Below are positions 1-64,000 of a stretch of DNA of 64,000 bases, piece by piece. Below the pieces are notes generated by a model. That model was given only the letters and a program-made list of their open reading frames with translations. It was not told where the DNA came from and searched no databases. The DNA lies in contig NC_087081.1 in the NCBI RefSeq assembly GCF_026151205.1, forward strand, positions 10,789,113-10,853,112, written 5' to 3'. The translations under genes were made by a program, and so were the position numbers. Every line of letters starts with the position of its first letter. The stretch's first letter is position 1. The DNA is from Bolinopsis microptera (lineage: Eukaryota; Ctenophora; Tentaculata; Lobata; Bolinopsidae).

Positions 1-94
1 TACAAGTACGTACTTTAAGCAAAGTACCGAACGTACTGCTTATCCAAGCTGTGTCCGTAGTTCACTGAATGTACTGAATGTATTGAATGTACTT

Positions 95-262
95 CTTATA
101 ATGATACTTCTTCATATGGTTTGTCCTCGCGCCCCACAGGCCACAATCCGAAGGTCTTCTCGCAGAATAACACCGATATTAGGCTTTAAGTTCAGATGTA
201 CCAGATTGACATGCTCGTTCAGATTACAGATCTGCTTGGGACAGTATGGACATTGTGGTTTT
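95..262 (-). pseudogene. Z0: degenerate finger relic
   Basis: Finger 1 is readable (CPYCPKQICNLNEHVNLV, then H). Beyond LNLKP the frame is lost: FCEKTFG occurs one frame over and HMKKYHY in the third, matching parts of Z6 (CEFCAKTFG, HMKRHHY). At least two frameshifts. It is the last recognisable module at the left edge. Confidence 0.7.
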
Positions 263-298
263 TTTAATGATCTTGGGCATGATTTTCGTTTTAGGGCT

Positions 299-458
299 GG
301 GGTGTCTTATCAACACGTGGGGTGTCTTCTTAACACGTGGGGTGTCTTCTCAACACGTGGGGTGTCTTCTTAACACGTGGGGTGTCTTCTTAACACGTGG
401 GGTGTCTTCTCAACACGTGGGGTGTCTTCTCAACACGTGGGGTGTCTTCTCAACACGT
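299..458. repeat. 20-bp minisatellite, eight units, at the end of Z1
   Basis: Units GGGGTGTCTTCTCAACACGT with T/C and T/A variants. On the minus strand a unit reads CACGTGTTGAGAAGACACCC, which encodes HVLRRHP in the Z1 frame, so the array grew from the last finger's codons. Confidence 0.95.
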
Positions 459-749
459 GGGCCGTCTTATTACTCTTCGTCTTAAATATGGCATCACAAT
501 AATCACACTTTACACAAGGCACCAAGTTCAAATGTTTCATCCTCATGTGGGACTTCCTGTTTCCCGTCGTCCCGAAACACTGGTCACAATAGTCACACTT
601 GTACGGTCTCAACTTGAGGTGCACCAAGTTCACGTGTTCCTGGAGCTTGCTGGGGGATTTGGTTTGCTTGCCACAGTAGGAGCACTGGAGGTGATTGGTC
701 ACTGGGTATGAGCCGGGTGACCAACGAACTGGATAACGAACGTACTGCA
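430..749 (-). CDS. Z1: three-finger terminal exon ending in a minisatellite
   Basis: Acceptor TCTGGTCCACAG, phase 1. Fingers start CSYCGKQTKSPSKLQEHV, CDYCDQCFGTTGNRKSHM and CDYCDAIFKTKSNKTAHV. The last finger ends AHVLRRHPTC, which is the translation of the 20-bp minisatellite unit that follows; the stop is in the first unit. Confidence 0.8.
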
Positions 750-1102
750 CTGTGGACCAGAGAGGGATTAGTGATGACGTCACATGGGTAATGCTGACGT
801 CACGTCAGGGGTGGAGGTATTAATAGCTGATTATAATATGATGGTATGATGGTGAGTAGATGAGATTGAGACTGATTGCAGGCATTTATTTTGCTAAATT
901 TTCTGAGTGTCTCTATTTACCTATTTCTTCGTGTCTTTAATTACAAGATAGATGATTAATCTTACGCAAACAAATAACGATAACAAATAATAAACAAACC
1001 GTAGCTTAGAAAATAATAAGATAATTATGAATAAGCATAAACTAATACTATCATAATGATAGAATAAGTCTGTAAAACAAGTCTACAAAAATGAGATATC
1101 GT

Positions 1103-1371
1103 TTATCGGGGAATATGCCTCCGGTCAGCAATAAATGTCCCTATCTGCTCCACCGTCATCTCGTGGGTGTAAGACAGATGGGACCTCAAATTGGTTAGCA
1201 CTGAAAACTTTTTGCCACACAGAGAACAAGAGTAACGCCAAATTTTGTGATGAACAATCTGGATGTGGGATTTTAGCTGTTTCTTGTGTTTGTAACAATA
1301 GGGACAAACTCCAGAGCTTAAACTTCTCGGGTTCACTGGGAAATCTTGTGGTCTGGCTCTGTTGGATCGGT
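1103..1371 (-). CDS. Z2: two-finger terminal exon
   Basis: Acceptor TATTACCCCCAG, phase 1; GATTTCCCAG 36 bases inside is also in phase. Finger 1 starts CPYCYKHKKQLKSHIQIV, finger 2 starts CSLCGKKFSVLTNLRSHL. Tail TVEQIGTFIADRRHIPR. Confidence 0.85.
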
Positions 1372-1384
1372 CTGGGGGTAATAT

Positions 1385-1475
1385 AACGTCACGTGTGTAA
1401 TGATGACGTCACGTGGTTAATGATGACGTCACGTGGTTAATGGTTACGTCATTTGGTTGATGATGACGTCGGGTG
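1385..1475. repeat. TGACGTCACGTGGTTAA repeats upstream of Z2
   Basis: About four 21-bp units with TGACGTCA overlapping CACGTG. The same unit recurs upstream of Z3 and past the stop of Z9. Confidence 0.9.
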
Positions 1476-1672
1476 GTTAGAATTATGGAGTGATTTGAGT
1501 GTTGAACCCTAAGATTATTTATGCTGTCTTCACGCATGGTACATAGTAAAGCCAACTAGAGTTATGACTAAATAACTGAAAAGCTTATAATCTAATTTTC
1601 GGAGAAAACCACAGACAATCTTAAATCTAAATAATTTCCAACAAAAAGATACGGATATAAAGTCAAATTCTC

Positions 1673-1959
1673 TCATAGCGGGATATGTCTCTTTTCCTGA
1701 ATAAACCTCCCTATCTCTTCAGAACTCATCTTGTGGGTGCGCTGTAAATGAAACCTCAAATTGGTTAGCACTGAAAACTTTTTGCCACACAAAACATTAC
1801 CAAACATTAATGAACAAGAGTAACGCCAGATCTTGTGATGAACAATCTGGATATGGGATTTTAGCTTTTTCATGTATTTGAAACAATAAGGACAAACTCC
1901 AGAGGATAATTTTTTCGGTTTCACTGGGAAATCTTGTGGTCTGGCTCTGTTGGATCGGT
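1673..1959 (-). CDS. Z3: two-finger terminal exon with a widened Cys pair
   Basis: Acceptor TATTACCCCAG, phase 1. Finger 1 starts CPYCFKYMKKLKSHIQIV. In finger 2 the Cys pair is separated by eight residues (CSLMFGNVLC) because of an 18-bp in-frame insertion relative to Z2 (CSLC). This spacing should not bind zinc normally. Confidence 0.8.
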
Positions 1960-1969
1960 CTGGGGTAAT

Positions 1970-2083
1970 ATAACGTCACGTGGTTAATGATGACGTCACG
2001 TGGTTAATGATGACGTCACGTGGTTAATGATGCCGTCACGTGGTTAATGGTTACGTCATTTGGTTAATGATGACGTCATGTGG
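1970..2083. repeat. TGACGTCACGTGGTTAA repeats upstream of Z3
   Basis: Five or so 21-bp units of the same type as at 1385, with one unit reading TGCCGTCA. Part of the Z2/Z3 duplication unit. Confidence 0.9.
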
Positions 2084-2300
2084 TTCTAGTATGGTAGTGT
2101 TTTGAGTGTTGGCCGAATTATATCGTTTATGGCAATGCCTGTCTTCACGCATGGTACATAGTAAAGCCAACTAGAGTTTCGACTAAATTACTGAAAAGTT
2201 TATCTAATTTTCAGATAAAACCACAGACAATCTTAAAATTAAATCTAAATAATTTGGAAAGATTTCTAATAAAAAGATACAGATATTAAGTCCAATTCTC

Positions 2301-2551
2301 TCATAGGGGGATATGTCTCTTTTCCTGAATAAACCTCTCTATCTCTTCAGAACTCATCTTGTGGGTGCGTTGTAAATGAAACCTCAAATTGGTCAGTACT
2401 GAAAATCTCTTCCAACACATGGAACACGAGTAATACCAGATCTTGTGATGAACAATCTGGATGTGTGATTTGAGCCGTTTCTTGTGTTTCTTGCAGTAGG
2501 GGCAAACTCCAGTTGGGGGGTACACTACCCGGCTTTGTGAACTGCTTCTGT
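2301..2551 (-). CDS. Z4: two-finger terminal exon
   Basis: Acceptor TCTCACTCAG, phase 1. Finger 1 starts CPYCKKHKKRLKSHIQIV, finger 2 starts CSMCWKRFSVLTNLRFHL. Linker HHKIWYYSC replaces the usual KPYKC type. Tail ERFIQEKRHIPL is nearly the same in Z3. Confidence 0.85.
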
Positions 2552-2848
2552 CTGAGTGAGATGTCAATATTTGAAACCTCCGGAATAATGGATATAATTT
2601 TAGCTTTTAGGTGTTGGCTGTCGCAATCTGTTTTGATTTAGATGAGAGTTTATAGAATAAATTAAAAAGATGTTTGTGAAGAAAGCATTAACTTAAATGG
2701 ACCAAACACTTTGTTTAAGAAAAAGGTTGAGCATTCATATTAGCGAAAATTGAAATAATGGTGTTAATATATCGTTGGAAATGTATAAGTCTGATTATCA
2801 TTAACGCCATATAACAGCATCAATTCTTTGATCTCCGTCGTTCACATT

Positions 2849-3108
2849 TCACCCGGGGTGTTTCCGACTCTTCCCCATCAAAAACTCCCTTATCTCCTCC
2901 TGGTTCATCCTGTGGGCATGATGAAGGTGGGACTTCATGTTAGTCAGCACCGAGAACTTCTTATCACAGGATGAACAAGCGTATCTCCACATTTTGAAGT
3001 GCACTATTTGAATGTGGGAGCGGAGTCCTTTTTTGAATTCTTCGCAGTAGGGACACTGGCCGGGACCCTTAGTAAACGTGTTCGGGTGCAGTTGTTGGGT
3101 AGGTGGTT
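2849..3108 (-). CDS. Z5: two-finger terminal exon
   Basis: Acceptor GTGATCTTCAG, phase 1. Finger 1 starts CPYCEEFKKGLRSHIQIV, finger 2 starts CSSCDKKFSVLTNMKSHL. Tail EEIREFLMGKSRKHPG. Oldest-looking member of the Z2-Z5 group. Confidence 0.85.
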
Positions 3109-3419
3109 CTGAAGATCACGATAAAGTTATTGTTCAACGTGACGTGTCGTTATTTTAAGTTATATTTAATCAGTTGTGGATATCTTAACTTTCAGCAGAG
3201 CTTAATTGTATGAGAGGCCGATCAGGGAGGCAGCATTTCTTTGATAGAAGGGTGTAATAATTACTTTTTAATTACTTTTCATTAAATTTAAAATATGACA
3301 TTTAATCATGACAACGGGCACCTATATCACCCAAACATGACAAGAAAATGTAAAAACACCAGCACTTCTTACATTTATCATCATTCAAATTATATGGTAT
3401 CGTTAACCAGTTCAAGAAA

Positions 3420-3640
3420 TTAAACGTCATGGTGATCAAGTCGCTTATTATAATTCACAGAATCCATGTACTCCTCATAATGATGCCTCTTCATGTGCGT
3501 TGTTCTATTGCTGCGTTGTCCGAAAGTTTTAGCACAGAACTCACACTTGTGCAGTCTCAGCCTCAGATGCACGTCACTGATGTGGACGGAAAGCTTCGCA
3601 AAGTTCTTCCGGCAGATGGAACAATAGTATTTGGATTGGT
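3420..3640 (-). CDS. Z6: two-finger terminal exon with triple tandem acceptors
   Basis: Three copies of TTTCTCTTTCAG spaced 12 bases apart (AGs at about 3641, 3653, 3665) all give phase 1, so choice among them would add zero, four or eight residues (VSLS units). Finger 1 starts CSICRKNFAKLSVHISDV, finger 2 starts CEFCAKTFGQRSNRTTHM. Tail NYNKRLDHHDV. Confidence 0.85.
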
Positions 3641-4049
3641 CTGAAAGAGAAACTGAAAGAGAAACTGAAAGAGAAACCAAACTGTCATTTGTTTATCAGC
3701 CTAAACTGCAGATCTCTCTATTGGTAATAGATCTTAAAACTACTTAAATCTCTAATTATGCCCTTTTGACAGGATTATCCGACTTTTAGTGTTACATGAC
3801 TCACTTATTTAAGAACACTGCGCCACGAGATTTGAATGCTTTTTTCCTATCATAACTAATCAACAAAAGAAGTAAAACGATTTAAATATTTGTAATTTAT
3901 TGGTAAATAACACACGATATTACATTAATATAAGGGATTAAAATATAATTGCTAAAACAACCTATAATATTATGTGATTACACCTAGAGTCAACCACCAG
4001 AGCAAAGGCTTGCAACAGTCGCCTAAAGTTATCCAATAAAAACTTCTAC

Positions 4050-4210
4050 TTACAATTAGCTCCTCCCTCAAAACTGCTAGTACTACTCATAATTAGCTTC
4101 TCCCTCAAAACTTCTACAACTTATAATTAGCTTCTCCCTCAAAACTTCTCCAACTTAAAATTAGCTTGTCCCTCAAAACTTCTTCTACTTATAACTTTAG
4201 CTCCTCCCTC
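4050..4210. repeat. ~36-bp tandem repeat overlapping the end of Z7
   Basis: Units resemble CTTATAATTAGCTTCTCCCT followed by CAAAACTTCT. At least four copies; the right-hand ones are translated as the Z7 tail. Confidence 0.85.
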
Positions 4211-4449
4211 AAAACGTTCCTTAATAAAGAACTGCTCTGCCTCTCCTTGATTAAACAGCTCTGGGTGGATCTTTCTCATATGAACGAGTCTGTTACCACT
4301 CTGACCAAATCTCTTCTCACAAAACTGGCACTTGTACCGTTTAATCTTCAGATGGACGTCTCTTATGTGAACGTCTAAGCGAGCATATTGGATTTTGCAG
4401 TGCGGGCAAACTCCTCGGCCGTAATTGTAGTGGGAAGGTCGCTCATTTA
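4139..4449 (-). CDS. Z7: two-finger terminal exon with a repeat-extended tail
   Basis: Acceptor CTTCCCTCCCAG, phase 1. Finger 1 starts CPHCKIQYARLDVHIRDV, finger 2 starts CQFCEKRFGQSGNRLVHM. After AEQFFIKERFEGGAK the frame reads into a ~36-bp tandem repeat, adding SRRSFEGQANFKLEKF before the stop. Confidence 0.85.
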
Positions 4450-4836
4450 CTGGGAGGGAAGTTTGATCAACTCACATATCTCCGTATTTGTAGAAGAGTT
4501 TATTGTTTGGCCTTAAATAGAGCTTTTAATGTGGAAAAAATTTATGTAAAGTGCCTTAAATTTTTCGGCACAATCCTGCTTCAATGGGCAATAAGATATA
4601 TTTTTCCATGGATAAAGCGTTGCATCTTTTCTTGGCCTGTTAATATAAACATGATTTAAGACTTTGAAAGCACAGGCGCATTTAATCTGTAACCGATAGT
4701 TATTATCAATTAACATTAAAAAAATCATTGACCCAACCGATCCTGTACTTTAAACATTTGAAAATGGATTGAAAACGGGGCAGTATTATATCCATCAGAT
4801 CATATCTGATACTCGCAGTCATGTAATGATCCAACC

Positions 4837-6337
4837 GGGGGGGGGGGGGGGGGGGGGGGGGGCCAATGACTACCAATGGAGACTTTTGGGGACTATTGGG
4901 GACTAATAATCATGGGGACTAGAGGTCAACTCGTTGACGTAATTCACCATTTGTCCCCATACACAGTGGGCCACCATACTACAATTGACGAAAAATCGAG
5001 TTCTTTTAAAAGGAATTAAGTAAGTTTTGTATTGCAGTAAAAAATCTTGGCTATTAGATGCAAAAAACCATAATTGAATTGATTAAATGGCTTTCGCGCA
5101 GCGCGTCGGCGAATTTACGAAATTTTTTGACTGCCAATTTTTTCACTTTTGGCAGTCAAAATTGGCATAACCCATCATTATATTTCTAAAATTGGCTTAA
5201 AACACCGTATATTGACTCCTAATCAAGGTGAAAGTACTCTCTTTGCTTCAATTCATGCAAAAAACCATGTAATCATATCATTTAAGCTGAATTTTTGGCA
5301 CGCACTCAATTTTAGGCCTCATTTTTGACTAATTTTTGCTTAAATTTGGCCAAAAAAAGTTTATTTGCCTCAGGTTGCCCCACTAATGCATGGTACCATC
5401 TGAAAGCTCAGACGATTCTCTAAACAATGGTAGAAGAACTGTTCTGGGGTTTTTTGGGGCTTTTTCAGAAAAAAATTCCAAAGTTGAAAAAAGGCCCAAA
5501 TTTGATGGAATTTAGACTTACCTTGCAGATTTGAAAAAAATTATTTTTTCTCAAACAAACCCCATTTTGAACATCTTTCTTGGCTCTCAATGTCGTGGCC
5601 TGGTGCCATGAGGTTATGGGGTACTAAAAAGTGGTCTGTTTTGGAAATATCATCAAAAAATGCTATTTTTCTGGAATTTTACTGGTATTTTCTGACAATT
5701 TCAGAAATTTCTGGCATTCGCGCCCAATTTTCTGGTTTCAATTTGACATAACTTTGGCTACGATCAATATTTTTTCATAATTCAAAAACTAAAATGATCA
5801 ATAGCCTCAGGACTATCAATTTAAAAACATTCTAAACACATTCAACGATTATCTTTAGCAAAAACTCGAATTGGATGCCTCTAGACCTACATTTCAGCCA
5901 TGAAAAATTTCTATGGAATGAGCCAAAACAATTTTTCTGTGACTTATAAAGGACCAAAATTTGTTTAAAAATCAATATTCAACTGATTTGAAGTAAAAAA
6001 TAATGTTTGAAATGATCTAAATTGATCACTGATGGTCTATTACAGTATGACCCCCTATTCTGGCCCACTGTGCCATAAGTCCCCATAATTTTTGACAGTT
6101 ATTTATGGTTTTCAAGTTAGTTTAATAACGATACGATCGAGATGTTTTGTCCAAGATAAGAGTAGGATAAATCTAAATGGGGACTAATGGAGACTTTTGG
6201 GGACTAATGGGGACTAAAAATCATCTAAATGGGGACTAATGGAGACTTTTGGGGACTAAAAATCATGAGGACTCGGGGTAAAATCGTTGACGTAATTCCC
6301 CAAGTCCCCAAAAGTAGTCATTGGCCCCCCCCCCCCC
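4837..6337. mobile_element. hAT-like non-autonomous element with G-tract ends
   Basis: Inverted ends are a G run then CCAATGACTAC (4837-4873) and its complement ending in a C run (to 6337). The 8-bp duplication ATCCAACC flanks both sides (4829-4836, 6338-6345), as expected for hAT. Inside are tandem copies of GGGGACTAATGGAGACTTTT. Confidence 0.75.
4962..6072. mobile_element. Transib/RAG-like non-autonomous element nested in a hAT-like element
   Basis: Terminal inverted repeats CACAGTGGGCC at both ends, flanked by CCATA (4957-4961, 6073-6077). About 1.1 kb, AT-rich, no long coding frame. It shares its ends with the 20286-21728 element and lies entirely within 4837-6337. Confidence 0.8.
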
Positions 6338-6345
6338 ATCCAACC

Positions 6346-6445
6346 CCACTCGTAAACAGTATTCACGGTCTAGTTTCTCTCTCAATCTGCTCTCTCCTGA
6401 AGAACCGCTCTGCAGCATTCTGTTCAAAGTGCTCTTTAGTAATAT
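6346..6445 (-). pseudogene. Z8: tail-only duplicate of Z9
   Basis: Encodes EHFEQNAAERFFRREQIERE and a few further residues, matching only the end of Z9. No fingers precede it; instead there are CACGTGGTTAATGATGACGTCA-type repeats. It abuts the 8-bp target duplication of the hAT-like element on its left. Confidence 0.8.
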
Positions 6446-6492
6446 ACCGTCACGTGGTTAATGATGCCGTCACGTGGTTAATGATGACGTAT

Positions 6493-6746
6493 TCACCTCA
6501 TTCCTTTCTCAATCTGCTCTCTCCTGAAGAACCGCTCTGCAGCGATCTGTTCAAAGTGCTCTTTATGTACATTCCTCATATGGGCCAGTCTGTTACCACT
6601 CCTCCCAAACAGCTTGTCGCAGAACTGACACTTAAACCTCTTGATCTTGAGGTGGACTTCTCTCATGTGGATGTCTAGGCGAGCAAACTCTATGTTGCAG
6701 ATGGGGCAGACTCTCCGGCGGTGTCGGTAGGACTTTCGTTCACCGG
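6493..6746 (-). CDS. Z9: two-finger terminal exon
   Basis: Acceptor TACCTCCTCAG, phase 1. Finger 1 starts CPICNIEFARLDIHMREV, finger 2 starts CQFCDKLFGRSGNRLAHM. The tail AERFFRREQIEKGMR is partly duplicated as relic Z8, about 60 bp past the stop. Confidence 0.85.
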
Positions 6747-6783
6747 CTGAGGAGGTAATTGTGATAAAATTCACGAGGGTGGG

Positions 6784-7051
6784 CGACAATTGACCCCCAG
6801 ACAATTGACCCCCCGACAATATAATTTAATACAATTGACCCTTACCCTAACCCTAACCCTAACCCTAACCCTAACCCTGACCCTGACCCAGGACTCTTAC
6901 CCTAACCCTAACCCTAACCCTAACTCTAACCCTGACCCTGACCCAGGACCCAGGACCCTAACCCTGACCCTAACCCGATCAATTGACCCCAGTGTAATTA
7001 CATGGGGGGTCAATTGTCGGGGGGTCAATTGTCGGGGGGTCAATTGTCGCG
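6784..7051. repeat. CCCTAA telomere-type repeats between inverted CAATTGACCCCC blocks
   Basis: Left: several copies of GACAATTGACCCCC. Middle (about 6840-6985): CCCTAA runs with CCCTGA variants and CAGGACTCTTA spacers. Right: GGGGGGTCAATTGTC copies, the inverse of the left block. This looks like one repeat-rich insertion rather than a simple telomere relic. Confidence 0.85.
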
Positions 7052-7348
7052 GTACCATTTACGAGCCTGTAAACGAGTTTAGGTGCCCAAACTATTTGGA
7101 GGTTTTGTGTGAATGCATGAATAGAGATGTTACGGGGACGCTATAACTAGGTCACTTTAAACACTGAAATCCTAATCAGCATATAAACAAAATTAAAATA
7201 CATACGAATAATGCCCCGAATTAAATCATTGTGCCCAAATTCTTTTGGTCTTCGTGTTACGTACTAACAAATATACTGCTCTCATTACCGAAACCAATCT
7301 GGAAAACATTAATCACAATCTAACTCAGAATTTAATAAGATCATAGTA

Positions 7349-7680
7349 CTATCTTAAATTTTCATAGTTTGCTGTCAACCCGATTGGTTGTTTTCCCTGA
7401 GCTAGCGTTCTCTCCAACTGTTCCCTCTTAAAGAACTCTTCCGCTGCCGTCTGATCGAACACCTCTTTATGAACATTCCTCATGTGAACCAACCTATGAC
7501 CACTTTGGCCGAACCTCTTCTCACAAAATTGGCAGCGGAACCGTTTCATCTTCAGATGGACGTTTCTAATGTGCACGTCCAAGCGGGCATATTTGTTGTT
7601 ACAGTGAGGGCAGACTCTACGACCGTACGTGTGGTGACCAGAGGGTTCACTAACTCTAACTGGGAGGAGGCGGTATACAG
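7349..7680 (-). CDS. Z10: two-finger terminal exon
   Basis: The likely acceptor is TCACTTCCTCAG; CCTCCTCCCAG 21 bases inside is also in phase. Finger 1 starts CPHCNNKYARLDVHIRNV, finger 2 starts CQFCEKRFGQSGHRLVHM. The tail has AEEFFKREQLERTL and continues to ANYENLR. Confidence 0.85.
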
Positions 7681-7957
7681 CTGAGGAAGTGAACGGGTGA
7701 CACAGATGTGATATAATAGGGGTGACAAAGGCGTGAAAGCGGATATTCTCTAGGCTTGAAAGGGGAACTTATATACGGTAATACGGGGACTTGTAAACGA
7801 ATTCTTATAAACGGATCATGTGTACAGAGTATTTTAGGATCATTTTGGTGACAAAACAGGACATAAATTATGCAGGATTGATTTGAACCAATATTTACAC
7901 ATTTTTGTTTCAAAAGTTTTAAAAGCCGACAAAAATATGAAATCTAACAGACGATTA

Positions 7958-8265
7958 TCAAATAAGCTCCCAAGCGCCCGCGTCCGGAAGTGGAATGTCA
8001 GAAAACGGCCGTCCCCTCTTAACATCGTTCTCAATCCGTTCCTCTTTAAAGAAAGTGTCTGCTGATCTCTGGTCAAACAGTCTACTGTGAACGTTCCTCA
8101 TATGTGACAGTCTATTCCAACTTGTCCCAAATTTCTTCTCACAGAACTGACATCTGAACCGTTTTATCTTCAGATGTACGGTTGGTATATGGATGTCTAA
8201 GCGGGCGAAATGGACGTTGCAGTGAGGGCATAGTCCACTGCGGTCATGGGGCTTCCGTTTCCGGG
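7958..8265 (-). CDS. Z11: two-finger terminal exon, donor of the Z13 first half
   Basis: Acceptor TTCCTCTTCAG, phase 1. Basic lead RKRKPHDRSG, finger 1 starts CPHCNVHFARLDIHIPTV, finger 2 starts CQFCEKKFGTSWNRLSHM. The long tail includes ADTFFKEERIEND and ends PDAGAWELI. Confidence 0.85.
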
Positions 8266-8683
8266 CTGAAGAGGAAGGCAAAGTCAATTCTTTAAATATT
8301 TATGTCAGAACTTAAAATTGCACAGTTCTGCATAACACCACTGTATTAGACCGGGTTTAATGTTAGGGTATCATGCTTGTTAATATGGTTTTTAATTCGA
8401 GGGTCAATATCACTAAGATCCTAGATGTATCTTGGAAGAATTGGATCGCTTTCAAAATATGTTATGACAAATCAACCGTCATGTTTAGATGTTCAACTTT
8501 AATAGTTCTTTTTTACCAGAAAATAAGACAGTGGAATATAGTAAATTAAACCAGATAATAAAAGTTATTTCGATTTAACAGGGTTATCTCAGCTTCTACA
8601 TCAAAAATATATCTTCCTACGAAACAGTCACCGAAAGTATCCAATTCCACACACTTTATCATCAGTAGTTGGAGTCCAGACCT

Positions 8684-8970
8684 TCAGGGTCGATTATTAT
8701 GAAAATCAGTCTCCAAATAAGAGCTAGGTCGCCCTACTCTTATACCATTCTCCTCTCGCTCCATTCTGAAGAATCTATCCGCTTCATTACGATCAAACAG
8801 TTCTTTGTGTACATTTCTCATGTGTGCAAGTCTATTACCACTCCGCACAAATCTTCTGTTGCAAAACTGGCATTTAAAACATTTTATCTTGAGGTGGACC
8901 TCCTTGATGTGGATGTTTAGGAAGGCAAACCGTTTGTTGCAGTGAGGACATACTCCACTGCTCTTTCCAA
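8684..8970 (-). CDS. Z12: two-finger terminal exon
   Basis: Acceptor CTCACTTTAG, phase 1. Finger 1 starts CPHCNKRFAFLNIHIKEV, finger 2 starts CQFCNRRFVRSGNRLAHM. Long tail with ADRFFRMEREENG and a further 18 residues ending FHNNRP. Confidence 0.85.
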
Positions 8971-9344
8971 CTAAAGTGAGGAAGAGAATCAAGGTATTAA
9001 TTCATATCACGAGAATTCTTAGACGTTAATTTGGCTGATTGGTATTACTTTTTTCACTGAGTGACCTTCTTACTTCTACTTCCATAATAATATGGATCTT
9101 TTGAACTTCATTTTTGGCCAGTTATGTATTTTTTGTTTGAACCTCATAATATGAAAATTCATTACGGTTTAAATAAAGAGAAATGCAACAACATGATAAT
9201 AATATGGAATGATATACATCCTCACTGTACTGCGCTTTTATTGTTTTAAGATTTATCGATATAAAATGGATCAGCAAAAAGTTCCGACAAATAAAATACA
9301 TGTTGTATATAAACCACAGTTAAACCCCAACTAAAACCCTCACT

Positions 9345-9598
9345 TTAACCCCATCTCTCCCTCTCCATCCGCTCCCTCTTAAAGAACTGCTCAGCTGATT
9401 TCTTATCGTACACCTCAGTGTGCACATTCCTCATATGAACGAGTCTATCTCCACTTCTTCCAAACCTCTTATCACAGAACTGACACCTGTACTGCTTCAG
9501 CTTGAGATGTACGGTTGGTATATGGATGTCTAGGCGAGCAAAATGGACGTTGCAGTGAGGGCAGAGTCCAATGCGGTTATGAGGTTTCCGTTTCCGGG
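9345..9598 (-). CDS. Z13: two-finger terminal exon, mosaic of Z11 and Z14
   Basis: Acceptor ACTTCTTCAG, phase 1. Lead and finger 1 (RKRKPHNRIG, CPHCNVHFARLDIHIPTV) match Z11. Linker, finger 2 and tail (CQFCDKRFGRSGDRLVHM, AEQFFKRERMERERWG) match Z14. The switch lies near VHLKLK. Intact. Confidence 0.85.
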
Positions 9599-9816
9599 CT
9601 GAAGAAGTAATGTCAATTCTTTATGCAACAACACAATTATATGGAGTAAGATACACCCTTTTTATTGTTCAAGATTTATCGATTTACGGAGCTTTATCGG
9701 CTAGACAGATGCTTGAAATACCAAAAAATAGATCAGCTTAACGTTCCGGCAAATAAAATACATTTTGTCCCTAAAAGTACATGAACCCTAGTCAAACCCC
9801 AACTAAAACCCTCACT

Positions 9817-10088
9817 TTAACCCCATCTCTCCCTCTCCATTCTCTCCCTCTTAAAGAACTGCTCAGCTGATTTCTTATCGTACACCTCAGTGTGCACATT
9901 CCTCATATGAACGAGTCTATCTCCACTTCTTCCAAACCTCTTATCACAGAACTGACACCTGTACTGCTTCAGCTTGAGATGGACTGTCTCTACGTGGATC
10001 TTTACTTGTTTGAAGTAACGTTTGCAGTAGGGACACTCACCTTCGTATGTTTTGTATTGAGCCATGTTCTTGAGGTGTTGGCTGAAGT
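9817..10088 (-). CDS. Z14: two-finger terminal exon, donor of the Z13 second half
   Basis: Acceptor AATACCTCAG, phase 1. Finger 1 starts CPYCKRYFKQVKIHVETV, finger 2 starts CQFCDKRFGRSGDRLVHM. The tail AEQFFKRERMERERWG is a predicted charged helix. Confidence 0.85.
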
Positions 10089-10394
10089 CTGAGGTATTAT
10101 TGTCTTGGTCTTATGGGCAGAAAGAATACGAGTGCTTTTTAACATAAGTTGTGTACAGTTAAGAGTGATGCTTTTCGGACTGATGCTTTAGAAACGGCGG
10201 ACGAAAATTATTATATTCGCGTTGGAACAATAAGTTCTATCGAAGTCTAGTACCATATATTCACCGCTGTAATGACCACCGTAATATGCGTAGAATTACA
10301 TAATCTAATGATTAACATAAAGACATGACAGTCATATTCCCGTTAAAATAAAACCTAACAAATGAAAATATTGTTCCCACTCAGCAAAATACCA

Positions 10395-10500
10395 GACTCA
10401 GTCTCACAAGTTTGCTCTCTCCAGCTGGGCCTCTCTCACAAGTTAGCTCTCTCCAGCCTCTCTCCAGCCTCTCTCACAAGTTAGCTCTCTCCAGCCGCTC
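10395..10500. repeat. Tandem copies of the Z15 coding end
   Basis: Repeats of TCACAAGTTAGCTCTCTCCAG and CCTCTCTCCAG beyond the Z15 stop, derived from codons for ERLERANL. Confidence 0.85.
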
Positions 10501-10742
10501 TCTCCTGAAGAATATCTCCGCTTTCTTTTGATCGAACAGTACTGGGTGACGGTTTCTCATGTGCATTAGTCTGTTCCCACTCCTTCCAAATGTCTGGTTA
10601 CAAAACTGACACTTGTAGGGTTTCAGTTTGAAGTGAACTGTCTGAATGTGTATTTTAATCTGCTTGAAGTAACGGTTGCAATATGGGCATTCGCCGCCAG
10701 ACATGGAAACGTTTCCGAGTTGCGATGGCAGCTGGGTTGAGC
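10474..10742 (-). CDS. Z15: two-finger terminal exon
   Basis: Acceptor AAAACTTCAG, phase 1. Finger 1 starts CPYCNRYFKQIKIHIQTV, finger 2 starts CQFCNQTFGRSGNRLMHM. The tail carries the FFRRERLERANL helix typical of Z7-Z15. Its last ~30 bp are repeated several times past the stop (10395-10500). Confidence 0.85.
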
Positions 10743-11128
10743 CTGAAGTTTTAATTTTGTCATTTCAAACGTCTAAAATTTGGGGTAGGACGGATAGGTG
10801 ATCTATGAGCATATTTTGGAGTTTAGCGAAGATTATTGAGAAATTCAATGTTGGGTATGCTATCTGTGCCAAAATTTTGAAAATAATCGTGCAATTGAAA
10901 TAAAAAATAGGTATTACGTAATTGATTGGAAAAGCAACCCTTGGTTGCACAAAAATTACAAAAACTAAATACAGAAACTGAAATACCCAAAAAATTGGTA
11001 AATTTATTTCCAAAAATTTAAAAAGCTACTTGTGAAACCAGCAGAAAGTAAAATAAAACTAGCCGGAGTAACAGAAAATAACCAATAGTGGACCCTGGTC
11101 CACGTACCTAATTGTCTAATTGCACGGA

Positions 11129-11340
11129 CTACCACTTATTAACTTGATGATCATGTACCAGTCTCATATGCACCAGCCTATGTCCACTCTGCGTATACTC
11201 CTTGCTACAATAATAACACTTGTACGGTTTAAGCTTGAGGTGCACTGCTGCGATATGTCGAGCTAGACTTGAGGCTCTACTGTATCTCTTGTGGCAGTGA
11301 GCACACTGGACTGGCTCTTCTACTTGCATGTAACGGGGTC
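11129..11340 (-). CDS. Z16: two-finger terminal exon
   Basis: Acceptor CCCCACCCAG, phase 1. Finger 1 starts CAHCHKRYSRASSLARHI, finger 2 starts CYYCSKEYTQSGHRLVHM, ending HQVNKW. A GTGGTTTAC-type 12-bp repeat (11357-11408) lies just upstream, in the intron. Confidence 0.85.
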
Positions 11341-11912
11341 CTGGGTGGGGGTACTGTGTTTACACTGTGGTTTACGCTGTGGTTTACGCTGTGGTTTACA
11401 CTGTGGTCTATGCTTTACAGTGGCTAGTATAGCTTCCTATCACAACTTATTCACTAGATTAGATGGAAAATGGTGGATATCAACTTGTGTGTTACAAGTT
11501 GATGTGGTAACGCTTGAGTATCTAGATTGTGGAATTGGAAGGATGGAATTTTTTATAAAGAACTTTATATTTTGCATATTCAAGAAATTCAGCGATGACT
11601 TAGCCTTTTTAAATTCATTTAATCTAAAAAGAAGACACTGAGATTACGAATGAAACAAACTACAAAATCAATACGGTAAGTATATAAATATCTTTCATGC
11701 TGTGCAAAAATTAGGTGCAAAAACAAATGGTAAGAAATAAGAAAAATTATATAAATAAAGTACATTTTTAATCGCAAATCATCGATAGTTTTTGCATGAA
11801 ACAAAAAAATGTATATAGATAAACGTGGTACTGTTCGTGTATAATCACTAACCATGGACGACAACAGCATGTATAAGCCAACAATGTGGGGAAGTTTAAA
11901 CGCCAAAAAACC

Positions 11913-12166
11913 TTAATCCAACAAGGTTACGTCTAAATTCTCAGACTCAGTGCTATCCAAATCAGCACAGTTTTTCATATTAATCTTATGTTTTCTCTCC
12001 ATATGGACCACCAGATGAGTTTTGCGTCCGAAGCGCCAGTCACACAGATCACACGCGTAAGGTTTCAGCTTGAAGTGGACGGCGGTGATGTGACGTTTCA
12101 GGTGGGATGCAAAGAACTTGTGGCAGTAGGGGCAGGTGGTGTTGGTATCACGGATTTTAGGGACAC
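11913..12166 (-). CDS. Z17: two-finger terminal exon with a long acidic tail
   Basis: Acceptor CACTCCCAG, phase 1. Finger 1 starts CPYCHKFFASHLKRHITA, finger 2 starts CDLCDWRFGRKTHLVVHM. About 21 residues follow the last His, including ADLDSTESENLDVTLLD, which is strongly acidic. Confidence 0.85.
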
Positions 12167-12825
12167 CTGGGAGTGGGGAGGTTACTTTGAGAGACCGTAA
12201 TAATATGTGAAGTGTGAACGACCACTTGTATTACAGAAATTTGGGTTTTAGAGCCAGAAAATCTAATTTTGGTTTTTTATTGTGGTATGTTTTTGAGTTT
12301 TGAAGCTCATTATTGTTTTCAATCAAGTTGATTTTAAAATTAGTAGGTGAAGAAAGGAGACAAGCATATAAAGTTGATAAATTTAACATTCGTTGAAAAA
12401 CAACGGTACAAATTCTAAAAATCTGTAAATAGTAAAGTAGTGTTGAATAGTATTTTCAAGACTTCAAGACAATCTTTAAAACTTAAAACATGGTTTAAAA
12501 ACCAAACGATATTCACCAATGATAGCTGTGATCGAATTTGTAAAAGCAAAAATATTAAAACAATTTCAACCGAATAAACGTAATGCAAGTACGCATTTCC
12601 AATCATTAATTAATTCCCTTAAATAATTCAATTAGAAGCATATCGTAAAAATATCCCAAAGAAAGTACTACAATTCCCAGAATTTGGCTGTTTGCCAGAA
12701 GTTTGCTGTTTGCCAAGATCTTAGTCAGAGACTGTTAGCATAGGTGTATGGATACGTAACAACCTGTCCTAGAAATGGAGGCCGTCGTGATATTTAAATG
12801 CGGAGTTACATATGAAAAAGTGGTT

Positions 12826-13091
12826 TTAATACGGTGTGTGTTTATGCGTCCTCATATGTCTCATTTTATCACTATTCTGAATAAATCTTTTATCACAATA
12901 ATCACATTTGATGTGTTTAGTTCTGAAATGTACTGCTTGCACGTGCCGGTTCAGCCTTGAATAAGATTTGTGACAGAATGGACACACCGAACCGGACACT
13001 GCACGCTGTTCTTTAGGATGTCTAGACTCAGAGATACATTTCTTGGAGTCGTTGTAATTTATTGGAGGGGCGTAATAAATGCTTTCAGGAT
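12826..13091 (-). CDS. Z18: two-finger terminal exon
   Basis: Acceptor AACATTTCAG, phase 1. A long polar lead (YYAPPINYNDSKK) precedes finger 1 (CPFCHKSYSRLNRHVQAV) and finger 2 (CDYCDKRFIQNSDKMRHM). Unusual linker FRTKHIKC. Confidence 0.85.
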
Positions 13092-13313
13092 CTGAAATGT
13101 TTTTGCACGTGTAAGTTTTTGCACCTGTAAGTTGAGTGAGATACATTGAGTGTGATGCTACATATTTGATCTGCCTGATAATAAATATATTTCTCAATGC
13201 TCACGGCTATTCATACACGAAATATCACGGGGAGACGATGAGTTCCATTGTTAATTCATAAATAATGAGGGCCATAATAAAAATGTTAATATTCAAGACT
13301 TCATCTCCAAACA

Positions 13314-13522
13314 TCAAATTCCCTTTCCACTGTTTATCAGTATCAGCCTATGTTTCCGTTTGCAATGCCTTATTTTATCACTATTTTGGATGAATCTCTT
13401 GTCACAGTACTCGCATTTGATCAGCTTGCGACCTAAGTGGACGCCGTTTACATGTCTTTTAAGATGGGTACCGAAATACTAATGACAGAATGGACACGGG
13501 CCAAAGTCTTGATCTGTGGTGC
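13314..13522 (-). pseudogene. Z19: finger exon with a premature stop
   Basis: Acceptor TCATTTTCAG and phase are intact. Finger 1 reads CPFCH then TAG (13479-13481) where the family has Lys or Gln, then continues open: YFGTHLKRHVNGVH and finger 2 CEYCDKRFIQNSDKIRHC. One nonsense change; otherwise undamaged. Confidence 0.85.
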
Positions 13523-13582
13523 CTGAAAATGATGAAAGATATATTGCAATGCCTGCATTAAATTTGTGAAGATAGAATCTTA

Positions 13583-13612
13583 TTTTGGTTCACTTCATTT
13601 GAAGTGAACCAA
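13583..13612. repeat. 13-bp perfect hairpin
   Basis: TTTGGTTCACTTC, loop ATTT, then GAAGTGAACCAAA, in the intron upstream of Z20's neighbour Z19. Could form a stem in RNA; role unknown. Confidence 0.7.
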
Positions 13613-13777
13613 ATTGAGTTGCGTTCAAATGCTCGACGGTGAAGCAGAATCATTTCATCTAAGCCCAAGGATTTTTGGTGAGCTATAAAAAACCTTACTG
13701 CATTAAAACGGTTAATAAATTTTCAGACTAAGAGAACATGAGTTATGATACCAACAAAGCTTTTATCAGGGTATAAG

Positions 13778-13998
13778 TCACTTTTTATAGTTTTTCTTTT
13801 CACAACTTTTCGTATGCCTCAAACGATCAGTATTATGAATGAACCCCTTGTCACAAATATGACATTTGAAGGGTTTGAAGCGGAGATGAACTCCTCTGAT
13901 ATGTCTCTTTAAGTTTCCGGGGCTGACTGAGCTGTATCTATGACAGTAAGGACATGTTTCTTGACTAACTTTTGTCATATAAACTGCATTTGGAAGAC
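13778..13998 (-). CDS. Z20: two-finger terminal exon with C2HC second finger
   Basis: Acceptor AATATTTCAG, phase 1. Finger 1 is extended (CHRYSSVSPGNLKRHI after CPY). Finger 2 starts CHICDKGFIHNTDRLRHT and its last ligand is Cys (HTKSC). Basic tail EKKNYKK. Confidence 0.8.
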
Positions 13999-14301
13999 CT
14001 GAAATATTTTAGAGTCCAGCATGTATGACCAAATAGAATTTAGGGTATTGTGCCATCTACATCAGTAGAGCGATTTTCTCTGCAAAGCCTTAAAAATTAA
14101 CATTTACGATGACTATCAACGACCAACTATTAACACAGGCCACCTATTAAGAGAGAAAAAGGAAAGAACCCGAATTTATCGTCTAAATAAGAGAATTACA
14201 TTTTTGTCCCAAAATATCTTGTGGTTACTATGGTTACAAAATGCGCTATCATATCTTGTAAATAAATTCAGCCCAAAAACTTTTATACGAAACAAAAAAC
14301 T

Positions 14302-14486
14302 TCAATGCATTCGGCTGACGTGCTTGAGCCTATCACAGTTTTGTATAAATCTCTTGTCACAATATGGACACTTGAAGGGTTTAAACCCTAAGTGAACTCC
14401 CTTGATGTGCCTTTGTAAGTTCCCTGAACAGTACTTCAAGCAGTAGGGACATGTTCCTTGGTTTCCCTTGGGCATTTGCCATGGAC
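14302..14486 (-). CDS. Z21: two-finger terminal exon
   Basis: Acceptor TAAATTTCAG, phase 1. Finger 1 starts CPYCLKYCSGNLQRHIKG, finger 2 starts CPYCDKRFIQNCDRLKHV and ends directly at the final His (RMH). The shortest finger exon seen, 61 residues plus stop. Confidence 0.85.
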
Positions 14487-14844
14487 CTGAAATTTATATG
14501 TTCGAAAAAGTCATTGGAGTGAAATAAGTGAATTAAGGTCCAAATTCCTTTGGTTGCTCCTTCGTGATAAATGTGCAGGTAAAACTGTTCAACATTGCTG
14601 ATAAATGATACATCTACTATCTCCATTTTCCGTAATATTTATCAAAAATCTATTAAAGAGCTTTATTAAAAGAACAAATAATAAGATGTTATCTGTAGCG
14701 ACTTAATTATCAACTGAGTCATAAAATATAGATTCAAGCATGGATCCAAACGTTTAAATGTTAATTTATTGCTTAATCTTTAGCTTTGGTACAAGCTCCA
14801 AATGTAATCTTCATCGCTGTTTTTAGAAATGTAAATATTATCCA

Positions 14845-15038
14845 TTACGAATTACGATGAATCCGTTTAATATGATCGATTCTATTACTATTCTGAGTGA
14901 ACCTCGCATCACAATATCCGCATTTATATGGCTTCAGACCAAGGTGCACCCACTTGATGTGCCTATGTAAGTTTCCTGAACAACTTCGTTGGCAGAAGGG
15001 GCAGGTTCCACGGTTTCCTTTGGGCATTCTCCATGAAC
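14845..15038 (-). CDS. Z22: two-finger terminal exon
   Basis: Acceptor CATATTTCAG, phase 1. Finger 1 starts CPFCQRSCSGNLHRHIKW and finger 2 starts CGYCDARFTQNSNRIDHI. The lead SWRMPKGNRGT is shared with Z21. Confidence 0.85.
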
Positions 15039-15293
15039 CTGAAATATGCATAAAAACCAGCTTTCTTCTTTAGGTCATTGAAGACTAGGTGTGATACACT
15101 CATTGTAGCTCATTATTTATTTGGGATGGCATTACTGTTGTTATATGATAGAATGCCAGGCTTGAACTAGAAAGTCAAATTGAAAAGGGCAATTTAAGTA
15201 ACATACCAAAAATAGGATATTAACAAATTCTGCCAGTCTTTGTACCGAAAAATCAAGATACAATTTTTGTTGGAGGCACTTCTAAGTTCTAAC

Positions 15294-15499
15294 TCATTTC
15301 CGATGTCTTCGGTTCACGTGACTGGCTTTGTGACTCTTTTGACTAAATCTCAAACCACAGTATTCACACTGGAAAGACTTCACTTTGAAGTGGACTCCTT
15401 TTATGTGTCTGAGTAGATGTCTTTGGAAGAGTTTCTGGCAGTAAGGACAATAGCCTTGGTCTTCACTAGAGCCTCGATAATAACCTGTTGGGAGCACAT
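15294..15499 (-). CDS. Z23: two-finger terminal exon
   Basis: Acceptor AACGTTTCAG, phase 1. Finger 1 starts CPYCQKLFQRHLLRHIKG, finger 2 starts CEYCGLRFSQKSHKASHV, ending RRHRK. Essentially no tail. Confidence 0.85.
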
Positions 15500-15794
15500 C
15501 TGAAACGTTGTTAAAATAAATAGGGGACAGCTAATGTCTATATTCCTTTTACAGTATTACGTTGGATGGTAATAAATTCTGATGCATTCCATCGCTTCTT
15601 TAACCTTGTAATGCATTACTACGATGTTCATTGTGGTGTGTATAACCTCAGAATATATCTTATGAGTGTAAAAAGAAAATTCAGATGAAACAACGGTTTC
15701 TGAAAGTATCTAGGCGTGTATCTAACAGCCAGGGTATCAACTGTTCAATGCTAATGGGACGGATTATTCTCGATCACCAATTCCAGACCACTTC

Positions 15795-16051
15795 TTATTC
15801 ACAATTATATGTCTGTTGTTTCATGACGTGCACATTCCTAAAATGCTTGACTTTATCACTCTTCTGAATGAACCTAGCACTACAGTAGTCACACTTGTAT
15901 GGCTTCAGACCAAGGTGCACTGCTCTTATGTGTCTACGTAGGTTTTTCTTGCAGACTTTCTGGCAGTAAGGGCAAATTCCCAGGTCTGGGTCAGTGGGCT
16001 GGGTTACTAGTGACGTAACAGTGACGTCATTGGACTGGGTTACTATAGAAT
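15795..16051 (-). CDS. Z24: two-finger terminal exon
   Basis: Acceptor AACCGTTTCAG, phase 1. The lead (SNDVTVTSLVTQPTDPDLG) is encoded by a stretch holding TGACGTCA, so this repeat has become coding. Finger 1 starts CPYCQKVCKKNLRRHIRA, finger 2 starts CDYCSARFIQKSDKVKHF. Confidence 0.85.
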
Positions 16052-16284
16052 CTGAAACGGTTTTTAGAATCAATCAGATGTATCAGGCAAAAAGCACGTT
16101 ATGAACTAGCCATGGGCGATATTTAAAGATTGCGGATTTATCATATTATTCTGATGCAGATCTTGAAATTTAGATGCTATAAATTAACTTAAACCATTAC
16201 ACAAGAGTATTTTTTGATTCTGCAACTATTTAACACCAGTTCAAATGTCAATTAACTGTCCCTCCTAAGGCACCAATCCTAGAT

Positions 16285-16526
16285 TTACTGTCTATCCAAC
16301 TTATCAACTTTGAAAACAAAATCTTTTCCGCCGCAATGTAACCGTCTCACATGATCAACCCTGCTACTTTTCTGAGTAAATCTGGAATCACAATAGTCGC
16401 ATTTGTAGGGCTTCATTTTGAGGTGCACTCCCATGATGTGTCTCCGCAGGTTTCTCTGGAAGTATTTCTGACAATAGGGGCACCGACCGTGGTCTTCACC
16501 GTGAGCAAGGCGCTTAGTGAGAAAAT
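16285..16526 (-). CDS. Z25: two-finger terminal exon
   Basis: Acceptor AACGTTTCAG, phase 1. Lead DFLTKRLAHGEDHGR, finger 1 starts CPYCQKYFQRNLRRHIMG and finger 2 starts CDYCDSRFTQKSSRVDHV. The tail KDFVFKVDKLDRQ is charged. Confidence 0.85.
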
Positions 16527-16775
16527 CTGAAACGTTGTAAAAATAAAACGTCCGAAGAAGGTACAATTCAACTACAGGATGGTATTTTAGGAGGACGGTA
16601 TGTGACTGCATATTGTGATAAGTCCTACGTCTTCAGCATTGTACTACCACTGGATAAACGCAACATTAACAAAGAGCTATGATGAAATTATAAAGAACAT
16701 GAAAATACAAGAAACACTTTAACAAATCTGATAATTTATCTAACAAGAAGATCATCTCCAGTTCACTGTCCACTG

Positions 16776-17026
16776 CTACACAGTTGAATCTTCCTTGAGA
16801 TACAGTTCCGAGCTCAGTTCTGGAAATGTCCTGCCATGCATCCTGCTGACATGCTTCACTTTATCACTCTTCTGAATAAACCGGACTTCACAGTAGTCAC
16901 ACTTGTAGGGTTTCTCGTTCAGATGAACTCCCATTATGTGCCGAAATAAGTGTCGTTTGTAGTTCTTCTGACAATAAGGACAGATTCCTCGGTCTGAACC
17001 GTGGGCACGGCGTTTTTCTAGGAAAT
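16776..17026 (-). pseudogene. Z26: intact finger exon whose splice acceptor is mutated
   Basis: The coding sequence is the same as Z28, with both fingers intact. The acceptor reads GTTTCAA instead of GTTTCAG, so the AG is gone and normal joining to C6 should fail. The last nine bases overlap the run-on end of Z27. A cryptic AG might rescue it; none in phase is obvious nearby. Confidence 0.8.
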
Positions 17027-17265
17027 TTGAAACGTTTTGAACTTGAAATAACATTGTTTGAATCTTCCTTCGCCATGAATCCGTTTAATATGCTTAAATC
17101 GGTCACTTTTCTGACTGAATCTCGATTCACAGTATTCACACTTAAAAGGCTTCACTTTGAAATGAACGCCTTTTATGTGTCTCCCCAGGTTTCTCTGGAA
17201 GTATTTCTGACAGTAGGGGCACCGACCGTGGTCTTCACCGTGAGCAAGGCGCTTAGTGAGAAAAT
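17018..17265 (-). CDS. Z27: two-finger terminal exon, mosaic of Z25 and Z30
   Basis: Acceptor AACGTTTCAG, phase 1. Lead and first-finger Cys half match Z25 (CPYCQKYFQRNL). From HIKGVHFKVKPFKC onward it matches Z30. The normal stop is lost: the frame runs on into the former Z26 intron (QCYFKFKTFQIS) and ends in a TAG inside Z26 coding sequence (17018-17020). Confidence 0.85.
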
Positions 17266-17521
17266 CTGAAACGTTGTAAAAATAAAACGTCCGAAGAAGG
17301 ACGAAGGTACAATTCAACTACAGGATGGTATTTTAAGAGGACGGTATGTGACTGCATATTGTGATAAGTCCTACGTCTTCAGCATTGTACTACCACTGGA
17401 TAAACGCAACATTAACAAAGAGCTATGATGAAATTATAAAGAACATGAAAATACAAGAAACACTTTAACAAATCTGATAATTTATCTAACAAGAAGATCA
17501 TCTCCAGTTCACTGTCCACTG

Positions 17522-17772
17522 CTACACAGTTGAATCTTCCTTGAGATACAGTTCCGAGCTCAGTTCTGGAAATGTCCTGCCATGCATCCTGCTGACATGC
17601 TTCACTTTATCACTCTTCTGAATAAACCGGACTTCACAGTAGTCACACTTGTAGGGTTTCTCGTTCAGATGAACTCCCATTATGTGCCGAAATAAGTGTC
17701 GTTTGTAGTTCTTCTGACAATAAGGACAGATTCCTCGGTCTGAACCGTGGGCACGGCGTTTTTCTAGGAAAT
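17522..17772 (-). CDS. Z28: two-finger terminal exon, intact member of a recent duplicate pair
   Basis: Acceptor AACGTTTCAG, phase 1. Finger 1 starts CPYCQKNYKRHLFRHIMG, finger 2 starts CEVRF within KCDYCEVRFIQKSDKVKH. The tail ends LYLKEDSTV. Protein identical to Z26 except the junction residue. Confidence 0.9.
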
Positions 17773-18154
17773 CTGAAACGTTTTGAACTTGAAATAACAT
17801 TGTTGTGGCTGGTTACGCTGCTATCAGAGGCATTCACTGTGAAAATTGGAGGCAGTTTAAAAGTTCGAATCAGCTGCAGTTTAGTAGCACTGGGTGGGAC
17901 TTCTAAAAATGTAACACTATTTGATGGTCAGATCTTTAAATTCTCAAAAAAAATATGGACAACGTTTTTATATTAAGATGAAAAAATGAAGAAGTATAAC
18001 GAAATAAAGTTAATCAACACGATAGCATAATATAATCCATAATTTTCTTATAAAGTCGCATCCAAATGATATCGCACTGTTTATTTCTAATTCCGAAACC
18101 AGAAGAAGAGTTTAACATATTCTTACTCGACTATATATGTAGCTATATATTAAA

Positions 18155-18330
18155 GTTGTTCTAGACGATGAACCCGTTTTATATGCTTGACTTTACTACT
18201 CTTCTAGGTGAATCTGGAATCACAAAGGTCACATTTATACGGTTTCTCATTGAAGTGAACTGCCGTGATATGGCAGAGTAAGTGGCGTTTTTAGTTTCAA
18301 ATCACACGGTCTGCACCGTTTTGAACATAA
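18155..18330 (-). pseudogene. Z29: decayed finger exon
   Basis: Finger 2 is readable (CDLCDSRFT then KSSKVKHIKRVH) but has TAG in place of a Gln codon (18204-18206). Finger 1 has lost its Cys pair region and is out of frame, matching KRHLFRHIMG of Z28 only in another frame. No acceptor was convincing. Confidence 0.75.
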
Positions 18331-18733
18331 TTAGCTATCATAATTAGTAGTAATTGGTTGCAGGTTATGTGGCTAGCTACACTTGTATCTGAGGCATTTA
18401 GTATTAACTGTGAAAATTGGAATCGACAGCGGTGGTTGGGCACCAAGTGTAACTCGTCGCTATTTTATTATTACTATCACATCTTCCCCAGGCTGGGTCA
18501 TTAAAGACAAAACTTGTAGTTAATGTGAAATGAAAAGGTAAGAAATAAGTTAAGTAACAATAACACAGATGATATATTTGTAAAACTCACATTAAACAAA
18601 GCCAAAGAAGTTGTCGCGTTTATAAAATCTAATATAAACGATTCCTTAAATTAAACAATTTGCTCAACAGTACCAGACAAGTGAGACACGTGCAGTGAAA
18701 TCTTAATGTTTAAATTTCTAAACAGTTGTAAAA

Positions 18734-18975
18734 TCAACTGTATAACGGTTTGAATCTTCCTTCGCCATGAATCCGTTTAATATGCTTAAATCGGTCACTT
18801 TTCTGACTAAATCTCGATTCACAGTATTCACACTTAAAAGGCTTCACTTTGAAATGAACGCCTTTTATGTGTCTCCGTAAGTTTCCTTGGTAGAATTTCC
18901 GGCAGTAAGGACAAAATCCCTGGTCGGAGTCATGGACTGGGATACTAGTAGTATTACTAACTCTTTCCACGGAAA
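18734..18975 (-). CDS. Z30: two-finger terminal exon, donor of the Z27 second half
   Basis: Acceptor AACATTTCAG, phase 1. Finger 1 starts CPYCRKFYQGNLRRHIKG and finger 2 starts CEYCESRFSQKSDRFKHI, ending GRFKPLYS. The DNA for the linker, finger 2 and tail is near-identical to Z27. TGACGTCA copies lie upstream (19031-19058). Confidence 0.85.
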
Positions 18976-19219
18976 CTGAAATGTTTTTTAAATAGCCGGT
19001 TACATACAAAAGCGTTTTATATTGAACAAACAGTGACGTCACAGTGACGTCACTGTAACGTAACTCAGTGACGTTGTTAAATATCATCATTGTTTTGGGC
19101 CCGCCACAGTGCTATAATCGTGAGACTTACACATGTTAACAGCATTATTTAAGAAATAAATAGCTAAAAATAAAAGATATTCAGAAAATATTAACGATTC
19201 AAAGTTCAGGTATAAACAG

Positions 19220-19470
19220 TCAAGAATCTTCCCCCGGAACGAATATCAGCTCATTAAGCGGTCTCATGTGCATCCTCTTAACATGCTTCACTTTATCACT
19301 CTTCTGAATAAACCTCACATCGCAAAAGTCGCACTTGTACGGTTTCACACCCAGGTGAACTCCTTTTATGTGCCGTTTCAGGTTAGCGGGGCACACTTTG
19401 AGGCAGTAAGGGCAGTGGCCACCGTCTGGGCGGATCTTACGACCAGAGTTGTCGAGAGTTTGATTGATTC
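19220..19470 (-). CDS. Z31: two-finger terminal exon
   Basis: Acceptor TACCCTCTCAG, phase 1. Finger 1 starts CPYCLKVCPANLKRHIKG, finger 2 starts CDFCDVRFIQKSDKVKHV. The acidic tail NELIFVPGEDS is distinct. Finger 2 is shared with Z24, Z26 and Z28. Confidence 0.85.
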
Positions 19471-19783
19471 CTGAGAGGGTATTTGCGCTTTATGGATTGG
19501 GAATTATATTGTGAATGAATGCTGACACTTTATAGTGATCTACACACTTTATTATTCCGCCCACTCCCCAGCCAAAAGAAGATTTAGATCTTAGTGACTA
19601 TTGCAATAAAAGAGCCAGTAAGTTTAAGTAATTACATAACAAGACGAAAGGTTCAACATAGAAATTAGTGGCTCACCAACTCGGCCTGTTTACACTAAAT
19701 AGAGATCTTGTCTAAGAAATACGTATAATACTTGATTAAACTATAGTTTTTCCATTAAATTACATTTTAATTAGGCTCGCATT

Positions 19784-20046
19784 TTAATCTGTCGCATTGT
19801 TTCTGTCTTTCCTGAAGCGGACGTGAACGGAGCGTTCGTGTCTACTTCTGTTTCCATTCAGAGAGAAAGTGGCAGGGCAAAATGAACATCTGTGAGGTTT
19901 TTGTTTCAAGTGTACCCCATTGATATGACGAGACAGCTGTCTGAAGTATCTGTGGCAATAGGGACAGGTGCCTTTGTATCCAAAACAGCTTCCTGGAGTG
20001 TTTCGAGTGTAATTTACAGGGTCTCTATGTGAATTTCCATGGATGT
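19784..20046 (-). CDS. Z32: two-finger terminal exon
   Basis: The likely acceptor is CCATTACATAG; a second AG, AACACTCCAG, 48 bases inside also gives phase 1. Finger 1 starts CPYCHRYFRQLSRHINGV and finger 2 starts CSFCPATFSLNGNRSRHE. The linker is HLKQKPHRC. Basic tail RFRKDRNNATD. Confidence 0.8.
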
Positions 20047-20208
20047 CTATGTAATGGAAAGGCGCTTTTATAAAGAATGATAAAATGCGTACTGATTATT
20101 CAAACTAGTTATAATACATATATATTTATCATTATTATCTTTAAGAAACTTCTTCAGCTCATAAATTGTCAGTTAACAAGGAGATGACTACACAACACAG
20201 TACACAGT

Positions 20209-21855
20209 TCACAGTTTGTCTTTTTTGTCAGAGCACCTCTGCTGGTGAGTGTCTCTGTTTCCCTTCTGCGCGAAACCAAGCCCACCACAGTGGGCCACCA
20301 TGATAGTTTAGGCCATAAATCGACTTTCCTTAAATCCCATTTTCTTTATCTTATCTCCTAGTAAATAGATATACACATAAAGTGCAAAAACCCGAATTGG
20401 AAAATATTTAAATGCTGAATTTTGGCAGCGCGCCAAATATAGACATTTTTTTGACTGCCAAAAAAATCAATTTAAGCAGTGAAAATGGCCACTAAATCCC
20501 TGTGGCTCAGAAAAAAGGCCTAACAAGGTTTAATGATTATTTTGATGCCTCCTAGAACAGTTTTGAATGATCTTTCTGGTGAAATAGGCCTTATCATGCC
20601 AATCGATTAGGAAAAATTTACGCGCAGAGGCAAATTTTGACCCTCTTTTTCACCTTTTTTCAAGTCTTCAAGACCAGGAATAGTTGTTAGGGCCTTCTAG
20701 TGCCCACTAAAAACCACTTTTATCTTTAAGTACCGACAATTTCCTAACAAATGCAACCAAGAATGGTTCTGGCTGGATCTGGCTTTCCATTTTATGAATT
20801 TTTAAAAATCCCCATTTGCTCTCATTTTGGTGTATTTTCCTGGCGCTAAATAAGCAATATTCTAGTAAAAGGGAGGGGTTGAGTGTGCACTTCGATGTAT
20901 AGAGTTTTTTGATGCTGAATCGGGTTAAATAGGTCATTTGTAACTCAAATCACCAAACAGCACATGTTGTGTCGCTATTCCCAACCCTGTGGGGGCCACG
21001 CCCATTTTTTTCATTACGCGCATATATGGGAAATCTGTATCTCAGCTTCTGAAGGTCTTAGAGACTCAAACTTTGGCTTAAAATGACCGCAATGCACATG
21101 TTTATATTGACACTATAAAGGTCATGAAGGCCCAAAATGCTTACTTTTGGAAAAAATCCAGAAAAACTAATTTTCACTGGGGCGAGAGTGAAAAAAATCT
21201 ACTCTAGAAGCTAATTAACATTGAGTTTGCAGTTTGGTGTCTACAACTTATGGAGCGACACAATTCAGTTTCAGAAGCTCCTTCCAGCTATCTTATCTTA
21301 TCCCCAAATGTATACATATAACCATCTCTGTGGTTACTTCAAACCACGTAAATAGTGGATTAAACTCCTGAAAGCGCGCGTGTTATGTGCACGTGTTCGC
21401 GGGTTGGGGAGCATTGAATTGGCTTCCTTTTACATAAAGTTGATTAAAAAAAACCCTTCTCTGATCGTGTTACCACTGGAAAGGATCATTCTGCACAGAA
21501 TTCCCATTAAACATCAATTATAGGGATATAAAGGGTCTGCATATGAAAATGTTGAAAATTCGGAAAATTCAAAATATCGAAATAACTTTGTTTGTGATGA
21601 CAATGGAGCTCTGAAAATGTCTTTAAACGACTTTTTGGGCCAAACAACTCTTAAGAACAGTATATATGGCCAATCAGACCATTCCTTCATGCCTAAACTA
21701 TCATGACCCCCCTTCGCGGCCCACTGTGCCCACATAGGGCACACTTGTAGGGTTTCAGTCCGAAGTGAACAGCTCTGATGTGACGGTTAAGGCGGGAACT
21801 GTAGAAGTGATTGCAGAATGGACAGTTGCCTCGGTGTCCGTAATTCAGCAGGACT
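20209..21855 (-). pseudogene. Z33: two-finger exon split by a Transib-like element
   Basis: Acceptor ATTTCTTCAG, phase 1. 21855-21729 encodes finger 1 (CPFCNHFYSSRLNRHIRA) and the start of finger 2 (KCALCG). The element occupies 20286-21728 and puts a stop shortly after its edge. The remainder (20285-20209) encodes GFAQKGNRDTH and a final Cys in QQRC, then KKDKL. The break is between the second Cys and the Phe of finger 2. Apart from the insertion both halves are open. Confidence 0.9.
20286..21728. mobile_element. Transib/RAG-like non-autonomous element inside Z33
   Basis: Ends are inverted: CACAGTGGGCC at both termini, with a second shared block TCATGATAGTTTAGGC slightly inside. It is flanked by a 5-bp duplication CCCAC (20281-20285, 21729-21733). 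The internal sequence shows no transposase. CACAGTG termini and 5-bp GC-rich duplications are hallmarks of the Transib superfamily; the assignment is inferred from ends only. Confidence 0.8.
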
Positions 21856-21965
21856 CCTGAAGAAATAGGAAATAGACATGATTCCAGCTCAGCACTTACT
21901 GTTCCTTCTTAATAACCCTGCACAGTTCAATATTTTCTCAAAGTAGCTCCACTAAAACATCAGTT

Positions 21966-22153
21966 CTATCTGCTGTGGGTCCTCTGCTCATGTTTTGTTT
22001 TATTTCCACTGGTGGTAAAGAAAGTGTCACAGTGGGAACACTTGTACGGTCTCAAGCCATAGTGTACAGCCTTAATGTGCCTCCAAAGCTTAGAAGCGTA
22101 GAATTTGTTGCAAAAGGGACAGTGACCTTTGTTTCCGTACTTCAGAGTACCTC
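21966..22153 (-). CDS. Z34: two-finger terminal exon
   Basis: Acceptor TACCTTTTCAG, phase 1. Finger 1 starts CPFCNKFYASKLWRHIKA, finger 2 starts CSHCDTFFTTSGNKTKHE, ending RTHSR. It shares the YGNKGxCPFCNKFY lead with Z33-Z37. Confidence 0.85.
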
Positions 22154-22484
22154 CTGAAAAGGTACGGCTCAAAGTTTAGTGGTCATGTGACGACAAATGT
22201 GAATTTTTAGCGATACCAGACCAAGTTTTGTGAGTATGAGGTAAGCTGTTAGCTAGGTGTTTCACTTATTATTTAGGACAACTACTGTGCCTTCCTTTGT
22301 GCTATTTATGAAATTTATTACGATACAGAACATAAATAAAAAATAAAAGGCTCAATTTAATCAACAAAAATCAAGAAATCAAATGATTGGATATATCATA
22401 ATTCATATCTGAATAGTAGTCATAAATACATTAAAGATAAGTTATAAAAAAGGAAAAAATAAAATTCTGCTCTTAAGCAAACAT

Positions 22485-22702
22485 TCACTCCTTCTCATTT
22501 TTAAAATATATAACATGATTCCGTCGGACGTGCTTAATCCGGTTACCACTGTCTGCAAATGTAGCCGAACAGTACGAACACTTGAACAGTTTCAGCCGCA
22601 AGTGCACAGCCCGAATGTGACGGTTTAGTTTCGAGCTATAAAACTTGCAACAAAAAGGGCAAGTTCCCCGATAACCGTAATCTTCCAGGTTTCCTGAATA
22701 AC
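22485..22702 (-). CDS. Z35: two-finger terminal exon with tandem acceptors
   Basis: Two AGs nine bases apart (ACTTCTTTCAG, then GGTTATTCAG) both give phase 1, differing by three residues. Finger 1 starts CPFCCKFYSSKLNRHIRA and finger 2 starts CSYCSATFADSGNRIKHV. It ends KNEKE. Confidence 0.85.
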
Positions 22703-22753
22703 CTGAAAGAAGTAAGTTCTAACTTATATAACATAACTTAATAACATCATCCA

Positions 22754-22986
22754 CTAAGGCCATCTAAAAGGGCGGCTATCATTATGGGGTGTCTCTACAT
22801 TAAAATGTTTCAATTGTTCATGTTTATGCTGGTTCCACTTGGTCTTGAAGGAAGCAGAGCAGAATGAACATTGGTGCTGTTTCAGATTATAGTGGACAGT
22901 TCTGATGTGACGATTGAGGTTTGTCTTGAAGTACTTGCTGCAAAAGGGGCAGTGACCTTTGTTACTGTGATTTATATCCAGTCTCC
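22754..22986 (-). CDS. Z36: two-finger terminal exon
   Basis: Acceptor AACGTTTCAG, phase 1. Finger 1 starts CPFCSKYFKTNLNRHIRT and finger 2 starts CSFCSASFKTKWNQHKHE, ending QLKH. A long polar tail NVETPHNDSRPFRWP follows. The linker HYNLKQHQC departs from the array consensus. Confidence 0.85.
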
Positions 22987-23316
22987 CTGAAACGTTAGAG
23001 AGATGTATTATGTGGAGATGAACTTGTATCTCAGGTATCAGGTATTATTAGTATCTCAGGTATTATTGATGCCGAAATACCTGTATCTCAGGTATTATTG
23101 ATGCCGAAATGTCAAATTAACAGTGCCAAGGTCTAAGTTTACACAACTTAGTAGTGCTCCGGCTACTACAAACGTTACCAAGAAAGTCAATCAGAAATAC
23201 CACCCAGACAATGTTGTTAAGGTTGCACAATCATGATAAAAGATAATTAACTCAATAAACCCTCAAGATAAAAATAATCCATCAGTCTACAACAATAACT
23301 GGTAACTCTCAAAACA

Positions 23317-23543
23317 CTAAGAGATGTGTACATTTTTAGCAGAATGTCTCACTATCTCGTGCTTCAGCCTGTCTCTCTTGTCCTTGAAACTAGCCTTGCA
23401 GTAAGCACATTGATATGGTTTAAGGTTCAGACACACGGTTTTGACGTGCCGGTTGAGGTTTTGACTGAAGAATTTTTGGCAAAATGGGCAAGTTCCCTTG
23501 TTTCCATAATGTTGGAGCAGGTCATGAGTTTGGAGAAGGCTCC
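23317..23543 (-). CDS. Z37: two-finger terminal exon with C2HC first finger
   Basis: Acceptor CACTGTTTCAG, phase 1. Finger 1 is CPFCQKFFSQNLNRHVKTVC: the usual final His is a Cys, giving C2HC. Finger 2 starts CAYCKASFKDKRDRLKHE. Cys can replace His as a zinc ligand, so this is probably still functional. Confidence 0.8.
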
Positions 23544-23771
23544 CTGAAACAGTGAGAATGATGGCAGATTTGAAAAAGCTGGTAAATGATGCATTTTAGT
23601 ATTCATGAATTTTGATTTGATTATGATACAGGGTATATAGCACAGGCCAACAAGTAGGTATAAAACAAAGGGACATCTAACATCTTCCACAGCTAACGAT
23701 CAACGACTGCGATTAAAACGGATAAAATTCAACACTCTGTTCAAATAAACTGTTATTTCGCAAGAAATAGC

Positions 23772-24022
23772 CTAATTTCTGTCTTTTCTGGACTTGTGAA
23801 CAGCTATCATATGAGTATCCCTGTTCCCAGCTTGAGTAAACGTAGCATCACACAGTTTACACCGGTAGGGTCGCAGTTTCAAGTGCACTCCGTTGATGTG
23901 TCTGTTTAGCTTGGCTGCAAAGAACTTATGGCAGAAGGGACAGTCTCCTCTGTCTCCGCTCCTACCATCCGGGGTGGTTTTAACTCCTCCTTCAGGGGGA
24001 TCAGACTGCTGCTTCAATGTTT
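23772..24022 (-). CDS. Z38: two-finger terminal exon
   Basis: Acceptor TTCCTGTCAG, phase 1. The lead is long and polar (KQQSDPPEGGVKTTPDGRSG). Finger 1 starts CPFCHKFFAAKLNRHING and finger 2 starts CKLCDATFTQAGNRDTHM, ending SRKDRN. Confidence 0.85.
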
Positions 24023-24309
24023 CTGACAGGAATACTCATAATCGGGGCAGCACACATTGGGGTAAAGTGAATTGATAGTGTGGTATTTACTTATGCGATT
24101 ACTCCGTCTATAAGAATGACCCGGCAGATGTCTAAGCATAACACGTATGATTTAATGATTGCTGTCAGCGAAATCAGATTAGAATTGTCGCTGAACCAAA
24201 TTTGCAAGAAGCTAAAACTAAAGAAAATTAAAGTGTTCCTTTCTACCGTTCCACCATCTGAGCACACATCTTTTGTTCTATTTATAGATTGTTGTTCTTG
24301 AAAGGAGTT

Positions 24310-24485
24310 TTACAGCGTGATTTCAACTCGTGAGTCTTTTTGGCTGACATCTGGCTGAAATCTGGCATCACAAAACCGGCACTTGAAGGGCCTCATGCCC
24401 AAGTGGACACCTCTGATATGACGTACAAGCTTGCTCTTGAAGTATTTGTTGCAGTACGGACAGATCCCCCGGTCACATTGCAGCC
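24310..24485 (-). pseudogene. Z39: finger exon with a frameshift in finger 2
   Basis: Acceptor CCCACCTCAG and finger 1 (CPYCNKYFKSKLVRHIRG) are intact. After CRFCDARF the frame reads QPDVSQKDSRVEITL and stops. In the next frame the DNA reads FSQMSAKKTHELKSRC, a normal finger end. A single-base change near 24360 explains this. The exon can still splice but would yield only one finger. Confidence 0.75.
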
Positions 24486-24848
24486 CTGAGGTGGGATGCT
24501 GTTGAAGTGGGTGTTGATTAGCATTTTGTGAGGATTATTTGTGATGCTTCTTTGGATGAACGTTAGAGATAGTTTCTCAAGGCGGTTCTAAGTGACACTG
24601 TAACTCCTGTTGTTATCTTCTGACAAATGAAATTTTCATTTGATTTTCGACCACTAAAAAAGTAGTAATTTCTTTTTAAAAAAGGAGTAAAAGTAAGCAG
24701 TTCTAATGTATAAAAGTTCGTAATCATAAGAGAGTAACAATAAATTGTGTTTAACAGATCTCTGCCAATAAAAACTACAGTTCAACTCATCGTAACGAGA
24801 TACCAATGTCATACGAGGTCCACGTGCTCCTTCATAATGCATTTTAAA

Positions 24849-25063
24849 CTACATTAAATCCTTCTTGTGAACTCTCCAGAAGTGTTTCTCCTTCGTAGTC
24901 CTCTGAGCGAACGTCCAGTTGCACAGGGGACACTTGTAGGGCTTTAGCTTGAGGTGCACGTTGCGGATGTGGCGGTGGACGGAGCTGATGCCTGACTTGA
25001 AGGTTTTGTGACAGTGTGGGCAGGAGCTGCTCACTGGATCAGATGTTTGTTGGAGCAATGATC
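24849..25063 (-). CDS. Z40: two-finger terminal exon
   Basis: Acceptor CACCTCTCAG, phase 1. Finger 1 is long (CPHCHKTFKSGISSVHRHIR), with a two-residue insertion before the helix. Finger 2 starts CPLCNWTFAQRTTKEKHF. The tail is KKDLM. Confidence 0.85.
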
Positions 25064-25314
25064 CTGAGAGGTGATGACTAAATGCTTGTTTTCGAAATGT
25101 TTCGTGATTATAGCTTTGTAGCTATGATGTCTGATTATTGTATATGGTGAATGACGTAAAATTGATGTACTTTCAAGAATGCTCAAAAAGTAAAATTGTT
25201 AACGGCCAAAGCAACAATATTAAGAGAAAATTATACCAAATTTAGCAAAAGTTAAATTCAAGGAACAGTCCAGTAAATTATCAATATTAAAGCTTCCAAA
25301 ACCAGTCAGGTTTC

Positions 25315-25517
25315 CTAATTGTGGAACTTCTTAACATGAGAATCTCGGTGAAACTTCTGAGAGAACGTTAAACTGCATTCCGGACAAGCATACGGTCTGA
25401 GCTTCAAATGCACACATCTCAAGTGTCGGTAGTAAGTGCCGCTACTGGCGAGGGTCTTGTAACAGACCGGGCATTGGTACAACTTGGCGCCCGGTATCAG
25501 GATTACTTGGAGCGGCT
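25315..25517 (-). CDS. Z41: two-finger terminal exon
   Basis: Acceptor TACTGTTTCAG, phase 1. Finger 1 starts CPVCYKTLASSGTYYRHL and finger 2 starts CPECSLTFSQKFHRDSHV, ending KKFHN. The lead EPLQVILIPGAKLYQ is more hydrophobic than usual. Confidence 0.85.
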
Positions 25518-25987
25518 CTGAAACAGTAACATAGAGTGAGCTAGCGGCAGTGTTACAGGTGAAATCTGGGGTGGGTGACATTCATTGTCCGTACATTTTC
25601 ATAAAACATCCCTGGGCCGTTCAGTTTGAATCGGAATATTGACACTAAATATTCAGCACTTTAAAACTCGTTACTGTCAATTTCATTGGTTGAGCTACTT
25701 GTTTTTGGATTTATGTGGTTTATAATTATCACAAAGAGAAATGACAACGTTTTGATAAAACTTCTAAATTTGTCATAATCACTGAAAAATAAAGAGTATA
25801 ATAATTGTCAGTAAACTTTTTAGCCACCAAAATATACAAAAATGCATTTTCTAAATGAAAAATCTTCTGGCTAAAATTCTGATACGTAATACTATTCCCA
25901 TATCTACTACACAGTCAAGCTGAAACATATCCAACGTCAGCTATTCGTCAGATCATTAAAACCGCTTAATAAAAAACCTAGAAAGTT

Positions 25988-26184
25988 CTAAGAATTTCTA
26001 ATTTTATGGACATGTCGCTCATGGTTCCACCTGGTCCCTCTATGCTTGAAGGACTGTCCACACACACGACACACAAACAGCTTTAACTTAAGGTGCACCG
26101 CCCTCACGTGCCAGTTGAGGTTAGCACTGAAGAACTTGTTGCAAAAAGGACAGCAACCCTTGTGTCCGAAATGCTCCAATTCTC
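25988..26184 (-). CDS. Z42: two-finger terminal exon
   Basis: Acceptor TTGATTTCAG, phase 1. Finger 1 starts CPFCNKFFSANLNWHVRA, finger 2 starts CRVCGQSFKHRGTRWNHE, ending KIRNS. Finger 2 shows the ancestral form of the Z43 minisatellite unit (CRVCGxxFKxRGxRxxHER). Confidence 0.85.
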
Positions 26185-26626
26185 CTGAAATCAAAAGTGT
26201 GCAAGGAACGAATTTGTTATTAACGTCTCAAAAACCGCGTATACGTGTTTTTACTTGTTCAATAGATATTAAAGAGTGTTTGGCCAGTTCATTGGGTAGT
26301 TATAGCGATACAGACAGCTCGTACTCATGGGGACTTGATATAGCCCGGCTTTAAATTGGTCGAGGTGGGACTGGACATCCTCGCCCAATATTTAAATATA
26401 AGTCACGTAAACAAAAAATTGTCCCAAGCCAAAGAACTAAGCACGTTGAAGATAATCGCCCAAAAATACCATTGATTTAGAAATCAAAACTTGCAAACAA
26501 AATCATAAATCGGTTTTGTTAACCGAATTTAAACAGAGCCAACGCCAAAGAATAAACTTGCAACTACCCATTCAAACTCAAATTCCCTCAGCTCAAGTTG
26601 TATACTGGAGAAGTGGAGAGCTCTAG

Positions 26627-27137
26627 AATTACTGATAATGTGCATCCCGCTCATGCTTTAATCTGCAACCTCTATACTTAAAGGGGGCACCACACACACG
26701 GCACCACACGGCACTACTGATAATGTGTATCCCGCTCATGCTTTAATCTGCAACCTCTATACTTAAAGGGGGCACCACATACACGGCACCACACGGCACT
26801 ACTGATAATGTGTATCCCGCTCATGCTTTAATCTGTAACCTCTATACTTAAAGGGGGCACCACACACACGGCACCACACGGCACTACTGATAATGTGCAT
26901 CCCGCTCATGCTTTAATCTGCAACCTCTATACTTAAAGGGGGCACCACACACACGGCACCACACGGCACTACTGATAATGTGCATCCCGCTCATGCTTTA
27001 ATCTGTAACCTCTATACTTAAAGGGGGCACCACACACACGGCACCACACGGCACTACTGATAATGTGCATCCCGCTCATGCTTTAATCTGCAACCTCTAT
27101 ACTTAAAGGGGGCACCACACACACGGCACAGGAACTG
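26627..27137. repeat. 85-bp minisatellite made of a zinc-finger coding unit, six units
   Basis: Each unit carries the coding sequence for most of finger 2 of Z43 (CRVCGAPFKYRGCRLKHE plus flanks). Units start near 26713, 26798, 26883, 26968 and 27053. Since 85 is not a multiple of three, units change frame and only the first is in use. Confidence 0.95.
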
Positions 27138-27238
27138 CTTCAATTTCAGATGTACTGCTTTTACGTGCATATTGAGTTCAGAACTGAAGAACTTGTTGCA
27201 AAAGGGGCAGGAGCCTTTGTTGCCATAATTCAGGTGTC
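27054..27238 (-). CDS. Z43: two-finger terminal exon opening onto an 85-bp finger minisatellite
   Basis: Acceptor TTTCTTTCAG, phase 1. Finger 1 starts CPFCNKFFSSELNMHVKA; finger 2 starts CRVCGAPFKYRGCRLKHE and ends DAHYQ. Finger 2 is part of the first unit of an 85-bp tandem array that follows. Confidence 0.85.
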
Positions 27239-27796
27239 CTGAAAGAAAGAGATGTGTAGGACGGAATTGGGTTTGAATGGAGATTGGAGAGTGGTGTTTG
27301 AGTCAACAGTAGGAAAAAAAGCTTATTATTCGGGCGCAGTCAGTCATGATGAGGCCTCATTACATGAGCCTTAGTGTCATATACTTTAGATATGGCTTCA
27401 AATATGAATTCCTTCAGGAACATTACACTTAACAGATAATTAACCATCATTGCTAGTTAAATAACTTTAAACGCAAGTTTAATCTCAAAAACCTTAACTT
27501 AGCTTCATAGCACTTGCTTCAAGACAAAAGCCTACAAACGGAAATCATTGAAAGTTTCAGATTTACTACCAAAATCCATACATACTATCAACACCAACTG
27601 TCCCAAAAGAATCAACCTACTAAGATACGACAATATCAACAATAACATTTTGAGAGTTCAATCATGAACTCAGATTATTGTGAGTTATAAAATCATTCAT
27701 CGTATATTCAGAGAAAAACCATTCACATTATCCGTGCTACAAAGACTGTCATGACGTAAAGAGTTATGACATTTACGAACATTTCTGAAAGAAGTT

Positions 27797-27984
27797 TTAC
27801 GTTTTATGGATCCTACGCATGTGATACTGTCTCGTTGAACGGTGCTTAAAGAATACATCACATAGACGACATTTATAGCACTTCATGTTCAAATGGACTG
27901 CTTTCACATGATAGTTGAGCTCAGAAAAGAAGAACTTGTTGCAAAAGGGGCAGGTACCTCTATGTCCATAATGCTTCGAATCCC
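27797..27984 (-). CDS. Z44: two-finger terminal exon
   Basis: Acceptor CAAATTTCAG, phase 1. Finger 1 starts CPFCNKFFFSELNYHVKA and finger 2 starts CRLCDVFFKHRSTRQYHM. The linker HLNMKCYKC carries an extra Cys. Close paralogue of Z43. Confidence 0.85.
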
Positions 27985-28265
27985 CTGAAATTTGGAGTAA
28001 AGAGTTGACATGGTGAGCAGTATTTTGAGTGTAAATATTATCGAACTTAGATCAGACCTTCAGTGCAATGAGTGTAAGTACTGGAGAGTTATACTGAAGT
28101 CAAATCATCATCATATAAACCATTTCTGCAAACAAAATGATAAAGATAAATCAACCTGTCACAAATCTAAAACTTCAATTTATTATTATTATTATCTAAA
28201 CCCGTGCTAAAGTTCCACCACTGTACTGTAGTGTGTACTAAACAGTACAAACCACAAACACTGCA

Positions 28266-28501
28266 CTACACATTAAAATTGTCTCGGTGAACATGACGCT
28301 CATGTTTCCACCGTGTTCCTCTTTGCCCGAAAGAGGCTCCACAAAATCTGCATTTATAGGGCTTGAGCTTGAAGTGAACATCTCGCATGTGCCGATGCCA
28401 ACTACTGTTCGTAGTAACAACTTTAGAGCAGTAAAGGCAGGGGAAGATCCTCACACCCTGTACTGTAACTGGGTAGGGTTGCACTTTCTGGGACACAGAT
28501 C
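28266..28501 (-). CDS. Z45: two-finger terminal exon, mosaic of Z50 and Z46
   Basis: Acceptor TTCCACCCAG, phase 1. Finger 1 (CLYCSKVVTTNSSWHRHM) and its upstream intron match Z50. Finger 2 (CRFCGASFGQRGTRWKHE) and the downstream flank match Z46. The switch falls in the KPYKC linker. The exon is intact, so it offers a new finger pair. Confidence 0.85.
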
Positions 28502-28509
28502 CTGGGTGG

Positions 28510-28620
28510 AAGTAGATAAGGATTTGCGTGAGTCGTGACGTCACACTTCACGTGACGTCACACCTCACGTGACGTCACGTGAGTCGTTCAAGGCTTGAAC
28601 CGTTCATGATTTGATATTTA
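28510..28620. repeat. TGACGTCACGTGAG repeats upstream of Z45, duplicated at 31574-31684
   Basis: Three TGACGTCA sites in CACCTCACGTGACGTCA context. The same block lies upstream of Z50; both are part of the Z45/Z50 segmental duplication. Confidence 0.9.
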
Positions 28621-28680
28621 CAATGTTAGCCACCACTGTACTGTAGTGTTTACTAAACAGTACAAACCACAAACACTGTA

Positions 28681-28874
28681 CTACACATTAAAATTGTCTC
28701 GGTGAACATGACGCTCATGTTTCCACCGTGTTCCTCTCTGCCCGAAAGAGGCTCCACAAAATCTACATTTAAAAAGTCTGAGCTTCAAATGCACGGCATC
28801 GACGTGGGGCTTGATGCTGTTCCTCTGGAACAGTCTGCTACAGTAAGGACAAGGCACAGTTAGATCGTTACTTC
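28681..28874 (-). CDS. Z46: two-finger terminal exon, donor of the Z45 second half
   Basis: Acceptor ATGTTTGCAG, phase 1. Finger 1 starts CPYCSRLFQRNSIKPHVD and finger 2 starts CRFCGASFGQRGTRWKHE, ending RDNFNV. Finger 2, the stop and the sequence past it are near-identical to Z45. Confidence 0.85.
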
Positions 28875-29684
28875 CTGCAAACATTCCGTAAACAGATCGC
28901 ATTTAAATATGAAATCTAACTAATAATAACAGAATGTGTGTTCGTCTGTCTGTTTGTAATTTCCGAGCGGCTTAATCAAGAAAACGGTAAGAGTTGCGAG
29001 ACTGATTTTTTCGGTAAAGTGCCGACAAAACTCTGACGAAGTTAAATGATAAAGGTTTTTTAAATCGGTCGTTGGTAAGTGGTTTAATTGATGGTTTTGT
29101 ACCACAAATGTTACACAAAATAGCTTGAGCAGAACGGTAAGAGTTACGGGGCTCGCATACGTTATAATAATTAATAATACTTTCATACTTTCATGTTCAT
29201 ACTTTCATACGACAATGTTATGCGTGTTCACAAATATGATAGGCGGGTGTGGTGTTAAGGGTTAATTTCTATTGATTATTGTTTAAGATACTATTACTAT
29301 TGTTTAAGATACCATTGGATACGTGAGGGCACTCCGAATAGAATTGCTCACCTAATGCGGGTTTTGACTCAACGGGTAAATGCTCCTACCCTTTTTAACT
29401 GCGGCAGTGAAATCCCGGCCGAAGGCCGGGTTACACTAGTGATTTATAAGATAATGAGGATGCGAAGGACGAATTTTAAGCTCATTATGTCTGAATACTC
29501 AAGTAACAGAATGTAGTTAATAAATACCACCAAAAAAAAGGCCTGACTAAAGCCTTCAATTGATACGTGGGAGCTCGGGGATTATACTGTACGCTCAACA
29601 AAACATTGCTACACGTGCAAAGTTAGCAACCTCTAAACCGCTATCATAATAATGAACAGTGTCCAGGATAACAAAATTAAACCC

Positions 29685-29869
29685 TCATTGTTTTTGCTGC
29701 AAGTGGATGTCTCGTTCATGGTTCCGCCTAGTTCCTTGCTGTCCAAAAGCAGCGTCACAGTAATGGCATTTGTAGGGCCGTAGTTTGAGGTGGACGGCAT
29801 TGACGTGCTGTTTAAGTCGTGTCCGGAAGTGCTTGTGACAGTATGGGCATTCTCCACGGTCTACTGTCT
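29685..29869 (-). CDS. Z47: two-finger terminal exon
   Basis: Acceptor CCCTTCCCAG, phase 1. Finger 1 starts CPYCHKHFRTRLKQHVNA, finger 2 starts CHYCDAAFGQQGTRRNHE. The tail is LQQKQ. Finger 2 belongs with Z42, Z45 and Z46 (GTRxxHERxxH). Confidence 0.85.
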
Positions 29870-30428
29870 CTGGGAAGGGTGAGGTTTATCTGACATGCCA
29901 GTAATAGTTGCAATAATGGGAAATTGAAGCAGCCGATAAGGGGTATAAATTAGGCAAACAGCAAAGATAAGAAGCAAGTTTACTTGAAGATTCGAACTCA
30001 CTAGCTGTCCAAGGATAAGCACGTTCGCTTTGGTGGGATCTTAAAAGTTGAATATAATTCTCTCCTCCTGGAACTACGAGCGATTCGATTAAGTTATATC
30101 AACTTAATTAAGTTATATTAACTTAAATTAGAAAACTTACAGAGAGTGAGTTTGAGTGTACATAATTTTACTTTGTATACAAAGGGCTCTTTTTATTTAT
30201 CAATGTTGCGGAGTGCAAAAGCCTAATTTTTGGTACTCGGCCGGTTTACAACGAAAAGATATTTTTCAAAATTAAAAAGCAGCAAAAAATACAATATAAT
30301 CAATTCTTTTCTCCGAAAGTTAAAATAAAGTCATACCATGTATATATATAATTATTTCACATTCGAAAGATAACACACTTGGTATAAAGTAAAATACTGT
30401 AAAATTTCTAAAAAACTTCTTTCCACAG

Positions 30429-30607
30429 TTACTGGATGCCATGAATATTTCTCATGTGGTTCTTCTTAGTCCCACTCTGACCGAAGGAAGCACCACACAG
30501 CTCACACCTAAAGGGTCTCAACTTCAAATGGACAGCATTGATGTGAATTTTGAGCTTTTGTGAGAAAACTTTGTAGCAATACGGACACTGTCCACTGTCT
30601 GCCACCC
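30429..30607 (-). CDS. Z48: two-finger terminal exon
   Basis: Acceptor TAATTCGCAG, phase 1. Finger 1 starts CPYCYKVFSQKLKIHINA, finger 2 starts CELCGASFGQSGTKKNHM. It ends GIQ. One of the shortest modules, with almost no tail. Confidence 0.85.
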
Positions 30608-30798
30608 CTGCGAATTATTTGAAACTCAAGAAAGCATGTGGAATGAAGTTCTTTGGGAAGTGTCAGCTAATTTTAGAGTGAGCACTATCTCAGACATAAG
30701 AGCGGCCTGTTCAAATTAAAGTTGATTTGACGTGTTATATAACGAGGCCTTCAAAACAAAGTTAACGTTGGGTCAAATGGGACGACTTGTCAGACGTC

Positions 30799-31043
30799 TC
30801 AGTGCATTTCCTTCGCATGTCTCTCCATGGTCTTCTTCTGAATGAATCTCATGTCGCACACCAGACACTTATACTGCATATTCTTATAGCGCTTCATGTT
30901 GAAGTGGAGTTCTCTCATGTGTCGGTACCAAGAGCTACTCTGGGTTAGGACTTGAGGGCAGTAAGGGCACGGGTATATTGTCTTCGCTCCAGATCTTATC
31001 TTGACAGTTACTGGTCGGGGCTTGATTTTCACTGGCAGGGACC
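30799..31043 (-). CDS. Z49: two-finger terminal exon with a long linker
   Basis: Acceptor GATTGACCAG, phase 1. Finger 1 starts CPYCPQVLTQSSSWYRHM and finger 2 starts CLVCDMRFIQKKTMERHA. The inter-finger linker NMKRYKNMQYKC is four residues longer than usual and looks like a small internal duplication of RYKC. Confidence 0.85.
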
Positions 31044-31326
31044 CTGGTCAATCGTGTTATTTGTCAGAGGATTTTGTGAGGAAGTGAATTGGTGGTTGTG
31101 AGTTCAGAGCTAGAGTGGAGGATTTTTGTAAGTCTTGGCGATCTAAAAGACTAGCGTTAATTTGATTTAGGAAGTTTAAAAATATAACACTGGACTAAAA
31201 TATAGAAAATATAACTTAAACCTTCAATGGGGCCTGCAAGGGTTTAAATTTCAGAAAATAGCGCAAACATGCAACGAAGAATAATATTTAATGAAAATGA
31301 AAAGGATAAATCTATCCCAAATAATT

Positions 31327-31565
31327 CTAGTGTATGTTTATTTGGTTCTCATGTATGTTTGTCTGATGCATTTCCATGTTCTTTTTCTGAGCAAACGTCA
31401 TTTCACAAGAGGGGCATTTATAGGGCTTGAGCTTGAAATGAACATCTCGCATGTGCCGATGCCAACTACTGTTCGTAGTAACAACTTTAGAGCAGTAAGG
31501 GCAGGGGAAGATCCTCACACCCTGTACTGTAACTGGGTAGGGTTGCACTTTCTGGGAGACAGATC
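31327..31565 (-). CDS. Z50: two-finger terminal exon, donor of the Z45 first half
   Basis: Acceptor TTCCACCCAG, phase 1. Finger 1 starts CPYCSKVVTTNSSWHRHM and finger 2 starts CPSCEMTFAQKKNMEMHQ. The lead GSVSQKVQPYPVTVQG and finger 1 are almost identical to Z45, as is the upstream intron with its TGACGTCA repeats. The tail ENQINIH differs. Confidence 0.85.
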
Positions 31566-32123
31566 CTGGGTGGAAGTAGATAAGGATTTGCGTGAGTCGT
31601 GACGTCACACCTCACGTGACGTCACACCTCACGTGACGTCACGTGAGTCGTTCAAGGCTTGAACTGTTCATGATTTGATATTTTATAAGTCCGTTATTAT
31701 GTATGAAGCTTCGTTTTTTACGAGGGTACTATCAAATAAGATTGATAAATTGTCGCTCCAGAGGACTGCCACATCATTCACGATATTATTTTAGTTTCCA
31801 TGAAAATGAAAATTTTCATTTCTAATTAAAACAAGGATGTATGTTAACGAAAAACAACGGGAGGTCGGTTCCCAAGCATCTAACTAAACAGACCCATAAC
31901 CATCAGCTTCTTGACATAAATAATGCTTTCTTAAACACTGAACATTGAAAAAATATAAGAATTATAAATCTACGAAGGTCATGACCAGGACAACGCCCCG
32001 ATATTTTGCTGTTTATGAGTACTCCGCAAACTATGTCTACCACGTGACGTCACACATCTCGCCAAGTGACGTCATGACCAGGACAACACCCCGATATTTT
32101 GCTGTTTATGAGTACTCCGCAAA

Positions 32124-32335
32124 CTATAGCTGATTAAAGTTATGCATAGTTCGCATGTGACTGTCTCTATTTCTGATCCGAGCGAAGAACATCCCGCACA
32201 TACTACACTCGTAGGGCTTGAGCTTAAGGTGTACTTCCCTAATATGCCTGTGGTAACCGCTGTTCTTGAGCAGAATCTTAGGACAATAAGGACAAGGGTA
32301 GGCCCAGGCTCCTTCAATTTGCACTGGTTCAGGTC
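32124..32335 (-). CDS. Z51: two-finger terminal exon
   Basis: Acceptor AACACTTCAG, phase 1. Finger 1 starts CPYCPKILLKNSGYHRHI and finger 2 starts CSMCGMFFARIRNRDSHM. The tail is NFNQL. A ~52-bp sequence is directly duplicated just past the stop (31980-32128), around CACGTGACGTCA. Confidence 0.85.
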
Positions 32336-32577
32336 CTGAAGTGTTAAACGAATGTAGGGACTAGGGACAGCAACATTTTAACAAATTTAGTGCTCTCTGG
32401 TTCGGTTAAGTGTTGTTGGATTTGATCTTTTATTAGTTTATTGTACATCAGAAATGAGATAAAGCCATACACGTCATGATAGCATGCTTTTAAACTTGAA
32501 TCATTAATTAATAATTTTAAGTATCCACAGATTCCAATTAATATCCAGAGATTTTCTCAAACAATGTAAATATAAAT

Positions 32578-32789
32578 TTAGTGGAATGCTCGCCTGTGTT
32601 TCCTCATTTCATGAATTTTTCTATTAGTGTTCTGAGTGAACGTGAAATCACAGTAACTACATTTGAAGTTTTTCTCTTTAAAATGAACGTCTCTTATGTG
32701 CCTATGGAAACCGCTATTCCTGGAGAGAACTTTAGAGCAATAAGGACAAGGGTACACCTTGGTTCCTCCAACTTCCAATGGTTGAGGTC
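32578..32789 (-). CDS. Z52: two-finger terminal exon
   Basis: Acceptor ATCACCGCAG, phase 1. Finger 1 starts CPYCSKVLSRNSGFHRHI, finger 2 starts CSYCDFTFTQNTNRKIHE. The lead GPQPLEVGGTKVYP has the PYP-type entry shared by Z45-Z51. Confidence 0.85.
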
Positions 32790-33056
32790 CTGCGGTGATA
32801 AAAGGGTATACCGTCAAAATGTTGATCTTTTGTTCATTAACTTTTGTTGCATTTAGTATACACTATGATTTATGTAGGTATTACTTTGCTCATATCAGAA
32901 GAGGTAAGAAAACAAAATGATATCCATTACATTAGACTTTTAAATTTAATTTATTCACTTGAAATACAAACGAAACAACAAGAACACATTTACAGAAAAT
33001 GCCCTTTAGAGATCAAAAGTCACCCATAAAAGGACATTGTCACTTTCGGAAACGCT

Positions 33057-33262
33057 TTATCCTGCAAAATATCGCTGATGATGCATCTTTTGCACGTGTC
33101 TGTTCCTTTTATCTGCCCGAGTGAAGGTTGAGTCACAGAGGGAACAATTGAAGGGTTTCAGCTGGAAATGATGCTCACTGATGTGCCGGGGCAGCTTGGT
33201 CTTGAAGTACTTGTTGCAGTAGGGACACACTCCTCTGTACTTTACACCGATTGAGGTAACAG
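33057..33262 (-). CDS. Z53: two-finger terminal exon
   Basis: Acceptor AGCTGTTTCAG, phase 1. Finger 1 starts CPYCNKYFKTKLPRHISE and ends EHH, finger 2 starts CSLCDSTFTRADKRNRHV. The tail is HQRYFAG. It resembles the 22-27 kb group (YRGVCPYCNKYFKTKL) more than its neighbours. Confidence 0.85.
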
Positions 33263-33481
33263 CTGAAACAGCTACAGTAGGTGAAAACGAATCATGATCC
33301 GGGATTTTGTGCCATGCACAAACAAAAACTGAGTCCACAATTAACAAATACTTAATTTAATCTAACTGTAAATTATTATATTCATAATCAAAACTTTTGC
33401 CAAATTTGGCAAATTGCCCAAAGTTCAATTTGAATGCTCCACCTTAACATGCTCAGAGGGTTAAGTCAGCGGGGACACTGT

Positions 33482-33720
33482 TTATATATTCATATTAGGA
33501 TGTACTAAATTCATTGCCACATTCGGATGGAACTTCTTCTCGTGCCTTCTCCTTTGTACACGGTAAATAAACCAACAATCACAATATCTGCACTTCAGTC
33601 TCTTTAGCTTCAGGTGAACTGCTTCTATGTGCCTTTTCAGTTGCTTGGGGTTGCCGTACATGTTATCACAGTGCATGCAGCGAACGTAATAGTCGGACTG
33701 GAGGAACTTAGGTACTTCAC
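33482..33720 (-). CDS. Z54: two-finger terminal exon
   Basis: Acceptor ATATTCACAG, phase 1. Finger 1 starts CMHCDNMYGNPKQLKRHI and finger 2 starts CRYCDCWFIYRVQRRRHE. Lead EVPKFLQSDYYVR and tail VAMNLVHPNMNI are both unlike other exons. Confidence 0.85.
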
Positions 33721-34066
33721 CTGTGAATATTGTATAGTATAGAACTGTGTTTACAGTGTACTACAATGCAGAGATACTTAAAGGGTGTACACTGTGAGAG
33801 AGCTGTTACATGTGGCAGGTTGTTGTTTAAAGTGACATGTTGCTTTTAATTTCACAGGGCGTTCACGCTAACTTTCAAGGGATATCATAAAAAGAAAACT
33901 AATTTCTCATAAAACTGACAAGTAATTCATAACCACTACTCACTAGAACACTCAACATTCCCCAATCCAAACAAACTACAGTTAAGTCTACCAGTCAATA
34001 ACTACAGTGACTCTAGTAACACGAGTTACTCAAATTACTACTGTAACCATGGTAGCTCTAGTAACT

Positions 34067-34269
34067 CTACGAGTAACTTAAGTTACTCTGAGGGTGTTTT
34101 CTCCCCTCGTGAATGCTCCTAGTGTCCCTTCTTGCAAACCAGGCCTCGCAATAACAACATTTATAGGGTTTTATCTTCAAGTGGACTGAGTCCATGTGCC
34201 GCTTGAGTTGTCCACTCCCGTGATAGAGGTTAAAACAGATGGGACACTGGTCCCTACTCCACTGTGCTC
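34067..34269 (-). CDS. Z55: two-finger terminal exon
   Basis: Acceptor GCAATCCCAG, phase 1. Finger 1 starts CPICFNLYHGSGQLKRHM and finger 2 starts CCYCEAWFARRDTRSIHE. Its tail NLSYS and stop are read from an AGTAAC/GTTACT microsatellite-like tract (33980-34085) that begins in the last codons. Confidence 0.85.
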
Positions 34270-34702
34270 CTGGGATTGCTATTTTCAGCGAACCTTATTT
34301 GATAATACGTTATCCCACATTACTTTTTGCTCAGAGGTCAGCACTTATTTTCTTACAGCCCTTATTTATTGTTCACAAGACATTTACGGTAGTTTAGTCA
34401 ACTTATGTTCTTTAATTTATTGTTCAACTTATGTTCTTTAATTTATTGTTCAACTTATTTAGATTTGACTAGTAAAACAGTTCATATTTCATTTAAAATA
34501 ACAAATGATATAATTCAAAACTATAAAACAACAACGATAAGTTTATCTTTCAATTGACCTTCATAAACATAAAGTCATAAACATGAAGTCATAAACAAAC
34601 CAATTCACAAGTTGGTCGATAAAATAATAGTTTTCTTAAATCGTGAGTTTTCCAATCACTGTATTAAAAGTTTTTCTCAAACGATATAAATATTATATAA
34701 AC

Positions 34703-34914
34703 TTATTTAAACACAGCTCTTTGCGCGTGTTTCCTCATTTCATGAGACTTTCTATTCGTATTCTGGGTGAAAGTAGCCTCGCAGTAGCTACACTTAAAGT
34801 TTTTCTCCTTAAAATGAACGTTCCTTATGTGCCGTTTTAAAGTGCTGCCGTCGAAGTAATGTTTGCTACAGTAGTTACATGGCAGCTCTCTTTTATGCAT
34901 TACCCACTGGAAAC
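34703..34914 (-). CDS. Z56: two-finger terminal exon
   Basis: Acceptor TTAATCTTCAG, phase 1. Finger 1 starts CNYCSKHYFDGSTLKRHI and finger 2 starts CSYCEATFTQNTNRKSHE. Linker HFKEKNFKC and finger 2 match Z52 (TFTQNTNRKxHEMRKH), though Z53-Z55 lie between them. Confidence 0.85.
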
Positions 34915-35208
34915 CTGAAGATTAACAGTACAACAGGTTGAACTATTCTGAAAACTGCCGCTGGAGTGTAGGTGAGATGACGTGATATTAATTGTAGAAC
35001 ATTAAAGCTCAAAGAAGATCTAAACCGAAGACCATGGACAAAGGACATTTAGCTCTCAAAAGGCGAGACCTACAACTCATTTTGGACAAAATAAATCAGC
35101 AATTTTTAAGAAGTAGTTCGACCAGTAAGAAAATGTAATGTAAAGCAGTTCCTAGTTTATGTAATTAATTATGTAATTAGTAATTAGTTTATGTAATTAT
35201 ATGGAACA

Positions 35209-35438
35209 TTAGGTCTCCTCCATCTTGTCGCCATGCAGCGAAGTCCGGCGACAGATCTCGCTCTTCTCGTGATACTTCCGATGAGCGTTCTGAGCAAAAG
35301 TGGCTTCACAGTAGCGGCACTGGAACCGCCGTACTTTCAAGTGAACGTCTCTAATGTGGCGTTTGAGGGCGCCCATTCCAGAGAGAAGCTTGTAACAGTG
35401 AGGACAGGTTTGGGGCGAGTTGTACAGCGCACTTACTC
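35209..35438 (-). CDS. Z57: two-finger terminal exon with an HX5C second finger
   Basis: Acceptor TGGTTTCAG, phase 1. Finger 1 starts CPHCYKLLSGMGALKRHI. Finger 2 starts CRYCEATFAQNAHRKYHE and its last ligand is a Cys five residues on (HEKSEIC). It is therefore C2HC. The tail TSLHGDKMEET is longer than in the neighbours. Confidence 0.8.
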
Positions 35439-35824
35439 CTGAAACCAGGCTTTGAGTACTTGTGTGTAGTGTAGAGCACGTGTCCTGCCCACGTGTGTAA
35501 CGTCCTGCCCACGTGTGTGTAGTGTAGAGTGATTGTGTTCGATCGTATGAAAGCAGTGTTTAGCTCGATTCGAAATTATACTTGCCAGAAATCACTTATC
35601 AAATGTAAATGTGGCTAAGAAGACCATGGTCGTCATAATGATAAAACAATCGAATAAGATACAAAATTAATTGGCTCCCAAACAAAAATAAAAAATTACG
35701 ATATGGCCTGAATAATAAGGAATCATCTAAATAAAATAAGTCGCATCTGAGCTTAAAAATATCCTTTCATTTTCAAAACGAAAAACAACTCCACTTAACT
35801 AGTCGGCCGATTACTGTTGCACCA

Positions 35825-36036
35825 TTATTGTCGTCTATCATTCTTCACATGATGGACAGATGTGATGTGCGAAGAGAGGGTAGTTTTCTGCGCGAATCCT
35901 CTCTTGCAGAACTTGCAGACGAACGGTTTCAGCTTAAAGTGGACATCGTTAATGTGCCTGGCCAGTCTACTCTTCAGGCCGAAGGATTTGGCGCAGTACT
36001 GACACCAGAAACAGAGGTCTCCGTTATTCGGAGTTC
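35825..36036 (-). CDS. Z58: two-finger terminal exon
   Basis: Acceptor ACTTTTCAG, phase 1; an upstream CTGCAG would give the wrong phase. Finger 1 starts CQYCAKSFGLKSRLARHI and finger 2 starts CKFCKRGFAQKTTLSSHI. The tail is VKNDRRQ. Shares KLARHxxDVH / RLARHINDVH with Z59. Confidence 0.85.
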
Positions 36037-36237
36037 CTGAAAAGTTCCTGCTGCAGAAAGTTGACATAGAACTACAGTCTGTGACTCTGCTAAGTGTGAT
36101 TAGGTTTCTTTTCAGTCAAAAAGCTACTTTCCAATATTGGCCAGGGTAGAGCAAGGACAAGCACATCTACAAAATTCAACTCTAATTGTTGTGCAGGGCT
36201 CATTTATAACTCCATTAAAATAACGATCAACATAAAA

Positions 36238-36569
36238 TCAGCTATTAGAAATGCCGTGCACATCGGCCTCGTGAATGTCTCTCATTTCCTCATTCGTAAA
36301 ATAAATAGAGCAAATCCGACACGCTACCCTAGCCCCGCTAGCAACGCTCCCTAGCAACGCTACCCTAGCACCGCTCCCATAACAACGAGGACGAGTTCTA
36401 CTACGGTTCCAGTGAACAGTGTTGATGTGTCTAGAAAGGCTGGGGTTTTGAGCAAATCCTCTGTTGCAGATATGACAGAGGAACGGTTTCAGATTTAAGT
36501 GGACATCGTGGACGTGCCTTGCTAGTTTGCTTCTGCAGCTGAAGGATTTCTTGCAGTATTCACAGGTTC
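36238..36569 (-). CDS. Z59: three-finger terminal exon with a repeat-derived insert
   Basis: Acceptor CTGCTTACAG, phase 1; finger 1 starts two residues after the junction (CEYCKKSFSCRSKLARHV). Finger 2 starts CHICNRGFAQNPSLSRHI. A long linker follows, encoding GSGARVALLGSVASGARVA from a GCTAGGGTAGCG-type tandem repeat. A third finger, CRICSIYFTNEEMRDIHE, comes last. Relative to Z58 it gained the third finger. Confidence 0.8.
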
Positions 36570-36948
36570 CTGTAAGCAGTTTCCTTTATTACTCTGTTAA
36601 GGTCTGTTAGTGTTACAGGTATTGTCCAGTGTTTCTTAATGAAGTGTTGGGATTAATTTCCCGTTCGTTTTTTTTTTTTTTTTAAATGTTGGGGCACCCA
36701 CTTTACCTCCCTATTGGGAGGCTACGTCCGTCATTAGTGACCAACGTCTATTGGGGTTCCTCTGGTTGTAGGTGTCAGTAGGTTTGTGTTCGACAGGCTC
36801 TGTTAAATTAACACGTCAGACGTTCAGTGCAGCTTGAAAAATGTGTGTTGAATAGTTCAAACCTTTGCCTTGAATATGACCTACAATTTAAAGGAATTCC
36901 AAACACAAATTTGCAAACAATGAACACACTCGTCGTTCAAATTCCTCA

Positions 36949-37259
36949 TCAGGCCTGGGCTAAGCGGTGAGTCTGAGCGTGAGCCTTCTGTTCATGAAGC
37001 GTCCTGTGACTATCGTGAGAGAAGCTGGCGTCACAAAACCTACAAACCACGCTCCTTCTAGTCTGATGCAGCATAACAACGTGGTTATCCAAATTTCTCC
37101 TCCGGGTGAAGGAGGTGTTGCAGAGTAGACATTTCCAGGGTTTCAACTTCAGGTGAACGTCTCTGATGTGACGAGACAGGCTGGCACGCCCGGACATGAG
37201 CTTCCCGCAGTCTGAGCACGGAACGGCTGAGCGAGAGGCTGTGATCTGGTGGACGGAAA
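36949..37259 (-). CDS. Z60: three-finger terminal exon
   Basis: Acceptor TTACTTTCAG, phase 1. Fingers start CSDCGKLMSGRASLSRHI, CLLCNTSFTRRRNLDNHV and CRFCDASFSHDSHRTLHE. The tail is AQTHRLAQA. The third finger appears after a shorter, basic linker (QTRRSVVC). Confidence 0.85.
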
Positions 37260-37670
37260 CTGAAAGTAAGGAGGGGAGTGTAATCTTTAACACAGAATTT
37301 AAACTATTTGATACTGCGGCTCCAATTTATGTGCAATGGATGTTCAATATTGGGACTCAAAAACGAATTATAATTTTCCTCTTTGAAATGAGATGAATAT
37401 TATATATATTACAAAAATACTAGAAGACCGACGATAAAAGAAATGCACATGAATCCACGGTACATTTAATTGTTGAGAAAGTATGTACCACAAAACAATA
37501 AGAAATATGTATTAAAGCAATCCTGGCTAATTGTATTTCCTTAAGAGATGCCACTCAACCATGTAAATCAAATTTCAGTATACTAATAGTAATATAATAA
37601 TATGAATGCAAAGTAGTCCCATTAATGTCTCTAGCCACTTGCAAATCTTAAAATTCTAATTTTCTTTCAT

Positions 37671-37957
37671 CTAATGACTTCTCGCCTCGTGATTGTCTCT
37701 ATTTCCCGTGGTAGTAAAACTAGCATTACAGTACTGGCACATATATGGTCTGGCCTTGATGTGAAGGGGAGTACCAATGTGAATGCTCGCTACATGGTCA
37801 TGTAGTTTCCCTCTCTGAGTAAATGCCATCTCACAGCGGGCACATTTGAAGGGTTTGAGACCCAGGTGGTAGTCTCGGATGTGTCTATTGACACTGCTTT
37901 TGGCGGTGAAGGAGCGCTTGCAGTGTGGGCAGCAGTATGATCTGCTGGAGATATCAC
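37671..37957 (-). CDS. Z61: three-finger terminal exon
   Basis: Acceptor ACCTTGCAG, phase 1. Fingers start CPHCKRSFTAKSSVNRHI, CARCEMAFTQRGKLHDHV and CQYCNASFTTTGNRDNHE. The second linker is long (IGTPLHIKARPYMC) compared with Z62, consistent with a small in-frame insertion. Confidence 0.85.
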
Positions 37958-38239
37958 CTGCAAGGTTTAGGTGACAAGAGTGACATTGATGAGGTGGAGC
38001 ATTTGATCTCACTGTTGACAATAGATTGGTTACATTTCAGCTTGGTTATTTTTCCCGATAGTTTAATAGCCTTTCCAATTAAGCAACTGCTCCTTCATAA
38101 TATTTTGTATCATTTCTCTAAAAAGGCACACTTTCTGTGGTACACCCTGTACTTAATTTCATGCAAGCAAAGAGTTCCAAATCACATGTTTATATCTAGT
38201 AAGAGTTCTACTAAACAGTTCGTTAGGTTAAACAAATAC

Positions 38240-38544
38240 CTAATATTGAGCATCTGCAGTTCTTCCTGTTTTCGTTTGATGACTTCTCGTTTCATGCGTT
38301 AATCTATGTCCCACAGAAGCAAAACTGGCGTTACAATATCTACATTTAAACGGTCTTGAAGTCACGTGCACACTCGCAAGATGGTCGCTTAGTTTCCCCC
38401 TCTGTGTGAAGGCCATCTCACAATGATTACACTTGAAGGGTTTCAGTCCAAGATGCTGGCCTCGTACGTGGCGGTTTACGTTGCTTTTGGAGGTGAAGTT
38501 GCGACCACAGTGAGGACAAAGGAACGATTTGCTGGCGTCCCAAC
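38240..38544 (-). CDS. Z62: three-finger terminal exon
   Basis: Acceptor ATCTCACAG, phase 1. Fingers start CPHCGRNFTSKSNVNRHV, CNHCEMAFTQRGKLSDHL and CRYCNASFASVGHRLTHE. Linker 1 is HLGLKPFKC. The tail TKTGRTADAQY follows. Tandem paralogue of Z61 (shared CEMAFTQRGKLxDH). Confidence 0.85.
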
Positions 38545-38794
38545 CTGTGAGATGTGAGGTAGAGTTGGGGTGACAGTGGCGTTTGAATAGTGCGGAGTGG
38601 AGATACTTGTATATAATGTTCGGTAAGAGGGCTATTGCCAGATTAACCTTTTTTTCAGGAGAAACAGCAGATCGAAATGAGATATCTCGAGTCTGGGCTT
38701 GGTTTCGTTTAAATACATAATTACAAATTATAAACAATTTTAAACAATTTAAACAATTCTATACTATTTCTAAATATGTAAATTTATTTTCATA

Positions 38795-39084
38795 TTACTT
38801 ATTGCGATGTTTCCTTGTTACATGTCTGGTTCTGTAAACATTTCGCGAAAAAGAGAGTTTACAAAACCTGCACTGAAATAACTTTAACTTAAGGTGAACC
38901 CCATTCACATGCCGACGAAGCTCCGCAGTATCTCGAAATCTTTTGGGACAGTGCGGACATTTTTCTGGCCGAACGTTAAGATGGATGTTTTGGATGTGGC
39001 GTTTGAGACTGCCGACAGTACAGAATAGGCGTTGGCAATATCGACAGATGTTGGGGTCGCTGGCACCAGAGCTGGGAGAAGAAC
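38795..39084 (-). CDS. Z63: three-finger terminal exon
   Basis: Acceptor TCCGTCCCAG, phase 1. Lead SSPSSGASDPNI. Fingers start CRYCQRLFCTVGSLKRHI, CPHCPKRFRDTAELRRHV and CRFCKLSFSRNVYRTRHV. It ends HRNK. No internal start codon, so it is only visible as an exon body. Confidence 0.85.
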
Positions 39085-39600
39085 CTGGGACGGAAGTAAG
39101 GATAATTTTTTTGCATAGAGCTACTCGTCACTTAGGTCCAGGATCATTATAATATTAGAGCCGGACTTCTAGGCAAAGTGCTTTGTTGTGGGACACACTC
39201 AAATAAGTTAAGTTGAGACACCTCAAATCTCCCTTAAGAGATATCAACAGAGGATCATGACTAATCATTACTAAGATTTAGTGGCATTCCTCGGTATTTC
39301 CATGGTTAGTTTTTCCTTCCATTCGACTGTTTCTTACGGTTTTCAGTCTGTGATCTATTGTAATTGGCCTGTTCTTGATTCACCTGTTCTTGATTGGCCT
39401 GTTCTTGATTCACGTGACGGAGTTTAACCACTTATTTAAAAGAAATAACAAGCCTGTTTACTAAATACTTAACAAGTAAATTGTATATTTTGCAAAATTA
39501 CAATCTTAGTTTAGAACTATTTATACTACAAATCAATAAGTGAACAAGCTGGTAACATAAAGAACTATAAAACAAAGCTACAATTCCATAATTCCCTCTT

Positions 39601-39890
39601 TCAAAAGGGAACATTGTCCGTAAGAAAGTCTGAACATAACAGCTCAATATGTTTAGCCCTCTCATGACTGTCCCTCCCACTTGTTCTAGTAAAAGAGAGC
39701 TGACAAAACCTGCACTTCAACGGTTTAATCTTCAGATGAACCTCGTTAACATGCCGCCTAACCTGGGAGTCATCATGAAATGTCTTGGGACATCTCGGAC
39801 ACTTGAAGGACTTTATGTTGAGGTGGAAGTTACGAATGTGACGTAGCACGTGACCCCGAGAGGTGTATTGTTTCCCACAGTGAGGACAAC
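39601..39890 (-). CDS. Z64: three-finger terminal exon
   Basis: Acceptor CCTCTTTCAG, phase 1; the first finger begins right at the splice junction (CPHCGKQYTSRGHVLRHI). Next are CPRCPKTFHDDSQVRRHV and CRFCQLSFTRTSGRDSHE. A hydrophobic tail LLCSDFLTDNVPF follows. Middle finger resembles that of Z63 (RRHVNxVHLK). Confidence 0.85.
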
Positions 39891-40073
39891 CTGAAAGAGG
39901 GAGTAACTATCAACTGGTGTCTGGAGGTGACGGGATTTGAAATGGAGGTAAGTTCAGGAGGGTAAGACCAGGGTCGCTCATCAGAAATGACTTCGAAATT
40001 TATCGAAATTAAAACTAGAAGAAGAACGACATTTAATTTTTTAACAACATTCCATGACAATACGCTTAAGACT

Positions 40074-40363
40074 TCAAGTTTTTCTCCGATTAGAGTGAGT
40101 TTTCCTCTCATGAGCCTTCCTTCTTTCAGATCTACCGAACGAAACCAGACAATATCGGCATCTAAATGGTTTCAAGTTAAGATGAACTTCGTCGAAATGC
40201 CGCTTCAATCGCCAGCTTTCTTCAAATCTCGCATCACAAAGGCCCACAACACATTTGTGGGCCTTTTTCCCAATATGAACAGTCCTTATGTGCCGGGCCA
40301 TGTCATGTTCTCGTTTATATCGTTTGCCACATTGGTGGCAGTGATGATCGGCGGATAAGGAGT
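40074..40363 (-). CDS. Z65: three-finger terminal exon with a CX4C middle finger
   Basis: Acceptor TTTGTTTCAG, phase 1. Fingers start CHQCGKRYKREHDMARHI, then CVVGLCDARFEESWRLKR (Cys spacing widened to four residues), then CRYCLVSFGRSERRKAHE. C2H2 fingers tolerate CX4C, so the middle finger may still fold. Confidence 0.85.
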
Positions 40364-40543
40364 CTGAAACAAAGAAAATGAACAATAGAGGGGCACATTG
40401 CACAACTGTCTCAGAAATAAATCTTAAAGTGCTACAAAATGAAAAGTATTTGAGTCTCGTGTCAAAGACCTATCAGACCGTTTAGCTCATTCATTTTTAG
40501 ACCTATTTAAGCTCACATGCAGAGACAGTATTCAAATGAGGTT

Positions 40544-40818
40544 TCAGTTTCTCGTTCGATCGAAGTGTTTTGTACTCTCGTGTATAGCCCTTTTATCAGA
40601 TCTGCTGTACGAAGCGTGACAAAACCGGCATTCAAACAGCTTCAACTTGAGATGGACAGAGTTCATGTGTCTCTTTAGTTGCCAGCTACCCCGAAACTTT
40701 GCATCACATTGATCACACTTATAGGCTTTAATTCCGATGTGAAAGGTCCGAATGTGGCGCTCCATAGTCCCCTCTCTTGCGTATCTTCGGCCGCAATATT
40801 GGCAGGCAAAAAGAAGGT
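40544..40818 (-). CDS. Z66: three-finger terminal exon
   Basis: Acceptor TTTGTTTCAG, phase 1. Fingers start CQYCGRRYAREGTMERHI, CDQCDAKFRGSWQLKRHM and CRFCHASYSRSDKRAIHE. The first-to-second linker is the atypical FHIGIKAYKC. Paralogue of Z65 and Z67. Confidence 0.85.
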
Positions 40819-40999
40819 CTGAAACAAAGAAAAGTAAATCTCAGAATAATTGGTGTGATGAATTTATCTCCAGGGAGATTAGAACGTGAGTCAAAGTCCG
40901 GCACATCACAAGTTATGAGTAAAAACAAGCCAGCAGTGCAGTAGGGATAGTGTAATATAGTGGAATGTTAAACATGCCATCTAAAAAATCGATGAACCA

Positions 41000-41292
41000 T
41001 TAATGTTGCTTAGAATGTCTTGTCCGTTCATGCCGAGCCCTATTTGAACTCAAGCCAAACGCCTGTTCACAAAATTGGCATTTATAAGGTCTCAATTTGA
41101 GATGAACTGCGTCGTAATGTCTCCTGAGGTGCCAGCTCTCCACAAATCTAGCGTCACAACGTTCACATTTAAAAGCTTTTTGTCCAGCGTGGATACTCTT
41201 GATGTGACGTACCATGTTAGCCTCTGTATCGTACCGCCTACCACAATAATGGCAGTAGTAGTAGCGGGGGTATGGAGGAGGAGGGGGGTCGT
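41000..41292 (-). CDS. Z67: three-finger terminal exon
   Basis: Acceptor CGTTTCAG, phase 1. A proline/tyrosine lead (DDPPPPYPRYYY) is followed by fingers starting CHYCGRRYDTEANMVRHI, CERCDARFVESWHLRRHY and CQFCEQAFGLSSNRARHE. The middle finger matches those of Z65 and Z66 (ESWxLxRH). Relic Z68 lies on its upstream side, 156 bp away. Confidence 0.85.
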
Positions 41293-41447
41293 CTGAAACG
41301 AGGGGGGATAAGTCGCATAATCCTTATTTTCAGAACTCTGGTGTCTGGTATCACAGCATATTCCCAAACATACGATACAAGTGAGACAAAATAATAGTTT
41401 ATCGAATGGGATAATAGGGAATGTGCTTTTTAATGAAATGGAATCGA

Positions 41448-41535
41448 GCAATGTCTATCACGATGTTTGGATCGTTGGTGATAAGTCCTATTTGTTCTCA
41501 GAGCGAAGGTAAGTTCACAAAATTAGCACCGACCA
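41448..41535 (-). pseudogene. Z68: relic of a finger-3 sequence
   Basis: Only the last finger of a three-finger exon is recognisable: a Cys followed by a TAA stop (41523-41525), then FCELTFALRTNRTYHQRSKH. The upstream fingers are missing or unrecognisable. It lies between Z67 and Z69 and probably derives from a neighbour of Z67. Confidence 0.7.
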
Positions 41536-41692
41536 TCTTCGGACATACGACTGACCAGGAATAATGGAACTGGGTAAATTGTCAGGTAACTGTGGATGTC
41601 CAGTGGATGACCCATTCAGAGTACAGTAGTGTGGTACTAGATAATGCTACAAAATTAAAACTAGTTTCTTGCAATGAGCAAAAATATATTAA

Positions 41693-41916
41693 TCATAAAT
41701 AATTTAGCCGATGTTTTTTTCGCTCATGTTTAGTCCGATTAGCTTTCTGCGTGAACGAAAGCTCGCAATATTGGCACTGATAAGGTTTCAACTTGAGGTG
41801 GACTCCGTTCACATGTCTCTTGAGCTGGCCGTTTCCGTCAAACAGTTTCCGACAATACGGACAGATTACAGGCCGGCAGAAATGCGGCTGATTGGGCAGC
41901 AGACAGGGTGGATCTC
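41693..41916 (-). CDS. Z69: two-finger terminal exon
   Basis: Acceptor TTCTCCCCAG, phase 1. The lead is proline/cysteine-bearing (DPPCLLPNQPHFCRPV). Finger 1 starts CPYCRKLFDGNGQLKRHV and finger 2 starts CQYCELSFTQKANRTKHE. The tail is HRLNYL. Grouped with Z70-Z71 by the GNGQLxRHVNGVH core. Confidence 0.85.
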
Positions 41917-42162
41917 CTGGGGAGAAGGATTCCGGTGTAGTTAAACGGCGAACTTTTGTGTTTTATAACATTAGCATAGTGAGTGGTTATAGCACATGAA
42001 TCAGTATTGGTTGGCTATTAGGAATTAGGATAGGTGTAAAATGCTATATATAATTTTATAAAATGCAAATTTGCTCTATATCGGCACACTATCACTACGA
42101 AAGGTATCGGAAAAAACTACTGAAAGAAATTAATCAGAAATTCAAAGTTGCTGTTAAATGAT

Positions 42163-42533
42163 TCAAGGCATGAGTTCTCCCAGTTTCTTCATGCTGACTA
42201 CGACTTCCTTCAAAGGATATGACATCAGCTTCTCCTTACAACTGTTACTAAAAGCTAGCAGGGTCGTCTTGTAAGTGGTTCCCCTCATGAGTTCACTAAA
42301 AACACCATGATCCACGATTTGAAGTTCAGACACATATCTGTTCCTGTAGAAATTAACACGGGGTACCCCACAAAGTCTACACGCCTCTGTCACATTCTGA
42401 GTTGATTTGTATTGGTCCAGGATTCTGTAATATTCTCTGGTTAACACGTCAATGTCACGGAGAGAGTGACGTGATCTCTTCTGCAACCAGCCGTCCGTTC
42501 CGTCGGGGTAGACGATAGAGATTGTTTGTCTGA
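42163..42533 (-). CDS. H1: alternative terminal exon, helix-turn-helix-like module
   Basis: The best acceptor is CCCGGACAG, phase 1; a second AG four bases inside would break the frame. The peptide opens RQTISIVYPDGTDGWLQKR. The core reads YYRILDQYKSTQNVTEACR and CGVPRVNFYRNRYVSELQIV, then FSNSCKEKL and the end MKKLGELMP. H1 and H2 interrupt the run of finger exons between Z69 and Z70. Confidence 0.75.
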
Positions 42534-42708
42534 CTGTCCGGGAGAAATTATTTCAGAGGGTACGAATTAAACATTACGAAGTAAGTTTGATGTGATGGAG
42601 AGTTACTGATATGTAATGTGCTGTGCGCTCTATTTTCCCCAATAATGATTACTTCAAACCTATTTGTAGGACTATCTACCAACAAATTAGTCACCCAGAA
42701 TCGGAAAG

Positions 42709-43052
42709 TTACGGGATAAGTTTGCCCTGCCGACGCAAATCATGAACTTTAAAACAACGACCATGTTCCAACAGCTGTTGTTTACACACATTATTGAAGG
42801 CAGATATACTTGTGCTTTCAATGGAATCCCTCAAAAGTCTTTCAAAAACTCCTCGATCTACAATCCTTAGTTCTGAGATATATCTATTCTTGTAGAAGTT
42901 TCTCCTGCACACCCCCACCGCTTGACAAGCCTTGCTGACACTAGATGTAGCCTGGTAAGCTGTCAGGATCTTGTCGTACTCCTCTGCCAGAGTGGCTAGG
43001 TCGTGGATTGTGTTTCTTCTTTTCCAATCGTTACCTCTGTAGTCCACTGTGA
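42709..43052 (-). CDS. H2: alternative terminal exon, helix-turn-helix-like module
   Basis: Acceptor AATACTACAG, phase 1. The lead is basic (DYRGNDWKRRNTIHDL). The core reads YDKILTAYQATSSVSKACQ and VGVCRRNFYKNRYISELRIV, followed by FNNVCKQQL and the end RRQGKLIP. Adjacent H1 shares FYxNRYxSELxIVDxGVF, so the two are tandem duplicates placed far from H3-H6, inside the zinc-finger array. Confidence 0.75.
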
Positions 43053-43474
43053 CTGTAGTATTTATTTTACAGGGAGTTTTTAAGAGAGCAGCCTTAACGT
43101 TAACCACATTAAATGTAACTAAACTTTAAGTTTTTGTGATAGGATGAAACAGGTCAGATGATGTGTGATGGCTCAATTGTTATGGGACAGGAAACAGCCT
43201 GGTAAAGTAGCCTAGACTTCTTACGAATTCAAACAATCTATTGATAGACTAATAATACTTTGAAATAGCACTTTAAAACATAAATAGAATAAAAATATAT
43301 CAGGTAAAGATATATCAGGTAATTACTAAAAGGCCTCTATAAATAGCATTAAAACTGGAGCCATTTCATAAGCAGCATCATATTGCGCAAGGTGAAATAT
43401 ATCTCTCAAACTGCTGCCAGTACTGAAGCAAATATTACTACACCTCCGGTTAAAATAACAACCAACTCAAGTGT

Positions 43475-43668
43475 TCAAATCCCCTGTGGCTTAGCACAGT
43501 GACACCGCTTAATATGGGAGATCTTCAGATGGTTTCTTGAGAAGTGGCGTTCACAGTAGGGGCAGGGGAAGGGCTTCAGCTTTAGGTGGACCCCGTTTAT
43601 ATGGCGGTTCAGTTGTCCGCTCCCGTTAAACGACTTGTTACAGTGAGGACACCGCCTCTGTTGTCTAT
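43475..43668 (-). CDS. Z70: two-finger terminal exon
   Basis: Acceptor GCTCACGCAG, phase 1. Finger 1 starts CPHCNKSFNGSGQLNRHI; finger 2 starts CPYCERHFSRNHLKISHI and ends KRCH, HX4H spacing. Paralogue of Z71 (shared GQLNRHIN). It lies just upstream of the H1-H2 pair in transcription order. Confidence 0.85.
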
Positions 43669-44395
43669 CTGCGTGAGCGGGTCAATGAGACAGAGTGAAA
43701 TATTGAAATAGTGAAATTATAGTGAAATGAAGTGAGTTTCAGTATAAGTTAAAGCGGCTTTCATTGTATCATGTACAAACTTTATTTCGTCAAGACCAAT
43801 TACCAAGAAACTTTTCCTTGCTACGGATTCGCCGACCAAGGAACCGGTATTGAGGACATTTTTAATGGGACCAAAACGGGACAAGCGAAATGTTTTCTAA
43901 TTTTGAAGGAAATCTATGATGCATTATTAACTCGTAATTTTACTTTAACAGGTCCTGCTGACGTAGGGCCAGATAAAACAATACAAAAATGTTATAGATT
44001 GAATCGAGCTAGTTCCTAGCTCTCTCCTGATTCTTCTAGAACCTTCCACGAGGACCAAATATCTCCTGATATTTACGGGTTAAACCACTAGTCCGTAAAG
44101 AGGACAGTTAAAACCACTAGTCCGTAGAGAGGATAGTTAAACAACAGTTAAAACAACGGTTAACTACCTTGTTTTAATTATAAACTTAGACCTCTCCGAA
44201 ACATGTAGGTTTAGCGTAAGGGTCAAGGTGCTGCGATCTTAGTTTGTTCATTATTCCAATTATTCTGATTTTACCATCATACTATCTTTCACTTGAACTT
44301 CGAGTATCTATCTATTCTCCACGCACCGGTGATAACAAAAATAAAAACACGAATCGTCAGAAATCAACTCAATCGTCCACCAAAACACGCTTATT

Positions 44396-44850
44396 AAAAA
44401 AGAATAACGCTAACTTCTAAAAGAATAACGCTAACTTCTAAAAGAATAACGCTAACTTCTAAAAGAATAACGCTAACTTCTAAAAGAATAACGCTAACTT
44501 CTAAAAGAATAACGCTAACTTCTAAAAGAATAACGCTAACTTCTAAAAGAATAACGCTAACTTCTAAAAGAATAACGCTAACTTCTAAAAGAATAACGCT
44601 AACTTCTAAAAGAATAACGCTAACTTCTAAAAGAATAACGCTAACTTCTAAAAGAATAACGCTAACTTCTAAAAGAATAACGCTAACTTCTAAAAGAATA
44701 ACGCTAACTTCTAAAAGAATAACGCTAACTTCTAAAAGAATAACGCTAACTTCTAAAAGAATAACGCTAACTTCTAAAAGAATAACGCTAACTTCTAAAA
44801 GAATAACGCTAACTTCTAAAAGAATAACGCTAACTTCTAAAAGAATCTTC
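44396..44850. repeat. 21-bp minisatellite, about 21 units, at the end of Z71
   Basis: Near-perfect units AGAATAACGCTAACTTCTAAA. Because 21 is a multiple of three, one minus-strand frame is open right through as LEVSVIL repeats, but Z71 enters in a different frame and stops in the first unit. Confidence 0.95.
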
Positions 44851-45044
44851 ATAGTTACGATCATGTGTCCGTCTGATATGCTTGACTCTCAAATGATTGG
44901 CCGCAAAAGAGTTATTACAGAAATTACACTTGAACGGTTTCAGCTTGAGGTGGACGGCGTTTATGTGCCGGTTTAACTGTCCGTTACCGTTGAAAAGTTT
45001 AAAACAATGCGGACACCTTTTACTGCTCCCTCCAATCAGTCCAC
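44830..45044 (-). CDS. Z71: two-finger terminal exon ending in a minisatellite
   Basis: Acceptor TACTTGCAG, phase 1. Finger 1 starts CPHCFKLFNGNGQLNRHI; finger 2 is CNFCNNSFAANHLRVKHIRR with the last His in RTH. The final residues SFRS and the stop are encoded by the first 21-bp unit of the minisatellite that follows. Confidence 0.85.
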
Positions 45045-45059
45045 CTGCAAGTAGTTGTT

Positions 45060-45478
45060 CAGAGAATCACTCATATAGCAAGGGAGAATCACTCATATAG
45101 CTACATATAGCAAGGGAGAATCATTCATATAACTACATTTAGCAAGGGAGATCAGAATCACTCATATAGCTACATAAGGCAAGGGAGAATCACCCCTATA
45201 GCTACATATAGCAAGGGAGAATCACTCCTATAGCTACATATAGCATGGGAGAATCACTCATTATATAGCTACATATAGCAAGGGAGAATCACTCATTATA
45301 TAGCTACATATAGCTATAGCAAGGGATAATTACTCCTATAGCTACATAAAGCAAGGGAGAATCACTCATATAGCTACATATAGCAAGGGAGAATTACTCA
45401 TATAGCTACATATAGCAAGGGAGAATCACTCATATAGCTACATATAGCAAGGAAGAATCACTCATATAGCTACATAAT
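45060..45478. repeat. ~32-bp minisatellite upstream of Z71
   Basis: A dozen or so units of AGAATCACTCATATAGCTAC followed by ATATAGCAAGGG, with length variants. It lies in the intron between Z72 and Z71. Confidence 0.95.
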
Positions 45479-45783
45479 TAGACGGGGGTGATTCAAAAAA
45501 ATAACATGTAGCTAGATCAGGCCGGCTTGGTGTGGGGGCCATTAACATTGGTAGTTAGATATGCTCAATACGAATATGCTAATTACAGACAGGTTCAAGA
45601 GGACTTATGGATTTAATAAATTGCACAAGAAATAAAAAGGAGATTTTTATTTTCGGTATTCATTTCATACAAGAAAATGTAAATTGAACAGTGCAGTGCT
45701 TCACGAAACACACATAAATAGTAAACACACAGGAATCTAGCCACCAGGAATCTAGCCGCCATGACGCCATGTTCCCTCCCAAA

Positions 45784-45992
45784 CTAGCCGCCATGTTTCC
45801 TCCCAACATGCTTCTTCAGATCAGAGACCCTGGCGAAGGGCTGGCTACAATGCTGACACTTGTGGGGGCGGATCTTGTAGTGCACCTCCCGGATATGCCG
45901 GGACAGATCGCTCATTCTCCGTCTTATCATCAGGTCACAGTGCGGACATTTTAACTTGGCAGTTCCGCCTGGGAGGCGAGTTCGGGGCGTTC
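45784..45992 (-). CDS. Z72: two-finger terminal exon
   Basis: Acceptor TCACCTCCAG, phase 1. Finger 1 starts CPHCDLMIRRRMSDLSRH and finger 2 starts CQHCSQPFARVSDLKKHV. The lead is basic (PRTRLPGGTAKL). It is a close paralogue of Z73 (shared HIREVHYKI / HVREVHYKI). A short repeat, GCCGCCATG/AATCTAGCC, lies just past the stop. Confidence 0.85.
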
Positions 45993-46302
45993 CTGGAGGT
46001 GAGAGAGAAACTAGACAATTGAGAAGGGGTTGTGAGGGTGCCGTATTGGTTTGCTCTTTGTGTGAGTTGACGAGTTGTGGTGGGGAAATCATGACTGTCA
46101 TTATATTTTTTTCGACCAAACAAGATCAAAAGTAAAATAATACACCTATGTTTTTGAACTCGTTAAAAAGGTATCATGTCCGAAATGAAAATTGGAATAT
46201 CTAGTGTTTTTCTCAGATTTTAGTTCTTCAATTCGCTGTCTGCTAAACAGAACTGTTCGTGAAGAGCTGATCAGTTTCATGTAATACAAAAGGATGTCTC
46301 CG

Positions 46303-46365
46303 CCTTGCGTGACGTCACACCTGGCGTGACGTCACCCCACCTGGCGTGACGTCACACCAGGATGT
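46303..46365. repeat. TGACGTCACACCTGGCG repeats at the end of Z73
   Basis: Three TGACGTCA copies spanning the Z73 stop codon and its downstream flank. Confidence 0.9.
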
Positions 46366-46561
46366 CTCCGCCTTGCGTGTTTCTTCAGATCAGCAGCCCG
46401 AGAGAACCTCGCCTCACAAAACTGACAAACATGAGGTTTAATCTTGTAGTGGACTTCTCGGACATGTCTCTGGAGGTCGCTCAAACGGGATCTTGTGATG
46501 GTGAGCTCGCAGTGGGGACATTTTAGGATGGAGTCAGAGCTCAATCGGACTCTGGGCTTCC
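46332..46561 (-). CDS. Z73: two-finger terminal exon
   Basis: Acceptor CCAATCAG, phase 1. Finger 1 starts CPHCELTITRSRLSDLQR and is one residue long; finger 2 starts CQFCEARFSRAADLKKHA. The linker is HYKIKPHVC. The coding end runs into TGACGTCA-containing repeats, and the stop TGA lies in one of them. Confidence 0.85.
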
Positions 46562-46985
46562 CTGATTGGGGATTATGGTATGTAGTGGCTATCTGAACTT
46601 GTGCACGTGATTTCTGGTAGGCAGCGTATAATTTAGATGGATATTAGAGGAAGATGGTCAACAGTACAAGGAGCTAATTTTAGAGAAACCAGCATTGGGA
46701 AATTTTAACTAAACACCGACTATTGAAAATAAAAAGACAATGTAATATTGGGGTACTATTGTACAAGCAGAAGACATTGAGGTTATTGAGTCGGCAATTT
46801 AATATAAAAATCAAAATATTACAAAGGAGGATATGAAAGGATTCTGTAGTTACTAGCAGTAAATTAGGCTACTATAAAGTTCCATTATTTAACGAAACAG
46901 CATCTAGCCACAACGCCGCGCTGCACCCTCTGATGACGTCATAGTCACGTGACTTCAGGCTCATAATCGGTCACACCCTTACAGT

Positions 46986-47215
46986 TTACACAGTATCTCT
47001 CCCAGCCCCTTTGATAAACTGGTCCCAATGTTGTGACCTCATGTGTAACAGCCTGTTGCCACTCTGCCCGAAGGTCCGGTCACAGAAGTAGCACTTGTGT
47101 GGTTTCAACTTGAGGTGCACGTTGGTGATGTGGCGGCTTAGTTGGGATGATCCACTGTAGATCTTTCTACATTGTGGGCACTGGACTGCTTGACGATTCT
47201 TGTACTCTATATTAC
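46986..47215 (-). CDS. Z74: two-finger terminal exon
   Basis: Acceptor CTGTCTCCCAG, phase 1. Finger 1 starts CPQCRKIYSGSSQLSRHI, finger 2 starts CYFCDRTFGQSGNRLLHM, and the tail is DQFIKGAGRDTV. The DNA-contact part of finger 2 (QSGNRLLHMRSQH) is the same as in Z79 although the exons are not adjacent. Confidence 0.85.
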
Positions 47216-47611
47216 CTGGGAGACAGCATGATGGCCGCTGATTCTCACTTTTTAGATTAAAATGCTGTGATTTGAGAGCGAAGTAAGGATTGAGCTTTGA
47301 AACATTTTTTAAAGGGACCCACTTTTGGATTTGTTTGTTTTCGAAATAGATTCAGCCGAAATTCACCAGGAGATAATAAGTTAAGAAAATTACGATTGGT
47401 TAGAATTGAAAAATGCTCATTTAACGAATAAATAATAATAAATAATTGTCAAACATTAACTTGATTGGTTAAAAGATCGAAAGGGAGCTCAAAAGTGAAG
47501 GAAGTCCTAAAATAACTCATTTGAAACCGCACTCTTACAGACATTTTGAATTAAAATCTAAAAAGTTTTTTCTCTAATCGTATGCCTTATGCATCCTCTG
47601 AGCATGTTTCT

Positions 47612-47811
47612 CTAATCGTATGCCTTATGCATCCTCTGAGCATGTTTCTTCATATCATACATTCTGGAGAACATTTTCTCACAATATCTACACTTGTAAG
47701 GTCGTATTTTAAGATGGACGGAACGTATGTGGCGATGGAGAGGTCCTCTACCAACTATTTCTAGACCACACTCAGGACAACTTGATCGGGGAGTGAGCTT
47801 CCGTCTGTGAC
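47612..47811 (-). CDS. Z75: two-finger terminal exon
   Basis: Acceptor CACTTCCCAG, phase 1. Finger 1 is CPECGLEIVGRGPLHRHIRSVH, slightly long. Finger 2 starts CRYCEKMFSRMYDMKKHA. The final ~42 bp of coding sequence are duplicated directly downstream of the stop (47573-47650). Confidence 0.85.
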
Positions 47812-48262
47812 CTGGGAAGTGGGTTAAGTTTACACACTCCACTGGGTGGGGTAAGTTTACACACTCCACTGTGAAAAGCCGCGATATTAAGTGAAATTGG
47901 AGAAGGGTCAGTTGGAGGTGTGGGATACTTTTACACAGTTCAGTGGTGGTTAGTTACTGGAGCCAGCTTTTTTACGTATTATGTAGGCAAGACAATAGAG
48001 ACAAGCAAGTAAAGTGAATTCTAAGGTTTTAATATTTATCAAAGACAATTCAATTCCCAAGTCTGAACACGTAGGTATACAGAACAAAACCACTCAATTC
48101 GTCACACAAGAAGATCAGATCAACCACAATCCATAATCGAAGTACATAAAAGAAGCAAATAAATTAATTTCACAAACTGATCATAACGAATAATGCAAAT
48201 GAATCACCACTCCACAGCTCAATATTTGGGAACCCCAACGTTCTTATAATTATGTTTATTCC

Positions 48263-48483
48263 TCAATATTTGGGAACCCCAACGTTCTTATAATTATGTT
48301 TATTCCTCATGTGTGACAACCTATGTCCGCTCTGAGTAAAACTCTTGGCGCAGTAAAAGCACTGGAAAGGTCGCTCCTTGTAATGTACCGCGGAAACATG
48401 TCGGGGTAGCTTAGCGAAGTGAACGAAGCAATGGGGACAGGTCCCAGATTGGGAATGAGGGAGAAAGTCCGTGTTGCGTTTTC
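48263..48483 (-). CDS. Z76: two-finger terminal exon
   Basis: Acceptor CTCCACCAG, phase 1. Finger 1 is CPHCFVHFAKLPRHVSAVH and finger 2 starts CFYCAKSFTQSGHRLSHM. The linker is the atypical HYKERPFQC. The last codons (about 45 bp) are duplicated in tandem just past the stop, so the C-terminus sits at a repeat boundary. Confidence 0.85.
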
Positions 48484-48838
48484 CTGGTGGAGGTCTGATT
48501 AGCTAAATAGGAGGGAGATTTCGCTTGTGATGGGTGGTGGGGGTGGTAGGATATGAGGAGACTGTGAGCATTTATTGGGAGTGGACTTCACCGAATTATC
48601 TGTTTTTCCCGACCTTATGTCGAGGCACTTAAGAGCATGTTCATTAATCGTATTCTGGTTCGTTTACATTAATGAAGAAAAAATAACTTGTAAATATTAA
48701 TGCAATATCATTTGCATTGGCAGCAAAAGCTTGAGTAGATTAGAAAGTGAAATTACGGAGATCAAGAACACGTGATGCCCATATAAGGACACGTGATGCC
48801 CATATAAGAACACGTGATGCCCATATTATAAGAAGCGC

Positions 48839-49050
48839 TTAATTCTTCTTAAATTCCCTGTGCATGTTCCTCATGTGAGACAACCTATGCCCGCTCTGAG
48901 TGAAACTTTTAGGACAATAAAAACACTTGAAGGGTCTCATCTTCAGATGAACCGTTTGGATGTGGCGTTGTACGTTAGCGAAGGGTAGAAAACAGTAGGG
49001 ACAGGAACCTGAAGTCTGGTAGCCAGCGTAGCGGTTTTGGGGCGACAATC
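48839..49050 (-). CDS. Z77: two-finger terminal exon
   Basis: Acceptor ATGTTTCCAG, phase 1. The lead is LSPQNRYAGYQTSG. Finger 1 is CPYCFLPFANVQRHIQTVH and finger 2 starts CFYCPKSFTQSGHRLSHM, ending REFKKN. Three copies of an ACACGTGATGCCCATATA-type unit lie just past the stop (48769-48832). Confidence 0.85.
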
Positions 49051-49421
49051 CTGGAAACATGAACACGTGACTAAACACGTGAGGAAACACGTTACAAAAC
49101 GGTGTAGAACTAAAAACTTCAGTTTGGTTTTGATGTGGTGATTGTGAGGAATTAACTTTGCTCTTGGAAACTATATCTGGGATGGACTCCTTCATATGCG
49201 ACTATTGAAACTACTCTGGTATTAGTAGGTATAAAATAGGTGACAATAGAAACACAAATATCAGAAAACACACGATCAATGCGGCTGAACTATTACTAAA
49301 ATCATAGAAAACATTTGAATTATCCTCCGCTCACAAAGCGGATGTGGTTTTTAAGTGATTATTAGTTATCATATCCGTATCATACCAAGTAAGGCTTTAG
49401 GAAAGTAACAATTAATCTCCA

Positions 49422-49654
49422 TCACTGAATGTCCCTCCGTTCCCAGTTACTGTAGTTCTGATGGTCATGTTTACTTCTCATGTGACACAGCCGATGCCCG
49501 CTCTGAGTGAAGCTCTTGGCACAGTAAAAACACTTGAAGGGCCGGAGTTTGAGGTGTATTGTCTGTACGTGGAGCTGAACGTTAGCGAAGTGGTGGTCGC
49601 AGTACGGGCAGGTGCCGGAGGTTTGGTAACGTTTGTAGACTTTGGGAGGGGTCC
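49422..49654 (-). CDS. Z78: two-finger terminal exon
   Basis: The acceptor is an unusual AAG (CACTACAAG) behind a long pyrimidine tract; the phase is correct. Finger 1 is CPYCDHHFANVQLHVQTIH and finger 2 starts CFYCAKSFTQSGHRLCHM. The tail is NYSNWERRDIQ. It is a close paralogue of Z77 and Z76. Confidence 0.8.
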
Positions 49655-49854
49655 CTTGTAGTGAGGAGTGAAATGAGAAAGAGTAAAATAAAGCATGCAT
49701 TATATAGCCACGCTGAGAAAACTGTTCTGTATACGATTTCTTCTGTATACGATTTCTTTTAGTTTGGTTTACCTAGATAAAAATGCTCACACTCAGAAAA
49801 ATCAAAAACAATCACTCTGAAAATAAAAATAAAAATCACACGAGAATTGTGGTT

Positions 49855-50087
49855 TTATTTCTGGCCTCTATCTGAATCTCTCTCTGAATTTCTTTTAAGT
49901 TCAGTTCGGTGCTGGGACCTCATGTGTAACAGTCTATTACCACTCTGTCCAAATGTTCTGTCACAATAAAAGCACTTAAAGGGTTTGATTTTAAGGTGGA
50001 CGTTAGTGATATGCCGGTTCAGACTGCTGAATGTTTGTAGACAAAATGGACATAACGTGTTATTGAGTCCCCTCTTTTTGCTCAACT
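49855..50087 (-). CDS. Z79: two-finger terminal exon, the one nearest the constant region
   Basis: Acceptor TAACTTTCAG, phase 1. Finger 1 is CPFCLQTFSSLNRHITNVH and finger 2 starts CFYCDRTFGQSGNRLLHM. The tail is charged (ELKRNSERDSDRGQK). The TAA stop lies inside an AAATAAA, so the stop may overlap a polyadenylation signal. Finger 2 resembles Z74. Confidence 0.85.
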
Positions 50088-52598
50088 CTGAAAGTTAAAG
50101 CGAAATTAATTCTTGGGTAGAGGATGTGGGTTGTGATGTGGTTAGTGAACTTTCAAATGCCCCCTAGTTGAGTCATGGCTCTGCAATGAACAACCACGTC
50201 ACGTCATCACAAACACGTTGAATCAAACTAACAATTTCCAGACACTAATATACTTGCATTTCTTTATATTCTGTGTTAATAGCTTATTTACTTTAGGTTT
50301 CCGAATGGTGTGGATTTCCCGTAGATTGGAAAATAGTGGTGGAGGTTAATAAATGGAAACGACTGTTTGTTTTCTTTTAATTTTAACAATTGTTCCAGAT
50401 TTAGTAATTCTACATTTAAGGACACAACTAGAGTCCATACATTTAAAAAGTCAGTAAAACACCAAGACAAATAACCAATTCAGCATAGATCATAATGCTC
50501 CGTAATTTAAAAGTTAACTGTTAAAAAGTTTTAAACCTAAAACTAACGGATGAGAATTATGACGGTGAAGAAGTGAAATTCGAGAGTTATTTGTAATAAG
50601 TTTGAGGAACGGCCTATACAGCGGCCATGAATAGTGAAGCACTTTTCAGGTGATTTGCACCACGTTTATGACAGACTAGCATCAACCATGAGTATTTAGT
50701 CGATTAGTTGATGTATAACGGACTCCTTTGAAGTCAAATTTACCCGCCGAAAATCGAAACCCCGCAGGGTCAACGATTGAGGATAATGAAGCTAGAGACG
50801 CGCATTACGGTTACGCCGCGCACAAGATTTGATGGCAATACCTAAGCTTTGTACACAATTCCTTCCCTCAGTTTGCTAGTAGTTTGGGCGTCAATCCACT
50901 AAATGTCCCGCATACCCTTTGTTCTCGAATAGACAGAGAATAATGGCGGGAAGACATTCTAATTAGTCCCCACCACATTCCAGACAACCACATAATGTTT
51001 ACTCCATACTTACACAGACCGAATTTCCGCAACATAAATTGTTAGCCTAGCGCTCTTCATATTGATACGGAAGAAAAACAAAAGAATAAATGGTAATGGA
51101 AAAAAGGCCCGGTACAGAATTTAAAAAACCTGGCCAAATGTGATGTGGCCAAGGTTCAAGTGAAAGAGAGACGAGACAAACGAAGAAATTTGATGTTTAC
51201 AATGTTTATCAAATTCACAATCAAACAAGCCTTTAATAATTTAAAGCCAAAAGCTTGAACCTAGAACCAAAAACAATAATTTAAGGAAAACCCACTTAAA
51301 CCTAACTTCTCTTACGATTTGTTTTAAGTAAGGGAATGGATGGAAATCGTGGGAGGATGTTCAGCTGTGGCTATCTGCACCGACATCAGTTGTGTGGCCT
51401 AGTTGTTGCTCAGTGTGCTCAATATGGGCCAGCCACATTACTCGGCTAAATGTTTATAATTTTATTTTCGGTTTAACATGGAGCCATCCTATAGCGTCCA
51501 AAGCGATCACAGGACCGATTCTTTCACATTCAGTGATGTAATCCTCTAGCTGTACATTCACTTTTTATCACCACCAAGGGGAAGCGCTCAGCTCCCACTT
51601 CATCATGCGATTCTATCTTTGTTTTTCTTTTAAAAGTTTTCGACTAATTGTACTAAAAAGTAAATCTTTCAAAAATGACTGTCACGTTCCTAAAGAAAAT
51701 CTACGAGGAGAAAAACTCTCATTCATCAGTAGTAAGGGCCTATAAGTCTCCATCAAAATCCATACATCTAACATCCTCTACCTATCCTCATATTGTGAGA
51801 CCCTTGTTTCTGTCACAGTCCTCAACGGTGCAGATAATACCTCAGCTGATGCACATTCACCCCACCAACTACAAACAAATCCCCTTACTATAAAAAGCCA
51901 GGCCAATTTGGGTGTTTCTAACTCCTTCGTCGTTATGCACTCGCGGTTCTAACCTTAAATTTGATGCTGGGTGCTCCCTTACTTAAGAGGCTTTATGCAA
52001 ATTTAGTTTCGTGAGAGATCATGCAATGAAAATGCTTGGTGTAACAGAGAAATCGTTTTTTTGCACGGTTATGACGTTGAATTTTACACAGGGGGACTGT
52101 CATGGTGAAATATTTTAAATTCAGGTAAAGATCAAGGCAATGTTCGATTTCTTTGCGTCACCAAATTGAATTGTTACTAACATCTGAGGTAGTCGTCAAG
52201 CAATGACAAGTACAAATGTAGACGGGCCAATCAGTTTCGTGAAACGATCCTGATTAGTTCCACATTTGACTCTACATTGCTTGTTTGACTAACAAATCTC
52301 AGACAATGACAAATAACGACCCAAAACTTCGAGAATAAAACGATTGTTTGAATATACAATAGAAGGGAGGGAAGTCTTGGGCCGAATTATAAATGAAGTA
52401 TCATTAAATAATGTTTACGGATTTGATAGAACACACTTTTGTTTTATAGAATAACATTCTCTCATCTTTTTAGGAAAGGAAATGAACGTTTTTTATGTCA
52501 TTAGGAACCAAGATCGTTAAAAATTGGTTAGTTCCTAGTATAGCAGGAGGTATTTACTATTCCTGCAGTCCGACCAAGCAAAATACCTTAATTTCTGT
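50088..52598. other. 2.5-kb stretch without recognisable modules
   Basis: AT-rich, between Z79 and H3. Short plus-strand frames (for example 51675-51893) lack splice or protein features. It separates the finger array from the proximal H modules and could hold splicing or enhancer signals, but nothing specific is visible. Confidence 0.5.
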
Positions 52599-52978
52599 TC
52601 ACATGAACTCAGATATGATTCTACCCTGGCCTCTAAGATCCCTAGCTCTGGAAGAGAACCGCCGGTCTCCAATAGCCGTTTTACAAGCCGCTAATATCCC
52701 CACACTATCTGAATATATCTCCTGAAACTGCTGGAACCTCTCCGGGTCCAATATCTTCAGTTCCGCTACAGGTTTCCATTTATAAAAACTGGACCGTGGC
52801 ATTCCCATACACTTCAGTGCTTCTGCTATTGTGTGACCACTGTTAACTTTTTCCAGAACGTCAGCATACTGACCGTGTATCCTGTTAAAGCTCACATTAG
52901 AGACCCACATCCTCCTCTTTTTAGCGTCAGGATATAGTTTAGGAATGATAAGGTAAGGCCAATGTCTGGACTGTTCTC
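52599..52978 (-). CDS. H3: alternative terminal exon, helix-turn-helix-like module
   Basis: Acceptor CTCATTTCAG, phase 1. The peptide opens ENSRHWPYLIIPKLYPDAKK with a basic KKRR patch. Then come YADVLEKVNSGHTIAEALK and MGMPRSSFYKWKPVAELKIL, with an ILAACKTAI segment before the end RGQGRIISEFM. It stands apart from H4-H6, with about 2.9 kb of module-free sequence between them. Confidence 0.7.
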
Positions 52979-53200
52979 CTGAAATGAGAGGATTCTCGAG
53001 CCAGCTGTGTGGAGCATGCAGGGCCGCCCACCCGGTCTAGGTCCACTAATTTAACACCAGGTAAATAATACCAGGGATGTGTGGTCGGACTGCTTGAATT
53101 AGTATATTTCCTCAGAACTATTGTTATATTATAATGAGCTCGCTGAGGAGGAATCCTTGACAATAGTGGTCCCGAGTCTGACTTGTGACATTGTACCAAA
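52939..53200 (-). pseudogene. H3b: fragment resembling the start of an H exon
   Basis: An open stretch contains THPWYYLPGVKLVDLD. This echoes the opening of H5 (HPGYIIIPATDYP) and of H3 (RHWPYLIIPKLYPDAK), but the signature module is absent and the frame ends soon after. It lies immediately upstream of H3 and overlaps its 5' edge on the same strand. It is probably a truncated duplicate. The resemblance is short, so chance remains possible. Confidence 0.35.
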
Positions 53201-53273
53201 AGTATCGGTTGATACTAATGTTAGTTAGCTAATGCACTAACTTTATCTGTGTTCTATCAAATCTGTGTTTAAA

Positions 53274-53427
53274 ATGTCCCCAAAGTATATGGGAGTGTTT
53301 GATTCGCTGTTCAGTGCCCCAAAATAAAATTCAATATATAAATCATTGCGCCAAATAATCATTTCCATAAGTAGAAAACAATGTACAGAAAATGTACTTC
53401 AATCAATTATTGTTACTTTGGGGACAT
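53274..53427. mobile_element. Short inverted-repeat element (MITE candidate)
   Basis: A 14-bp inverted repeat ATGTCCCCAAAGTA / TACTTTGGGGACAT bounds 154 bp of AT-rich sequence. No clear target duplication was seen. Confidence 0.45.
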
Positions 53428-53463
53428 GTAATTGCATGCTATAAATGAATTATTAAAATGTTT

Positions 53464-53858
53464 ATGAAGCAGGATTATTCGGTTTATTTTGGTGATTTAA
53501 TAATAATCACATTTTTAACTAAAATTTTTGCAACATATTTGCAGCTACAGCTGGAAAACAAGGCCACGTCAGCACACAAGTGAATCATACATTATAGGCA
53601 CGTTTTATGGCAAGCATTATAATTCTGTGTCAGGGTCTGCCAAACATGCACGCTAAAATACGAAGCGGACTTGGAATTCCCACTCATCGTTACTCTATAT
53701 TCAGTGGTACATGGCGCCAAAATCTAGCCCTCAAGGTTTTATATGGTAGGCGGCATCGACTGATGTCTAGCGCATTAAATGGCGTTAAGGACAGTTTTAG
53801 TTTTAGTTTTCAGTTAAAGGACAACTTTTATTTACAAAGTTTAGTAATCCTGCTTCAT
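53464..53858. mobile_element. Inverted-repeat element (MITE candidate)
   Basis: A 14-bp inverted repeat ATGAAGCAGGATTA / TAATCCTGCTTCAT bounds about 395 bp. It is separate from the 53274 element, 36 bp away. No target duplication was resolved. Confidence 0.45.
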
Positions 53859-55891
53859 CAGTCGAACGGTTATAGATGAATAAATCTCAGAGATTAATAG
53901 ACTATGTAATAACAAGTAAAGATAAAATACTAAACCCTGGAACTCACTAACCCACACTAACCCACTCTGCAATGTAACTTGATATATAGAATGTAAGATA
54001 ATCAAGTTCCCCAAATGATCATGCTCCCCCTGTTGCTGCTTATCAGGGTTTAGTACTTTTAAACCACCCCTCCCCAACCTGATCCCCAACTTTATCCGTT
54101 AAAACCACCCACATGGGATAATAAACATTACATTTTCTGACCTCACATAATATAATATTAAACAGACAAACATAATATAATATTACATAACATATTAAAC
54201 AATAGACTTTACATATTATATTTATACACTATACAGACGGGTCTCGCAAACCACTACACGAACACGTCTCAACGGACAAAGTTAAACAACATTATTTGTC
54301 ACATACATTCCTCACATTACACACATATTTACAGTTACCGGACGGACGAGACTAAACATGTATTGTGTTCGTATCACTCCGGGAGGGCGGAATGACACAG
54401 AACAAGTCACAAAATGTTAAACTAAACAGTCAATTTAAGAAATTATAAGTTATAAATTTAACAGTATATAAATTTAACAGTATATAGTAGTTTGTGATGC
54501 ACCAAGATTCTAGGGCCCCAGTTACATCCCCTTCCATGCTCACTGTATGTAGGCAGGGATTTAACGAGTTCATTTAAAGGTGCTGATTGCTTTAGTGACG
54601 TCACAAGTCATATTATAAGTACTGTGTTTTGATCCGTACTGTGTTTTGATTGGTCATTTGAGCAAATTAGGGGAGAATTTTGGCGCATTACAGTTTACAC
54701 ACGAACAACGTACCTTGAAACTGGATGTTGAAGGAGGAGCGGTTCTTCTTCAAATCACGGAGTATAAAACAAAAGTATTGATTGATACCACCAAAATGCT
54801 CATCTTAATCTACAATTATCTAATTAATGAAATAGGAAAGGTTTCAAAACTAGGTCTATAATGTGATATATCTCATTTCTTGATGAAGGATTTGTATGGT
54901 TCAAATGCCAGCGTTTCTACATATATGAATTGGTTCCAATAAATGAGGAACCCTATTTTGCTTTGTCACGTTTTTATCTAAATTTTCAGCAATATACCTA
55001 ATCGGTAATACAACAAGAGTACTATATAATGTGAGCACTAACATCCTCTACGTGGAACTCAGTAATGTTAGGCCTTTTATTTGGAGGCCTCTTGGGGTTC
55101 TCTTAATTATGCGGTACTTCACAAACCTTGGTGAGTAGGGACTCTTGAGGTAGCCAGACTTTTTCCACCGACAATTAACAAATCAATTAAAATTTAAAGT
55201 ACATGGTTCTCTTACGTCACAAGTCATAAGTATGCTTCTCTTACGGTTAATAATTGTGATAAATGACCGCCGACAGGTATACCGAACCTGATTCTAGAAT
55301 ATGCTGAAAATGAGTTACTTCAGTTATTCTGATGACCATTTTTACCGAAGTTTTAATCACTCAGTGGGGAATATGACAAGTTGTTCATGTTAGACGCGAG
55401 CATTAGAAGATGGCAGGCTTAATTTGAGTCTTATTCTTAGCATAATGTTCCAAATTTATGTCAAGAGAACCATGCAATATTGTAAATAAACCAATTAAAT
55501 TCTAATTAATTAAATTGTAAGATAACACACTATCGCTAATTAAACTTACAGTTGGAACAAACAAATAGCATCAAACAAACACCACTCCCAAACCCCAATC
55601 TGCGTGAAACTTTGAACGTTGTTTTTATGAAATTTTACGATCTTGGAATTTTCTAGGGAAAAACAACTGAAATACGGTTTTTTGTGAAAATTTAGTAAAT
55701 AAAATATACACATGATCATGATACTGTACTATTATTCGAACCTCTTGAAAATCTTGAGTGGAAGTTTGAATGTGGCAAAGAGGTTATCACTACCTGAATT
55801 TTGCCTTGGTTGCAAATATATCGAGATTTCCAAACTTGATGGCTAAGAATTAAGAAATGATGGTTTAGAAATGATGAAATGAAAGGTATAT

Positions 55892-56253
55892 TCAGGGCAG
55901 CAGTCTACCGATATTCTTCAGATACTGCAACTTCTGAATCTGTGGAAATATCGCAAGATGTTCCCGACACAGTTTATTAAGCTCTGTAGCAGACCTCTCA
56001 GCCCGGACAAGTTCTTGAAACAGCTCAGGCTCGATCTCCATCAGTTCAACTATGTAGCGCCTCTCGTAGAAGTTAGTTTTTCTAACTCCAGTATTTTTAA
56101 AGGCCTCTGACATATTGTCTCCTGATCTAAACCTAGCCAAGACGAGCATGTACAACTTTCTTTCATACTGATAGTCCCCAAGTTTATGAAGGATTTGTAT
56201 TTGCCAGGGAGATCGAGAAGGGTGGTGACGAAGTGGGGTTCGCGGATCAGCAT
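55892..56253 (-). CDS. H4: alternative terminal exon, helix-turn-helix-like module
   Basis: Acceptor ACAACCGCAG, phase 1. After a basic, proline-containing lead (ADPRTPLRHHPSRSPWQ) come YMLVLARFRSGDNMSEAF and NTGVRKTNFYERRYIVEL, then ELNKLCREHL and the end NIGRLLP. The pattern of conserved E-A, G-V, F-Y and E-L positions matches H1-H6. Confidence 0.7.
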
Positions 56254-56387
56254 CTGCGGTTGTGAAAATGATGAATGAAATGTGAATATAATAGGTAATA
56301 TGATTTCTTAACTCAACAGAGGTTGCTCAACTGTATATCTTAATTTCCCAATATTATCATTATAAAACAACATTACAATATGACTAT

Positions 56388-56758
56388 TTAACGTGTTAAC
56401 AGACTCCCATTTCTCTTCATGTTTATAACAAGCGCGGCATACATTTCTTTCAAAAGAGTTGTCTTACATCTCGTAAGGAGTGTATGTGCACAACTAGATG
56501 ACTCTTCTAGCTGCCGATACAGATCGGGATCAACTATCCTCAACTCGGCGACTGCCTTCCATTTGTAAAACGTAGACCTAGCTAGTCCTGTGGACTTGAC
56601 TGCATCCATGACAGCGGTTCCACCGTTTACCCTCCTCAAGATTTCTGCATAATTTGCGTGGATGGTTTCTGCTGATGTAGTCTTCTTTTGTCTTGTCCAT
56701 ATGGGTTTGGCAGGGTAGTCTGTGGCAGGGATGATGATGTATCCGGGGTGTAATCTAG
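56388..56758 (-). CDS. H5: alternative terminal exon, helix-turn-helix-like module
   Basis: Acceptor TCATCCTCAG, phase 1. The peptide opens RLHPGYIIIPATDYPAKP, a start partly shared with H3 and the H3b fragment. It continues NYAEILRRVNGGTAV and DAVKSTGLARSTFYKWKAV, and ends MKRNGSLLTR. Closest relative by eye is H3, which shares FYKWK and AELRIVDP versus AELKILDP. Confidence 0.7.
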
Positions 56759-56829
56759 CTGAGGATGAGGCTGAGTTTTATACCAACTAATGTCTACCCT
56801 TACACTTATGTTTAGATTTCAGAAGAAAG

Positions 56830-57176
56830 TCAAAGGAGGGCCCCATTTCGCTGCAGCTCAAGATAAATACCCTTCAGCAAGGGAGATTCAACATGCTTTC
56901 TACAAATCTCGTTAAAGGCCCGAATGTGCATTTTATTTGCATTGGCATAGTTAAGCTCCCGACTAAACAAATCAAAGTCCACTGCATTCAGCTCAGTGAT
57001 ATGTCGACGCAGGTACCAGGACGACCGAGATATCCCCATCCGTTTACAAGCTTGGAATAGACCACCGTGTATCTTGGAGAGGAAGAGGAGTTGGTTATAC
57101 TCCTCATGAATTGAGCGCAGGTCCTTTAGGGTGTGCCGGGCACTTCGTAACCGGGACCGGTCGGTGTGGTAGGGAT
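56830..57176 (-). CDS. H6: alternative terminal exon, helix-turn-helix-like module
   Basis: Acceptor TTCCCTCAG, phase 1. It is the terminal exon closest to C6. It encodes about 115 residues: a basic start (DRSRLRSARHTLKDLRSIHE), then EEYNQLL, then the signature ACKRMGISRSSWYLRRHITEL, then a C-terminal half with an FNEICRK segment ending QRNGALL. The signature spacing looks like a helix-turn-helix. It vaguely recalls CCDC106-like vertebrate proteins, but I cannot confirm this. No zinc-finger residues are present. Confidence 0.7.
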
Positions 57177-57509
57177 CTGAGGGAACTCCAGTAACTCTAC
57201 CAGGAGTGAAGATGGCAAATGTAGAAGAAATGGGAACGTGAGCAGGCCAGAACGATTGAATTACACTTTCGGCTTATAATGTTAAGTGTCAACGAAAAGG
57301 CAAATAGCATGTACGTATCATGATTTGGAAAAATTGGGTAATTTGAGATTGAAATTAACTTTAAGGACATCGTTCTAAGTTTCACGAATGTAAAATAAAT
57401 TTCACTTTCCCAACCGCCTGTAACCCCGCATCCCCAAGAATACAATACATAGTCCATCTCTGAAATCCAAACATTCAAATCGTTCTAAAAAAGTTTGTTT
57501 TTCACTTAC

Positions 57510-57559
57510 TCGGATTGGTAGATCCACTGCCGCCGGCCTTGTTGTCCATTAGACTCTTT
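57510..57559 (-). CDS. C6: 50-nt micro-exon that joins to the alternative exons
   Basis: Acceptor TTTATTTCAG and donor CCGA|GTAAGT bound 50 nt, phase 2 to phase 1. With C5 it encodes LKSLMDNKAGGSGSTNP, a flexible glycine/serine hinge, and leaves a single A to start the next codon. Every alternative exon examined needs exactly one upstream base. Since stop codons begin with T, the A-led junction codon cannot be a stop whichever exon is chosen. Confidence 0.8.
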
Positions 57560-57781
57560 CTGAAATAAACGAAGTGAGGATCTGAGAGAAGTAATTATCG
57601 AAACTTAATCATTTAATTACATGTTTCTAATTCAAATGTAACAAATTATGAGATCATTTGTTCAGCTCTTGCAAGGACAGATCACTGAGTAAATATTTGA
57701 AATATTATTAATTCTAATTTACACTCCAAGATTCAATCAATTATCAATTTGACAACAATTAATATAATTAACAATACTTAC

Positions 57782-58353
57782 AATTCTCCGCCTCTAGAAG
57801 AACCAGGCATTTGATCATTACCGGAATTCATCACCCCACTCTTGCTCGGGAACAAGTCGTTAATGCTGCTTGTAGTGTTTGATAAGCTCAACATGGAGAG
57901 CGGATTGTTTGATTTATCAAGGAATGTCGACGAAAGTGAGGATGGCTGAGCCGTGGTCACCAAGTTAGCGACGCCGATGTTTTCCTCGTTTGATTGCAGG
58001 GTACTCATCAACTGATTGATAGTACTTTGGGGAAGCAGCTGGGAGTCGACATGACCGGAGACTTGCATTGGTTCGACTACTTCATCCTTGATGGTCACCA
58101 CCTCCGGAATTACACCCTCTGGTTTAACCTCAGTGATGGAGTTATCCTCGGGTTCAGCGGCTGGAGCGTATTGGTTGTAAGAATGATCCGAAACAGTTGT
58201 GGAGGACGAGGAGGTAGGTTGGGAGGACGATTGTGGGGCGGGAGCAGGATGAGCGGGGGCGGGTGTTTCAGAGACAGCGAGGGAGACTGGAACAGAGCTG
58301 GCGGATATGTGAGTGGAGTATTGGGCGGTGGAGACGGACACTGGGGCTGGAAT
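57782..58353 (-). CDS. C5: largest constant exon, S/T/P-rich
   Basis: Acceptor ATCCCCCAG and donor TT|GTAAGT bound 572 nt, phase 0 to phase 2, about 190 residues. The first third is A/P/S-rich (PAPAHPAPAPQSS). The middle carries ITEVKPEGVIPEV, where VKPE resembles a sumoylation site. The last part is N/S/L-rich (NPLSMLSLSNTTSSINDLF). No folded domain is visible. It reads like a transactivation and linker region that holds the alternative C-terminal DNA-binding tail at a distance. Confidence 0.85.
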
Positions 58354-58744
58354 CTGGGGGATAACATAGGTTAAACATGTTCGTGGCACTGACGTAGAAT
58401 GAAATACTTAAAGAAGTGAAATACTTAAACATTATTATTAATGAAGTGTGATTTTTATTGTGACATTGTTCAAACTGCATCTACGGGCCTCTCTCATACA
58501 ATTTTTAAAAGTTTCATAAGCTGGTTGCTCACGATAATAGCCCAGCACAAAAACAGCCAGAAATATAAATTATGCAATTTAAGCTTCTAAAAAAACCAAT
58601 AGCCTGCGATATACCCATGCACATGACCAGAATCCAGACGTCTGATTGGTCCTTGAAACTGTATAATTATGCTGCATATTCCTAACCAGCTCTTCAGGCA
58701 CATATTCCTAAACCGGGCAGGTAGTGCGAGTGTAACCAACTTAC

Positions 58745-58991
58745 CTGAACAGGTATTGAAGCAGGTTGGTGTCTTGGTTGCGAGCTGTACTGTTGACTGG
58801 ACGACGGTTGCGAGGTGTACTGTTGGCTAGACGACGGTTGGGAGCTGTAATGTTGATTCGAGGCCGCTTGGGAAGTATAAAGTTGACTAGTTATAGGTTG
58901 AGAACTGTATTGGTGACTGGTTGAGGGTTGTAAAGATGGTCTCTGAGCGATGGGAAGGGGTGCTATCTGCTTAGGGACTGACTGCTGAACC
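58745..58991 (-). CDS. C4: constant-region Q/S-rich repeat exon
   Basis: Acceptor TATCCTCAG and donor CAG|GTAAGT bound 247 nt, phase 2 to phase 0. It encodes about 83 residues of low-complexity sequence made of degenerate eight- to ten-residue repeats of the type QQYSSQPSSS, with SHQYSSQP and NQHYSSQP variants. Glutamine/serine/tyrosine-rich tracts like this are typical of activation or condensate-forming regions of transcription factors; that role is inferred. Confidence 0.8.
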
Positions 58992-59180
58992 CTGAGGATA
59001 AATGATGTTCGATTACCTTCAGGAGACCAATTCTTTTAGACTATGCGCATCATCCTGTATATATTTTAGTTTCCCTTTTCTTGACTGCTTTAATAAAATA
59101 TAAAATCCATTTTGTGATAAAAATACAAGACTTTATGAGAAACCAATCTAATCGGTCGAATAAAACGTTGATAAACTTAC

Positions 59181-59292
59181 GAGAGGATTGGAGGAGGGTT
59201 TGGTTCGGGAGGTAGTTGGATTATGTCTTCTACTTCTCGGTTTATACTGCTCAGTTCGTCCACATCCATCGTGTTCGACGAACCGCGAAAAT
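59181..59292 (-). CDS. C3: constant-region exon
   Basis: Acceptor ACAGTTTCAG and donor TC|GTAAGT bound 112 nt, phase 1 to phase 2. The peptide contains SNTMDVDELSSINREVEDII followed by proline-rich QLPPEPNPPPIL. The acidic helix then proline run resembles linker or activation sequence; no known domain was recognised. A second in-frame-incompatible AG lies six bases upstream (ACAG|TTTCAG). Confidence 0.75.
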
Positions 59293-59472
59293 CTGAAACT
59301 GTAAAAGAGAGGTTTAAGAGATATAGATTATAGATGCCTGATAAAAGTGGAACGAACGAATTAACAGTTGATTCATCAAACACTGCAGAACACAGCAATC
59401 GTATCACAATTTCTTAATTATTAACAATCGAGTTTTCTATGTTCGTAATAAATATTGATTCTTTGAACAAAC

Positions 59473-59568
59473 CTGATTCATTAGAATCATCGATGTCTTC
59501 TGCTAGGTCTTCGAGAGCGTCTGCACTAGCGTCTGATACAGCCTCTATTACAGGGGCAAGATGTTGTA
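59473..59568 (-). CDS. C2: constant-region acidic exon
   Basis: Acceptor TTTTCCTTCAG and donor CAG|GTTTGT bound 96 nt, phase 1 to phase 1. The peptide runs VQHLAPVIEAVSDASADALE and continues with an acidic DLAEDIDDSNES stretch. It has helical character and could be an interaction or activation segment. A LINE tail sits in the intron between C1 and C2. Confidence 0.75.
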
Positions 59569-59603
59569 CTGAAGGAAAATTTATTTTAGTGAGTTGAGAA
59601 TTT

Positions 59604-59879
59604 GGTATGTCACCAGAATGCCAGACACTAGGCTTCCTAAGTACCTGCTTAACTGGACCCCTGCCCATGGGAGAAGATCTAGGGGCCGTCCAAGAAAGAA
59701 CTGGAGGAAATGTTTGCTGGAAGATGCTGCATCGTTTACAGGAAACACTGACATAGACCTAGAAGGAGCGAGCGAGATGGCTAGTGACCGAAAACTTTGG
59801 AGGGAAATGATACGTCACAAACGGGAGTTCATTGGTGCAGGCCACTCGAATGATTGAGGAGACCTAATCAAGTAAGTAA
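59604..59879 (+). mobile_element. 5'-truncated non-LTR retrotransposon (LINE) tail
   Basis: The plus strand encodes the C-terminal end of a LINE reverse-transcriptase protein: TRMPDTRLPKYLLNWTP, then RSRGRPRKNWRK and DRKLWREMIRHKREF. It ends in AAGTAAGTAAG-type sequence. A 13-bp direct repeat GAGTTGAGAATTT flanks it at 59591-59603 and 59880-59892. It sits in the intron between C1 and C2, antisense to the locus. Confidence 0.85.
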
Positions 59880-59958
59880 GAGTTGAGAATTTAAGTTAAT
59901 TTTACTTATTAATAATTGACGTTGTAAAGATTGCTTTAATAATATTATAATTACTCAC

Positions 59959-60119
59959 CTATGGATATGACCCGTACAGCTGTATCCAGTAGAAACATAA
60001 GAAAGTCATTGTCAGTCTTCTCCGTGAAATGGAACTCTGATTTCTGTTTGTGGTAAAAACCAAGCACTTCTGTGTTAGCGAAGATGGGACCGGTTACTTG
60101 AACCATGGGGACGGGGAAA
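59959..60119 (-). CDS. C1: constant-region exon, function unknown
   Basis: Acceptor ACATCTCAG before the exon and donor G|GTGAGT after it give 161 nt, phase 2 in and phase 1 out. It encodes about 53 residues beginning FPVPMVQVTGPIFANTEV and including FHFTEKTDNDFLMFLLD. This looks like a folded alpha/beta segment, but I do not recognise the domain. An internal ATG sits after FPVP, but the acceptor and the phase-2 start argue for a coding exon further upstream, outside what I could find. Confidence 0.75.
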
Positions 60120-60225
60120 CTGAGATGTAATTAGTGAGTTAGTCAGGTTACAAATTAATTGGAAAAAACATCATAAAGTAGAGTAGGCGCCAATAAGTTT
60201 AAACAACTTTTGTTTGATCAATCAG

Positions 60226-60339
60226 GTGGCCACCTCATGGAAGCAGAAAATCTTTCGTACAGTGATATCCCTATATTTTACATTCGGCAATCATACGACT
60301 ACGTGAAACACCGCTTCAAGAGAGATCAGTGCAGAATGT
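60226..60339 (+). CDS. Candidate plus-strand exon (weak)
   Basis: On the plus strand GATCAATCAG precedes and GT|GTAAGT follows a short open stretch with ATG at 60237 in context CTCATGG. It encodes about 34 residues (MEAENLSYSDIPIFYIRQSY then DYVKHRFKRDQCRM). Composition looks protein-like, but I found no partner exon. It may be the start of a divergent gene; chance is possible. Confidence 0.3.
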
Positions 60340-60960
60340 GTAAGTAAAATGATAACGTTAGTTTTGATAATCACAAAAGTATGACGTAGTAAATCAGTTA
60401 AGTTATCACCAAATATAACAATGAGCAAGGGGAATCAAGGGCGATTGTAGCTGACATTAATGCAGTGCTATCAGTCACTAAACTAAAATGTTAACTCGAA
60501 CTAAACTATTAACTCTAACTAAACTACTCAATATATTAAATCGATCAAAAGGCTAGCGAACGTTCAAACATTAAAGGTATCGACAAGTGAACTTCCTCTA
60601 AAGAGAAACAGTGAGCTATTTTACAATATTGAGCGCTCGATTCCACTCAGCGTTTCCTCAGACTTGCATCATTGATTTCTTATGCGCGCGGCGCATTAAA
60701 ATTATGATCAATAATTCTATTTTGACGCGCCAACAGCAAAAAACGCTTATTTACTTATTTTTAAATTTAACTTACTTATTTAATATTTTAGCTACGCTGC
60801 AGCAGGGCCATCAAGTGAAATGACCACCCTTACGCTTTACTTCGGACAACCATTGCTGTATAAATACGGCATGTAATCGGCACTTAAATTACAGGAACTG
60901 AAGGATCAAATCTAACACGTCAACATTTGGACTTTAATTGACGATGTCAATTCATCGCAG

Positions 60961-61815
60961 CTCGTTGACCATTGTTAATGGTTTGGCCCGGTGCAAGCTA
61001 CTTTTATTCGTAACAAGTGCCATTTCAATTCGAGAAGAAAGCGGCGCGCTCTACTTCGAAAAGATTTAAACGAGTAACATCCGTCAACGCAGCTCGGCGA
61101 GGCACAGTATTGACGGATGTTTAAAAGTAACATATGCTCAAACCCTAACGATAAATTATAGTTTTACCAACTTCCTTAATTAAATATAAAACGGTCATAT
61201 TACGTGATCGAGATATAAACAGTTTTTTGCCAAAATCTGATCTCGGCAGGGGAGCATGTCATGGGGTTAATAATTGACCATTGTTAATGGTTTGGCCCGG
61301 CGCGTGCTACTTCGTAGCACTTGCCGTCGAGAAGAAAGCAGCTCGCGATACTTCGAAGAAATCTAAACGAGTAAATAACATCCGTCAAGTTAACAAATAA
61401 CATAGCCATGTGTCTACGCATACTTGATACTGCGTGACGCGCTTGTTTCACAAAAACAAAGTATTAGTAAATAGAATCTCGTGTCACCTTCGCAGCGGTC
61501 GCGCGCTACTGCAAGCGAGAGGGGTCTGGTTAGAGAATAAAGCAAGTCATGTATGATTGATTGGAATCAGCGTCCAAAATACAGTTGTTTAAGTGTTCAA
61601 GTTGGTCTCAACTGTATTTCTAAGATAGACTATATATAATATAAAATGAGGTGATTTAGCACGCTTGCTCCCATTACTTAACTTGACGGATGTTACTCCA
61701 TACTCGTCTAAATTTCTTCGAAGTAGCGCGCGCCTCTTTCTTCTCGAAATATTAGCCCGACGGCACGTGCTACGAAGTAGCGCGCGCCGGGCCAGTCCAT
61801 TAACAACGGTCAATC
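60961..61815. repeat. Three copies of a ~130-bp repeat, two direct and one inverted
   Basis: Copies at about 60965-61090, 61275-61395 and (inverted) 61676-61815. All contain TTGACCATTGTTAATGGTTT-like, GAGAAGAAAGC-like and TAACATCCGTCAA-like blocks. Probably pieces of a dispersed element. Coding potential here is an artefact of the repeat. Confidence 0.8.
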
Positions 61816-62429
61816 ACATTACTTATCATACATTGTAGACCCGCCGTTCACCTATTATACTAGTAGTAGGTAGTGCGTCATCGACAGTGAGCCGCGTAGG
61901 ATGGTTTTTTAGCGCTAATTTCGGCCAGCACAATTTTCTTCAAACCAATAGATATTCAGTATCCTTCCCGACTTGCTCTATCCAGAGCCCTTGCACGAGT
62001 GCGCGGCTGTATCGTAGTCACGATCGTTGTAGTGCGATGCACTATAATTGGGCCGCTCCGCGCCGCCGCGCATCTTCTATGCAGCCACAGTATGCAGATC
62101 GGCGAGATGCGAAGGATTTACATCGTGACGGTGAATCAATCACGATTGATTATACTTAGTGAAACGACAATGAGGCCCAGCAAACCCTACCGGCCGGGGT
62201 ATATCTCCAAGCGTGCTAAATCACTCTACAGTCGATCTTCGAGATTGTTGTAAAAGGGCCCCCAACAGTTGAAATCAACTGCAATCGATGTATTTTCGGA
62301 CGCTGATTCCGAATCACCCCCCATCACCCCATGACATAGGGTTAGAATGCCCCCCTGACGAGATATTGGCGAAAAACTGTCTCGATCACGTGATATGACC
62401 GTATAAGGAAGTTAGTCTAATTTCTCGTT

Positions 62430-62512
62430 AGGGTTAGAGTTTCAGCATATGCTTTTGTTACGAATTGGGTTAGGGTTAGGGTTGGGATCAGATTAGAGGG
62501 TTAGGGTTTAGA
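62430..62512. repeat. Degenerate GGGTTA telomere-type tract
   Basis: Several GGGTTAGGGTTAG stretches broken by other sequence. Too degenerate for a recent telomere event. Confidence 0.7.
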
Positions 62513-62956
62513 ATAGTCGTTCAGGACCATGGCTAGAGAACAGGTTGAAAAAGTCACGTGACAGTCGAGTGTAGAGTGATTAATCATCATCCGTATATCT
62601 CCAAAAGTTAAATAAATAGAACCTTCCGGTTTTCAACAAAATTTCCGTCTTGTAAATTTAAAGTTGGCTCCCCAGGAGCCAAATTTGGGACAACATAGAT
62701 TCTGAACTAAACCAAAAAGTTTGATTTTGGGCTAAATAAAAGATCACAGCTTTTAAACGTTGCGAAGTCATGTCGTTGTCATGACTACTAAGCTAAATGC
62801 AGCGTGCGAAAGTTAAACTCGATGTGACGCGCGAGGACAAACGTGCTGTTGAAAATCTATCACCTCTAGCGAGCCCAGCAGGCGGTAAGGTTTTCTGGGT
62901 GGGCGAGAGAGCTGCGGAGAGTTCATAGTTCAGCTGCAGAAGAAAGCAGCAGGAAG

Positions 62957-63002
62957 GGGGGGGGGGGGGGGGGGGGGGGGGGGGTGAGAAGGGGGGGGGG
63001 GA
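62957..63002. repeat. Long poly-G tract
   Basis: A run of over 25 G interrupted by TGAGAA, then more G. A likely assembly-difficult site; similar to the G run at 4837. Confidence 0.9.
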
Positions 63003-63468
63003 GGTGCAGGGAGGTAGGGGGATGTTTTACGATATAAGAATTATAATTTCGGCGGAAAATGTACGAAGTTTTAAAAGTAGATTTTGAGGGTGAAGATCGT
63101 GTTTTACCTACCCATCCAGAAACCCCCTTTCATGTTGGCAAAATTCTTTACTTTCTTTTGATATTTTAAAATTGAAATTTGACTTGATTGGTGGAGAGTT
63201 ATGGTTTGTCAAAGTGAACGTTTTAAAATGAAAGCGCAAATTCTTTTAAACGCGCGTAGGTTCGGCCTGAAACAACGGATTATAACATATAATGTTTATC
63301 TCTAAATCCAGTGCACAGTGAAACATTATGAACTGGAATTGTCATCTTACATTTTTTGATCGGAGTAACATTTTGAAGATTAACTCAATCTTCAAGTTCA
63401 AGCGTTCGGCATCATTGCAGAGGATTTGTAGAAAAACGTTTTGGCAGTAACTGAAAGTAATTTATTTT

Positions 63469-63996
63469 AATCAAGGTTGTTAAATACGTATTAGGAGGGA
63501 ATACGTATTGGAATACGAATACGTATTATTCCTCGAAAATTGACGTATTACGACGTATTCTTTATTCAAAAAATTCAAAAATTCAAATATGTTGAGGGAA
63601 CTGAGCTTTAGAAAATGGTTTTAAACTTTGATAATTGCGAAATCGTTTTAGGAAACGAAATCAGAAATCATTAAATATGTATTAATATGTAATTGATAAT
63701 TTCGCAAAAATGTTAGCTTATTATCCATGAAATTTGATTACAAATTTAAGTTATCATGTATAACTGCACTCCTTTAATGCATGATCAATGATGAGGGTGG
63801 CGCGCAGCTGTAACATGTAATGTTTAATTTTGACAAATCAGCGTATTACGGCGTATTATGGCGTATTTGTGGACGTATTTAACAATCCATGGAAATTACC
63901 GTATTCCGGCGTATTACGACGTATTCTTTATTAGAACCGAATACAGAATACGTCGTATTCTTTCACGAAAATTTGACGTATTTAACAACCTTGATT
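63469..63996. mobile_element. TIR element with TACG-rich interior, at window edge
   Basis: AATCAAGGTTGTTAAATACG at 63469 is inverted at 63977-63996. The inside is full of GTATTACGACGTATT-like repeats. Flanks ATTTTAAT and ATTTTGA (cut by the window end) could be a diverged 8-bp duplication, suggesting hAT. No coding sequence. Confidence 0.65.
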
Positions 63997-64000
63997 TTGA

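Follow-up and report, generated by a model that had tools for sequence, protein, structure and literature searches.

Constant exons and helical ends

The stretch of Bolinopsis microptera DNA analysed here, referred to throughout as the window, is 64,000 nucleotides long. It contains six constant minus-strand exons that join in phase, as the sequence-only reading had proposed; they form a frame of 410 codons, with intron phases of 1, 1, 2, 0, 2 and 1 after the successive exons:

59959..60119, minus, C1, first coding exon, ATG at 60106
59473..59568, minus, C2, constant exon
59181..59298, minus, C3, constant exon (of the window; not the contig C3 named below)
58745..58991, minus, C4, constant exon, S/Q-rich
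57782..58353, minus, C5, constant exon, low-complexity S/P-rich
57559-57510, minus, C6, 50-nt hinge exon, donor GTAAGTGA (GTAAGT)

Exon C1, with an AG acceptor 13 nt upstream of its ATG, encodes a conserved N-terminal domain of about 45 aa (the exon-1 domain). We define the exon-1-domain family by a first coding exon of this length (~45 aa) whose GT donor falls at the same residue; loci B-E each have such an exon, the domain being 58-77% identical to the window copy, and the NPLSML motif in exon C5 is common to loci B and C. The 50-nt hinge exon had also been correctly recognized beforehand; its donor is of phase 1 and carries over an A, so that the junction codon can never be a stop. Only one copy of these constant exons is present near the array. 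In a Pfam scan the constant protein exceeded no cut-off and gave no BTB match, and no BTB domain was among the matches listed near the locus, where 150 of 309 candidates were scored; the N-terminal BTB domain that marks the BTB-zinc-finger family (lola, mod(mdg4), broad) is thus not seen here.

The six H exons noted earlier were found in the window; they are CCDC106-like helical exons, of which the whole locus has seven:

56830..57176, minus, H1, hinge-phase acceptor weak
56388..56770, minus, H2, acceptor at 56770 or later
55892..56253, minus, H3
52599..52978, minus, H4
42709..43052, minus, H5
42163..42533, minus, H6

When H1, H2 and H4 were scanned against PF15794 (CCDC106; gathering cut-off 30.2), H2 scored 32.5 bits and H4 21.4, and H1 did not match at E<=1. 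In five of the six H exons the acceptor in the hinge phase ranks first, alone or tied; the exception is H1, where an acceptor in another phase outscores it.

The zinc-finger array and its extent

A search with an HMM trained on 67 modules of the window identified 83 zinc-finger frames there, every one on the minus strand, in agreement with the single orientation previously described. The C2H2 pattern matches 152 times on the minus strand and nine times on the plus strand; four of the plus-strand matches are opposite a minisatellite derived from finger sequence. If a window frame is called intact when it has two or more fingers and an acceptor compatible with the hinge, 72/83 qualify, close to the 73 or so intact-looking exons first estimated, and the other 11 are fragments or have no usable acceptor. 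Two exons were scanned with Pfam PF00096 (cut-off 25.2), one scoring over it (37.6) and the other just under (23.9). The zinc-finger (ZF) terminal exons are as follows:

49855..50087, minus, ZF terminal exon 1
49422..49654, minus, ZF terminal exon 2
48839..49050, minus, ZF terminal exon 3
48263..48483, minus, ZF terminal exon 4 (other phase has better acceptor)
47612..47841, minus, ZF terminal exon 5
46986..47215, minus, ZF terminal exon 6
46332..46561, minus, ZF terminal exon 7 (other phase has equal acceptor)
45784..45992, minus, ZF terminal exon 8
44830..45044, minus, ZF terminal exon 9
43475..43668, minus, ZF terminal exon 10
41693..41916, minus, ZF terminal exon 11
41000..41292, minus, ZF terminal exon 12 (3 fingers)
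40544..40818, minus, ZF terminal exon 13 (3 fingers)
40074..40363, minus, ZF terminal exon 14 (3 fingers)
39601..39890, minus, ZF terminal exon 15 (3 fingers)
38795..39084, minus, ZF terminal exon 16 (3 fingers)
38240..38544, minus, ZF terminal exon 17 (3 fingers)
37671..37957, minus, ZF terminal exon 18 (3 fingers)
36949..37259, minus, ZF terminal exon 19 (3 fingers)
36238..36569, minus, ZF terminal exon 20 (3 fingers)
35825..36036, minus, ZF terminal exon 21 (other phase has better acceptor)
35209..35504, minus, ZF terminal exon 22
34703..34914, minus, ZF terminal exon 23
34067..34278, minus, ZF terminal exon 24
33482..33720, minus, ZF terminal exon 25
33057..33271, minus, ZF terminal exon 26
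32578..32789, minus, ZF terminal exon 27
32124..32335, minus, ZF terminal exon 28
31327..31565, minus, ZF terminal exon 29
30799..31043, minus, ZF terminal exon 30
30429..30607, minus, ZF terminal exon 31
29685..29869, minus, ZF terminal exon 32
28681..28874, minus, ZF terminal exon 33
28266..28501, minus, ZF terminal exon 34 (mosaic of exons 29 and 33)
27797..27984, minus, ZF terminal exon 35
27054..27238, minus, ZF terminal exon 36 (minisatellite of its own second finger adjoins)
25988..26184, minus, ZF terminal exon 37
25315..25517, minus, ZF terminal exon 38
24849..25063, minus, ZF terminal exon 39
23772..23989, minus, ZF terminal exon 40
23317..23543, minus, ZF terminal exon 41
22754..22986, minus, ZF terminal exon 42
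22485..22702, minus, ZF terminal exon 43
21966..22153, minus, ZF terminal exon 44
19784..19992, minus, ZF terminal exon 45
19220..19470, minus, ZF terminal exon 46
18734..18975, minus, ZF terminal exon 47 (other phase has better acceptor)
17522..17739, minus, ZF terminal exon 48
17018..17265, minus, ZF terminal exon 49
16776..16993, minus, ZF terminal exon 50 (near-duplicate of exon 48)
16285..16526, minus, ZF terminal exon 51
15795..16006, minus, ZF terminal exon 52
15294..15499, minus, ZF terminal exon 53
14845..15038, minus, ZF terminal exon 54
14302..14486, minus, ZF terminal exon 55
13778..13983, minus, ZF terminal exon 56
12826..13124, minus, ZF terminal exon 57
11913..12166, minus, ZF terminal exon 58
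11129..11340, minus, ZF terminal exon 59
10474..10742, minus, ZF terminal exon 60
9817..10088, minus, ZF terminal exon 61
9345..9598, minus, ZF terminal exon 62
8684..8970, minus, ZF terminal exon 63
7958..8265, minus, ZF terminal exon 64
7349..7680, minus, ZF terminal exon 65
6493..6746, minus, ZF terminal exon 66
4139..4449, minus, ZF terminal exon 67
3420..3664, minus, ZF terminal exon 68
2849..3108, minus, ZF terminal exon 69
2301..2551, minus, ZF terminal exon 70
1103..1371, minus, ZF terminal exon 71
430..749, minus, ZF terminal exon 72 (3 fingers; array goes on left of window)

The sequence-only reading gave the array an extent of 57 kb and supposed it to be among the largest of its kind; the array is real, but both statements fell short. 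Leftward, zinc-finger frames extend about 50 kb beyond the window, to contig position 10738832, and the extended locus has 125 of them across 100 kb (110 intact by pattern), all 125 on the minus strand, that of the constant exons, and none on the opposite strand. A paralogous second locus with its own constant exons lies on another contig (contig C3), where 116 finger frames are spread across 126 kb (86 intact by pattern), again all 116 on the strand of the constant exons; its hinge exon, of 59 nt and phase 1, likewise ends in N-P-A, followed directly by gtaag. On contig C7 there is a copy of about 2.8 kb of four finger exons (99.1-99.9% identity), and no exon 1 on that contig was among the matches listed.

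Predicted joining of the hinge to the terminal exons

The expectation that every terminal exon would enter in phase 1 held for most of the frames but not for all. The hinge-phase acceptor scores best in 71/83 window frames; in the remaining 12 the best acceptor lies in the other two phases (six and five frames) or is absent (one), and five of these 12 are minisatellite pieces at 26629-27082. In the extended and second loci, respectively, the hinge-phase acceptor is best in 106/125 and 94/116 finger frames (best acceptor outside the hinge phase or absent in 19/125 and 22/116), against 66/163 and 63/173 of other frames on the same strands; for the extended locus these controls are the non-finger frames of at least 60 aa that have an acceptor. 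The mean best-acceptor score is 0.89 for finger frames versus 0.70-0.76 in four control sets. Strong donors between the last finger and stop+100 show no excess (5/119, expected 6.0, and 4/107, expected 7.0), and the stop follows the last finger after a median of 10 aa (n=229). AATAAA, the poly(A) signal that a last exon would be expected to carry, shows no enrichment past the stops: it occurs within 400 nt in 37/125 and 21/116 frames, a frequency little exceeded in control intronless genes of the genome (7/20).

An in-frame Met upstream of the first finger is present in only 17/117 exons of the extended locus and 14/113 of the second, so that most would need coding sequence from elsewhere. This count bears on the very improbable suggestion that the finger exons are separate mini-genes receiving their 5' ends from the ctenophore spliced leader and not from the hinge. 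In Hormiphora, at least 56% of Iso-Seq reads are reported to carry the leader, and there are gene clusters with a common short 5' exon. However, the leader of that species has no ATG to make good the missing Met codons, and a leader junction needs no fixed reading phase, yet one phase prevails. The 14-nt leader core has no exact match in the loci searched; allowing two mismatches, locus A has two, judged by eye to lie within finger codons, and locus B five, on either strand.

The arrangement is of the lola/mod(mdg4) type: a constant 5' part is followed by many terminal exons, mostly of one compatible phase, which have their own DNA-binding domain and stop and mostly neither a start of their own nor a downstream donor. 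From the sequence we consider it probable that the locus is a single transcription-factor gene in which the N-terminal half is constant and the last exon is chosen from more than 100 alternatives; it is best read as an alternative terminal-exon gene in the manner of lola/mod(mdg4), but one that would be without BTB and four to six times larger. Our working hypothesis is that the constant half comprises the ~45-aa exon-1 domain, a long stretch rich in S, Q and P and a short G/S hinge, and that the last-exon choices are the 125 zinc-finger frames and the seven CCDC106-like exons. The hinge donor would be joined to one last exon per mRNA, mostly by cis splicing of a long transcript, and because each last exon would supply its own DNA-binding domain and stop codon, one locus could yield many proteins with a common body that differ in the DNA they read, each presumably binding different sites.

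The same products would arise if the constant exons were transcribed apart from blocks of finger exons and the two RNAs were mostly joined afterwards, which we regard as unlikely though far from negligible. Such intragenic trans-splicing has precedents in many mod(mdg4) isoforms and in one of lola, and spliced-leader trans-splicing is extensive in ctenophore RNAs; moreover, the four-exon copy on contig C7, if used, would require it, since an exon-1 match on that contig is not listed. Against it, the finger frames found all lie downstream of the constant exons and on their strand, as cis splicing demands, but this is a weak point because mosquito mod(mdg4) is reported to have the same layout. 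Somatic DNA rearrangement joining the constant part to one exon has a negligible likelihood: the array superficially resembles rearranging receptor loci, but a k-mer scan found no motif, flanking or otherwise, common to most exons, and with acceptors and a consensus donor present splicing suffices and rearrangement is unneeded.

The nearest comparison for a gene with alternative last exons spliced to one constant half is lola, as had been suggested at the outset. In Drosophila this gene combines a constant N-terminal part with one of many C-terminal exons to give about 20 isoforms, and its ends contain zinc fingers in most and lack them in a few, according to two reports (PMC1947980, PMC4528330). 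The ctenophore locus shares the constant N-terminal part and the many ends, mostly zinc-finger and a few non-finger; it differs in having no BTB match, in its 125 finger frames against about 20 isoforms, in the existence of a second locus of similar size and in belonging to a ctenophore and not an arthropod. Drosophila mod(mdg4) is described as giving more than 30 isoforms by alternative 3' exons after one N-terminal part, with at least 18 apparently trans-spliced and some exons on the opposite strand, whereas here all frames found are on a single strand, BTB is absent and the ends are C2H2 and CCDC106-like. The ends of mod(mdg4) are FLYWCH. Dscam1 is also a large alternative-exon array with a one-of-many choice, made among internal exons of a surface receptor by docking/selector pairing; the exons here are terminal, and the single pairing test, on the sole candidate element tried, was negative. 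In KRAB zinc-finger gene clusters every finger set forms a separate gene driven by a promoter of its own, whereas the finger sets here appear to share one 5' half; the likeness lies in tandem growth that diversifies a DNA-binding repertoire. Abundant C2H2 proteins found in ctenophores only also include CTEP1 and CTEP2, zf-C2H2 loop-anchor proteins described as ctenophore-specific (PMC12221973).

If the proposed joins occur, this would be the largest alternative terminal-exon system known to us; the lola strategy would have arisen twice, with different N-terminal parts; ctenophores would have many added regulators, which may be overlooked in gene models or entered there as separate; and a natural system would exist in which one donor chooses among more than 100 acceptors, with the second locus as a second copy for comparison. 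A few genes could thus encode hundreds of different gene regulators, in a group that one paper argues to be sister to all other animals. More tentatively, and at slightly less than even chances, ctenophores may have evolved, independently of arthropods, a class of at least two loci, each of which splices a common non-BTB regulator body to a single finger end out of about a hundred, so that two 5' ends would yield around two hundred transcription or architectural factors, if not more. The choice of finger ends per cell could form a cell-identity code, or the ends could be fast-evolving readers directed against transposons or used for chromatin loop anchors.

Duplication and selection among the exons

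Active turnover is visible as minisatellite and mosaic finger copies. Pooled dN/dS was 0.43 for nine independent pairs (Fisher p 7e-16) and 0.31 for the six closest (Fisher p 3e-18), the remaining pairs having been left out as too diverged or sharing an exon. Purifying selection acts on close exon pairs. These data are relevant to the rather improbable reading that a handful of exons are used and the others are duplicated, silent or decaying, as the turnover and the 11 fragmentary or acceptor-less window frames would suggest. Such a reading must contend with the 72 frames that are intact, with the dN/dS of the nine close pairs and with the persistence of fingers and phase even though modules of one locus are on average only about 0.34-0.51 identical. 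In the preferred reading, of many usable last exons behind one hinge, the exon set would expand as exons duplicate in tandem and recombine with adjacent ones, while selection keeps function. Mean identity along the array falls with distance, from 0.51 for adjacent modules (lag 1) to 0.39 for those at lag 10, as tandem duplication predicts. Distinct finger-2 DNA-contact signatures number 79 among 94 in the first locus and 61 among 71 in the second.

Constant exons and finger exons of locus A

Locus A (the window locus together with its left extension) contains a large array of C2H2 zinc-finger exons, all in one orientation behind six constant exons, and it is probable, judging from the genomic arrangement, that these finger exons serve as alternative terminal exons. 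The constant exons, C1 to C6, join in phase on the minus strand to encode a protein of 410 aa, with intron phases of 1, 1, 2, 0, 2 and 1 after C1 to C6.

Constant exons of locus A (window coordinates; a slash marks the exon/intron boundary)
60119-59959, minus: C1, with the ATG at 60106
59568-59473, minus: C2, constant exon
59298-59181, minus: C3, constant exon (not contig C3)
58991-58745, minus: C4, constant exon
58353-57782, minus: C5, constant exon (not contig C5)
57559-57510, minus: C6, hinge exon, 50 nt, ending ...AAT CCG A/GTAAGT

Because the split codon at the hinge begins with A, no junction between C6 and a terminal exon can create a stop. The constant 410-aa protein matched no Pfam family over cut-off, and no BTB match near locus A was among those listed (150 of 309 candidates scored). 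A single-sequence model of the exon-1 domain predicted two helices at a pLDDT of 66, too weak for structure search.

Matches to the C2H2 pattern in the window numbered 152 on the minus strand versus nine on the plus strand. Zinc-finger frames were called with an HMM built from 67 window modules, so that matches in the window arise partly by construction, whereas those in the left extension and on contig C3 do not. The window held 83 such frames, 72 of them with at least two fingers and an acceptor compatible with the hinge. With the addition of 60 kb of contig to the left, locus A as a whole held 125 frames (contig C10, 10738832-10839206), 125 on the minus strand and none on the plus, of which 110 were intact by the same criteria, a count that hangs on a finger pattern missing some C2HC ends. 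The leftmost 9.7 kb of this extension had no finger frames. Intact finger exons had a median spacing of 637 nt. When acceptors were scored by a simple scheme devised for the present analysis, the hinge phase (the one acceptor phase compatible with the C6 donor) was best in 106 of 125 frames, the other phases in 9 and 8, and two frames had no acceptor; scored in this way, non-finger frames had the hinge phase as best in 66 of 163 cases on the minus strand of locus A and in 84 of 201 on the plus strand. Neither an Rfam nor a tRNA scan of the window gave a match.

Few of the exons with a hinge-phase acceptor have an in-frame Met ahead of their first finger (17/117 in locus A and 14/113 in locus B, a related locus on contig C3), and most therefore cannot start translation alone; an arrangement as spliced-leader mini-genes is very unlikely on start codons and phase. 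Strong donors past the last finger were found in 5/119 exons versus 6.0 expected in locus A and 4/107 versus 7.0 in locus B, which speaks against internal exons. The median distance from last finger to stop was 10 aa. The 180 nt that follow the stops are C-poor and richer in G/T, with C rising near 200 nt, a composition that would fit a short 3' UTR. AATAAA, sought as a mark of terminal exons, lay within 400 nt past the stop in 37/125 frames of locus A (shuffles 34.7, antisense 65) and 21/116 of locus B (shuffles 33.0, antisense 51). Selection against premature poly(A) signals was considered and dropped, as other hexamers of five A and one T have a similar strand bias. The control for poly(A) signals comprised the 3' ends of 22 intronless iGluR and KLHL-type genes, of which 20 were long enough; AATAAA was present in 7/20 (antisense 8/20) and AATAAA or ATTAAA in 12/20, a few control frames stopped after a short run (17 and 35 codons of the piece), so that the true stop may not be shown. 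Intronless KLHL-like BTB frames, arranged in tandem groups, are plentiful in this genome, as are long iGluR matches in a single frame. Of two iGluR loci compared with the PDB, one was closest to the Mnemiopsis leidyi receptor ML032222a and the other to vertebrate kainate receptors. Searches for the COX1 and STING families were without a match, the STING search having matched in none of the control genomes either.

The joining step and the helical H exons

The arrangement of locus A works like those of lola, for which about 20 isoforms are given (excerpts of PMC1947980 and PMC4528330), and mod(mdg4), with more than 30 (excerpts of PMC4528330), yet locus A lies outside their BTB family. No account of the locus was among the literature matches listed (for several searches the best N of M, such as the best 25 of 206 and the best 15 of 632, with few subscription journals). 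In the proposed mechanism, the C6 hinge donor would be spliced in cis to one terminal exon per mRNA. The main rival concerns this step, the same parts being joined by trans-splicing, for which there is precedent in genes of the mod(mdg4)/lola type (excerpts of PMC4528330). The one-strand layout does not decide between cis and trans, because the exons of mosquito mod(mdg4) likewise appear to be kept on one strand (excerpts of PMC4528330).

The hinge introns of loci A and B share the 12-mer TTGGGGATGCGG, which lies 72 nt in at locus A (57437-57426) and 198 nt in at locus B (contig C3, about 20576067). The two introns have five 12-mers in common, with 1.4 expected from shuffles, and the TTGGGGATGCGG match may be due to chance. 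Four comparisons were made of its pairing with pre-acceptor sequence: in three the pairing did not exceed that of shuffled elements, and in the fourth it was stronger by about 1 standard deviation. Docking/selector pairing as the means of acceptor choice gained no support from this element, the one candidate tried, for which no partner was found.

The window contains six H exons, which encode CCDC106-like helical domains; the left extension adds at least one further H exon, and locus B has one. The hinge phase was best or tied in 7/8 of them, the exception being H1. Against the CCDC106 Pfam family, H2 scored 32.5, over the cut-off of 30.2, and H4 21.4, under it. A structure model based on the six H sequences of the window was all-helical (pLDDT 83.7), and the first eight of its 38 Foldseek matches were LEAFY DNA-binding domains on DNA, with E values of 0.033 to 0.41 and no match below 0.001; this predicted likeness is weak but in keeping with DNA binding by the H domain.

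Paralogous loci

Matches of the constant exons elsewhere in the genome were chiefly to exon 1, the domain of which is common to five loci, A to E.

Features of loci B to E (contig:position; identities are to the window copy of exon 1)
C3:20573054: locus B, exon 1, 77% identity
C3:20575810-20575868: locus B hinge exon, 59 nt, ending N-P-A/gtaag like that of locus A, phase 1
C10:11557909: locus C, exon 1, 62% identity
C5:17721694: locus D, exon 1, 67% identity
C10:9664970: locus E, exon 1, 58% identity

Two weaker exon-1 matches lie at C5:6454147 and C13:8458122. Just upstream of the exon-1 ATG, an AG acceptor-like site was seen by eye in the window (60101-60120) and in loci B, C, D and E, where a spliced-leader acceptor might be placed.

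Locus B, which has an S/P/Q-rich exon of its own, contains 116 finger frames (contig C3, 20579900-20706309), all on the strand of its constant exons, of which 86 were intact, a count lowered by the C2HC ends missed. The hinge phase was best in 94 of the 116 frames and the others in 13 and 9, as against 63/173 control frames. At locus C the exon-1 domain is accompanied by an exon bearing the NPLSML motif, as in locus A, and by three finger frames, two of them in hinge phase; amid these finger exons (contig C10 near 11549178, minus strand) is a frame with a basic stretch, NREAQKRCRERKR, which we take to be bZIP-like. In locus D (C5:17713001-17723000, minus strand) later exons of the gene with the exon-1 domain encode a homeodomain, identified by eye. 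Finger exons were absent from 10 kb of locus D and from 8 kb of locus E, 3,888 of whose 8,000 bases are N. We infer that the exon-1 domain probably heads a family of transcription factors, two members of which carry giant arrays. The genome search for finger arrays scored 150 of 487 candidates, and further arrays may be present elsewhere.

Diversity and growth of the finger arrays

From 620 pairs compared for dN/dS, nine non-overlapping pairs with a synonymous difference of at most 0.6 were kept, the others being too diverged, too alike or sharing an exon with a chosen pair. Pooled dN/dS was 0.43 (398.5 changes at 1586 nonsynonymous sites, 186.5 at 403 synonymous sites; Fisher p 7e-16), and 0.31 for the six pairs with at least 64% identity. 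Of the signatures at the finger-2 contact positions (-1, 2, 3 and 6), 79/94 were distinct in locus A and 61/71 in locus B, with the structural Phe of the same finger nearly fixed (91/94 and 67/71). Among 66 close finger-2 pairs, position +6 changed most (0.61); because one non-contact position changed nearly as much (0.56), we claim diversity at the predicted contact positions, but not positive selection.

Neighbouring modules are the most alike, mean finger identity falling from 0.51 at lag 1 to 0.39 at lag 10 in locus A and from 0.44 to 0.35 in locus B, and 155 of 176 modules had their closest relative in their own locus. Two neighbours are combined in the mosaic exon 28501-28266: the 5' portion shows 98.1% identity to 31683-31414, the 3' portion shows 97.2% identity to 28771-28630, and the two portions meet between finger 1 and finger 2; fingers have therefore been reassorted as well as duplicated. 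On contig C7 (C7:13881001-13889000, 2746-5533 of the piece), about 2.8 kb with four finger exons is 99.1-99.9% identical to window 8224-10983; none of the exon-1 matches listed is on this contig, and the copy is either a recent transposed duplicate or an assembly artefact.

Several tandem repeats lie in the window. In a minisatellite at 26630-27129, an 85-bp unit made from finger 2 of exon 27238-27054 is repeated 5.9 times, and the frame cycles along it because the unit is no multiple of 3. One 20-bp tandem unit containing CACGTG adjoins several finger exons (1386-1479, 1973-2085 and 6447-6490). Telomere-like (CCCTAA) repeats are interstitial at 6838-6976 and about 62500, and a perfect 21-bp tandem repeat of 21.4 copies at 44398-44846 is spanned by a plus-strand open frame of 192 aa.

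Follow-up and report, generated by a model that had tools for sequence, protein, structure and literature searches.

Introduction

The locus described here raises the question of whether a single gene can exchange, at one splice site, not only one zinc finger for another but one DNA-binding fold for an unrelated one. In mod(mdg4) of Drosophila, the common N-terminal exons can be followed by any of many alternative C-terminal exons, the majority encoding fingers, and to our knowledge zinc fingers form the binding part throughout in lola-like loci. For lola itself, at least 20 isoforms arising through cis- and trans-splicing have been described, with unique exons that mostly encode Zn fingers (passages of PMC1947980). 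The stretch of DNA analysed here (the window; 64,000 nucleotides, C10:10789113-10853112, GC 39.3%) comes from the 264.65-Mb, 232-contig assembly of the ctenophore Bolinopsis microptera, which was also the genome searched. As read from genomic sequence alone, the window presents a lola-type anatomy in which 75 C2H2 modules and six modules of another type, H1-H6, each end in their own stop. In the following sections, we describe the common N-terminus and its array of candidate last exons, consider whether the H exons are part of that gene, and then examine the family, fold and possible origin of the H domain.

Architecture of the locus

The gene lies on the minus strand, and its coding part starts within the exon beginning at 60119. 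Six common exons, designated C1-C6 (chromosomes, which also carry the letter C, are named as such or given with coordinates), splice together in silico to yield 410 codons:

59959..60119, minus strand: exon C1, first coding exon, containing the ATG; donor phase 1; sequence read and joined
59473..59568, minus strand: exon C2, common exon; phase 1 to 1
59181..59298, minus strand: exon C3, common exon; sequence read and joined
58745..58991, minus strand: exon C4, common exon, Q/S-rich; sequence read and joined
57782..58353, minus strand: exon C5, common exon carrying the motifs IKDE and NPLSML, both recurring in paralogues
57510..57559, minus strand: exon C6, final common exon; donor phase 1, CCGA/gtaagt

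A Pfam scan of the 410-residue common part at E <= 1 returned a single match, to DUF7553 (E 0.22), and hence no meaningful domain; no match to CCDC106 was found in the same scan. The motif IKDE or IKEE, which we take to be a SUMO consensus, is found again together with NPLSML in three paralogues.

Downstream of these exons, the minus strand of the window carries 75 C2H2 frames, assigned as such by motif pattern, as well as the six H frames. The count of 75 leaves out five tandem-repeat decoys at 26631-27082, which are copies spaced at 85 bases and resemble part of the adjoining finger exon. The finger frames form two blocks, such that H5 and H6 are flanked by finger frames on both sides:

43478..50094, minus strand: first C2H2 finger block, preceding H5 and H6 in transcript orientation
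433..41962, minus strand: second C2H2 finger block, following H6 in transcript orientation; the array extends beyond the window start

Two more frames with a C2H2 motif lie on the plus strand. Also located among the finger exons, at 44398-44860, is a tandem array of a ~21-base unit with one open frame per strand, the plus-strand frame consisting of KRITLTS repeats.

The arrangement of common N-terminal exons and many alternative C-terminal exons, mostly fingers, is the one found in lola and mod(mdg4). The ctenophore locus differs, however, in that its common part lacks a BTB domain (Pfam, E <= 1), in that the window alone contains about four times as many candidate exons, and in that the alternatives include a second, unrelated fold.

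The H1-H6 exons

The original prediction had held that six exons in this array encode a shared, non-finger module and that each ends in its own stop. The exons are as follows:

56830..57176, minus strand: H1, putative alternative last exon, predicted helix-turn-helix module; other possible acceptor at 57194; no Pfam match at E <= 10
56388..56758, minus strand: H2, putative alternative last exon; best-scoring acceptor is the phase-1 acceptor at 56719; PF15794 32.1 bits; HTH_7 24.9 bits; AlphaFold model
55892..56253, minus strand: H3, putative alternative last exon; PF15794 27.1 bits, below cut-off
52599..52978, minus strand: H4, putative alternative last exon; PF15794 20.9 bits, below cut-off
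42709..43046, minus strand: H5, putative alternative last exon amid finger exons; PF15794 35.7 bits; weak acceptor
42163..42533, minus strand: H6, putative alternative last exon amid finger exons; PF15794 38.8 bits; AlphaFold model

Both parts of that claim are borne out, and the observation is confirmed. The six sequences align across ~100 residues with nine columns invariant in all six (Y, L, A, G, Y, E, L, C, G), and each frame runs from acceptor to stop codon. A hidden Markov model made from H1-H6 recovers the six at E <= 2.4e-39, as it must by construction; the informative result is the gap to the next window frame, at E 5.8, which separates the domain from all else in the window and led us to reject the view that the H frames are open by chance. 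Among the motifs proposed as conserved, the C[KR] pair is present in all six members, whereas 'EAC' does not hold as a family motif, being literal in H6 only.

Paralogous loci and H domains elsewhere in the genome

A search with the N-terminal 121 residues revealed C1-like exons in six other places, two with weak scores (E 2e-4 and 9e-4), and four paralogous loci were scanned over 50 kb each, with 20 kb extra at one. The locus at C3:20.57-20.64 Mb most closely concerns us here: its counterparts of exons C1, C2, C5 and C6 have donor phases of 1, 1, 2 and 1, the same as in the window, and form one open frame, the counterparts of exons C3, C4 and C5 being joined as one exon. Nearly all of its motif-bearing frames lie on the gene's strand (51 of 52 over the initial 50 kb, all 24 over the following 20 kb), and 75 C2H2 frames entered the phase test described below. 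One H exon (20619627-20619955) joins in frame and is flanked by finger frames; in the 50 kb scanned at each of the other three loci there is none. In the first intron of the chromosome C3 locus (L019:3640-4240), the full C2-like exon is preceded by about nine tandem repeats of its first part, each with its own acceptor and ~13 codons.

The array on chromosome C10 contains a seventh H-like exon outside the window (C10:10783393-10783731). Genome-wide, three merged searches gave 46 H-like matches, a pool that includes near-identical copies as well as matches as weak as E 10: seven in the C10 array, one in the C3 array and 38 elsewhere. By a post hoc estimate, the chance of one among 39 landing in the 70-kb array is ~0.010. 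Six weak H-like matches, with frames of 100-120 aa and one internal stop among them, are spread on both strands over 440 kb of chromosome C6 (C6:15368185-15809919).

Are the H exons part of the same gene?

The H exons had also been said to share one splice phase. Each of the six does join the 410-residue N-terminus through exon C6 in frame, in phase 1 and with zero internal stops, yet the acceptors themselves bear out this claim less uniformly. Under a simple acceptor score, phase 1 supplies the best AG in H2, H3 and H4, whereas a phase-2 AG exceeds the best phase-1 AG by 0.8 bits in H1, 0.2 bits in H5 and 1.2 bits in H6. With the two exons outside the window included, phase 1 is best in four of eight, the fourth being the downstream C10 exon; in the C3-locus exon a phase-2 AG leads by 0.2 bits. 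Individual H acceptors are therefore uncertain. Across the arrays as a whole, the best acceptor is in phase 1 in 82 of 100 modules on chromosome C10, a total that covers the window, a further 10 kb and the five tandem-repeat decoys, and in 56 of 76 on chromosome C3. Among the AGs scanned at the two loci, 304 of 686 and 286 of 633, respectively, are in phase 1, so that the fair chance level for these figures is ~44-45%, not one third.

The H exons might instead be transcribed separately, from promoters and 5' exons of their own situated inside the array. Such an arrangement could accommodate the isolated position of H4 and the complete lack of finger frames on the minus strand between 50.1 and 57.2 kb. 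We consider it very improbable, however, in view of the match in phase and strand between H and finger exons, the same finger/H mixture at the chromosome C3 locus, and the rarity of candidate start codons: a Met upstream of the first helix is missing in five of the six H frames, as is a Met upstream of the first finger in 54 of the 75 finger frames, so that a separate transcript would require an unknown 5' exon. That the H exons are part of the same gene as the fingers is supported indirectly by these sequence features, namely the phase-1 join, the common strand, the position of H5 and H6 among fingers, the scarcity of Met and the mixture at the paralogue.

Canonical polyadenylation signals, which would be expected at each exon, speak rather against this picture. 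Of the 80 gaps between modules, 43 contain AATAAA or ATTAAA vs a mean of 39.4 in single-base shuffles, which is not an enrichment, and neither hexamer is present in the short gaps after H1, H2, H5 and H6. The missing enrichment may reflect the use of other signals, run-through into later exons, or trans-splicing as in lola.

C1-like exons ahead of other domains

Other C1-like exons extend the range of domains found behind exons of this kind. At C5:17.72 Mb, a C1-like exon stands ahead of a homeodomain (PF00046, E 3.9e-22) in a minus-strand gene at ~17718200-17721830 (L024, C5:17715001-17725000), where C1- and C2-like exons in the same phase were read by eye. At C10:11.55 Mb, a C1-like exon precedes three C2H2 frames, and at C10:9.67 Mb (L034:4925-7600) the frame behind such an exon may encode a zinc ribbon of transposase type, on the strength of a weak match to PF13842 (E 0.067) that falls short of the cut-off of that model. 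From position and strand, we infer that the C1-like exon and the downstream domain form one transcript at each of these loci. The N-terminal module thus seems common to a third DNA-binding fold, the homeodomain.

Family and predicted fold of the H domain

By its Pfam matches, the H module is a known family, the C-terminal domain of CCDC106. Five of the six H domains match PF15794, all within its C-terminal part (model positions 113-217 of 220), and three of them (H6, H5 and H2) pass the 30.2-bit cut-off; the exons outside the window score 30.0 bits (chromosome C3 locus) and 19.5 bits (downstream on chromosome C10), both below it. The ctenophore domains differ from CCDC106 in that the N-terminal, coiled-coil half of the model (positions 1-112) is unmatched by any H frame, and in that the domain forms one of many alternative ends. 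H2 also scores above the cut-off of HTH_7, a resolvase helix-turn-helix model. Several other matches were taken as chance: an NCBIfam IS3 transposase model (four of six members, best E 0.019, far short of its cut-off), an ACT-domain model (two of six, best E 0.00052), a Dps model (one member, E 0.012), and the single match of the H profile to solved structures, the H5R late gene transcription factor (E 1.1).

AlphaFold models of H2 and H6, both built from the same six sequences, are confident and predict a fold of six helices with a helix-turn-helix, in favour of the fold check that had been proposed for these exons. The best solved structural matches are DNA-bound LEAFY domains of plants, with scores of 7.5-9 that are middling for helical proteins by the comparison tool's own guidance. 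At this middling level, the models may share with the LEAFY DNA-binding domain an overall helical fold with a helix-turn-helix over ~100 residues. Foldseek returned no PDB match with E below 0.79 for either model and no match below E 0.73 in a viral structure library. Kinship in sequence, first suspected by eye, was not found: hhalign gave P values of 0.56 and 0.5 for H against LEAFY, the LEAFY profile score fell under the shuffled mean and was reached by 126 of 150 shuffles, and LEAFY models are missing from the Pfam matches of H1-H6 at E <= 10. A further difference from LEAFY is that the ctenophore common part has no SAM domain (Pfam, E <= 1).

On these grounds, the H domain is predicted to bind DNA. 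A different function is suggested by its relatives, in that vertebrate CCDC106 is described as a p53 partner or p53-binding protein (passages of PMC6423756; PMC10713525), no description of it as a DNA-binding protein was met in the passages of PMC6423756, and another CCDC106 paper is free of the words DNA-binding, promoter, ChIP and helix (PMC9208459). The domain could accordingly be a helix-turn-helix module for protein interaction that does not bind DNA, such that H isoforms compete with finger isoforms. The nearest solved folds, however, are DNA-bound, H2 passes the resolvase cut-off, and PMC9208459 states in its title that p21 transcription is affected; we regard a purely protein-binding role as unlikely. 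The original prediction that two DNA-binding folds are swapped on one N-terminus is therefore upheld insofar as a predicted helix-turn-helix distinct from C2H2 is present, but the module is not an unknown family and its DNA binding is predicted only. The anatomy lends this proposed reading good support, and the predicted fold lends it moderate support.

Possible origin from mobile elements

The H domain is also encoded at the end of three ORFs, L006, L007 and L008, of 257, 378 and 296 aa on chromosomes C8, C3 and C13. Segments of 125 to 1083 bases are common to these ORFs at 98.9-100% identity, along with one segment of 51 bases at 92%. Near-identity on different chromosomes indicates recent mobility, and the three are probably mobile. 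L005 is a separate ORF of like build (385 aa) with no such match to the others; besides the H domain, L005, L007 and L008 possess a Cys-rich N-terminal part.

These ORFs raise the prospect that the H exons derive from mobile elements and lie, domesticated or decaying, in introns of a zinc-finger gene, rather than forming parts of its proteins. In a tree of ten domains, which has long branches and weak support for four of its seven inner ones, the downstream C10 exon pairs with the mobile copy L007 at 98/97, the sole starred branch, and falls with H2, H4 and L005 on one side of an 89/88 split. Yet H1, H3, H5, H6 and the chromosome C3 exon lie on the other side, apart from the mobile copy, although this split is below the starred level. 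Moreover, the mobile ORFs have a long extra N-terminal part that is missing from the H frames, all six H frames are open from acceptor to stop, and the H exons are just 21-39% identical to L006, so that they appear to be old and to have been kept open. We judge the intronic-debris explanation improbable. From the tree, two kinds of H exon may be present, and capture of the H domain from mobile elements is plausible.

A proposed mechanism

The evidence assembled above makes it likely, in our assessment, that this is a transcription-factor gene in which one 410-residue N-terminus is followed, in the window, by ~80 alternative 3' exons that swap C2H2 and CCDC106-type helix-turn-helix domains. In outline, we infer that the donor of exon C6 would be spliced onto one among many phase-1 acceptors. 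The chosen exon would mostly supply one to three C2H2 fingers, and H1-H6 would supply instead a helix-turn-helix domain of the CCDC106 type whose predicted fold is LEAFY-like, so that the DNA target would be set by exon choice. The low-complexity N-terminus, with its SUMO-type IKDE site, may have a common regulatory or partner-binding role, and the H domain may have been recruited from, or share common descent with, mobile-element ORFs. A broader version of this model, to be entertained only tentatively, posits that an animal relative of the LEAFY fold, present in mobile elements and CCDC106, was recruited into the exon array, the N-terminus acting as a general adaptor that also precedes a homeodomain.

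Significance

Among the top matches listed in a literature search that covered few subscription papers or preprints, there was nothing on such a ctenophore locus and no case of mixed DNA-binding folds among alternative last exons; within the 5.39 million papers covered, none named both LEAFY and CCDC106. By description, the closest ctenophore likeness is to CTEP1 and CTEP2, lineage-restricted C2H2 proteins of ctenophores that serve as loop anchors in Mnemiopsis (passages of PMC12221973).

If two unrelated folds are exchanged at one splice site, it is the adaptor, not the binding fold, that evolution would have held constant, an idea that can be tested with this array, with the paralogous locus on chromosome C3 and with the homeodomain gene whose first exons are similar. 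The locus sits in ctenophores, which have been argued to form the sister group of all remaining animals. Should the CCDC106 domain bind DNA, a new reading of the vertebrate p53 partner would follow. Finally, a LEAFY-like fold outside plants, if true, would bear on the origin of LEAFY, which would then not be a plant-only invention.
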